Shown piece after piece: positions 1-35,599 of a stretch of 35,599 nt of DNA. The position numbers and the translations under genes were made by a program. Position 1 is the stretch's first letter, and each line of letters starts with the position of its first letter. Under the pieces are notes generated by a model. The model made no database searches, was not told the DNA's origin, and saw only the letters and a program-made list of their open reading frames with translations. This stretch comes from Phyllobacterium phragmitis (GTDB lineage Bacteria; Pseudomonadota; Alphaproteobacteria; Rhizobiales; Rhizobiaceae). The stretch spans positions 1-35,599 of the forward strand of contig NZ_PVBR01000032.1 in NCBI RefSeq assembly GCF_002980495.1, in the 5' to 3' direction.

Positions 1-340
1 GGCGCGAGGTCTTGCCGTCGATGGCGACGATGTCGGGATCATCCTCGCGCATCCCGTCGACCCAGTTGATGAAACAGTCCGAGAAGGTTTGCGCCGGTAA
101 GGCGTTGATGACGTCGTTGAGTGTGTCGTGGGAGGGAATGCCCTGCTTGAAGGGGAGAAAGCGGCGCAGGAAATCCAGTTTCCGCCTGGCCCAGCGCTCG
201 ATTTCAACGAAATCGTCCGCCCCGGCCATCGTCGCGCACAGCACGCAAAGCAATATCTCGGCTAAAGGATACAACACCTTCCACGACTGGCGCGGGTCTT
301 CAAGGGAGCCAAACTGATCGAGTAGTGCTTTGCCGGACAT
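1..340 (-). CDS. ISAs1-family transposase, N-terminal part (runs off left edge)
   Basis: Reading the minus strand from an ATG at 338-340 gives about 113 residues with no stop before the window edge. The reading contains SHDTLNDVINAL, then CFINWV, then IVAIDGKTSR. This is the order seen at the start of ISAs1-family DDE transposases: an N-terminal DDE_Tnp_1-associated domain, then the AIDGKT strand carrying the first catalytic Asp. A good ribosome site (GGAGG) lies just before the ATG. The gene would cut and paste its own insertion sequence. The C-terminal catalytic half lies outside the window, so whether the copy is intact cannot be judged. Confidence 0.8.
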   Translation of the reverse strand, partial: MSGKALLDQFGSLEDPRQSWKVLYPLAEILLCVLCATMAGADDFVEIERWARRKLDFLRRFLPFKQGIPSHDTLNDVINALPAQTFSDCFINWVDGMREDDPDIVAIDGKTSR

Positions 341-410
341 AGGAAACCTCCACAAATCGAGGTTCCCTATGAATCATAACAATTCCGCCGCTGGAAGCGC
401 TGTTCTTCAA

Positions 411-422
411 GCGATTGCCCTG
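411..422 (-). repeat. Possible terminal inverted repeat of the ISAs1-type element
   Basis: On the transposase strand this reads CAGGGCAATCGC, about 70 bases upstream of the transposase start. ISAs1-family ends commonly begin with CAGGG, and the distance is normal for this family. The opposite end is outside the window, so the match between ends and the flanking target duplication cannot be tested. The element would then occupy from before position 1 to about 422. Confidence 0.3.
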
Positions 423-616
423 TTTAACCGGTCCGCGCCGATTGACAGCTCAAGCCAAAATATGACAGCAGGGCCGGCTTCTTCTCAAAAAAACTGTGGC
501 TTTTCCGGCACACAGAACGAGCTATTTTTAGTGCCTCCAACGCCGGTTCTTCGCCACGGTTTACCTCCTGACGCTTCCACTAGCATTTACCGCTCCCCGA
601 TTTTCGGCAACAAAAC

Positions 617-643
617 GCCCGCTAAGTCGTTGACTTAGCGGGC
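617..643. terminator. Perfect 12-bp hairpin, likely bidirectional terminator
   Basis: The arms 617-628 and 632-643 are exact reverse complements around a 3-base loop, with AAAA before and TTTAATTT after. This is the layout of an intrinsic terminator that can work in either direction. It lies in the gene-free stretch 423-822. Apart from the tRNA-like fragment that follows, I see no coding sequence, promoter or repeat I can support there. A hairpin of this kind commonly follows stable RNA genes, which fits the next feature. Confidence 0.7.
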
Positions 644-650
644 TTTAATT

Positions 651-663
651 TGGTTGCGGGGGC
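651..663 (-). other. tRNA 3'-end-like fragment, possible attachment-site remnant
   Basis: On the minus strand these bases read GCCCCCGCAACCA, which is the acceptor-stem end plus CCA seen in bacterial initiator tRNA genes. No tRNA body follows: the next bases do not form a T arm. A short tRNA 3' end next to a terminator hairpin (617-643) is what integration at a tRNA gene leaves behind. The bases 652-668 can also form an imperfect hairpin (GGTTGCG against CGCAGCC), so the resemblance could be fortuitous. No second copy was seen in the window. Confidence 0.3.
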
Positions 664-822
664 TCGCAGCCACCGATGCCGACACTCGTTAGCCGTACCT
701 GTGTGACTGATGGCAGGCTCAAGGCGGTTAGCGGTTAAAGGGGGCACACTCTCGACGAAGGCCGTTGCTGGCAGGCGGGATGATTCCACAGATCCTGAAC
801 CGCCACGTAAATGCTTGATCTT

Positions 823-2193
823 TCACTGAACTCCGCGTTGCATCTCCAATGCGGAGTTCGGGAAATGCAGTTCCGCCCGCAAGCCACCACTATCGCGGTT
901 CTTCAGATGCAGTTCTCCCTCCATCCGTTGCAGCGCGAGATTCACGATGGCAAGGCCGAGCCCACTACCCATTTCCGTCTTGTTGCGCCCCCTGAAGAAG
1001 CGGTCGCGCACCTTGAGCAGCTCATTGTCCGGAATGCCCGGCCCGCAATCATCGATGACGACAGCGAGAAAACCCGGTTCGTGCCTCAACCGGCAGGCGA
1101 CGGGCCGATCTGGTGGAGAGTGCAGCACCGCATTCTCCAGCAGATTCCGCGCCGCAAGCATGAACAGTGATCCGCTTACCGGGAGGGTAACTGAAAAAAG
1201 GGCGAACTCGACCGAGATGACGGCCGCTTGTGGATAGTGCTGTCTTATATCCTCTGCGAGCGTCTCCAGAGCTTTCCCGACATTGACGCGGCCCTCGTCC
1301 TGGATGACCTCGCCACTCTCGGCATTCGTGAGATCCGTAAGCTGCCGGATCAGCCGCGAGGTCCGGTCCACACCTACGGCGATTTGCCGAAGCGCGTTCT
1401 CGCGGATTCCGGCGTCCCCACTGGCGAGTGCTATCTGCGCCTGCGTTTTCAGTCCGGCTATTGGCGTTCGCAATTCATGGGCTGCGAAGGCGGTAAAATC
1501 CCGCTCGTGCTCCCGCGCCGCGTCGACCCGGGCAAACAGGCCATTCAGAGACCGGATCACCGGCCTGATCTCGGATGGGCCTCCATCCGCTGGCAACGGG
1601 CTCAGATCGGATGCCGGACGCGATGCCAACGCCCTTGCCATGGCATTCAATGGCGCAAGCCCTTTCCCGACACTGAGCCAGATCAGGCCGGCCAGAACGG
1701 GGAGGATGAGCAAGGCCGGCAGGGCGAGGCCGCGGATCACATCGGCGACGAGCCGGTCGCGGACGCGCATATTGTCGCCCACCATCACGCGCATGCCGAG
1801 GGCGGCATTTTCCACCACATAAACCCGCCAGGTTTCGCCGTTGATTGTCTTCTCCGAAAAGCCCGTGGTACTATCGGTCAACGGCAGAACCGGCGCGCTT
1901 TCCGAGCGCCCGACCAATGTGCCGTCGAGCGCCCAGATCTGGCAGGAGAGCTGTCGGTCGTACGGTGCGTAGTGCGCTGCAATCTCGGAAGGCGGCGGAA
2001 CAGCCTTCTTGGAATCAATCTCCTGCCTGGTGAGCAGTGAGCTGACCATGCGCGCCGCCTCGCTAAGGCGTGCATCGAGCACGCGTTCAACTTGCGCCCT
2101 CGTGCTCAGATATATCCACGCAGTCGCTGATACCCAAACGATACCAGTGGTGATCATCAGGATTAGGAACAGGCGCGCACGGATCGAAGTCAT
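823..2193 (-). CDS. Two-component sensor histidine kinase, QseC/PmrB type
   Basis: Inner-membrane sensor kinase of about 456 residues. An N-terminal membrane segment (about 8-30) and a second (about 155-175) bracket a periplasmic sensor region of about 120 residues of the QseC N-terminal type. A HAMP-like linker and the H box FAAHELRTP follow, with phospho-accepting His239. Then come the N box NLLENAVLH (about 350-358), G1 DDCGPGIP (about 381-388) and G2 GSGLGLAIV (about 409-417). The open frame extends to a GTG at 2316, but that start abuts the operator. I chose ATG 2193, which begins a typical kinase N terminus and has GGAG seven bases upstream. The cognate regulator is not adjacent. The only candidate here is the PmrA/QseB-type regulator at 17705, some 15 kb away at the other rim of the island. 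The sensed ligand is unknown. Confidence 0.92.
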   Translation of the reverse strand: MTSIRARLFLILMITTGIVWVSATAWIYLSTRAQVERVLDARLSEAARMVSSLLTRQEIDSKKAVPPPSEIAAHYAPYDRQLSCQIWALDGTLVGRSESAPVLPLTDSTTGFSEKTINGETWRVYVVENAALGMRVMVGDNMRVRDRLVADVIRGLALPALLILPVLAGLIWLSVGKGLAPLNAMARALASRPASDLSPLPADGGPSEIRPVIRSLNGLFARVDAAREHERDFTAFAAHELRTPIAGLKTQAQIALASGDAGIRENALRQIAVGVDRTSRLIRQLTDLTNAESGEVIQDEGRVNVGKALETLAEDIRQHYPQAAVISVEFALFSVTLPVSGSLFMLAARNLLENAVLHSPPDRPVACRLRHEPGFLAVVIDDCGPGIPDNELLKVRDRFFRGRNKTEMGSGLGLAIVNLALQRMEGELHLKNRDSGGLRAELHFPNSALEMQRGVQ

Positions 2194-2316
2194 GAAGCCG
2201 CTCCGTTGGTCAAGACCACGGCTCGTCTCCAAGCCGTTCGCCCGAACCTCATCCCCGACTACCGATACACTCATGATGCGCAATAACCTTTCTGCGGAGG
2301 AGAAGAAGGAGCCCAC

Positions 2317-2333
2317 CTTAAGCCAGCCTTAAG
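2317..2333. promoter_or_regulatory. PmrA-box-like operator, site 1 (CTTAAG-N5-CTTAAG)
   Basis: CTTAAG at 2317-2322 and 2328-2333, spaced by CCAGC. On the minus strand the 17-mer is identical to site 6 before the response regulator. The site lies in the divergent gap: 59 bases before the DsbA-like ATG at 2393 and 123 bases before the kinase ATG at 2193. It could control both. The layout matches the published PmrA/BasR box, two YTTAAK half-sites one helical turn apart. Binding itself is inferred. Confidence 0.85.
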
Positions 2334-2392
2334 GTCCGCCGCGTGGAACGCGCCCTGCCAGTACCTGCCTAGATAGCAGAAGGAGTAAGCGA

Positions 2393-3031
2393 ATGCCTAC
2401 ATGCACACGCCGCAGCGCAATCTTCACATTTGGCGGAGCCGTCTTGAGCCTGCCGTTTCTGGGTCAGATTGCAATCGGCCAGGAGATTGAAGTCACGAAG
2501 GAGATGATCCTGAACGATCCGGAAGCCCCGGTCGGCGGGAATCCCAACGGCGACGTCACGATTGTAAATTTCACGGATTATAATTGCCCCTACTGCAAGA
2601 AAGTCGCTCCGATCCTTGCCCGCGTGATCAAAGAGGACGGCAAGATCCGGCAGGTCTATAAGGACTGGCCGGTGATACGCCCCACCTCGATCGAGGGCGC
2701 ACAGCTTGCAATCGCCGCAAAATATCAGGGCAAGTACGAGGTCGCGCACGATGCTTTGATGAAGATACCTGGAAGCGGCATAAGCAAGGAGCAGATGCGC
2801 GCAGCACTGCAAGCCGCCGGTATCGACATGAAACGGCTCGACCGCGATATGGCCGCACATCGCGGAGATATCTTTGCACTGATCAAACGCAATATGGCGC
2901 AAGGCGACGCCCTCGGCCTGACCGGTACGCCGAGCTTCCTCATCGGCCCCTTCCGAGCCTCCACGCTCGACTATCAGGGTTTCAAGCAGGTGATTGCCGA
3001 CGCACGCAAGGCGCAAGCGGAATCACGCTGA
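2393..3031 (+). CDS. Periplasmic DsbA-family thiol oxidoreductase (CPYC)
   Basis: 212-residue secreted thioredoxin-fold protein. A signal peptide (about 1-29, basic start TCTRRS, then a hydrophobic run) is followed by the redox motif CPYC at 65-68. The cis-proline loop TGTPSF is near residue 178. This is the BdbD/DsbA 'thioredoxin_4' type that moves disulfides onto or between periplasmic proteins. The start is ATG 2393 with AGGAG seven bases upstream. It is transcribed alone, 59 bases after operator site 1, and faces the L,D-transpeptidase gene convergently. With DsbD and the TlpA fusion nearby it resembles the ScsC-ScsB-ScsD (suppressor of copper sensitivity) set. A DsbD nearby suggests it may be kept reduced as an isomerase or reductase rather than act as an oxidase. 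Its role here is inferred. Confidence 0.88.
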   Translation: MPTCTRRSAIFTFGGAVLSLPFLGQIAIGQEIEVTKEMILNDPEAPVGGNPNGDVTIVNFTDYNCPYCKKVAPILARVIKEDGKIRQVYKDWPVIRPTSIEGAQLAIAAKYQGKYEVAHDALMKIPGSGISKEQMRAALQAAGIDMKRLDRDMAAHRGDIFALIKRNMAQGDALGLTGTPSFLIGPFRASTLDYQGFKQVIADARKAQAESR

Positions 3032-3101
3032 GGTCCAGGAAGGCGGCTCGTTTTGACCGACGTATAAGGGGCTTTAGCCTGACGTGGTCGAATCTGTTTC
3101 T

Positions 3102-3809
3102 TCAATGGACGACGATACGAGCGCCGGGCTTGACCCGCTCATACAGGTCGATGATGTCCTGATTTAAAAGGCGGATGCAGCCGGCGGATACGGCTTTTCC
3201 GATTGATGACGGATCGTTTGTGCCGTGCACGCGGTAATAGGTGTCTATGCCATCCTTGTGCATGTAAAGGGCGCGGGGGCCCATCGGATTGTGTGGCCCG
3301 CCATCAACACCATCCTTATTGGGCGCATACTGCGCTGGATTGCGCGCTATCATGCTGGGGGTGGGGATCCATCGAGGCCATTCAGCTTTCCTCGCGATGA
3401 CGGCCTCCCCTCCATCGAAGGCGCGAGCAATCGGCCCGACGCCAACAGCGTAACGAATAGCCTTGCCCTCTGGAAGCACAAAATAGAGATACCGTGCCTT
3501 CTGGTCGACAATGATCGTTCCAGGTGGCTCCGCCGTCCGGTAGTCGACAATTTGGCGCACATGCTTCGGATTCAACTTGGAGGTATCGACTGCAGCAATC
3601 GGGAAGTTGTTGTCCGACATGGCGCGATACATCTGGGATGGCGGCTCATCGACCGGCTTGAACGCCAAAGGAGACTGATCGCGACGGATGATCGGCGAAG
3701 CCACCAGCGGGGTCGGCTTGCTACTGGTCTGCACGGTCGAACATGACGACAGAACAACGGCCGAGAGGAACGTAAGCGATACGCTCCGCGATAAATTCAA
3801 AAATGGCAC
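3102..3809 (-). CDS. L,D-transpeptidase (YkuD) lipoprotein, copy 1
   Basis: About 235 residues. A short signal peptide ends in the lipobox LSSC (Cys23 from the chosen start). A proline-rich linker follows, then a YkuD catalytic domain with the signature HGTNDPSSIGKAVSAGCIRL, which carries the catalytic His and Cys. Such enzymes make 3-3 peptidoglycan cross-links or attach proteins to the wall. The open frame could start at TTG 3842. I prefer GTG 3809 because GGGGG lies five bases upstream and it leaves 51 bases to operator site 2, like the other sites. GTG 3815 is a third choice. It is transcribed alone, and its paralogue at 16768 shares the same operator type. Confidence 0.87.
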   Translation of the reverse strand: MPFLNLSRSVSLTFLSAVVLSSCSTVQTSSKPTPLVASPIIRRDQSPLAFKPVDEPPSQMYRAMSDNNFPIAAVDTSKLNPKHVRQIVDYRTAEPPGTIIVDQKARYLYFVLPEGKAIRYAVGVGPIARAFDGGEAVIARKAEWPRWIPTPSMIARNPAQYAPNKDGVDGGPHNPMGPRALYMHKDGIDTYYRVHGTNDPSSIGKAVSAGCIRLLNQDIIDLYERVKPGARIVVH

Positions 3810-3860
3810 TTTCACCCCCAAGTTGGTCAGCGATACTGACAACCCGGTTCGAACCTGATT

Positions 3861-3877
3861 CTTAAGCCTGCCTTAAG
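3861..3877. promoter_or_regulatory. PmrA-box-like operator, site 2
   Basis: CTTAAG at 3861-3866 and 3872-3877 around CCTGC, upstream of the first L,D-transpeptidase. The site is 51 bases from the preferred GTG start and only 18 bases from the longest possible start, which argues against the latter. The rest of 3878-4048, downstream of the TlpA fusion, shows no gene I can support. Confidence 0.83.
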
Positions 3878-4048
3878 GCGCGCCGTTTCTGCTTGGGAAT
3901 GCGCCACCATACGACATTATCCATGACGATGCCTTCAGCTCAGTTCGTCCTGGCATCGCCTCTCAACAGGATGGCGTTGTTCGTGGCGGCCAATCAAAAG
4001 TGCACACCGGCAATCAGACACGTGCAGACAATCCGGCTTGGGCTTGCT

Positions 4049-4849
4049 TCAGTCGAGGGCTTCGATCCCGGCGACAAGTGCCTCCCTCGAAATCTCTCCC
4101 ATGTGCATTGACCGCAATGTGCCATCGCTTCCGATAAAAAGTGTTGCCGGCAAGCCTGGTGACGCATAATGCCGCCCAAACCTTCCAAGGGAATCGAGAA
4201 CTACATGATCGAGCTCGAGCCGCTCGGTTGCAAGATATCGATTGATGACGTTTCGCCCTTCCCCCTGGTTGACGAAGATGAAGACGGCATCATTGTTGTT
4301 CACCGCGACATCCGCCATTATTGGCATTTCCCTGCGGCACGGTGGGCACCAGGTGGCCCAAAGATTGATAACTGCCGGCCGGCCTTCAAGGTTCGCTGGT
4401 CGGAACGGCTCACCCGTTAACATGACATAGTTGCCATCAACTGGCAGAGGGGGTGGCGGCACTCCTGCGGTTAGCTGGATGACCAGAACGGCCACGAAAG
4501 CCGCGACGGCGCTCGGCAGCGTAGTCCAAGGTATGAGACGCAGATGATGCCGGAAATGCAGACATGTATAGATGAACGCTAAGGCAATGCCGGCTTCGAT
4601 CCGGAAGCCCCCCTGCCAAATTGCCAAAACGCGCCACGGCTCGTGCAGAAAGGTCACGGCATGTTCGAGAACATGACCCAAGCGTGCGCCAACGACAAAC
4701 GTAATCGTGCCCCACCAAGCCCATGAGGCAAAGCGCGGGTCTACCTTTCGTGACAGCACCTCATTCAACAAAAGGAAGGCGCCGATCGCCAGAATGGCGG
4801 CAAATCGATCCGGCGCGAAAACGAAAGGCCCGATTATGACGGTGTTCAT
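4049..4849 (-). CDS. Lgt-like membrane domain fused to TlpA/DsbE thioredoxin
   Basis: 266 residues in two parts. Residues about 1-128 hold several membrane segments with an Lgt-like stretch: GARLGHV, then about 20 residues later LAIWQGGFRIEAG. Residues about 130-266 form a TlpA/ResA-type periplasmic thioredoxin with ATWCPPC (Cys168, Cys171) and the cis-proline loop GLPATLF. Real Lgt enzymes have a catalytic His in the FHGG position after IWxGG. Here that place is Glu85, and the domain is less than half of Lgt length. The membrane part is therefore probably an anchor or electron/thiol conduit, not a diacylglyceryl transferase. The gene starts one base after the dsbD stop, so it is in the same operon and likely receives electrons from DsbD. 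Confidence 0.82.
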   Translation of the reverse strand: MNTVIIGPFVFAPDRFAAILAIGAFLLLNEVLSRKVDPRFASWAWWGTITFVVGARLGHVLEHAVTFLHEPWRVLAIWQGGFRIEAGIALAFIYTCLHFRHHLRLIPWTTLPSAVAAFVAVLVIQLTAGVPPPPLPVDGNYVMLTGEPFRPANLEGRPAVINLWATWCPPCRREMPIMADVAVNNNDAVFIFVNQGEGRNVINRYLATERLELDHVVLDSLGRFGRHYASPGLPATLFIGSDGTLRSMHMGEISREALVAGIEALD

Positions 4850-4850
4850 C

Positions 4851-6665
4851 TCAGCCCCCTGCCCGTGCGATCGACGCTTGCAGCGTCTGTATCGTCATAT
4901 CGCCGACAAGACGTGTACCGCTGGGCTCCGTCCCTTTGGCGTCAAAAAAGATCATCGTCGGCGGACCGATGACGGCTAGGTCCCGCATCAGCCGCTGATT
5001 GGCGTCATCCAGCGTGGTGAGATCGACCTTCACACGCTGGAAGCCGCCCAGTCCTGCCTCGATTTCAGGAGCCGAAAGCACATCGCGATCGATTGTCCTG
5101 CAGGTGACACACCAGTCGGCGGTGAAATAGACGAGCGTGGGACGGCCATTGGCCATGGCAAGCTGCTCTTCAAGGTTTGCCGCCGATCTCGCTTCCGTAA
5201 AAGTGAAGGCCGCCGTGGCTTGCCGTTCCACGCCACCGCTGCCGAAGTGGGCAAGCGGGCGCAGCGGGTCGGTGCCTCCCGATGCAGCGCCGACGGCGAG
5301 GATCACGCCACCAAGCATGAGCGCCATCCCACCGGCCTTCCGAAAGCGAGAGGCCGCCGATGCATCTTCCGCCAGCCGATCGACGGCTCCGAGAAATACC
5401 GCAACAACGATGAACAGGACCGCCCAGAGGGCAACGGTAAGCTGCGGCGGCACGATCCGTGACGCCATCCAGATGGCCGCGCCGAGGAAGACGAACCCGA
5501 AAACATGCTTGACCTGCACCATCCACGCCCCGCCACGCGGCAGGGCGCGGCTTCCCAGCGAACCGAATGCGATGAGCGGAATTCCTTGTCCCAGCCCAAG
5601 CGCAAAGAGCGCCGAGGCACCCAGATAAACATCTCCGGTTTGGGCAATGTAGAGCAAGGCGGCGGCGAGTGGCGCGGTAACGCATGGCCCCACGATCAGC
5701 GCCGAGACGAAACCCATCCCGGCCACGCCCGCCACCGATCCGCGGCTGCCTGCCTGTACGCCGGCCATGCGGTTGACCCAGCCGGAAGGCAATTGCAGTT
5801 CGAACAGGCCGAACATGGAGGCGGCCAGCACGACGAAGAGAACGGCGACCGCGCCGACGGCATAGGGCGACTGCAGCACCATCTGAAGGTTCTGCCCCGA
5901 CCACGCGGCAACAACGCCCAGCATTCCGAACGCCAGCGCCATAGCCAGCACATAGGCTGATGAAAGCACAAACCCCCGCCGCGGCGTCAGTGCTTCGCCT
6001 TGGCGGGCCAGCGTCGCGCTCAGGATCGGGTACATCGGCAAGACGCACGGCGTGAAGGCGAGCAGCAACCCGAAAACGAGGAAGCTCGCAATGACCCAGA
6101 GCGCCCCGCCACTCGCCAGCAGCGAACCGACCATTCCGCCGCCGCGCGAGTCATCGGCGAGTTGAAAGCCATTGCCCTCCATCTCGCTTGCCGATTTTTC
6201 CTGCGGTGCGACAGGCCCGAAGCCGACCACTGGATCAGAAACCTGCAAGGTTTCCGTGTTGAGAGTCCGCGTGAGCGGCGGGTAGCAGATCGAGTCCTTC
6301 TTGCATCCCTGATAGGTGATCGCAACCTGCTCTGGCGCCCCTGCTTCGAGCCGCGCCATGGCCTGTAAATAGTAGACCTCCGATGGTCCGAAGTTTGAGT
6401 CGTTGGACTCGACCACCCCTGGCTCCGTTTGCAGGGGGAGTCTCTGACCGGTGCCGGCGTCCCGCGCCTGAATATGATCACGGTAGAGGTAATATCCTTC
6501 CGCGATCACCCAGTGCAGCACGATCTCCTCGCCCTGCCCGCGCTCGACAGAAAAACGGAAAGCGTCTTCAGCTTTCAGGATGTCCGCCGGTTGAGCGGAA
6601 GCAGCTATGGGCAATATAATGAAAAGCAGGCTCGCCAGGAGCCGGAAGACTTTGATAAGAGACAT
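4851..6665 (-). CDS. dsbD: Thiol:disulfide interchange protein DsbD
   Basis: 604 residues, normal length for full DsbD. A signal peptide (cut after about Ala24) precedes a periplasmic alpha domain with the redox pair Cys121/Cys127, spaced as in the E. coli protein. An eight-helix core follows with the conserved TPCVLPM and GPCVTAPL cysteine motifs. A C-terminal thioredoxin-like gamma domain carries ADWCVTC (Cys519/Cys522). It carries electrons from cytoplasmic thioredoxin across the inner membrane to periplasmic thiol proteins. Here the likely clients are the TlpA fusion just downstream and the DsbA-like protein at 2393. The leader is unusually long: operator site 3 lies 157 bases upstream, with a small cysteine-containing ORF between. 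Confidence 0.93.
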   Translation of the reverse strand: MSLIKVFRLLASLLFIILPIAASAQPADILKAEDAFRFSVERGQGEEIVLHWVIAEGYYLYRDHIQARDAGTGQRLPLQTEPGVVESNDSNFGPSEVYYLQAMARLEAGAPEQVAITYQGCKKDSICYPPLTRTLNTETLQVSDPVVGFGPVAPQEKSASEMEGNGFQLADDSRGGGMVGSLLASGGALWVIASFLVFGLLLAFTPCVLPMYPILSATLARQGEALTPRRGFVLSSAYVLAMALAFGMLGVVAAWSGQNLQMVLQSPYAVGAVAVLFVVLAASMFGLFELQLPSGWVNRMAGVQAGSRGSVAGVAGMGFVSALIVGPCVTAPLAAALLYIAQTGDVYLGASALFALGLGQGIPLIAFGSLGSRALPRGGAWMVQVKHVFGFVFLGAAIWMASRIVPPQLTVALWAVLFIVVAVFLGAVDRLAEDASAASRFRKAGGMALMLGGVILAVGAASGGTDPLRPLAHFGSGGVERQATAAFTFTEARSAANLEEQLAMANGRPTLVYFTADWCVTCRTIDRDVLSAPEIEAGLGGFQRVKVDLTTLDDANQRLMRDLAVIGPPTMIFFDAKGTEPSGTRLVGDMTIQTLQASIARAGG

Positions 6666-6680
6666 GAACTCGCTCGAATG

Positions 6681-6776
6681 CTAGGCTGGATCAAGGGAAG
6701 GACGTGCGAGACACGCCAATGCGATATCTTTGGTCCAAGGCGGCGAGCAGGATATTTTTTCGCATTTAGCATCCAT
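6681..6776 (-). CDS. Possible 31-residue leader peptide upstream of dsbD
   Basis: A short frame in the dsbD leader: ATG at 6774-6776, TAG at 6681-6683, 31 codons, with GGAG eight bases before the ATG. It has three cysteines (residues 5, 10 and 22), ends PSLDPA, and stops 15 bases before the dsbD ATG. Its ATG lies 46 bases from operator site 3, within the spacing seen at other sites (about 46-68), whereas dsbD itself lies 157 away. This suggests a translated leader or upstream ORF coupled to dsbD. I do not recognise it, and it could be chance. Confidence 0.35.
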   Translation of the reverse strand: MDAKCEKISCSPPWTKDIALACLARPSLDPA

Positions 6777-6822
6777 CGCGCATCTCCACTTCAAACTTCT
6801 CGCATGAACCGAACTGGCTTGG

Positions 6823-6839
6823 CTTAAGGCAGACTTAAG
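6823..6839. promoter_or_regulatory. PmrA-box-like operator, site 3
   Basis: CTTAAG at 6823-6828 and 6834-6839 around GCAGA. It lies upstream of the leader ORF, dsbD and the TlpA fusion on the minus strand. The remaining gap to the copper-pump stop (6840-7024) holds no gene I can support. Confidence 0.83.
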
Positions 6840-7024
6840 CGTTGATTCGCGGAGATAGTCACAGGCTGGGCACCTTCCTCGACATCGGCAAAACATTGCC
6901 CGCTGCGTGCTTTGCACCACCGAGATTTGGCAAGCTCCATACGAGAAGATCAGACCCGACCAGAGCTGTCCCCCTTAGATTTTGCGCATTGAGGAACATC
7001 GACCACTGGGCATACGGCCGATGT

Positions 7025-9112
7025 TTAGGGACGACTGCCGGCAAGCCGCAGACTGTTTAGCGATACCGACACAGAACTTGCCAGCATCGCGCAAGCCGCC
7101 ATTACTGGCGAAAGAACTCCTGTCACCGCAAATGGTATTGCGATCGCATTGTAGACCAGCGCAAAACTGACATTCTGCGTGCCGATAGCCACCGTTCGAC
7201 GGGCAAGCGCGATTGCTGCTATAATCTGCTCGACACCACCTTGGACGATGGCAACGTCTGCCGTTTCGGCAGCAGCACTATGAGCACCGGCAACTGAAAT
7301 GCCGCAATCCGCAGCGGCGAGTGCCGGCGCGTCATTGATGCCATCACCGATGAACATCACCGGCCGTTCGGAACGGGTTATCAGCTCCGCTTTCTCCCCT
7401 GGGGTGCAACCATAATGAATTCGGCTTGCCGCCAGGCAGAGTTGCCTACCCAGCGCTAGCGCTGGGCCTTTGCTGTCGCCCGTTGCAATGAATACCGAAA
7501 CGCCATCACGCTCGAGCGTTGCCAGCACTTCGGCCGATTTATCCTTCGGCCGGTCGGCGAGATCGAGCGTTCCGATAAGAACACCGTCGCGCTCTACGAC
7601 CAATCGCGTCTTACCTGCATCCGAGGCGCTACCCATCACGGTTGTGACCCGCCCCATCGCGTCATAAGTCCGCGCACCGCGGGCGAGTCGCGTCCCTCCG
7701 GCTCCCTGCTCCGAGCCATGCCGCCGCACGATTGCCTTGGCCAGCGGGTGAAGAATACCGGTTTCGGCCGCCGCTGCCATTGCTATCACCTCGGCCTCGT
7801 TCCAGCCCGGCTCGGGCGTCACACTCGTGACCGTTGGCACGCCTTCGGTCAAGGTGCCTGTCTTGTCAAATATTGCGGTGCGCACGCGCGACAGCATTTC
7901 AAAGGCTGCGGGTTCACGGATACGGATGCCTTGCATCGCTGCCAAACCGGCCGCGCGTGCTTGCGCCAAGGGACCGGCGATAGAAAGAGCGCATGGGCAT
8001 GCCCCGGCAAGCACAGCGAGCCCACGCAAAAGAGCATCCGGCCATGGAACACTCAAGAGCGGTTGCGAAACCGAGGTCACCAATGCAAGAGCCGGTATGG
8101 CCCAGGCGAGAAAACCGGCGACGTGGTCGGCTTTTGACGTGATGGTGCCGCGACGGGCGATCTCCAACGCGATGACGCCTCCCATACGATCAATGTCGCG
8201 ATCGCCGTATAGGCGATCGACCGTGACGACCAGCCGCCGCTCCAAATTAATCGTCCCGGCCTCGACCCGCACGCCGGTCGACACCCGTACCGGTGTGGAT
8301 TCGCCAGTAAGGGCCGAACGATCAATCGTGCTTGTGCCACTCGCAACAATGCCGTCCATACCGACGGGCGCGCCGGCATCGACAACAATGAGATCGCCAG
8401 GCATGATTTGCGAAAGCTCCCTCTCGCCGGTCGTTTCTCCCGCGAGAACTATGGCTGTATCGGGCGATGTTCGCTGAAGTGCAGTCAAGGTGTCGATGGC
8501 GTTCCGACGAATGGTAATGTCCAACAGCCGCCCAACGAGACGGAGCGTGACGAGCATGGTAGCGGTGTCGAAATAAACATCCGCCGTGCCGTTAATGAGC
8601 GTAGCCGCCGATGCGGCGAGAGCGCCGAAGGTGCCCATCGTGACGAGAAGGTCCATGCCGGGCGCACCTAGGCGAAGGGATTGGGAGGCCATCCAAAAGA
8701 TGCCTCGCCCTGCCCACAGCACCGGCAATGCGAGGATACCGGCCGCGCAAGCGATCCACCATGCAGTCGTCACGTCCAGCACCGAGACGTAGAGCACGAT
8801 CGACAGAGCCATCGACCACATCCCCGCCATCACAGCGATGGCAAGCCGTAACGAAAGACGCCGTAGGTCGCGTCCAAGGAAAACGGAGAGTTCTTCCGGG
8901 CGATGCCGATCGATGAGGCGATAGCCCGCCTTGGCCACCGCACTGCCAAGCGCGGCCGTGGATAGTTGCTTCTCGTCCCATTCCACCAGCGCCGATGCCG
9001 TGAGATGGTGCACGCCAACCGAGCGCACCCCGGGCAGCCGGCTCAGATACCGCTCCAGCCCTCGCGCGCAACCGCCGCAGGCTAGCCCATCGATTGCGAA
9101 GAGTCGGCGCAT
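7025..9112 (-). CDS. ccoI: Cu(I)-exporting P1B-type ATPase, CcoI/FixI type
   Basis: 695 residues. A single N-terminal heavy-metal domain with CGGC (Cys12/Cys15) is followed by membrane segments. The remaining motifs are in P-type ATPase order: the actuator loop with TGES, the metal-site motif ACPCALS, phosphorylation DKTGT, the nucleotide-domain HP (GILHPLAK) and the hinge GDGINDAP. The last helices carry the YN and MxxSS features of Cu(I) pumps. CcoI delivers copper for the CuB site of cbb3 oxidases. It is the last gene of the oxidase operon, seven bases after the TsdA-like stop, which supports that role over copper detoxification. No ccoG or ccoH is present here. Confidence 0.9.
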   Translation of the reverse strand: MRRLFAIDGLACGGCARGLERYLSRLPGVRSVGVHHLTASALVEWDEKQLSTAALGSAVAKAGYRLIDRHRPEELSVFLGRDLRRLSLRLAIAVMAGMWSMALSIVLYVSVLDVTTAWWIACAAGILALPVLWAGRGIFWMASQSLRLGAPGMDLLVTMGTFGALAASAATLINGTADVYFDTATMLVTLRLVGRLLDITIRRNAIDTLTALQRTSPDTAIVLAGETTGERELSQIMPGDLIVVDAGAPVGMDGIVASGTSTIDRSALTGESTPVRVSTGVRVEAGTINLERRLVVTVDRLYGDRDIDRMGGVIALEIARRGTITSKADHVAGFLAWAIPALALVTSVSQPLLSVPWPDALLRGLAVLAGACPCALSIAGPLAQARAAGLAAMQGIRIREPAAFEMLSRVRTAIFDKTGTLTEGVPTVTSVTPEPGWNEAEVIAMAAAAETGILHPLAKAIVRRHGSEQGAGGTRLARGARTYDAMGRVTTVMGSASDAGKTRLVVERDGVLIGTLDLADRPKDKSAEVLATLERDGVSVFIATGDSKGPALALGRQLCLAASRIHYGCTPGEKAELITRSERPVMFIGDGINDAPALAAADCGISVAGAHSAAAETADVAIVQGGVEQIIAAIALARRTVAIGTQNVSFALVYNAIAIPFAVTGVLSPVMAACAMLASSVSVSLNSLRLAGSRP

Positions 9113-9119
9113 ATCCGCG

Positions 9120-10151
9120 TTATTCCGGAGCGCCGACCGGCCTGTCAGGATCAGGGGTGCCTACGCCCAATAATGCACCGTTTAGGGTCTTCCCATAGTA
9201 GATCTCATCGCCATCATGGAAGAGTTGTCGTGTCTCCTCTATGGACTTATTGCCCTGACGGGGTTCCTTCGGGCGCTCGAAACTGTCAATATATGCCGCC
9301 ACGTCCCAAGCCTCCTGATCGGTGAGCCAGCCGGGCTGGGATAGAGGCATGTTATTTTTGATGAAGGCGGCAGCTGTATCGATGCGCGCCATGCCGGCAC
9401 CCCAATTGTAGGAATTCGGGCCCCATAATGGCGGGAAGACATAACGCCCGTTCATGTCCTTTTGGCCTTGCCCGTCTTTTCCATGGCAGACGGCGCAATT
9501 TGCAGCGAAAACTTGTGCTCCGCGTTCCGGCGTGTAGCCAAGTTCGGTCTTGGCGACCTTACCGAAACCAGCGCCTTTTACTTGTTCGTTCGTTGGGGTG
9601 CCGGTGGCAAGCCAGAAGAAATAGCTTTGCAGATCGCGGTAAATGTCGTCTCCCGCAGGCGGCGGCCCGCCCTTCGCAGAATGCTGGGCGTTCATTGAGT
9701 AGGTGAAGCAGCCCTTCACCCGATCTTCCATTGTGTTGATCTGTTTGTTTTTCGAACGGTACTTTGGATATTGTACCCAAGCCGCCCACATCGGAGCCGA
9801 CAGGGGTTGCCGTCCTGCTCCCAGGTGACAGTTCGAGCAGGACAGACCATTCCCGACATATTGCGACGCATTGGTGGACGTATTCATGAAAATTGCCTGT
9901 CCGCGACGAACGGCTGCGCCGAATTGATCGTTCGGAATCTCGTCATCGCCCGGAGGCTGGAAAATTCCGTCAGTCGCTTGTCCCTCAACAACCTTCTGAG
10001 CCGCCTGGTCGATGAAGCCGCTTTCATACGCGAGTGCCGCAATGGCGATGACGACGAGAACTCCGCCCGCAGTGTGAATCCACCATCGCGCAAGGCCACC
10101 CTTCCGGGCGTTGGCTGGTTGATCTTCTGGGATTTCGGCGTGTTCCGTCAT
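9120..10151 (-). CDS. TsdA-like membrane-anchored dihaem cytochrome c, copy 1
   Basis: 343 residues. A cytoplasmic tail and one membrane anchor (about 22-42) precede two c-haem domains, CSNCH (105-109) and CAVCH (219-223). Cys148 sits 39 residues after the first haem His in the motif GCFTYSMN. This matches the unusual axial Cys ligand of thiosulfate dehydrogenase TsdA. FPPLWGPNSYNWGAGMAR and the AAAFIKNNMP stretch also match TsdA. TsdA oxidises thiosulfate to tetrathionate or runs in reverse. The anchor would keep it next to the oxidase. The frame is open to 10433, but ATG 10151 overlaps the upstream stop as ATGA, as elsewhere in this operon. The actual substrate is not proven. Confidence 0.8.
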   Translation of the reverse strand: MTEHAEIPEDQPANARKGGLARWWIHTAGGVLVVIAIAALAYESGFIDQAAQKVVEGQATDGIFQPPGDDEIPNDQFGAAVRRGQAIFMNTSTNASQYVGNGLSCSNCHLGAGRQPLSAPMWAAWVQYPKYRSKNKQINTMEDRVKGCFTYSMNAQHSAKGGPPPAGDDIYRDLQSYFFWLATGTPTNEQVKGAGFGKVAKTELGYTPERGAQVFAANCAVCHGKDGQGQKDMNGRYVFPPLWGPNSYNWGAGMARIDTAAAFIKNNMPLSQPGWLTDQEAWDVAAYIDSFERPKEPRQGNKSIEETRQLFHDGDEIYYGKTLNGALLGVGTPDPDRPVGAPE

Positions 10152-11395
10152 GGCCGGTCTCCAATTTTGGCAATTTGTTCGGCTTCCCCCGCCGGAACCG
10201 GCGGAAGCGAGGCGAGATAGTCTGCGACCGCACGGCGATCGGCATCGCTGAGTTGGCGCGAGATCCGTCCCATCAAATCGAGGGACGAGTTGTTGCGATG
10301 GCCTCCGGTCCAGGCTGCGAGTTGGTTGGCGGTGTATGCCGCCTGCTGGGCAGCTAGCGGCGGAAACTCCGGCGCAACGCCAAATCCCGACGGGCCATGA
10401 CATGAGAAGCAGGCCGGAACATTGCGGCTCCAATCGCCATGAAGGGCAAGCTCCTCGCCCCGAGCCAAGTTTCCGCCGAGTTCAGGCTTCGCGTTCGATG
10501 GCACGCGAAGCCTGGCATAATACTCGGCAACCTCGCGTTTTTCGGCATTGGAGAGCGTAGAGACGACGATGCGCATGGATTCATTGACACGACGGCCTTC
10601 GATGAAATCGTCAAACTGCTTGACGATGTAGTCGGCGGGCAGACCGGCGAGACGAGGGGTATTTTCCTTGCCTTGCCCAAGATCACCATGACAGCTCGCG
10701 CATGCCCACTGCTCGCCGCGGCCCGTGAAAATCAAGGAAGAGGCTTCAGGCGTCAGGGAAGCTGCAATTGCGGAAACGAAAGGAGGCTGCGCCCCGACCG
10801 CAGCGCCGGTCGAGGCAGCAATCTCTGCCCCGCCCTTAAAGCCGCCGCTATGGGCAACGCGCTCGCGCAGCGCCGCTACGCTCAAAGGATCGAGGGTATC
10901 GGAGGCGCCCCCAAATCGATGAGAAACATATGTTGCAAGTTCGCCGATTTCACCGTCCGTCAGCACGCTCGCAAAGCTCGGCATGTGACCGTTGAAGATA
11001 TGATCGCCCACGCGGATCGGTCCGTCGATGCCGCGCAGCAGGATCGTCGCGATCAGTTCCGGCCCTTGGGCTACAAAGGTGGATCCGGCGAGAGGCGGGA
11101 TCGCACCGCGCACACCCAAACCGTCCGCCTGATGGCAGGTCGCGCAGCGAGCGGCGAATAGCGTGGAGCCCGGCTCGCTGGACTCGTCCTTTTCCATGCG
11201 GCTCGCAACCGTCCTTTCAACCTCGGCGAGCGCGATATCGTGGCGCGTGTCGATGAGAGTGGCGGCTCCCCAAATTCCCAGGCCAACGGCAAAGGCGATC
11301 AGTGGCCATGGCATCTTGCCATGCTGTTCGTAGGGCTCGAAATTTTCATCCGGCCGACTTGGATCGACAGTTTCTAGGTTGTTCTCTGGAGTCAA
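10148..11395 (-). CDS. Membrane-anchored trihaem cytochrome c with c4-like pair (CcoP-position)
   Basis: 415 residues. One membrane helix (about 29-48) is followed by three c-haem domains: CATCH (84-88), CASCH (232-236) and CFSCH (329-333). The last two, each with an LSxA/D...YYA or YLASL-type end and an RLAG/PLAA loop, resemble the two halves of cytochrome c4, a known donor to cbb3 oxidases. It occupies the place of CcoP in the operon and probably passes electrons to CcoO/CcoN. The start is TTG 11395, overlapping the ccoO stop by TTGA, with GGAGG seven bases upstream. The later ATG would cut into the membrane helix. The three-haem form is uncommon for CcoP but known in some species. Confidence 0.82.
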   Translation of the reverse strand: MTPENNLETVDPSRPDENFEPYEQHGKMPWPLIAFAVGLGIWGAATLIDTRHDIALAEVERTVASRMEKDESSEPGSTLFAARCATCHQADGLGVRGAIPPLAGSTFVAQGPELIATILLRGIDGPIRVGDHIFNGHMPSFASVLTDGEIGELATYVSHRFGGASDTLDPLSVAALRERVAHSGGFKGGAEIAASTGAAVGAQPPFVSAIAASLTPEASSLIFTGRGEQWACASCHGDLGQGKENTPRLAGLPADYIVKQFDDFIEGRRVNESMRIVVSTLSNAEKREVAEYYARLRVPSNAKPELGGNLARGEELALHGDWSRNVPACFSCHGPSGFGVAPEFPPLAAQQAAYTANQLAAWTGGHRNNSSLDLMGRISRQLSDADRRAVADYLASLPPVPAGEAEQIAKIGDRP

Positions 11396-12012
11396 TTTGT
11401 GCCCTCCGGTCGAGCGTAACCATCGTCCCGAAGTGCTCCCGCAGGCGCCGGATAGGTGCGGTCGAGCGAAAGCAGGTAGGCAACGAGATCAAGCGCTACT
11501 TGCCTGGCGACGACAACACCGGCGTCGGGGGCGAATGACGAGGGAAGCGAGACGACAACATCTCCTGGTGCAGCCGCGCTCTTTTCCTCGAAGAGGAAAG
11601 GATAGGCGGGCATGATACTCCACTCGAAGATGGCGCGTGGCTGATAGAGATGAGTCAAATGCCAGTCGCGGGATGGCAGACGCGCCCCGACATTCAGAAG
11701 ATCTGGCCCGGTGCGCATCGTGCCGAGTTGATGGGGCGCATCGTAGACATAGTCTGCCGCGATTGCAGGGCGGCCCCAGCCACGCACGCTGTCAGGAGCC
11801 TGATCGGGTGATCGCGGTTGCTGGCTGTGACAATAGACACAGCCTAGAGAAACGTAGACTTCACGCCCCCGAAGTTCCCGCTCGGTGTAGGGCTTCAAAC
11901 CCGGAGGAGCATCATGGCGGCTGATCTGAATCCCCGGCGCGATCACCAGCAGAAGCGTTGCGAAAGCGAGAATTGCCAGCGCCAAGATGGAGAGAGGAAG
12001 ATACCGGTTCAT
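11392..12012 (-). CDS. ccoO: cbb3-type oxidase subunit II, CcoO-like
   Basis: 206 residues. An N-terminal membrane helix (about 6-27) precedes one c-haem motif, CVYCHSQ (58-62). The CcoO pattern follows: GWGRPAIAADYVYDAPHQLG, then RTGPDL, DWHLTHLYQPR and SIMPAYPFL. The last motif supplies the Met ligand region. CcoO receives electrons from the other cytochromes and passes them to subunit I. The frame is open to 12288, but ATG 12012 overlaps the ccoN stop as ATGA and begins the signal anchor. It is the second gene of the oxidase operon. Confidence 0.92.
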   Translation of the reverse strand: MNRYLPLSILALAILAFATLLLVIAPGIQISRHDAPPGLKPYTERELRGREVYVSLGCVYCHSQQPRSPDQAPDSVRGWGRPAIAADYVYDAPHQLGTMRTGPDLLNVGARLPSRDWHLTHLYQPRAIFEWSIMPAYPFLFEEKSAAAPGDVVVSLPSSFAPDAGVVVARQVALDLVAYLLSLDRTYPAPAGALRDDGYARPEGTN

Positions 12013-13583
12013 TCTGCAGGCACCGTCTGGACAGTCGCCGATGTCCGGCGAGGAAGGAGAATAGCCGCCACATTGAAAGCGAAGAGGAGGTGCCCGATCG
12101 TCATCAAGCTGCCGCCTACGCTCCGCGCCTCGAGATAGGGGATGGTGACAAGCACACTGTCGGAGAATGGTCGCGTTGCATCGAGCATCGCGAGGCCCTG
12201 CAGAACGCCGCCGATCGAAAGACCAAAGAAATAGATTGCGAACCCAATGACGATGAACCAGAAATGCGCGTTGATGAGCGCAGGCCACGGGAAAGCCCGT
12301 CCGGTCATACGCGGCAGCATGTGGTAGGCGGCGCCGAACATGATAATCGTGACGAAGGCATAGGCGCCGAGATGTGCGTGTCCGACCGTGTAGTGCGTGA
12401 AATGCGTGACCGTATTGACCGAACGGAGCGCCTCGATCGAGCCCTGGAACGACGCCAGCGTGTACATGACCGCGCCGAAGGAAATGAAGCGCAACGGCAG
12501 TGATTCCCTCAGTGCCCAGAGATTGCGGGCGACGGTGATGTGCTGGTTGATGGCCACGGCGATAACCGGAATGAACATCATCACCGAATGGACGACGGAA
12601 AGGGTCACAACCCAGGTGGGCACCGGCCCTCCGATCAGATGATGGATACCCACCTGGCTATAGAAGAGCGCTAGGCCCCAGAATCCGAGCAGTGACACGG
12701 AATAGGAATAGATCGGTTTTCCGATGATCTTCGGGATGAAATAGTAAGCCGTCCCAACGCCTATCGGCGTCAGCCAGAGCCCCAGAACATTATGCGCGAA
12801 CCACCAGTTGACGGTGGCTTCCTCGACGCCGGAATGGATGAAGGGGATGTTGGCAATGACGAAAAGGCAGGGAAACCACAGAATGCCAGCCAGGAAGTAC
12901 CAGCCCGAGACATAGATGTGGCGAACTTCCCGGGCTCGCGTCGTCTTGATGAGCGGGATCACGAAGAACATGCCGGCCAGCGCCAGAAGCATGTCTAACT
13001 GCCAGGGGATTTCGAGCCATTCTTCGCCATCCGTCCATCCATTGGCGATGGCGAGCGCGCCAAGCGCAACAGCAATGTTCCAGAGAACCGCGCCGAAGAT
13101 CGGCAGTCGCGGGGCACGCAACGGCGTATGGAAAATGCGCGGCAGGATCCAAAACATTGAAGCAATGCCGACCTGCGACAGCCAGCCATAGATGACGAGA
13201 TTGAGATGAAGGGTGCGGACGCGCCCGAAGGTAAGCGGCGCGGAAGCGGAAAGCCAATCCGGCCAGTGCAACTTTAGGGAGGCGATGAGCCCAAAGACGG
13301 AACCGATTAAGAGCCAGACGGTGGCAGCGACAAGCAGCACCTTCACAGGCGTGGCGGAGATACGATCGATACCAGTGTTGGCTGTGTCGAACGAGTGCCG
13401 CTTCGCAAAAGAGCGTCCTGCATCGGGGCTATCGAGATGACCCTCCTCGCCAGGGGCGAAAATGACCTTAGCGTCTTGCTGGTCGAGTTTGATCTGGTGG
13501 TTGCTGATCGCCCAGATGAGAAAGCCGAGTGCAAGCAATGAGACTAAGAAGCTCAACGCTAATAATAGCCCCGCCGTCATCAT
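12009..13583 (-). CDS. ccoN: cbb3-type oxidase subunit I with CcoS-like N-terminal extension
   Basis: 524 residues. Catalytic residues match CcoN: low-spin haem His126 (LHLNL), CuB ligands His264 (WWFAHN) and His314/His315 (GIHHL). The crosslinking Tyr308 lies 44 residues after His264, and haem ligands His402 and His404 lie in VGHAHLG. The Tyr argues for an oxygen reductase and against a nitric oxide reductase. Residues about 1-50 are an added membrane helix followed by WAISNHQIKLDQQDAKVIF. This resembles CcoS, the small cbb3 assembly protein usually encoded apart. The start is ATG 13583 with GGGAGGGA upstream. It is the first gene of the operon ccoN-ccoO-trihaem-tsdA-ccoI, 68 bases from operator site 4. 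No ccoQ was seen. Confidence 0.92.
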   Translation of the reverse strand: MMTAGLLLALSFLVSLLALGFLIWAISNHQIKLDQQDAKVIFAPGEEGHLDSPDAGRSFAKRHSFDTANTGIDRISATPVKVLLVAATVWLLIGSVFGLIASLKLHWPDWLSASAPLTFGRVRTLHLNLVIYGWLSQVGIASMFWILPRIFHTPLRAPRLPIFGAVLWNIAVALGALAIANGWTDGEEWLEIPWQLDMLLALAGMFFVIPLIKTTRAREVRHIYVSGWYFLAGILWFPCLFVIANIPFIHSGVEEATVNWWFAHNVLGLWLTPIGVGTAYYFIPKIIGKPIYSYSVSLLGFWGLALFYSQVGIHHLIGGPVPTWVVTLSVVHSVMMFIPVIAVAINQHITVARNLWALRESLPLRFISFGAVMYTLASFQGSIEALRSVNTVTHFTHYTVGHAHLGAYAFVTIIMFGAAYHMLPRMTGRAFPWPALINAHFWFIVIGFAIYFFGLSIGGVLQGLAMLDATRPFSDSVLVTIPYLEARSVGGSLMTIGHLLFAFNVAAILLPRRTSATVQTVPAE

Positions 13584-13651
13584 GCGCAGTCCCTCCCTTG
13601 CCCGGCCTGCTCTTGCGGCAGGCGCACAGGATCGTGCGCTGGAAGGCCAAA

Positions 13652-13668
13652 CTTAAGGCAACCTTAAG
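13652..13668. promoter_or_regulatory. PmrA-box-like operator, site 4
   Basis: CTTAAG at 13652-13657 and 13663-13668 around GCAAC, 68 bases before the ccoN start on the minus strand. This is the only operator for the five-gene oxidase operon, so the oxidase, cytochromes and copper pump would rise and fall together. Confidence 0.84.
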
Positions 13669-13765
13669 AAGCTAGTTCTGCTGTGAAAAAGGCTTAGAGC
13701 TGATCACAAAAGCTCAACAAGAACTTGAGGTGGGATGCATGATTCCATCTGATTTGCATCCTATC

Positions 13766-14677
13766 CTAGTATCGTGCATCCTTCGGTTTTTTGACGTTCG
13801 GCCAGTCATTCACTTTTCCTTCAAAATTGGGGCGTGGCATATGGGTGAAATATTTCGCTACGTCGACGGCGTCCTGATCGGAGAGAACCCCGCCTGCCCC
13901 GAGCGGCGGCGTAAGATTCATCGCTGGCGGCATGGCGTATTTGATGAACTGCGCCGCCTTGTAGGTTCTGGCCATGCCAGCGCCGATGTTGAATGATTCG
14001 TCGCCCCAGAGCGGCGGGAAGATATAGTCGCCCGACTGGTCCTTCATACCTTGACCATCGGCGCCATGGCAGAACGCACACTGAGCTGCGTAGATTGCCT
14101 TTCCCCGCTCGGGATCGGGAATCAAGCTTTCGTCGATCGACCGGACGTTGCGGATCGCCACTTTGGTACCTTTCGCCACGCCCTGTCTCAGCCAATCCAT
14201 ATAGGCAACCATCGCCTGCATTTCGGCGCTTTCTCTTGCCAGAGGCTTGCCGTTCATCGAGCGCTGAAAGCAGCCATTGATCCGCATAACGAGATCGACC
14301 TCCCGCCCAGCGCGGGGCATCACCGCAGGATAGAAGTTGCTGGTGTTGATGTACGGATTTGCGTCAGGGAGTTTACCCTGGGCCATATGGCAAGAGTTGC
14401 AATTAAGGCCGTTGCCAACATTGGCGGCCAGCAGGCGCGCGGTCTCATTGAGGAGACGCTTGCCCTGGAGGATCGACTGAGCGTTTTCCTCCTGCAGGAT
14501 TTCGGCATCTGCGGGAATGCGATAGGTGCCGACTTGCTCTTTGTCTTTGCCAAGCACTGCGAACCTATCCTGTGCGGATGCGTCGAGTGTCGGTTCTGCC
14601 ATGAGGACATATATACCCGTCGCTCCCATGAGCGCCAGAACAGCAACGATGGCGAGAAGAAACTTACTCTTTGTCAT
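13766..14677 (-). CDS. TsdA-like dihaem cytochrome c, copy 2
   Basis: 303 residues. An N-terminal signal or anchor helix (about 6-27) precedes CNSCH (93-97) and CAFCH (200-204). Cys136, in GCFQRSMNG, again lies 39 residues after the first haem His, as in copy 1 and TsdA. IFPPLWGDESFNIGAGMAR is shared with copy 1. Sequence outside the motifs has diverged clearly, so this is an old paralogue, not a recent duplicate. The start is ATG 14677 with GGAG seven bases upstream, overlapping the end of the trihaem gene by 14 bases. Likely role: periplasmic sulfur-compound or thiol oxidation feeding cytochrome c. The substrate is inferred only from the family. Confidence 0.8.
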   Translation of the reverse strand: MTKSKFLLAIVAVLALMGATGIYVLMAEPTLDASAQDRFAVLGKDKEQVGTYRIPADAEILQEENAQSILQGKRLLNETARLLAANVGNGLNCNSCHMAQGKLPDANPYINTSNFYPAVMPRAGREVDLVMRINGCFQRSMNGKPLARESAEMQAMVAYMDWLRQGVAKGTKVAIRNVRSIDESLIPDPERGKAIYAAQCAFCHGADGQGMKDQSGDYIFPPLWGDESFNIGAGMARTYKAAQFIKYAMPPAMNLTPPLGAGGVLSDQDAVDVAKYFTHMPRPNFEGKVNDWPNVKKPKDARY

Positions 14678-16013
14678 GCTGATCTCCCGGCACGTAATGC
14701 TTGGGTTTACGCGCGATCTCGTGACGCATCCGCGAGATATCTTTGTCGGTGATCTTGCTGCCGTGATTTCCCCAGCCATTGCGGATGAAGTTGAGGATGT
14801 CAGCAATCTCGCGGTTTGTCAGATGAGCAAACCCGGGCATTGTGAAAGCCATGGCATCATGCGGCGTTTTCGGCATGCGTCCCCCTGCGAGCGTGACCTG
14901 GATGAGGGAACTCGGATCGTCGGAGAAGACCATCGAGTTGCCCGCAAGTGCCGGATAAATCCGCAGCGCCCCTTTACCGTCCATCCGATGACAGATTGCG
15001 CAGTGCTCGACATAGGATGCTGCGCCCGGGGCCTCGAAATTTCCGGTTTTTAGCGCCACGGTCGTAACATCCTGCTTCGGCTTCCAATTCGGCTTGCGGT
15101 CGTCGCGAGGAGTGAGGGATTTCAGATAGACGGCGATCGCTGTCAGGTCCTTCACTGAGAGATGCTGTGTCGAGTGCTCGATGACATCAGACATCGAGCC
15201 GAAGGCCGCCGTCTTGTCATTACGCCCAGTACGCAGGAACTCGATGATCTCGTTGGTTGTCCATGTAGACAAGCCGGTGTCTTCATTGCGTAGATTCTTG
15301 GCGTACCACCCCTCCAATACGGACCCGGAAAGAAAATAGCTGTTCGGGCCGTCAACCAACGCAGTTTCCTCGAAAGCGAGACCGCGCGGCGTGTGGCAAG
15401 CACCGCAGTGAGCAAGGCCTTCGACGAGATAGGCACCATGCAGGATCTGCGGGTCGGCACTGTCGTTTGCAAACTGCCGGGGCTGCGCGAACAGAAGCTG
15501 CCACCAGGCAATCGGCCAACGCATGCTGAGGGGCCACGGCATAGTGGTCGGCTGGTTGTCTTGTTGAACGGCGTCTACACCCGACATGAAATAGGCGTAT
15601 AGCCCCTTCATATCGTCGTCGGTGATAATTGCATAGGATACGTAGGGCATCGCCGGATAGAGGTGAGTGCCATCGCGTCTTATGCCCTTCCGCACAGCCC
15701 GTTCGAAATCGCCGTAGCTATAAGCACCGATTCCCGTCGAGCGATCAGGCGTGATGTTCGTGGAATAGATGGTGCCCATTGGCGTCTGCATGCCGAGGCC
15801 GCCAGCGAAAGGCTTACCACCGGGTGCCGTATGACAGGCAATACAATCCCCTGCCCGCGCTAGATACTCACCTTGACGGATGAGATTGGGATCACTGACA
15901 TCGACCTGCGTCTCTGATTTCGGCTTGAACCAATAAGGCGTAGACATCGCAATCGCGTAAGAAGATCCCAGTCCGCAGATCGCGAGCAATGCAAGCTTAC
16001 TTAATGGTCGCAT
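14664..16013 (-). CDS. Trihaem cytochrome c, AdhB/gluconate-dehydrogenase subunit type
   Basis: 449 residues. A signal peptide (about 1-22) is followed by three haem motifs: CIACH (57-61), CGACH near 207 and CAICH near 346. The spacing and the motifs STNITPD, YPAMPY, MPGFAHLT match the cytochrome subunit of membrane alcohol, gluconate or sorbitol dehydrogenases. No flavin or PQQ dehydrogenase subunit lies in the window, so this one is orphaned. It is co-transcribed with TsdA copy 2 and could pass its electrons onward. The ribosome site before ATG 16013 is weak. The upstream gap (16014-16125) has no operator, so expression may come from site 5 through the thioredoxin gene. Confidence 0.87.
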   Translation of the reverse strand: MRPLSKLALLAICGLGSSYAIAMSTPYWFKPKSETQVDVSDPNLIRQGEYLARAGDCIACHTAPGGKPFAGGLGMQTPMGTIYSTNITPDRSTGIGAYSYGDFERAVRKGIRRDGTHLYPAMPYVSYAIITDDDMKGLYAYFMSGVDAVQQDNQPTTMPWPLSMRWPIAWWQLLFAQPRQFANDSADPQILHGAYLVEGLAHCGACHTPRGLAFEETALVDGPNSYFLSGSVLEGWYAKNLRNEDTGLSTWTTNEIIEFLRTGRNDKTAAFGSMSDVIEHSTQHLSVKDLTAIAVYLKSLTPRDDRKPNWKPKQDVTTVALKTGNFEAPGAASYVEHCAICHRMDGKGALRIYPALAGNSMVFSDDPSSLIQVTLAGGRMPKTPHDAMAFTMPGFAHLTNREIADILNFIRNGWGNHGSKITDKDISRMRHEIARKPKHYVPGDQHDKE

Positions 16014-16125
16014 GGCATAACCAATTTGTTTCGATAATTATCCTAGTATCTCGAATCCCTCCCTATCACTTTGATTTCAATCAACATCGCCGGCCCATGT
16101 TCTTTCGATATGGCTTGCGGTGCAG

Positions 16126-16650
16126 TTATCGGAAGGGGCGCAGACGCCGAATAAGATCGCTCGCACGAAACGCCCTCACGGAGCGTGTATCCCGATACTC
16201 GCGGCCGCTGGCCAAATGAACCACAAAAAGAGTCGGTGGCCCGTCGGCATGCAAATATCGGAGAAGTTCGTGGCTGTATTGATCCATCCGGGTCACGTCG
16301 ACTTTGATCAGCGGGATCCGCTCCATAGCGCGCCGCACGCCAGGATCCGGCAGGATTTCATTATCGATCGTCTCACAGAAGGCGCACCATTCCGCCCCGA
16401 TGTCGACGAGTGCAGCTTCGTAATGTGGTGAAAGCCTCGTCAGGGCGCTTTGGTAATCGGCTAGCGTCATCGCAGTTAACGTCACAGCATCGGCTCTTAC
16501 AGATACGCACGTAGCGGCTGCAGTCGTCAGTCCCGCGATCAGGAACTGGCGCCTCGTCACGGAAATCGCTCTGTGGCGGCGAGGTTCAGCGGTCCCAGCC
16601 TGCTCTGAGCAGGAAACAATCGCGGTCATCATCGATATAGGAAATTGCAT
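16126..16650 (-). CDS. Exported thioredoxin-fold protein with Tat-like signal (WCAFC)
   Basis: 174 residues. A long n-region and a twin-arginine motif TRRQFLIAG (Arg33/Arg34) precede a hydrophobic run, suggesting Tat export. A thioredoxin fold follows with EWCAFC (Cys89/Cys92) and a GPPTLFVV cis-proline loop, closest to the DsbD gamma domain and single-domain relatives. The start ATG 16650 has GGGGAG six bases upstream. The longer frame to 16677 lacks this. It is divergent from the second L,D-transpeptidase across operator site 5 and lies upstream of the cytochrome pair. It probably reduces or oxidises a periplasmic partner such as an apocytochrome. The partner is unknown. Confidence 0.75.
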   Translation of the reverse strand: MQFPISMMTAIVSCSEQAGTAEPRRHRAISVTRRQFLIAGLTTAAATCVSVRADAVTLTAMTLADYQSALTRLSPHYEAALVDIGAEWCAFCETIDNEILPDPGVRRAMERIPLIKVDVTRMDQYSHELLRYLHADGPPTLFVVHLASGREYRDTRSVRAFRASDLIRRLRPFR

Positions 16651-16691
16651 GCTTGGCTCCCCTTTGCTGCATCGCATCGGCGCGAGCTAGC

Positions 16692-16708
16692 CTTAAGGCT
16701 GACTTAAG
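16692..16708. promoter_or_regulatory. PmrA-box-like operator, site 5
   Basis: CTTAAG at 16692-16697 and 16703-16708 around GCTGA, in the divergent gap. It is 59 bases before the L,D-transpeptidase TTG at 16768 and 41 bases before the thioredoxin ATG at 16650. It could serve both, as site 1 does. Confidence 0.85.
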
Positions 16709-16767
16709 GTGCCAATGGCATTTCGGCCTTCTGAACCCGGAACCCTGTAAGAGGGCTGAGAGGAAAA

Positions 16768-17487
16768 TTGAGTACCAAGGTCATTTCGAAGCCAATTGCC
16801 CGGCGCGCGTTTATCGTCGGGGCGAGCGCCCTGACCCTGTGTGGCTGTGTTTCGGCGCGCGAGCCGATCGGTAGGGTGACACCTGTAGCTGAGGTCAAAC
16901 CGAAACCGGTGGTTCCGCTGATGTATGCAGCTCTACCAAACGAGCAATTCCCCATCCCGGCGGTGGATATTTCGCAGGTCGATGAGAAATGGTGGCGGAC
17001 AGAGGTGGATTACCCGACCGATGAAAAAGCTGGTACGGTGATCGTCGACACCCCAAACCGCTATCTCTATCACATCCAGTCGGGCGGAAGGGCTGTGCGC
17101 TACGGCGTTGGCGTGGGGCGCGACGGCTTTTCATGGGCTGGCCGGGGGCATATCGCCTACAAGCGGAAATGGCCACGCTGGAATCCTCCCGACGAGATGG
17201 TTGCTCGTCAGCCTGAGCTCGAGCCCTACAGCATCGCCAATGGCGGAATGCCTCCGGGGCTCAACAACCCACTCGGGTCCCATGCATTGTATATTCACCA
17301 AGGGAATCGAGACACGATCTACCGTATTCATGGCTCGCCTGAATTCCGGACCATTGGGAAGGCCGTTTCCTCGGGGTGCATTCGCATGCTCAACCAGGAC
17401 GTCATTCATCTCGCCGACAATGTCCAGGACGGCAGCACGATCGTCGTTATCCCCGATCCGGCGATGCAACATCTCATGGTGGGATGA
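16768..17487 (+). CDS. L,D-transpeptidase (YkuD) lipoprotein, copy 2
   Basis: 239 residues. A signal with ARRAFIVGA (possible Tat motif) ends near CGC, suggesting a lipoprotein. A YkuD domain follows with HGSPEFRTIGKAVSSGCIRM, holding the catalytic His and Cys. The start is TTG 16768 with GAGAGG four bases upstream. No ATG or GTG fits the signal. It is a paralogue of the gene at 3102: both share the region VDISQ/VDTSK, then a short gap, then AGTVIVD or GTIIVD. The two differ enough to be old duplicates. Likely role is wall cross-linking under the stress sensed by the kinase. Confidence 0.87.
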   Translation: MSTKVISKPIARRAFIVGASALTLCGCVSAREPIGRVTPVAEVKPKPVVPLMYAALPNEQFPIPAVDISQVDEKWWRTEVDYPTDEKAGTVIVDTPNRYLYHIQSGGRAVRYGVGVGRDGFSWAGRGHIAYKRKWPRWNPPDEMVARQPELEPYSIANGGMPPGLNNPLGSHALYIHQGNRDTIYRIHGSPEFRTIGKAVSSGCIRMLNQDVIHLADNVQDGSTIVVIPDPAMQHLMVG

Positions 17488-17640
17488 GTCAGTTTGCCGC
17501 ATCCAATGTATGAACGGATGCACTGGGTTTCCGCTCAACCCTGATAGTTGCTATGCCCAGTGCCGCGCCTTTCTCAGAAGCGTATGAACTGGCCTGCAGG
17601 TAAAGCCCGTTGAGATTGGGGCGCAACACACATCTGTCGG

Positions 17641-17657
17641 CTTAAGGCTGGCTTAAG
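17641..17657. promoter_or_regulatory. PmrA-box-like operator, site 6 (autoregulation)
   Basis: CTTAAG at 17641-17646 and 17652-17657 around GCTGG, 47 bases before the response regulator ATG. The 17-mer equals site 1 read on the minus strand. The layout implies that the regulator controls its own gene. The rest of 17488-17704 shows no gene. Confidence 0.86.
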
Positions 17658-17704
17658 CTCGGTGTCGGATCCCACTGTTTGACTGACGGTTAGGTAAGAC
17701 TCGC

Positions 17705-18400
17705 ATGCGCATATTGGTAGTGGAAGACGATGCGGTATTGATGAACGGCATACAGGTCGGGCTCGGCCTGACCGGCTTTACCGTCGATGCCGTGTCGAAC
17801 TGCGCAGATGCTTCGGCCGCCCTGCACGGCTCCGTTTTCGATGCGATCGTTCTCGACCTGATGCTTCCTGACGGATCTGGCCTCGATTTCCTGGCCGAAC
17901 TTCGCAGTCGTCAGATGACAACCCCTGTCCTGCTTCTCACTGCGCGCGACAGTGTTCCCGACCGTATCGCCGGACTCGATGCTGGCGCCGATGATTATCT
18001 CGGCAAGCCTTTTGACCTGAACGAAGTAGCCGCCCGATTGCGGGCACTCACCCGGCGGGCCAGCGGAAGCGCTGTCGCCTATCGGACGTGGCGCGACCTA
18101 TGTCTGGATCCTGCCACCATGGAGGTGTCCAAATCAGGCGAGTCCGTGCGGCTTTCCCGGCGGGAATTTGCGATCCTGCACGCGTTGATGGATCGACCGG
18201 GCCAGATTCTCTCGAAATCGCAACTTGAGGACCGGCTCTATGGGTGGCAGGAGGAAGTCGAAAGCAACACCATAGAAGTGCATATCCATCATCTGCGACA
18301 GAAGCTTGGTACCGACATCATCGAGACCGTGCGTGGCGTTGGTTACAGGCTGGCGGAGGGTAAGGAGCCAGCCCATAAAGACAACAAGGGAAGGCGGTGA
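17705..18400 (+). CDS. Response regulator, OmpR/PhoB family (PmrA/QseB type)
   Basis: 231 residues. The receiver domain carries the acidic pair near 8-9, phospho-acceptor Asp51 (VLDLMLPDG), the conserved Thr in LLTARD and the Lys in GKPFD. A winged-helix DNA-binding domain follows (about 125-220) with SRREFAILHALM and the recognition region IEVHIHHLRQKLG. The nearest types are QseB and PmrA, whose known box is a pair of TTAA-type half-sites one turn apart. That is exactly the six sites found here. Normally a kinase gene follows directly. Here none does, and the kinase lies at 823-2193. Confidence 0.92.
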   Translation: MRILVVEDDAVLMNGIQVGLGLTGFTVDAVSNCADASAALHGSVFDAIVLDLMLPDGSGLDFLAELRSRQMTTPVLLLTARDSVPDRIAGLDAGADDYLGKPFDLNEVAARLRALTRRASGSAVAYRTWRDLCLDPATMEVSKSGESVRLSRREFAILHALMDRPGQILSKSQLEDRLYGWQEEVESNTIEVHIHHLRQKLGTDIIETVRGVGYRLAEGKEPAHKDNKGRR

Positions 18401-18632
18401 CTATCGATTTTGACCTCGTTGGCTATCCTGCCCGGCGGCCGACATGCAAAAATATGTTTGAACTATTCAGCACTTGGCTCGATGAAATCAGGTCTCTCAG
18501 AGCACATAGCCACCAAGCAAGAATAGTTAGGTGGCAAATCACCTGCCTGTCGGGATCCAGTGTTGCTTAGACGATCCGTGCGAACGAACTGTATGCGAAA
18601 GTTCATTAATGAGACGGCGCCAAACCACATCT

Positions 18633-19649
18633 ATGCCGGAGGAGGAGAGGGACACTACCCTTTACCTGCATTCCCCTCTGGGGAGGCGAATTCCGCTCGT
18701 AGCTCTCATCCAAGCTTTGACCATAGCCGAGCATCACAATTTCAGGCATGCAGCCGCCGCTCTTGGTATTAGTCAATCGTCAATCAGTCAACGTATCAAG
18801 CAGTTAGAGAGCGATCTGGGCATCCTTCTATTTGAGCGTCGGCCACGTGGGATCATTGTAACCGAAGCTGGGCGCCATTTTCTTGAGCAGGTCGCCATCG
18901 GCGTCGATCATCTCGCACACGCGGTGAGGATGGCGGGCAAAATCGCCAATGGCAGGCGTGGTCGCCTACAGATCGGACTGCACGGCGTGTTCATCTCTGG
19001 CGCGCTGGCACGACTTCTCCAGTGTTTTCGCCGACAGTATCCAGATGTCGAAATAGACATTGCAGATGGTCAAAGGCAGAATGTGCTCCGGCAGATCCAT
19101 GAGAATCGTAGCGACATAGCTTTTCTGTTTGGCGAGCCCAGATTTCCGGGCTGCCATTCCTGGCAATTGTGGAAGGAACGCTTTTTGGTCGTTTTGCCAA
19201 CGCACCACGCGCTTGCCGATAAGGAGGAATTGAACTGGACTGATCTCGCCTCCAAAACCTTCTTGGTCCGTCATGATGGTGTGGGGCCGCAGGTGCTGGA
19301 GCATGTGATTCAGCGTTTCGATGAACGCGGCATCCAAGCATGTGTCCGCCGCCTCGATGTCGGCCGAGATACCCTCATGCGTATGGTTGCGGAACGCTAC
19401 GGCGTCACATTGGTACCGGAATCTGCGACAGCCATTGCCATTCCCGGAATTATATTCCGTCCGCTTAACGATCAGGCGGCGTCCATATCGGTCACTGCGG
19501 TCTGGTCCCCTTTCAATCAGAACCCTCCCCTGCGGGATTTTCTGACGCTGATGCGGAGAAGCAACCGCACAGAAATCGAATTGCCGCTCAAATCGCCACA
19601 GGAGCCCGTATTCTCCTTGCCCGCGCAAAGGCCCGATCAGTCGCTATAA
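18633..19649 (+). CDS. LysR-family regulator at distal end of trb module
   Basis: About 338 residues. The N-terminal winged helix (about 20-80) reads FRHAAAALGISQSSISQRIKQLE, then FERRPRG. An effector-binding domain of the periplasmic-binding-protein type follows. Similar LysR genes commonly close trb conjugation modules after trbI and DUF2274 in alphaproteobacteria, which suggests control of transfer, but target and inducer are unknown. The start is uncertain: ATG 18633 gives a usual LysR N terminus, and ATG 18609 is possible. Neither has a strong ribosome site. The stretch 18401-18632 shows nothing else. The 3' end overlaps the DUF2274 gene, on the other strand, by 62 bases. Confidence 0.85.
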   Translation: MPEEERDTTLYLHSPLGRRIPLVALIQALTIAEHHNFRHAAAALGISQSSISQRIKQLESDLGILLFERRPRGIIVTEAGRHFLEQVAIGVDHLAHAVRMAGKIANGRRGRLQIGLHGVFISGALARLLQCFRRQYPDVEIDIADGQRQNVLRQIHENRSDIAFLFGEPRFPGCHSWQLWKERFLVVLPTHHALADKEELNWTDLASKTFLVRHDGVGPQVLEHVIQRFDERGIQACVRRLDVGRDTLMRMVAERYGVTLVPESATAIAIPGIIFRPLNDQAASISVTAVWSPFNQNPPLRDFLTLMRRSNRTEIELPLKSPQEPVFSLPAQRPDQSL

Positions 19650-19818
19650 AGCGCTCCAGCATAGGCACGATCAGACGCACCGGATCGATTGGGGGATTTC
19701 CCGGCTCGGCAAGCAGCGAGCCGTAGTCGACAAGGCTGCGATGGAGTTCGGCAGGCAACTCCACGGTGATCTTCACGGGCTTATCGTCGGGCAATGGCCC
19801 CAGCTTCAACTTTGCCAT
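19588..19818 (-). CDS. DUF2274-family small protein of trb modules
   Basis: 76 residues, reading MAKLKLGPLPDDKPVKITVE at the start, then ELHRSLVDYGSLL and IVPMLERFIATDRAFARA. This matches the DUF2274 family that usually follows trbI directly. The function is unknown; the sequence looks ribbon-helix-helix-like. ATG 19818 is chosen over the ATG three bases upstream because AGGGGG lies at better spacing. Here trbI lies 4 kb away, because the RIT element has inserted between the two genes. It may therefore be cut off from the trb promoter. Confidence 0.78.
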   Translation of the reverse strand: MAKLKLGPLPDDKPVKITVELPAELHRSLVDYGSLLAEPGNPPIDPVRLIVPMLERFIATDRAFARARRIRAPVAI

Positions 19819-19843
19819 CATCAACCCCCTGCATTCGAATATC

Positions 19844-19873
19844 AGGTCATATGCCGCCTTCGGGACTATGCCG
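19844..19873. repeat. RIT left terminal inverted repeat
   Basis: 30 bases that are the exact reverse complement of 23812-23841. Outward the similarity continues weakly (GAATA shared), so the functional end may extend a little further. The DUF2274 ribosome site begins about 20 bases outside. Confidence 0.9.
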
Positions 19874-19952
19874 CTTGAGGCAGGCAAAAGGACAGTAACT
19901 CCATGTATCCGTTTGGTTTTATATGCAGGCAATATCGGCATAGCCTTTTCTC

Positions 19953-20240
19953 CTATAGCCGGTTGAGGAAGGCCCGAAGCTTGTCATCGGGCCGGAACTT
20001 GCCCGGCTTGCTGTCGAACGGGATTGTCCTGGCGAGGATTTTTTCTTTCAGCGCCAGATCGGCGTCGAGATAGATCTGGGTAGTCTCGATGGACTCGTGC
20101 CCCAGCCACAGCGCGATGACGGTCTGCTCTACGCCGGCGTGGAGGAGGTCCATCGCCGTCGTATGGCGCAGGCAATGGAAGGTGACGTTCTTCTCCTTCA
20201 GGAATGGACAAGAATCGCTGGCGACTGCGACGTGCTTTTT
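19953..20240 (-). pseudogene. ritC: RitC tyrosine recombinase, C-terminal fragment
   Basis: C-terminal catalytic half of the third recombinase, reading from KKHVAVA to the end. It keeps the HCLRHTTAMDLL box (His-x-x-Arg), LGHES and the nucleophile region TTQIYLD. Its N-terminal half is at about 20835-21545, and the IS200-type element lies between. The original reading probably ran GLV then KKHVAVA. The fragment alone would lack the first catalytic Arg and the DNA-binding domain. Confidence 0.85.
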
Positions 20241-20267
20241 TAGAGTCCCCGATAGGGGATCTGTAAA

Positions 20268-20290
20268 CCCCACGCCTTTAGGCGGCTGGG
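20268..20290. repeat. IS200-type left-end hairpin
   Basis: Imperfect stem-loop: CCC-CGCC against GGCG-GGG around TTTA, with a few unpaired bases. It lies about 30 bases before the transposase start. Such hairpins are the transposase recognition sites in this family. Confidence 0.7.
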
Positions 20291-20320
20291 ATTGTGCGCC
20301 TTCCGGTGTAGAATGTTTGA

Positions 20321-20749
20321 ATGGAAGCGTACAAGCGTGGCAGCCACACGATTTGGGACTGCAAATATCATCTGGTTTGGGTGACGAAGTACCGCTACGC
20401 GGTGCTTGGGGGTGATGTTGGCAACCGTTGCCGGGAGTTGCTGCGGGAGACGGCGCGGGCGCACGATCTGGTCATACATGCGGGGTCGGTCAACCGTGAC
20501 CATGTACATATGCTGGTGTCGATCCCGCCGAGCCTGTCGGTATCGCGGGCGGTGCAGCATCTGAAAGGCCGCAGTTCGCACAAACTGTTGAGTGAGTTCG
20601 GAATATTGCGCAAGCGCTATTGGGGCCAGCACTTATGGGCGAGAGGTTATTGGGTTGCCACGAGCGGCAACGTAACGGACGAAATATGGGTTGAATATAT
20701 CAAGAACCAGACGCCGCCGGAGCCCGATGACAATTTCAACGTTACCTGA
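20321..20749 (+). CDS. tnpA: IS200/IS605-family Y1 transposase
   Basis: 142 residues, normal for TnpA of IS200 type. The metal-binding HUH motif is HVHML (His61, His63) and the catalytic tyrosine is Tyr126 in VEYIKNQ. It cuts and joins single-stranded DNA at the hairpin ends. The gene is oriented against ritC. The reading is complete, so the element may still be active. The last residues (about 130-142) vary in this family. Confidence 0.93.
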   Translation: MEAYKRGSHTIWDCKYHLVWVTKYRYAVLGGDVGNRCRELLRETARAHDLVIHAGSVNRDHVHMLVSIPPSLSVSRAVQHLKGRSSHKLLSEFGILRKRYWGQHLWARGYWVATSGNVTDEIWVEYIKNQTPPEPDDNFNVT

Positions 20750-20804
20750 ACCAGCACCCAGTCCGCCAGCGGCGGACCGATCCGGCTTTGAGCCGTACCT
20801 TGAA

Positions 20805-20824
20805 GCCACCGCCTTTAGGCGGTG
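20805..20824. repeat. IS200-type right-end hairpin
   Basis: Stem-loop CCACCGCC-TTTA-GGCGGTGG with a perfect 8-bp stem, about 55 bases after the transposase stop and just before ritC resumes. It shares its core with the left hairpin. Confidence 0.8.
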
Positions 20825-20834
20825 GAGCATTCAC

Positions 20835-21545
20835 AAGACCAGCCACGGCATCCGCGCTCAGCCGGCCGCCGCGTGCGCTCGGGAAGACCACCTCGTCCTG
20901 GGCGGGCTTCAGTTCGTCGAGCCACGCTTCGAGAACGTCGGCGACAGGCCTGCAAAGCGGGATGACGCGCTGCTTGCGGCCCTTGCCGAGGATTTCGACA
21001 TGACTGCCCGTGCCGAACTTCACGTTTCGACGCCGAAGGTTTGTCGCTTCCGACAGACGGAGGCCCGTTTGCAGGGTGGTCAGCAACAGCGCGTGATCCC
21101 GGCGGCCGGTCCATGTGCCCTTGTCGGGTGCCGCGAGAAGCGCATCGACCTCGGGGCGCGTCAGGAAGTCGATCAGCTTGCGGTCGAACCGCTTGGCCGG
21201 CATCGCGAGGACGCGCTGTATCTGCGCACTGTGCGTCGGCATCTCATAGGCGGCAAAGCGGAAGAACGACCGGATCGCGGTGAGACGCAGGTTACGGGTA
21301 CGGACGGTCACGCCCCGCTTTTTCTCCAGCTCGGCGAGAAAGGCGGATATGAACGGGGCGTCGAGCTTCTCGAAAGCCAGCTTGTCGGGGGACATATGCA
21401 GGCGCTTCTGTGCGAAGCGAAGCAGCAGCCTGAACGTGTCGCGATAAGAACTGATCGTGTTCGCGCTGACCCGCTTCTCCTGCATCAGGCGTTGGGTGAA
21501 GAACCGTTGCAGCAGCGTCGGGAAGGTCGGGATCGAGGTCGTCAT
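20835..21545 (-). pseudogene. ritC: RitC tyrosine recombinase, N-terminal fragment
   Basis: N-terminal part of the third recombinase from ATG 21545 (ATGA overlap with ritB). The SAM-like DNA-binding domain includes TLLQRFFTQRLM and SANTISSYRDTFRLLL. The first catalytic Arg lies in TGLRLSEATNL. The reading continues to SADAVAGLV, where the IS200-type element begins. The His-x-x-Arg box and the Tyr nucleophile lie beyond the insertion at 19953-20240, so no active protein is expected from this locus. Confidence 0.88.
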
Positions 21546-22477
21546 ACCGGAGCCTCCCAACGCTGCTGAAGTCGCGCGACCGCCTCCGTCATCAGCTCCG
21601 GATTCTGGTGCAGATACCAGTAGGTGTAGTTGAGATTGGTGTGCCCAAGGTATGTAGACAACGCAGGCAAGCGGCGCTCGGGGTCCGCGCCGGCGCTGTA
21701 GCATCGCCGCAAGACCTCGACCGCCATCGTATGCCTCAGATCATGCAGCCGCGGCCCGGTAGGGTCCGAGGTGCCGCGCATCCCGATTCTTTTGGTCAGC
21801 CGCCGGAACGCCCGATCCAGAACCGAAGGGATAATCCGGCGGCACGGCACCGATATGAAGAAGGCCGCGACCTTCCTGCCGGCCAGATGCGCCTCACGCT
21901 CTTCCCGGTAGCGTTGCAGAGCGATGCGGGTCGTCTCGTGGACGGGCACGAGCCTGGATTTGCCGAACTTCGCGTTGCGGATGGTGATGACACCCAGGTC
22001 GAGATCGACGTCCTCGAGATCGAGATTCAGGACTTCTCCGACACGCATCCCGGTGACGCTGAGCAGGCCATAGATCGTATAGCGCCCCAGGCAATAGAAC
22101 CAGGTAGCTCCGGCCCATTGTCGCCAACTTCCCGCCAGAATGCGCTCTATCTCCGCTTTGCTGAAGATATGAGGCTGGAAGGCGATCCTCTGCCGTGGCA
22201 GCAGGTCTGTCGGGGGAATCTCGGTGTGCGGGTCCGTCAGGATGCGGTAGCGCGCGAAGCTGCGGACGGCACGCAGCCTGCCGGCGTGGTAGTTCGGGTC
22301 GACCGATGCCGGTTGCTGCGCCCATTTCGCCGCCAGCTTTACCGTGATGTGCGTGGCATGGCGCCGTTCCATGAATGCTGCAAAATTCAGGAGATACCGT
22401 TCATCCGTTTCCAGCTTGAATCCCAGAGCACGGCGCAGGTCCAGGTAATCGGTAATGGCGGCGCGCAGATCGTTCAT
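21542..22477 (-). CDS. ritB: RitB tyrosine recombinase
   Basis: 311 residues, intact. An N-terminal DNA-binding domain (MNDLRAAITDYLDLRRALGF) is followed by the catalytic domain with Arg in TGMRVGEVL, the box HDLRHTMAVEVL and the Tyr-carrying LGHTNLNYTYWYL. The start is ATG 22477, overlapping the ritA stop as ATGA; the upstream alternative (22495) is less natural. It is the only one of the three recombinases that is unbroken. RIT partners are thought to act together, so it may have no effect alone. Confidence 0.92.
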   Translation of the reverse strand: MNDLRAAITDYLDLRRALGFKLETDERYLLNFAAFMERRHATHITVKLAAKWAQQPASVDPNYHAGRLRAVRSFARYRILTDPHTEIPPTDLLPRQRIAFQPHIFSKAEIERILAGSWRQWAGATWFYCLGRYTIYGLLSVTGMRVGEVLNLDLEDVDLDLGVITIRNAKFGKSRLVPVHETTRIALQRYREEREAHLAGRKVAAFFISVPCRRIIPSVLDRAFRRLTKRIGMRGTSDPTGPRLHDLRHTMAVEVLRRCYSAGADPERRLPALSTYLGHTNLNYTYWYLHQNPELMTEAVARLQQRWEAPV

Positions 22478-23812
22478 GGCATCGTCTCCGGCCATGGCAG
22501 AGCGATTTCCCGTAAGGCGTCGAGATCGACCTTGGCGTATCGGCGCGTCGCATCAGCGCTGCGATGCCGCAGCATCTGGCCGATTTCCGTCAACGACAGC
22601 CCCTGCTGCAACATATCGACGGCAAGCGCATGACGCAGTTGGTGCGACCCGGTAATATTCGCCTTGATTCCTGCGCGTGTGAGCGCCCGCCGGACGATCA
22701 TGCAAATGTCGCTATGCGAGCCCAGTACGTCGAACGGCGCCCGCGAGCGCAGAAACACGTTGCGGCTCGTCGATTCCGGCCGTCCGTGTTCAAGATAGGC
22801 TGCGATCGCTTCGCCTACGTCATAGGGCAACGGCATAGGGCGTTCCGAGCGCCCCTTGCTCGACACGCGCAGGAATCCTTCGTTCCAGTCGATGTCGGCC
22901 AATTCGAGCCGGATAACCTCGCCCGCGCGAAGTCCGAGCCGGGCCAGGAGCAACAGGATCGCCCGGTTGCGCAGTCCGACTGGCGTTCTGCATGTCTTGC
23001 TCGCGGCCAGGAGAGTTCGAACCTGCTCCCCCGGCATCGCTCTCGGGATCGATGCCATCGACCATCCGGCGACACTGGGAACAACCGCCGCAAGATCCGT
23101 CTGGATAAAGTCGCGATAGCGCGCAAAGCGGAGGAACGAACGCAGAGACGTAACGATGTTTTTGGCTTGCGAGAATGTGCGTCCACGCGGCGCGTTGCGC
23201 CGGATATAGTCGGTGATCTGGCGGGCGCTGATACCGGCGAGTTGCGGCTCTTCTGCGCCGCAGACGCTCATCAGAAAGCGCCTCACATAACCGCTATAGT
23301 TCCTCCGCCGTGGATGGCGCTAGGCCACGTTCATCTCGCAGCCAATCTGCATATTCCTGCAATATCGCCTCGACGCCGGACAGTCCGATCGAAGCAATGT
23401 CTCTGCTCTCGATGACGCACTTGTCCCGAAGCCAACGCGTGATGCCACTCAGAGATGCAGGATCACCACGCTTGGGACGCCGGCACTTGGCGCTGTAGAG
23501 CAGAAACGCCACCTCATGTTCGGCCGTGATTTCGCCAACCGCAATCCTCTTGTCGCACAGCCATCGGCTGAACTCGTTGATGAGGAATGTTTTGTGCCAA
23601 TAAGCAACCTGCGAATATCCGCGCTCGGCGAGGTATTCGGAATATGGCTCGAAGTAAGGAGCCAGCGGCCCTTCGGCACGAAGCCGACAGGGCCGCTTTC
23701 TGCAGGCCCTGATCATCGGAATAGCTCCATCGGCCGGGTCCGACTGAACCGGATTATGCCGACCGACAACTTCAACAATACCATGGAAAGGAAGCAGATG
23801 CATATCAAACAC
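22474..23812 (-). pseudogene. ritA: RitA tyrosine recombinase, frameshifted
   Basis: Two frames together make one recombinase of about 440 residues. The first (23294-23812, GTG start) holds the N-terminal domain and stops at TAG after STAEEL. The second (22474-23286) resumes at SGYVRRFL and carries the catalytic Arg (GLRAGEVI), the box SHQLRHALAVDML and the Tyr region RRYAKVD. The reading would be continuous with two more bases, or one fewer, near 23292-23298. No slippery sequence is visible, so mutation is likelier than programmed shifting. Confidence 0.83.
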
Positions 23813-23841
23813 GGCATAGTCCCGAAGGCGGCATATGACCT
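23812..23841. repeat. RIT right terminal inverted repeat
   Basis: Exact reverse complement of 19844-19873. It lies just beyond the trbI stop and also forms the first codons of the ritA reading. Confidence 0.9.
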
Positions 23842-23865
23842 CGTATTCCGTTAACGGAATACGAG
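23840..23865. repeat. 26-bp perfect palindrome at RIT/trbI junction
   Basis: The 13-base arms 23840-23852 and 23853-23865 are exact reverse complements with no loop, centred on GTTAAC. The trbI stop codon lies inside. It sits at the outer edge of the RIT inverted repeat. Only the GAATA part recurs at the left end, so the palindrome is probably the recombinase crossover site or a product of insertion. Confidence 0.85.
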
Positions 23866-24978
23866 ATCGCGTGTCACCATGACTCTGACCGGGAAGCCCG
23901 GCCGGATGGTCAGCGTCGGCGCAACCTGCAACTGGCGCTGGATAATCTGCTGGCCGGCCTGGTTGATGGTGTCCTGCGCCCCGTCGCGGATGGCGCGGAT
24001 CAACCGGTCCTCATCGTCGGTCGCCAGTTCGGTGCCGATGCCGAGCAGCGTGGACAGCCCGGCCGCTTTCATCAGATCCCACCAATGGTAGTCGACGCCA
24101 TCCTCAAGGCCGGCATAACCGCTGGCGTCCGCGCCGGGCTGGCGCTCGAGAACGATGGAGCGGCCGCCCGGCAGGATCAGGCGGTTCCACACCAAGAGCA
24201 CCCTGCGCTGGCCGAAGGTAACGCCGTCATCGTATTGGCCAATGATGCGCGTGCCCTGCGGGATCAGGAGTAGGCTGCCGGTCGGGCTGTCATAGACGTT
24301 CTCCGTCACTTGCGCCGTGATCTGGCCCGGCAGGTCCGAACGGATGCCGGTGATGAGCGCTGCCGGTATGACGGCCCCGGCCTGAAGGATGTAGGGCGAT
24401 GCCGGCGGCATGACGCGATCGGGCGCGATAGTGCGCCGGTCAACGGGACCGTTGAGGAAAGCCGCATGCCGATCCTGCGTGCCGGTCGCACCGGCCTGCC
24501 CAGCAACACCAAGTCCGGCGAGGCTCGGGCTTGCGGAGCCGGTGGCTGTCCCGGTTCCCGGCGCGGTCTGGAAGAAGACGCGGCTGACGCGCGCGGCTTC
24601 TTCCTCGGCAAGACGGCGCTGTTCCTCGGGATCGACGGCGGGCGTCGTCATGACGGGCGGCGCAACCGGCTGCCCCCTGGTCTGCGCGTCGAGGATCGGC
24701 CGGCCGAGATCGCCGGGCAAAGCCGGCCCCAGGACCGGGCCGGTATAGTCGCGCGGCAGACCGGAGAGCCCGTCCGCCGTGGGCCGGTTCTCGGTCGAAT
24801 AGAGTTCTTCGCCACCCGGTCCCGCGTCGCGGGTCTGGAGCGCGTAGATCAGTGCGCCGCCGATGCCGAGGAGCGCGACAGCGCCGACGCCAGCGAGCAT
24901 CTTGCGGGAAAGGCGCGTGACGCGCGGTGGCTCGGCGCGCAACCGCATCGGCGCGGCATTGGTTTCAGTGTCGCTCAT
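23851..24978 (-). CDS. trbI: TrbI, VirB10-like core protein of the conjugation channel
   Basis: 375 residues. A cytoplasmic tail and one inner-membrane helix (about 28-48) precede a proline-rich periplasmic stretch. The C-terminal TrbI/VirB10 beta domain includes GAVIPAALITGIRSDLPGQI and LLIPQGTRIIGQYDDGV. It spans both membranes and links the ATPases to the outer-membrane pore. The ATG overlaps the trbG stop (ATGA). The natural C terminus has been replaced: after TRDLVF the last codon and stop come from sequence at the RIT insertion. Few residues seem lost, so function may remain. Confidence 0.93.
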   Translation of the reverse strand: MSDTETNAAPMRLRAEPPRVTRLSRKMLAGVGAVALLGIGGALIYALQTRDAGPGGEELYSTENRPTADGLSGLPRDYTGPVLGPALPGDLGRPILDAQTRGQPVAPPVMTTPAVDPEEQRRLAEEEAARVSRVFFQTAPGTGTATGSASPSLAGLGVAGQAGATGTQDRHAAFLNGPVDRRTIAPDRVMPPASPYILQAGAVIPAALITGIRSDLPGQITAQVTENVYDSPTGSLLLIPQGTRIIGQYDDGVTFGQRRVLLVWNRLILPGGRSIVLERQPGADASGYAGLEDGVDYHWWDLMKAAGLSTLLGIGTELATDDEDRLIRAIRDGAQDTINQAGQQIIQRQLQVAPTLTIRPGFPVRVMVTRDLVFR

Positions 24979-25991
24979 GACGACGGCCCTCCTGTGGTCG
25001 CCGCCGTTGTCGTGGTCGTCCGCGTCGGGTTGATGCGAACGATCCTGACCGTCTGCTGGCGCGCGCCGCTGCCAAGGCGCAGCTCGGCCGCGCCGAACAG
25101 GCGGTCGACGATCAGGATGTTCTGGTGGATGCGGCTGTTGACGATCTGCGGCTCACCATCGGAGCCGAGCACGAAGATCGGCGGCATCTCGCCCTGCACG
25201 ATGCCACGCGGGAAGACGACATAGACGCGCCTGCCATCATCGAAGACGGAGATGGGCCGCCATGGCGGACTGTCGCCGGTCAGGCCGTAGCGATAGTTGC
25301 GCGCGGCCTCGGCTGGAATGACGGGTGCGGCTGAAACCGTCTGGCGCTGCCCGGCAGGCGGCGCGGGATAGGCCCAGGCGACGGCGGGCATGTAAAGCGA
25401 TTCCCGCGCATGCAGCTCGATCATGTAGATACGACGATTGGTGGTGATGACGAGATTCGTGGAGATGTCCGGCCGCGTCGGCTTCACCAGCACATGCACG
25501 CGACGCATCGCTCCCGAACCGCTTTCCGTGTCGCCGATGATCCAGCGTGCGGTGTCACCAGCCGCGATCGGCCCCGCGCCGGTCAGGCTCTCGCCCGGCT
25601 CCAGCACGATGCTGGTGATCTGTCCGACGGCTGCATAGACCTGATAGAGCGCACCTTCGCTCCAAGGGTAAATCTGGATGGCGTTGTAATAGCCTTCGCG
25701 GCGAGGCTCGACACGAGCGGCGGCATTGGCATTCTCGACACGGCCGGTTGGCGTGCCGGCGGCCGTGCCGCCGCGTGCGACGGTCCAGGCCGGGGGAACA
25801 TGCAGCGGCCGCGGCCGATCATCGGTGACGGCGGCCTGCACCACGGGCAGCGACGGCACGTCCGCGTCATAGCTGAACTGAGGCGTCCTTTTGGTGGCAC
25901 AGCCGGCCAGCATGGTCGCGGACAGCAGCAAAGCCGCGAGGGCGGGTTTACGGAAAGTCGGCATGACCGATCTGGAAATGGTCGGGCTCAT
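24975..25991 (-). CDS. trbG: TrbG, VirB9-like outer-membrane channel protein
   Basis: 338 residues. A signal peptide ends in the lipobox MLAGC (about residue 30). A VirB9/CagX domain follows with QIYPWSEGALYQVYA, NLVITTNRRIYMIEL and VDRLFGAAELRLG. It forms the outer-membrane part of the transfer channel with TrbI. ATGA overlaps join it to trbF and trbI, implying coupled translation. In related systems VirB7-like lipoproteins are separate; here TrbG carries its own lipid site. Confidence 0.93.
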   Translation of the reverse strand: MSPTISRSVMPTFRKPALAALLLSATMLAGCATKRTPQFSYDADVPSLPVVQAAVTDDRPRPLHVPPAWTVARGGTAAGTPTGRVENANAAARVEPRREGYYNAIQIYPWSEGALYQVYAAVGQITSIVLEPGESLTGAGPIAAGDTARWIIGDTESGSGAMRRVHVLVKPTRPDISTNLVITTNRRIYMIELHARESLYMPAVAWAYPAPPAGQRQTVSAAPVIPAEAARNYRYGLTGDSPPWRPISVFDDGRRVYVVFPRGIVQGEMPPIFVLGSDGEPQIVNSRIHQNILIVDRLFGAAELRLGSGARQQTVRIVRINPTRTTTTTAATTGGPSS

Positions 25992-26677
25992 TGGCTCATC
26001 TCCCGCGACCAGTTGATGGCGTTGACGTAGATGCCGAGTGGATTGGCACGCAGGCGTTCGGCGTCGCGCGGCGTCTGGATCACGATGGTCAGGATCGCGG
26101 TCCAGCGCTCGGTGGTAGAGAGCTGCCCGTTCTCATAGTGGCGCTCGGTCCATGCAACCCTGAACGAATCCGGCGATGCGCGAATGACTGACGACACCTC
26201 GACGGCAACCTGCTGGCGGCCGACGCGCGTGAACGGGTCATTGCTGCGGGCGTAGTCGTTCAAGGCCGCCGCACCCCGGTCAGTCGTCCATTCATAGGCG
26301 CGAAGCCAGTTCTGCCGGACAATGATCGGGTCGGCCGGGATCGCGCGAACCTGTTCGATGAAGCGGCCGAGATGCCATGCGACCTGCGGATCTGTCGGCC
26401 GATAGTCGGCGACGGCCGGCGCGACGGTCTGCGCCTGGCCGAGATTATCGACCTGTACCACCCACGGCACGACGGTTCCGCGCGCCGATTGCCAGACAAG
26501 CGCTGCGGCGAAGCCGGCCGAGAGGATCAGCGAGCCGAAGGCCATGTAACGCCAGTTTTTCGCCTGCACGCGGGCAGAGCCGATGCGTTCGTCCCAGACT
26601 TGAGCGGCCTTCTGGTAGGGCGTTTCGGGTTCGGGCGATTTGCCGTAATGGGTCGATGGTCGTTTGAAGATGTTCAT
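25988..26677 (-). CDS. trbF: TrbF, VirB8-like inner-membrane protein
   Basis: 229 residues. A short cytoplasmic N terminus with TPYQKAAQVWDERIGSARVQ is followed by one membrane helix (about 43-63) and a VirB8-type periplasmic domain. That domain holds QVAWHLGRFIEQVRAIP and a C-terminal NPLGIYVNAINWSREM. It nucleates channel assembly. It has ATGA overlaps with trbL and trbG. Confidence 0.93.
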   Translation of the reverse strand: MNIFKRPSTHYGKSPEPETPYQKAAQVWDERIGSARVQAKNWRYMAFGSLILSAGFAAALVWQSARGTVVPWVVQVDNLGQAQTVAPAVADYRPTDPQVAWHLGRFIEQVRAIPADPIIVRQNWLRAYEWTTDRGAAALNDYARSNDPFTRVGRQQVAVEVSSVIRASPDSFRVAWTERHYENGQLSTTERWTAILTIVIQTPRDAERLRANPLGIYVNAINWSREMSQ

Positions 26678-28044
26678 GAGCGGTCACTTTCGGAAAGATT
26701 GACGGAAGAGCCGGAGCCGTGGCTGTCACCTGATCGAACGGCATGGGCGGCCATGGTCGTGCCGTGGTTGAGCGCCTGGGAGCGCTGCATGCGCTGCGCC
26801 CAGGCCGGGGAACCGGCAGTCGGGGACGTTGCGGCTGCGGGGGCGGCGCTTGCGCCACTGAGCGTTCCTGCGGTGGATGAGCCGCCGGTCAGGCCAAAGG
26901 CTCCGCGTGCGCCACCGGAGAAGCTGGATTTGACACTTTCGGATGCTTTCGAGGCGGCGCGCTTCAACGGCGAAACGGCGGCGGAGCCTGCGGCACGGGC
27001 AACGCCGCCAATGCCGGAAGCCACGCCCGCCGCCCCGGTCTGGCCGAGCGAACCGACGCTATAGGCGGCTGATGCGGCTCCTGCAGCGGCAGCGCCCCCG
27101 CGAACGGCGGCGGCTCCACCCGATAGCGCAGCAGCGCCGCCCTTCGCGCCGAGCATGGCCGCACCACCAGCCGCAGCACCTCCGGCCAGCACCATGCCAC
27201 CCGCCGCAAGGCCCGTGCCCACGGCTGCGCCAGCGCCAAGCTGAGGGCCACCGGATACGAGGCCGGAAGCGATGCCGGGACCGAAGATGCCCAGGCCGAG
27301 AAGGGAAAGAGCTGCAAGCACGATTGCCATGGCGTCGTCGATGCTTGGCGTCTCGTCGCCAAACCCGACGGTGAACTGGCTGAACAGTGTCGAGCCGATG
27401 CCGATGATGACGGCGAGAACCAGCACCTTGATGCCGGACGAAATGACATTGCCAAGCACGCGCTCGGCCATGAAGGCGGTCTTGCCGAACAGGCCGAACG
27501 GGATCAGCACGAATCCGGCCAGCGTCGTCAGCTTGAACTCGATCAGCGTGACGAAGAGCTGGATGGCGAGAATGAAAAAGGCGAGGATGACCAGCGCCCA
27601 GGCAAAGAGCAGGCAGGCGATCTGGATGAAGTTCTCGAAGAAGGACCAGTAGCCCATCAGGCTGGAGATGGAGTCGAGCAGCGGGCGGCCGGCGTCGAGG
27701 CCGGTCTGCGCAACCTTTCCCGGTTTGAGAAGATCGGCCGTCGTGAAGCTGGTGCCGGAGCCCTTGAGGCCGAGACCGGCGAAGCTGTCGAAGACGATGT
27801 TCGCCAGATTGTTCCAGTTGCCAATGAGATAGGCGAAGACACCGACGAACAGCGTCTTCTTGACCAGCCGGGCGATGATGTCGTCATCCGCGCCCCAGCT
27901 CCAGAACAGGGCGGCGAGCGTCACGTCGATGACGATCAAGGTGGTGGCGATGAACGCCACCTCGCCGCCGAGCAGGCCGAATCCGCTGTCGATATAGCGG
28001 GTGAAGACCCCGAGGAAGTTGTCGATGACACCTGTGCCCTCCAT
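26674..28044 (-). CDS. trbL: TrbL, VirB6-like polytopic membrane protein
   Basis: 456 residues. Residues about 25-280 contain five or six membrane segments of the TrbL/VirB6 type. The C-terminal third is rich in Ala, Gly and Ser (about 280-456), with a low-complexity run before a polar tail. It forms the inner-membrane passage for DNA and effectors. The start is three bases after the trbK-like stop, and an ATGA overlap joins it to trbF. The Ala/Gly tail commonly varies between relatives. Confidence 0.92.
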   Translation of the reverse strand: MEGTGVIDNFLGVFTRYIDSGFGLLGGEVAFIATTLIVIDVTLAALFWSWGADDDIIARLVKKTLFVGVFAYLIGNWNNLANIVFDSFAGLGLKGSGTSFTTADLLKPGKVAQTGLDAGRPLLDSISSLMGYWSFFENFIQIACLLFAWALVILAFFILAIQLFVTLIEFKLTTLAGFVLIPFGLFGKTAFMAERVLGNVISSGIKVLVLAVIIGIGSTLFSQFTVGFGDETPSIDDAMAIVLAALSLLGLGIFGPGIASGLVSGGPQLGAGAAVGTGLAAGGMVLAGGAAAGGAAMLGAKGGAAALSGGAAAVRGGAAAAGAASAAYSVGSLGQTGAAGVASGIGGVARAAGSAAVSPLKRAASKASESVKSSFSGGARGAFGLTGGSSTAGTLSGASAAPAAATSPTAGSPAWAQRMQRSQALNHGTTMAAHAVRSGDSHGSGSSVNLSESDRS

Positions 28045-28047
28045 GGT

Positions 28048-28341
28048 TCACCGCCCTTCGCTGGATTGCGGTGAGGCAGGCGTCGGGGGCCGTCCAAGGA
28101 AACGGTCGCGGGACTCGACCCAGGTCGCGAGACATTCGGGATTTCTTACGGCCGCCTCGCCAAGTTGTTGGCAGCGGCGCAGACTGTCTCGAAGCGGATC
28201 GGCAGACGGCCGAAGCGTCGCCGCCGAACGGGCTGGCGCCGGTTCCTCCTTGCGGGTCATTTCGATCACCGTAGCGGTGATGGCGATGGCGATGGCGACG
28301 AATATGATCGCACCGAGCCGGGCCAGCATCTTTCCGTCCAT
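28048..28341 (-). CDS. TrbK-alt-like small membrane protein (putative entry exclusion)
   Basis: 97 residues. One N-terminal membrane helix (about 6-25) is followed by a short soluble part with DSLRRCQQLGEAAVRNPECLATWVE. The two cysteines and the LRRC...C..W pattern match the TrbK-alt family found between trbJ and trbL. TrbK proteins block repeated entry of the same element. That role is assumed for this variant from position and family rather than shown. It starts 19 bases after the trbJ stop. Confidence 0.78.
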   Translation of the reverse strand: MDGKMLARLGAIIFVAIAIAITATVIEMTRKEEPAPARSAATLRPSADPLRDSLRRCQQLGEAAVRNPECLATWVESRDRFLGRPPTPASPQSSEGR

Positions 28342-28360
28342 CGGACGCCCCTCCCGTTCG

Positions 28361-29146
28361 TCAGTTGTTGCCGTTGTTGAACATCTGCGCGTTGCCGGGC
28401 TGATAGCCGGTGCCGGGCGTCAGGAAGCGGCGACGCTGTTCGCGTCCCTGTTCGGCCGCCGTGGCGCGCTCGGCTTCGCTCAGGGCACCAGCGCGGCCGT
28501 TGGCCGACATCAGCGCGATCAGGTCGGAGAGCTGCTGCGACTGGAGGGCGAGAAGCTGATTGCCGGCCTGCGTCGCCTGCAATGCGCCCGTCGCCCCTTG
28601 GCTTTGCCCGACAAGGGCGGACATCTGGGTGCGGTTGGTGTCGATGTTGCCGACGACACCGGCCTGAACCCGCATGGCGTCTTGCAAGCCGCCCACGGTG
28701 TTCTGCCAGCGGCTGCGCGCGCCAGCGACAAGCTCCTGGTCGGTGGCTGAGAGCGACACGTTGCCATATGTGCTCTGGAACATCTGGTCGATGTTCTGCA
28801 CGTCGAAGGCGATGTTTTGCGCTTGGCTCAAGAGCTGCTGCGTGCGCTGCACGTTCTGCTGAAGCTGCTGGAGCGAGGAATATGGCAGGCTCGCCAGATT
28901 GCGAGCCTGATTGATGAGCATCGTCGCCTCGTTCTGGAGGCTCTGGATCTGATTGTTGATCTGCTCCAGCGTGCGTGCGGCCGTGAGCACGTTTTCGGCA
29001 TAGTTGGAGGGGTCGAAAACGATCCGGCCGAAGCCGAATTGTGCGTGGGCCGGGGTCGCCAGCATGGGCGAAAGCGCGGCCGGCACAGCCAATGCCAGCG
29101 CAAGCGCCGAAACACCGGCAAGGTGAGGAATGCGAATGCGGATCAT
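28361..29146 (-). CDS. trbJ: TrbJ, VirB5-like periplasmic pilus-associated protein
   Basis: 261 residues. A signal peptide (about 1-35, cut after AHA) is followed by a mostly helical, Gln-rich coiled-coil region (ARTLEQINNQIQSLQNEA, QQLQQNVQRTQQLL) typical of TrbJ. It probably sits at the pilus tip or base. The ATG overlaps the trbE stop (ATGA), with GGAG inside the trbE end. Confidence 0.92.
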   Translation of the reverse strand: MIRIRIPHLAGVSALALALAVPAALSPMLATPAHAQFGFGRIVFDPSNYAENVLTAARTLEQINNQIQSLQNEATMLINQARNLASLPYSSLQQLQQNVQRTQQLLSQAQNIAFDVQNIDQMFQSTYGNVSLSATDQELVAGARSRWQNTVGGLQDAMRVQAGVVGNIDTNRTQMSALVGQSQGATGALQATQAGNQLLALQSQQLSDLIALMSANGRAGALSEAERATAAEQGREQRRRFLTPGTGYQPGNAQMFNNGNN

Positions 29147-31692
29147 AACAGGGTCTCCTTTGCTAGAGCGCTATCGGGCACGATCGGTCCGGCGGATTCC
29201 GGCCGGTCGGCGAGATTGGTGAGGTTGGGGATGAGGTCGGCCGCCCAATCGACGCCGCGCAGGCGCAGCCAGGCGGCGAGGAAGCCGTCGCGGCCATGCT
29301 CGGCGACGATGCGTTCGATGGCGGCCTGATCGGATTTGGAGGAAGCGGCGCACAGCGCGAGCCCGACTTCCGACAGACCCAGATCGAACAGGCGATTGCC
29401 GCGCCGCGACTGGCAGTAATAGTCCCGCTTGGGCGTTGCTCGCGCGAGGATCTCGATCTGGCGGTCATTGAGGCCGAAGCGGTGATAGATGGCCGTGATC
29501 TGCGGTTCGATGGCCCGTTCGTTCGGCAACAAGAGCCGTGTCGGGCAGCTTTCGATGATGGCGGGCGCGATGTTGCTGCCGTCGATATCCGATAGCGACT
29601 GCGTGGCGAAGATGACGCTGGCGTTCTTCTTGCGCAGCGTCTTCAGCCATTCGCGGAGCTGACCGGCGAAACCCTCGTCATCCAGCGCAAGCCAGCCTTC
29701 GTCGATGATGAGCAGCGTCGGCCGTCCGTCGAGCCGGTCCCCGATGCGATGGAACAGGTAGGACAGCACGGCCGGGGCCGCGTCGGTGCCGACCAGTCCC
29801 TCGATCTCGAACACCAGCACGTCCGAACTGCCGAGATGTTCGGCCTCGGCGTCGAGCAGCCGGCCATAGGGACCACCGACGCAAAACGGTCGGAGGGCTT
29901 GCTTGAGGTCGTTGGATTGCAGCAGGACGGCCAGGCCGGTGATGGTCCGTTCCTCAACCGGTGCGGAGGCGAGCGAGGTCAGCGCCGTCCAGATATGCTC
30001 CTTCACCTCGGGCGTGATCTGGATGCCCTCGCGCATGAGGATGGCGACGATCCAATCCGCCGCCCAGGCGCGTTCATAGGTATCGTGGATGCGAGCGAGC
30101 GGTTGCAGCGAGACGGCGTTGATCTCCGCTGCCATCGCCTCGGCCAGTGCGCGTTCCACGGGATCGGCGATGTTGTCGGCTGAGACGGTGGCGGTGTTTC
30201 CACCGAGATCGTGCCAGTCGCCGCCCATGGAGAGCGCGGCGGCCCGGATCGAGCCGCCGAAGTCGAAGGCGAAGACCTGCGCTTGCTCATAGCGGCGGAA
30301 CTGCAAGGCCATGAGCGCTAGCAGCACGGACTTGCCCGCGCCGGTCGGGCCGACGACGAGGGTATGGCCCACATCGCCGACATGAAGGGAAAACCGGAAC
30401 GGGGTTGAGCCTTCGGTCCTGGCATAAAGCAGCGGGGGTGCGCCGAAATGCTCGTCCCGTTCCGGCCCCGCCCACACCGCTGAAAGCGGGATCATGTGGG
30501 CGAGATTCAAAGTGCTGATGGGTGGCTGGCGGACATTGGCGTAGGCATGTCCGGGCAACGAGCCGAGCCAGGCATCGACGGCGTTGACGGTTTCCGGCAT
30601 GGCCGTGAAATCGCGGCCTTGAACAACCTTCTCGACCAGCCGCAGCTTCTCGTCGGCGATGCGGGGATCGGCGTCCCAGACAGTGACGGTCGCGGTGACA
30701 TAGGCCATACCAGCGACATCCGCGCCGAGTTCCTGCAGCGCCATGTCGGCGTCGGCCGCCTTGTTGGCGGCATCGGTGTCCACGAGCGCGGATTGCTCGT
30801 TGGTCATCACCTCCTTGAGGATCGCTGCGATGGATTTGCGCTTGGCGAACCATTGGCGGCGGATTTTGGTCAGCAGCCGCGTCGCCTCCAGTTTGTCGAG
30901 CAGGATCGACCGCGTGCTCCAGCGATAGGGGAACGGTAGCCGGTTCATCTCGTCGAGCAGGCCCGGCGTCGTCGCGGTGGGAAACCCCACGATGGTCAGG
31001 ATGCGCAGGTGCTGGTCGCCAAGGCGCGGCTCCAACCCACCGGTCAATGGCTGATCGGCCAGCAGTGCGTCGAGATGCATCGGTGTCTCGGGCACGCGCA
31101 CGCGATGGCGGTTGGTCGAGATGGTGGAATGGAGGAAAGTCAGCGTCTCGCCATCATCGAGCCAGCGGCATTCCGGCATGAAACCGTCAAGCAGTGTCAA
31201 TACGCGGTCGGTACGATCCGAAAAGCCACGCAGGACCTCCCATGGGTTCACACCGGATTGCTCACGACCCTCATAGAGCCAGGTTTCCGCACGTGCGGCG
31301 TCCTCGGCGGCCGGTAGCCAGAGGAAAGTCAGGAAATAGCCCGACTCGAAATGCGCGCCGGCTTCCACGAACGCAGCCTTCCGCTCGGCATCGACCAGTA
31401 CGGAAGCGGGATCGGGAAAAAGGTTGTCGGGATAGGTCGCGGCCTCGCTGCGCTGTGCTTCGACGAAGATGCTCCAGCCGGAGCCCAGGCGACGAAAAGC
31501 GCTATTGATGCGGCTGGCCACCGCGACCAGCTCTGCGGCGACGGCTGAATCCAGATCGGGTCCACGGAATTTCGCGGTGCGCTGGAACGAACCGTCCTTG
31601 TTGAGCACCACGCCTTCGCCGACCAGCGCGGCCCAGGGCAGATAATCAGCGAGACGGGCGGCGGTGCGGCGGTATTCGGCAAGGTTCATCAT
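29143..31692 (-). CDS. trbE: TrbE, VirB4-like transfer ATPase
   Basis: 849 residues from ATG 31692. A CagE/VirB4 N-terminal domain precedes Walker A GPTGAGKSVLL (about residue 450) and Walker B LLIIDEGWLAL. Later helicase-like motifs include FATQSLSDI. It powers pilus assembly and substrate passage at the inner membrane. The longer frame to 31842 has no matching homology. The start has GGAG five bases upstream, with an ATG three bases later as an alternative. It begins 10 bases after the trbD stop. Confidence 0.95.
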   Translation of the reverse strand: MMNLAEYRRTAARLADYLPWAALVGEGVVLNKDGSFQRTAKFRGPDLDSAVAAELVAVASRINSAFRRLGSGWSIFVEAQRSEAATYPDNLFPDPASVLVDAERKAAFVEAGAHFESGYFLTFLWLPAAEDAARAETWLYEGREQSGVNPWEVLRGFSDRTDRVLTLLDGFMPECRWLDDGETLTFLHSTISTNRHRVRVPETPMHLDALLADQPLTGGLEPRLGDQHLRILTIVGFPTATTPGLLDEMNRLPFPYRWSTRSILLDKLEATRLLTKIRRQWFAKRKSIAAILKEVMTNEQSALVDTDAANKAADADMALQELGADVAGMAYVTATVTVWDADPRIADEKLRLVEKVVQGRDFTAMPETVNAVDAWLGSLPGHAYANVRQPPISTLNLAHMIPLSAVWAGPERDEHFGAPPLLYARTEGSTPFRFSLHVGDVGHTLVVGPTGAGKSVLLALMALQFRRYEQAQVFAFDFGGSIRAAALSMGGDWHDLGGNTATVSADNIADPVERALAEAMAAEINAVSLQPLARIHDTYERAWAADWIVAILMREGIQITPEVKEHIWTALTSLASAPVEERTITGLAVLLQSNDLKQALRPFCVGGPYGRLLDAEAEHLGSSDVLVFEIEGLVGTDAAPAVLSYLFHRIGDRLDGRPTLLIIDEGWLALDDEGFAGQLREWLKTLRKKNASVIFATQSLSDIDGSNIAPAIIESCPTRLLLPNERAIEPQITAIYHRFGLNDRQIEILARATPKRDYYCQSRRGNRLFDLGLSEVGLALCAASSKSDQAAIERIVAEHGRDGFLAAWLRLRGVDWAADLIPNLTNLADRPESAGPIVPDSALAKETLL

Positions 31693-31702
31693 AACTGCTC
31701 CT

Positions 31703-31984
31703 TCACACTGCCAGAAAAGCCGGGATGCGCAGATGCCTGCGGCCGACTTCCACAAAGAGCGGATCGCGCTTTGCCGCCCACACGACCGCGAAATGCCCGA
31801 CCGCCCAGATCGCGATACCGACCAGCCACAGGCGCAGGCCAAGACCCACGGCCCCGGCCAGCGTGCCGTTCATAATGGCGATGGAGCGTGGAGCACCGCC
31901 GAGCAGGATCGGCTCGGTCAGCGCCCTGTGAACCGCGACGGTGAAGCCCGGCACAGCGTCGAGCTGTTCGAGAACGGCCGCCAT
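31703..31984 (-). CDS. trbD: TrbD, VirB3-like inner-membrane protein
   Basis: 93 residues. It opens MAAVLEQLDAVPGFTVAVHR, then LLGGAPRSIAI, followed by two closely spaced membrane segments and RRHLRIPAFLAV at the end, as in TrbD/VirB3. It is needed for pilus assembly with TrbE. The ATG overlaps the trbC stop (TGATG). A longer frame exists to 32437, but it lies over trbC and is not meaningful. Confidence 0.92.
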   Translation of the reverse strand: MAAVLEQLDAVPGFTVAVHRALTEPILLGGAPRSIAIMNGTLAGAVGLGLRLWLVGIAIWAVGHFAVVWAAKRDPLFVEVGRRHLRIPAFLAV

Positions 31985-32316
31985 CAGACGAGCGCCCCGC
32001 CGCCGAAGCTGAAGAAGCTGAGAAAGAAGCTCGACGCCGCAAAAGCGATGGAGAGGCCGAAGACGATCTGGATCAGCTTGCGGGCACCGCCCGAGCTGTC
32101 GCCAAAGGCCAGCGTCAGCCCGGTCATGATAATGATGATGACGGCGATGATCTTCGCCACCGGACCTTCGATGGATTCGAGGATGGATTGCAGCGGCGCT
32201 TCCCACGGCATGGACGAACCGGAGGCATGAGCGACCGGCGTGAGGAAGAGACTGACATAGGTAACAGCGGCTGCTGTCGCGATGTGGCGACGCACACGCC
32301 GGGCATGACGGATCAT
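31984..32316 (-). CDS. trbC: TrbC, VirB2-like pilin
   Basis: 110 residues. A long basic signal peptide (RHARRVRRH, cut after about AHA) is followed by two membrane helices (IIAVIIIIMTGLTLAF and IVFGLSIAFAASSFFLSFF). It is the pilus subunit; related pilins are cyclised, which cannot be read from sequence. It overlaps the trbB stop by ATGA. Confidence 0.93.
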   Translation of the reverse strand: MIRHARRVRRHIATAAAVTYVSLFLTPVAHASGSSMPWEAPLQSILESIEGPVAKIIAVIIIIMTGLTLAFGDSSGGARKLIQIVFGLSIAFAASSFFLSFFSFGGGALV

Positions 32317-33290
32317 TCGGGTTCTCCCTTTGGGCTGATTGCTTGGGTGATGCGGTAGTCGCCATCCGGGCCGAGCCCTTTGACGCGGGCGAGTTCGACC
32401 AGTTTGCGCGCCGAGCCGCGCCCCGAAAGCACGGCAACGAGGTCGATCGTCTCGGCGATCAGGGCGCGCGGGACCGTGACCACGGCCTCCTGGATGAGCT
32501 GTTCAAGGCGGCGCAGCGCGCCGATACCTGAACCGGCATGGATGGTGCCGATGCCGCCGGGGTGACCGGTGCCCCATGCTTTCAGAAGGTCGAGGGCCTC
32601 AGAGCCGCGCACCTCGCCGATGGGAATGCGGTCGGGACGCAGACGCAGCGATGAGCGCACCAGATCGGAGAGCGAGGCGACGCCATCCTTGGTGCGCATG
32701 GTGACGAGATTGGGCGCGGCGCATTGCAGCTCGCGCGTGTCCTCGATGATGACGACGCGGTCCTGCGTTTTTGCCACTTCGGCGAGCAGGGCGTTGGTCA
32801 GCGTGGTCTTGCCGGTCGAGGTGCCGCCCGCCACGAGGATGTTGGCGCGTGTCGCAACATTCAACCGCAGCACTTCTGCCTGAAGGCTGGTCATGATGCC
32901 GGCGGCCACATAATCGTCGAGCGTAAACACAGCTACGGCCGGCTTGCGGATGGCGAAGGCAGGCGCAGCAACGACCGGAGGTAATAAGCCTTCAAATCGT
33001 TCACCGCTTTCCGGCAGTTCGGCCGAGACGCGGGGACTGCGCACATGAACCTCCGCGCCGACATGATGTGCGACCAGGCGCACGATGCGTTCGCCATCGG
33101 CGGGCGACATCATCTCGCCGGTATCGGCCAGGCCTTCCGACAGCCGATCCACCCAGATACGTCCGTCCGGATTCAACATGACCTCGATGACGGCGGGGTC
33201 TTCCAGAAGCTGCGCGATGGAGGCGCCAAGCGCAGTGCGCAACATGCGTGCGCCGCGTGCGATCGCCTGTTTGTGGTGGTTGGCAGTCAT
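32313..33290 (-). CDS. trbB: TrbB, VirB11-like traffic ATPase
   Basis: 325 residues. The N-terminal domain reads [10 protein letters not shown]. The ATPase core follows with Walker [16 protein letters not shown], the Asp box EDTRELQC and the His box [13 protein letters not shown]. It forms a hexamer at the channel base and is the first gene of the trb run in this window. Just before its ATG a hairpin (33296-33313) holds the GGGG of the likely ribosome site in its stem. Upstream genes normally expected (CopG-like, TraG coupling protein) are not seen between trbB and the IS66 element. Confidence 0.94.
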
Positions 33291-33295
33291 ATCGT

Positions 33296-33313
33296 CCCCG
33301 TTTCCTTACGGGG
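33296..33313 (-). promoter_or_regulatory. Small hairpin over the trbB ribosome site
   Basis: CCCCGT and ACGGGG pair around a 6-base loop, ending five bases before the trbB ATG. On the transcript the loop shows AAGGAA and the stem holds GGGG, so either candidate ribosome site would be affected. The remaining bases to 33445 show no gene. Confidence 0.45.
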
Positions 33314-33479
33314 CGCCACAGATGGTCCCCGCATCGGGATCGATTAAAAGAACCTGAAATCGGGCCGGTTCAACACCTATTTACGCGCGTGCGGGCATCG
33401 GCGGTGATCGGCGGCAAATAGGATGGGTAGCGTATCAGTAGCTTAGTAAGCGCGGTTTTCGTTGCACGGCTTCTTCAAG

Positions 33480-33595
33480 GTGTCCACCTTGAAGGTGTAC
33501 CCCTTGGTTTTTGGTGTAAATTCTTGCGAGTGGCTCGGAATGCTGGAAGTTATGACGAGGGAGGCCCGATAGGGGTACCCTTTCAAGGTGGACAC
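33480..33595. repeat. Subterminal inverted repeat in the IS66 element
   Basis: Arms 33480-33503 and 33572-33595 match as inverted repeats at 22 of 24 positions around 68 bases. A smaller perfect palindrome, CAAGGTG-TC-CACCTTG (33476-33491), overlaps the first arm. It lies between the element end and the tnpC stop. Confidence 0.7.
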
Positions 33596-33616
33596 CCTGG
33601 TCGGCACGAAGGCCGC

Positions 33617-35221
33617 TCAGGCGGCGTTCGTGATTTCCTCGCGCCCGGCAAAGTTGAAGGGCAGCAGATCGTCTATATCCGGGTCGTCCCTGTTGCGCCT
33701 GGGCAGTTCGGTCAGGACGTGGCTCAGCCACTTGAAGGGATCAACGCCGCAAGCCCGACAGGTCAGCACCAGACTGTAAACCACCGCACTCGCCTTTGCC
33801 CCATCCACGGTGTCGCTGAAGAGCCAGCTCTTTCTTCCAGTACAAAAGGGCCTGATATCGCGTTCGAGTACGTTGTTGTCGATCGGAACTCGGCCATCGC
33901 TGGTGTAGCGGACCAGGTAATCCCACTGGTTCAGCGTATAGGAGATGGCCCTGCCAAGCTTGCTTTTCGGCGCTATCTTCCCGGAGAGTGTTTCAAGCCA
34001 TTCCCTGAAGCTATTCAACACCGGCACACTATGTTGCTGACGCAACCGCAATGTATAGGCGTGGCGTGTTTCACCGTCACCGGGTTCGTCTTCCTGTGCC
34101 TGCTTTTCGATCTGGTAAAGCGCCGCGAACACCTTCATGGCTTCCATCGGAGCGCCGCCGGGCTTCTTCATGGCCTTGAGCGCATCGTTGAACTTCCTGC
34201 GCGCATGCGCCATGCAACCAAAATGCGTTGCGCCCCTGATCGTGCGCCAGGCTTCGTAACCATCGCTGATCAGAAGACCGCGATAGTCGCCAAGGAACGC
34301 CTGAGGATACTGCTGACCACGACCGGGCTGGTATTCGAACAACACGATTGGCTGTTCGCTGTCCTGTGCGCTGCGAAAGGCCCACATGTAGGACTTGTTC
34401 TGAGCCTTCCGGCCCTTTTCCTTCAGCACCTGCACCCAGGTCTCATCGCCATGGATGACAGGCTGTGCCAGAAGCTTTTCCTTCAGGGCGTCATAAATGC
34501 GGTTCAGGTGCAGATCGCACGCGCGAATGACCCAATTGCCGAGTGCTCCACGGCTCATCGGCACATTGATCCGGTCAAATGCCTGCGACAGACGATAAAG
34601 CGGCGTGCCATCCACGTATTTGCCGACAAGCGTCAAGGCCAGCGTCGAAGGCGTGGCGACGCTGCCCGGTAAAGGTTGCGCCGGCATTGGCGCGATCACC
34701 ACAGGCGTGGTGATGCCGGTGCGCTCGCAGTTCCGGCAGGCGTATTTGGCCCGTGCATTCTGCAGGACCTTCGCGCTCACCACCACATGCAACTGTTCGG
34801 TGACGACTTCGCCCATTCTATGCAGCGGATGCCGGCAGCAAGGGCAAAGCTTTTGATCTGCCCGCAGGTCGTATTCGACACGCTCACGCGGCAGATGAGC
34901 CGGCAGGCGCTTGCGCCCACGTTTTTTCCGGGGTTGTTCCTTTGGCTCGGCAAGCCCGGTATCCGGCAAATCGATGACGGCGTCGTCACCACCGTCATCG
35001 CCGTATTCCTCGGCGTTCTCAGTCCCGGCGGCCTGTTCCGCCTCATTGAAGACGCGATCATCGAGCTTTTCGCTGCTCGGCCCGTAGAGCTTGAGATTGG
35101 CAAGAACGAGCGCCTCCTCAAGTTCCGCAACCTTCTGGACGAGTTTCCCGTTCTCCGCCTTCAGCGCAGCGATCCGGGCGAGCAGTTCATCGGGATCTGA
35201 CGTCGAACACGTTGGATTCAT
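33617..35221 (-). CDS. tnpC: IS66-family transposase TnpC
   Basis: 534 residues. An N-terminal leucine-rich coiled coil (about 12-45, ENGKLVQKVAELEEALVL) is followed by a zinc-finger-like CPCCRHPL. The DDE domain contains VIHGDETWVQV, then LLISDGYEAW, then GCMAHARRKF, with a C-terminal DNNVLERDIRPF. The frame is open to 35371, but ATG 35221 begins the family's usual start. It is complete and carries out transposition together with TnpA and TnpB of the element. Confidence 0.93.
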   Translation of the reverse strand: MNPTCSTSDPDELLARIAALKAENGKLVQKVAELEEALVLANLKLYGPSSEKLDDRVFNEAEQAAGTENAEEYGDDGGDDAVIDLPDTGLAEPKEQPRKKRGRKRLPAHLPRERVEYDLRADQKLCPCCRHPLHRMGEVVTEQLHVVVSAKVLQNARAKYACRNCERTGITTPVVIAPMPAQPLPGSVATPSTLALTLVGKYVDGTPLYRLSQAFDRINVPMSRGALGNWVIRACDLHLNRIYDALKEKLLAQPVIHGDETWVQVLKEKGRKAQNKSYMWAFRSAQDSEQPIVLFEYQPGRGQQYPQAFLGDYRGLLISDGYEAWRTIRGATHFGCMAHARRKFNDALKAMKKPGGAPMEAMKVFAALYQIEKQAQEDEPGDGETRHAYTLRLRQQHSVPVLNSFREWLETLSGKIAPKSKLGRAISYTLNQWDYLVRYTSDGRVPIDNNVLERDIRPFCTGRKSWLFSDTVDGAKASAVVYSLVLTCRACGVDPFKWLSHVLTELPRRNRDDPDIDDLLPFNFAGREEITNAA

Positions 35222-35285
35222 CTCGATTCTTGAATCAGGAGCCCCCCGCCACGTCAACGATTTTCTCGCCAGAGGCGGGCCGAAG

Positions 35286-35599
35286 CTATGACAGCAGGAC
35301 GCGATTATCGGAGTCCGGCATGATCCCGGCGACACTATGATAGCGTCGCACCGGGTGCCGGGACACAGCATCGATATCGATGCCGTCCAGAAGCCAATGC
35401 AGTTGCTCCGTCGTCAGCGTCAGCACCGTTTCCGCTCTGCGGGGCCAGCGGAACCTGTCGGCTTCGAGCCGCTTGTAGGTCAGTTGGAAATACAGGCAGT
35501 TCCTCTGCCTCGTTGCAGTTTGCGACGGTGACGCACCCGTTTCATCCGTATTCCGGACAGCAAGGAGTGTGCGTCGCAAGGCGCGGCAATCGATCGGGT
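35286..35599 (-). pseudogene. tnpB: IS66 TnpB, C-terminal part with abnormal upstream sequence
   Basis: The last 55 or so residues (YKRLEADRFRWP, then TLTTEQLHWLLDGIDI) match the end of IS66 Orf2/TnpB. Upstream in the same frame the sequence does not look like TnpB: the usual FRGRRGG...DGQG stretch is absent and QLT is inserted before YKRL. Either the gene is rearranged or the frame shifts. The window edge prevents a decision, so the start is unknown. Confidence 0.5.

Follow-up and report, generated by a model that had tools for sequence, protein, structure and literature searches.

The closest described relatives of the regulatory system considered here are PmrA/BasR and QseBC, and its predicted targets recall DsbD/Scs-type thiol systems and the operons of cbb3-type (C-type) oxidases. 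For PmrA, the accessible parts of the sources give a published consensus of YTTAAK-N5-YTTAAK (PMC10729948) and list N188, N196 and R210 as the residues contacting DNA bases (PMC4660055). The Klebsiella PmrA box shares the geometry of the boxes reported below, and in E. coli a box with one mismatch lies before eptA-basRS, likewise within an inverted repeat. The E. coli ygiW-qseB intergenic region also contains a one-mismatch box, and a published QseB site in Aggregatibacter reportedly contains CTTAA repeats. The QseB consensus quoted in the accessible part of PMC10729948 is, however, a different sequence from the box of this locus. In searches of the open-access literature, none of the papers listed dealt with this alphaproteobacterial system, a weak indication that it is undescribed.

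The window, that is, the whole 35.6-kb stretch of Phyllobacterium phragmitis DNA that was analyzed, contains six exact copies of CTTAAG-N5-CTTAAG, starting at positions 2317, 3861, 6823, 13652, 16692 and 17641. The original prediction had placed six sites at these positions and none elsewhere in the window, with a common oriented pattern and a likeness to the PmrA box, and the exact scan agrees on every point: each of the 12 CTTAAG hexamers in the window is one half of these six boxes, all of which, read in the same orientation, match CTTAAGGCWRVCTTAAG in the exact-match listing and fit the PmrA consensus as given in the accessible part of PMC10729948, with hexameric TTAA-type half-sites and a 5-bp spacer. 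Allowing up to three mismatches adds six matches, each with three mismatches, one of them overlapping the box at 16692. A genome-wide search with the 17-mer, proposed at the outset, showed the motif to be rare in host DNA: across 5.63 Mb in 139 contigs the only exact copies are the six in the window, and one-mismatch boxes occur elsewhere at two places, with no island homologue found within 3 kb around either. At up to two mismatches the genome holds 40 places, versus 227 for the reversed control, and the pattern being thus unenriched, the signal lies in the exact copies. The palindromic nature of CTTAAG and the presence of recombinase genes on the right-hand side of the island might be expected if the boxes were a product of chance, the end of a mobile element or a restriction-site effect devoid of regulatory role. 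These readings are rejected by 100 dinucleotide-preserving shuffles of the window, which yield 0 exact boxes against the six real ones, by the strict N5 spacing (among CTTAAG pairs with spacings of 0–40 in 27 loci carrying the response regulator, 39 are N5, one N15 and one N17), and by other palindromic hexamers, none of which forms more than two pairs at such spacing in the same loci. Across genomes, moreover, the flanks of the box differ while its placement stays upstream, and the 297-genome census presented below already contradicts an origin of this kind, which we consider vanishingly improbable.

The boxes precede eight predicted starts, and all six lie upstream of a transcription unit, as had been claimed. 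Box 1 (2317..2333) separates the gene of a QseC-like sensor histidine kinase with a 2CSK_N sensor domain (823..2193, minus strand; Pfam HATPase_c, 2CSK_N and HisKA; ORF open to 2316), about 120–123 bases away, from that of a DsbA-like periplasmic thioredoxin-fold protein (2393..3031, plus strand; Pfam Thioredoxin_4 and DSBA, with CPYC read from the sequence), 59 bases away; the best match to its context is the response regulator promoter of a relative's locus (L036; 28 bp at 96%). Box 2 (3861..3877) precedes a first L,D-transpeptidase (3102..3842, minus strand; Pfam YkuD 73.2), at 18 bases from the longest ORF start and about 42 or more from internal starts. Box 3 (6823..6839) lies 157 bases before the start of the protein-disulfide reductase DsbD (4851..6665, minus strand; NCBIfam NF001419, 501.9 bits against a cut-off of 330), whose unit also contains a fusion of an Lgt-like membrane part with a TlpA/ResA-like thioredoxin domain (4049..4849, minus strand; Pfam LGT, Redoxin and AhpC-TSA). 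Box 4 (13652..13668) is found 68 bases before a minus-strand operon encoding a CcoN-like catalytic subunit of a haem-copper oxidase (12009..13583; Pfam COX1 273.4), a CcoO-like monohaem subunit (11392..12048, start probably near 12012; Pfam FixO 115 on the ORF to 12288), a CcoP-like multi-domain cytochrome c (10148..11395; Pfam Cytochrom_C in two stretches), a cytochrome c with a SoxA/TsdA-type domain (9120..10157, presumed start; Pfam on the longer ORF to 10433) and a P1B heavy-metal ATPase with an HMA domain (7025..9112; TIGR01525 395.8, above the cut-off of 346.25). Box 5 (16692..16708) stands between a signal-anchored thioredoxin resembling the C-terminal part of DsbD (16126..16677, minus strand; 9e-15 to that part of the DsbD model, and 26.7 against Thioredoxin_7, just below the cut-off of 27), at 14 bases from the longest start or 41 from the ATG at 16650, and a second L,D-transpeptidase (16768..17487, plus strand; Pfam YkuD 73.2), at 59 bases. 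After the thioredoxin gene come those of a multihaem cytochrome c (14664..16013, minus strand; Pfam Cytochrom_C, three CxxCH by eye) and of another cytochrome c with a SoxA/TsdA-type domain (13766..14677, minus strand; Pfam on the longer ORF to 14806, ATG at 14677). Lastly, box 6 (17641..17657) lies 47 bases before the gene of the response regulator (RR; 17705..18400, plus strand). The implied units hold 15 genes, matching the earlier estimate, if both cytochrome genes are assigned to the thioredoxin operon across a 112-base gap. The proposed spacing of mostly 41–68 bases holds for DsbA, the second L,D-transpeptidase, the RR and CcoN, but not for DsbD or the kinase, and for the first L,D-transpeptidase and the thioredoxin it holds at internal starts but not at the longest ones.

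The RR contains a receiver and a winged-helix domain, both above their Pfam cut-offs (Response_reg 91.1, Trans_reg_C 88.7), which places it in the OmpR/PhoB family. Its recognition helix is nearly identical in alignment to that of PmrA/BasR, the system of Klebsiella, Salmonella and E. coli, and the helix pattern is shared with E. coli QseB; of the residues by which PmrA contacts DNA bases, N188 and R210 are conserved and N196 is replaced by His. The regulator and kinase had been described as PmrA/QseB-type, but both score below the curated models: the RR scores 233.9 bits against the PmrA/BasR model (NF007928, cut-off 330) and 225.6 against the QseB model (NF007663, cut-off 345), and the kinase reaches 241.2 against its best NCBIfam model, QseC (NF007664, cut-off 475). 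In a tree with weak deeper branches, moreover, E. coli QseB falls outside the alphaproteobacterial clade of 28 rows (95/89) to which the RR belongs. Since the RR lies below both cut-offs and in a clade of its own, PmrA-type box is a preferable term to PmrA box. In a further difference from QseBC, no BOF gene is seen beside the RR. The RR and kinase genes lie apart, at opposite ends of the island, the kinase behind its own box, and in a relative (locus L214) they are likewise separated, each with a box near its start.

The target genes also depart from those of PmrA/BasR. A Pfam scan of 16 genes between 823 and 19649 detected no LPS-modifying gene, in line with the predicted shift to thiol-redox and respiratory functions, but that description omitted the two L,D-transpeptidases, which are core members too, so that the theme is envelope thiols and the cell wall as well as respiration. 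The DsbD, DsbA-like and TlpA-like proteins make up a set like that of scsBCD and may belong to the Scs type, but here they are tied to L,D-transpeptidases and a two-component system. The combination of CcoN-, CcoO- and CcoP-like subunits with a P1B ATPase in one operon is that of cbb3-type oxidases, but here the operon is box-controlled, judging by placement, SoxA/TsdA-like cytochromes are added, and the subunits score well below curated cut-offs (CcoN 282.8 against 583.15 for TIGR00780, cbb3 subunit I; CcoP 59.9 against 179.95 for the ccoP model). Because the CcoN-like subunit misses TIGR00780 yet meets Pfam COX1, it is best regarded as part of a divergent haem-copper oxidase. Scores also fall short for the cytochrome c at 9120..10157 against the SoxA model (49.4, cut-off 110) and for the ATPase against the copper model TIGR01511 (373, cut-off 397).

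The postulated link between motif and regulator is supported by a census of 297 genomes of the host's family, in which the exact box is present in 53 of 53 genomes with an RR orthologue of at least 59% identity and in 21 of 244 without one, counts that take no account of shared ancestry and use a cut chosen after seeing a gap between 59% and 53%. Box totals are 119 and 29, respectively, and the 21 box-bearing RR-negative genomes include two congeners of the host. An exact box precedes the RR gene in 24 of 27 named RR loci, the three sphingomonad RR genes lacking one, and lies within 160 bp in 59 of 69 distinct RR upstream regions, being absent at that distance from seven more besides the sphingomonad genes. 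Where no box is near the RR gene, exact boxes are found further out in the locus, in one case (L216) with an intervening L,D-transpeptidase gene. In the laboratory strain Methylorubrum extorquens AM1, whose RR match has 63% identity, an exact box stands 39 bases ahead of that match. Among loci chosen by motif only (30 genomes, one locus each), an island homologue lies next to the box in all 23 from RR-positive genomes and in 2 of 7 from RR-negative genomes, the rate for random positions in 23 RR-clade loci being 630 of 4000; one locus (L151) is positive by a kinase homologue in one test and negative in the other. Behind 106 of 133 distinct boxes in the loci an island homologue is present, whereas none was found for the other 27, one of which has no candidate ORF. 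At the level of sequence, comparative genomics hence ties the box to the RR clade of 17705. Alternatively, the box could be used mainly by a different protein, for example a paralogous response regulator or the LysR regulator whose gene at 18531 adjoins the island. A box also precedes a LysR-like gene on two Paracoccus plasmids, and the RR-negative genomes with boxes would be accommodated. Yet only a few of the scanned RR loci show a LysR-like match, box presence follows the RR clade, the box precedes the RR gene and its tandem half-sites are of the PmrA kind, which makes this alternative decidedly improbable. The six sites are hence read, with high confidence, as putative operators through which the RR at 17705 would control about 15 genes.

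In the mechanism we propose, the QseC-like membrane kinase would sense an envelope signal and phosphorylate the RR, a dimer of which would then occupy both CTTAAG half-sites, which lie 11 bp apart, in the head-to-tail arrangement of PmrA. From the placement of the boxes, the eight starts predicted to be under RR control would cover about 15 genes, those of the RR itself and the kinase; DsbA, DsbD-TlpA and the thioredoxin, for periplasmic thiol reduction; the two L,D-transpeptidases; and the oxidase module with its cytochromes c and P1B ATPase. The nearly palindromic operator may allow one head-to-tail dimer to drive divergent promoters either way, but spacer and flank columns hardly vary, so that covariation does not separate a dyad from a direct repeat and the idea stays a suggestion. 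The same RR and boxes could also act mainly in repression, with the box blocking RNA polymerase until a signal relieves it. In 56 of 59 cases only 33–61 bases separate the end of the box from the RR start, and promoter elements could be covered by it; a search downstream of the box gave no full -10 hexamer, and PmrA has been proposed as a repressor at the arn promoter (accessible part of PMC10729948). In the PmrA-pbgP complex, however, the -35 element is located at half-site 1, where PmrA activates (accessible part of PMC4660055), and a conserved A at 12 bases beyond the box (0.78 of 59) would take up position two of a -10 element if the box replaces the -35. Repression as the main mode is rather doubtful; more probably, the RR would act as an activator from a box located in the -35 region and would positively autoregulate its own gene. 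The input, going loosely by the target genes, would probably be periplasmic thiol damage, with copper, oxidants or sulfur compounds as possible agents.

Elsewhere, too, the box stands before the same target families, as is seen in the loci of relatives and in oxidase records. All four alphaproteobacterial records with both the oxidase operon and the RR (L045, L225, L226 and L227) have a box before the operon, and L226, from Paracoccus versutus, contains almost the entire island. In four betaproteobacterial records no box was found around the same operon; one of these, Cupriavidus metallidurans, has an RR relative of 53% identity, below the cut and 1.6 Mb from the oxidase, and the other three are absent among the 60 matches listed in the RR search. 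In three distant alphaproteobacterial QseB-like loci, the box precedes a BOF/YgiW gene. With CcoN as marker, 60 relatives contain only paralogues of 36% or less and 384 other genomes of the class give no match at E<=1e-110; close CcoN copies come from plasmid records. Searching plasmids for near matches to 16 kb of the island yielded none. The oxidase module comes as an optional extra on top of a core (RR-kinase, DsbD, DsbA and L,D-transpeptidase) that is widespread in the alphaproteobacteria.

The six copies of one switch, together with their tie to the RR across many genomes, give the locus the appearance of one co-controlled envelope programme, which we read as a predicted regulon for thiol redox and the cell wall that here also takes in a haem-copper oxidase. 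The chances are about even that it belongs to a two-component response to envelope stress, so far undescribed and shared across the alphaproteobacteria, which couples periplasmic thiol reduction (DsbD, DsbA/DsbG, TlpA and Trx) to peptidoglycan L,D-cross-linking and gains modules as these acquire the 17-bp operator. Modules recruited in this manner would be the haem-copper oxidase and SoxA/TsdA-like cytochromes here, and SoxB-like and HvfX-family (copper-peptide maturation) proteins elsewhere. Because the operator is short and has almost no chance background, most of the target list can be read from the genome. The operator marks the regulon of an uncharacterized two-component system in rhizobia, Paracoccus, Methylobacterium and their relatives, and indicates that a PmrA/QseB-type operator has been kept across proteobacterial classes while the genes it controls differ, with periplasmic redox and the cell wall taking the place of LPS modification. 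The question of how thiol repair, the cross-linking of peptidoglycan and copper enzymes are coordinated in the bacterial envelope is thereby opened to direct testing.

The identity and specificity of the sites, their placement and their co-occurrence with the OmpR/PhoB-family response regulator of the redox island (RR; 17705-18400, plus strand) are established by the present analysis. The original prediction placed CTTAAG-N5-CTTAAG (hereafter, the box) at 2317, 3861, 6823, 13652, 16692 and 17641 (boxes 1 to 6) and nowhere else in the window, and an exact count returns precisely these six copies, against none in 100 shuffled sequences, with each of the 12 CTTAAG hexamers in the 35.6 kb forming one half of a box. 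The genome-wide search proposed with that prediction confines exact copies to the same six sites in the 5.63-Mb host genome, which holds two copies with one mismatch; at up to two mismatches, the motif is not enriched in the genome (40 occurrences vs 227 for the reversed control).

Box 1 lies between a QseC-like sensor kinase gene to its left (823-2193, minus strand) and a DsbA-like gene to its right (plus strand). Boxes 2, 3 and 4 head minus-strand units encoding, respectively, L,D-transpeptidase 1, DsbD-TlpA and CcoN-CcoO-CcoP-cytochrome-P1B ATPase, box 5 separates a minus-strand thioredoxin unit from L,D-transpeptidase 2 (plus strand), and box 6 precedes the RR gene. The boxes thereby precede eight starts leading into 15 genes, provided that two cytochrome genes share the thioredoxin operon across a 112-base gap, as they probably do. 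Distances from box to predicted start range from 14 to 157 bases; the predicted 41-68 bases hold for most boxes if likelier internal starts are taken for L,D-transpeptidase 1 and thioredoxin, but not for DsbD (157) or the kinase (about 120).

Among 27 named RR loci, defined by 59-84% identity and membership of the RR tree clade, an exact box lies no more than 110 bp from the RR gene in 24, and the three box-less loci are sphingomonads in which degenerate copies are visible by eye. Upstream of RR in the sphingomonad loci L056, L057 and L084, one CTTAAG is intact and the second half-site is degenerate, a pattern that possibly reflects operator drift. Of 69 distinct regions upstream of RRs with at least 58% identity, drawn from the loci compared, 59 have an exact box no further than 160 bp away. 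Among 297 genomes of the host's family, 74 contain one or more exact boxes and 53 an RR at 59% identity or above; all 53 RR-positive genomes bear the box (52/52 excluding the window's own), as against 21 of 244 RR-negative genomes, with box totals of 119 and 29 (Fisher p = 8e-42, a statistic that ignores shared ancestry). The reversed control motif occurs 0-3 times per genome in this census. Two congeners of the host (G001 and G004) contain two and one exact boxes, respectively, with an RR above the cut in neither.

The loci compared contain 133 distinct exact boxes, and an island homologue lies downstream of 106 of them; this set is biased by the choice of many loci through RR. In 30 loci chosen from the census by motif alone, one per genome, an island homologue adjoins the box in 23/23 RR-positive and 2/7 RR-negative genomes; random positions in 23 RR-clade loci adjoin one in 630 of 4000 trials. 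The partner families comprise RR, DsbD, L,D-transpeptidases, DsbA, the kinase, thioredoxin, TlpA and CcoN. Boxes also precede a DsbG (271.9 bits, cut-off 124) and a SoxB-like protein of the 5'-nucleotidase family (L220:8561-10036; 318.7 bits, cut-off 550), and similar SoxB-like genes are seen by eye near boxes at L217:14937 and L045:13473. In Bradyrhizobium elkanii, an HvfX-family gene behind boxes (L049:13213-13776 and L219; 80.3 bits, cut-off 80) links the box to copper-binding peptides; this genome contains 13 exact boxes, several with another spacer.

Paracoccus indicus (L045) carries a close copy of the CcoN-CcoO-CcoP-cytochrome-P1B operon, as do three plasmids (L225-L227) from Paracoccus aminovorans, P. 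versutus and Indioceanicola profundi (CcoN 66-76%). All four records have RR (66-67%), and in each an exact box lies no more than about 170 bp from CcoN. The plasmids from P. aminovorans and P. versutus carry the island nearly whole, with five exact boxes apiece, of which one precedes a multihaem cytochrome and another a LysR-like gene. In four betaproteobacterial records, where CcoN is at 51-53%, the 29.5 kb examined contain no exact or one-mismatch box, and none of the four has RR at 59% or above; one such stretch encodes a response regulator at 37%, and the megaplasmid of C. metallidurans a 53% RR relative far from the oxidase. Records H6 and H9, second strains of species already included, were left out of this comparison. 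In the betaproteobacterial relatives L229 and L231, which lack a box, a molybdopterin-dependent oxidoreductase gene in the operon and a nearby TDT transporter suggest sulfite chemistry.

Across the 27 named loci, the RR match is followed after 2-75 bases by the kinase match. Homology of the window to locus L036 is interrupted between the RR stretch (ending at 18359) and the kinase stretch (starting at 2194). The L036 RR promoter is matched best by box 1 and its flanks (28 bp, 96%); RR therefore seems to have left a position between box 1 and the kinase for the far end of the island, behind another box. RR (10317-10964, box at 11007) and kinase (6158-7477, box at 6073) are likewise apart in the relative L214, with an exact box near each start, and retention of a box at both halves of a split pair would fit selection for autoregulation. 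Beyond RR, the window contains an IS200-like transposase (20321-20746; Pfam Y1_Tnp), three adjacent and overlapping tyrosine-recombinase genes (20742-23286; Pfam Phage_integrase in each), an arrangement known as 'recombinases in trio', and a transposase that looks, judged by eye alone, to be of IS66 type (33617-35371). A similar three-recombinase run lies near the oxidase cluster of L229. Since genes at 23851-33290 resemble, by eye, Trb-type conjugation genes, an integrative conjugative element may contain or adjoin the island.

The box fits the published PmrA consensus (PMC10729948), the Klebsiella pbgP box, CTTAAT-N5-CCTAAG read head-to-tail, has identical spacing (PMC3973317), and of the base-contacting PmrA residues (PMC4660055) N188 and R210 are kept in RR, with N196 replaced by His. 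The helix pattern SN(T/A)(I/V)EVH(I/V)HxLRxK is common to RR and E. coli QseB. In E. coli K-12, one-mismatch boxes lie before eptA-basRS, where the copy falls inside an inverted repeat, and in the ygiW-qseB intergenic region. RR scores 233.9 against the PmrA model and 225.6 against the QseB model, each under its cut-off, and falls in a 28-row alphaproteobacterial clade (95/89) separate from both E. coli proteins, in a tree with weak deeper branches and a long E. coli PmrA branch. Judged by its anatomy, the system appears to work like the PmrA type, and it is classed as neither PmrA nor QseB.

Across 59 RR-oriented promoters, a conserved A 12 bases past the box (0.78) and a conserved T 12 bases before it (0.64) are symmetrical about the box centre; the A coincides with the expected second base of a -10 element, and no full -10 hexamer is seen past the box in these promoters. 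RR would bind the boxes and act by activation, placing the box-bearing units under co-ordinate control, and the input would be damage that copper, oxidants or sulfur compounds inflict on periplasmic thiols.
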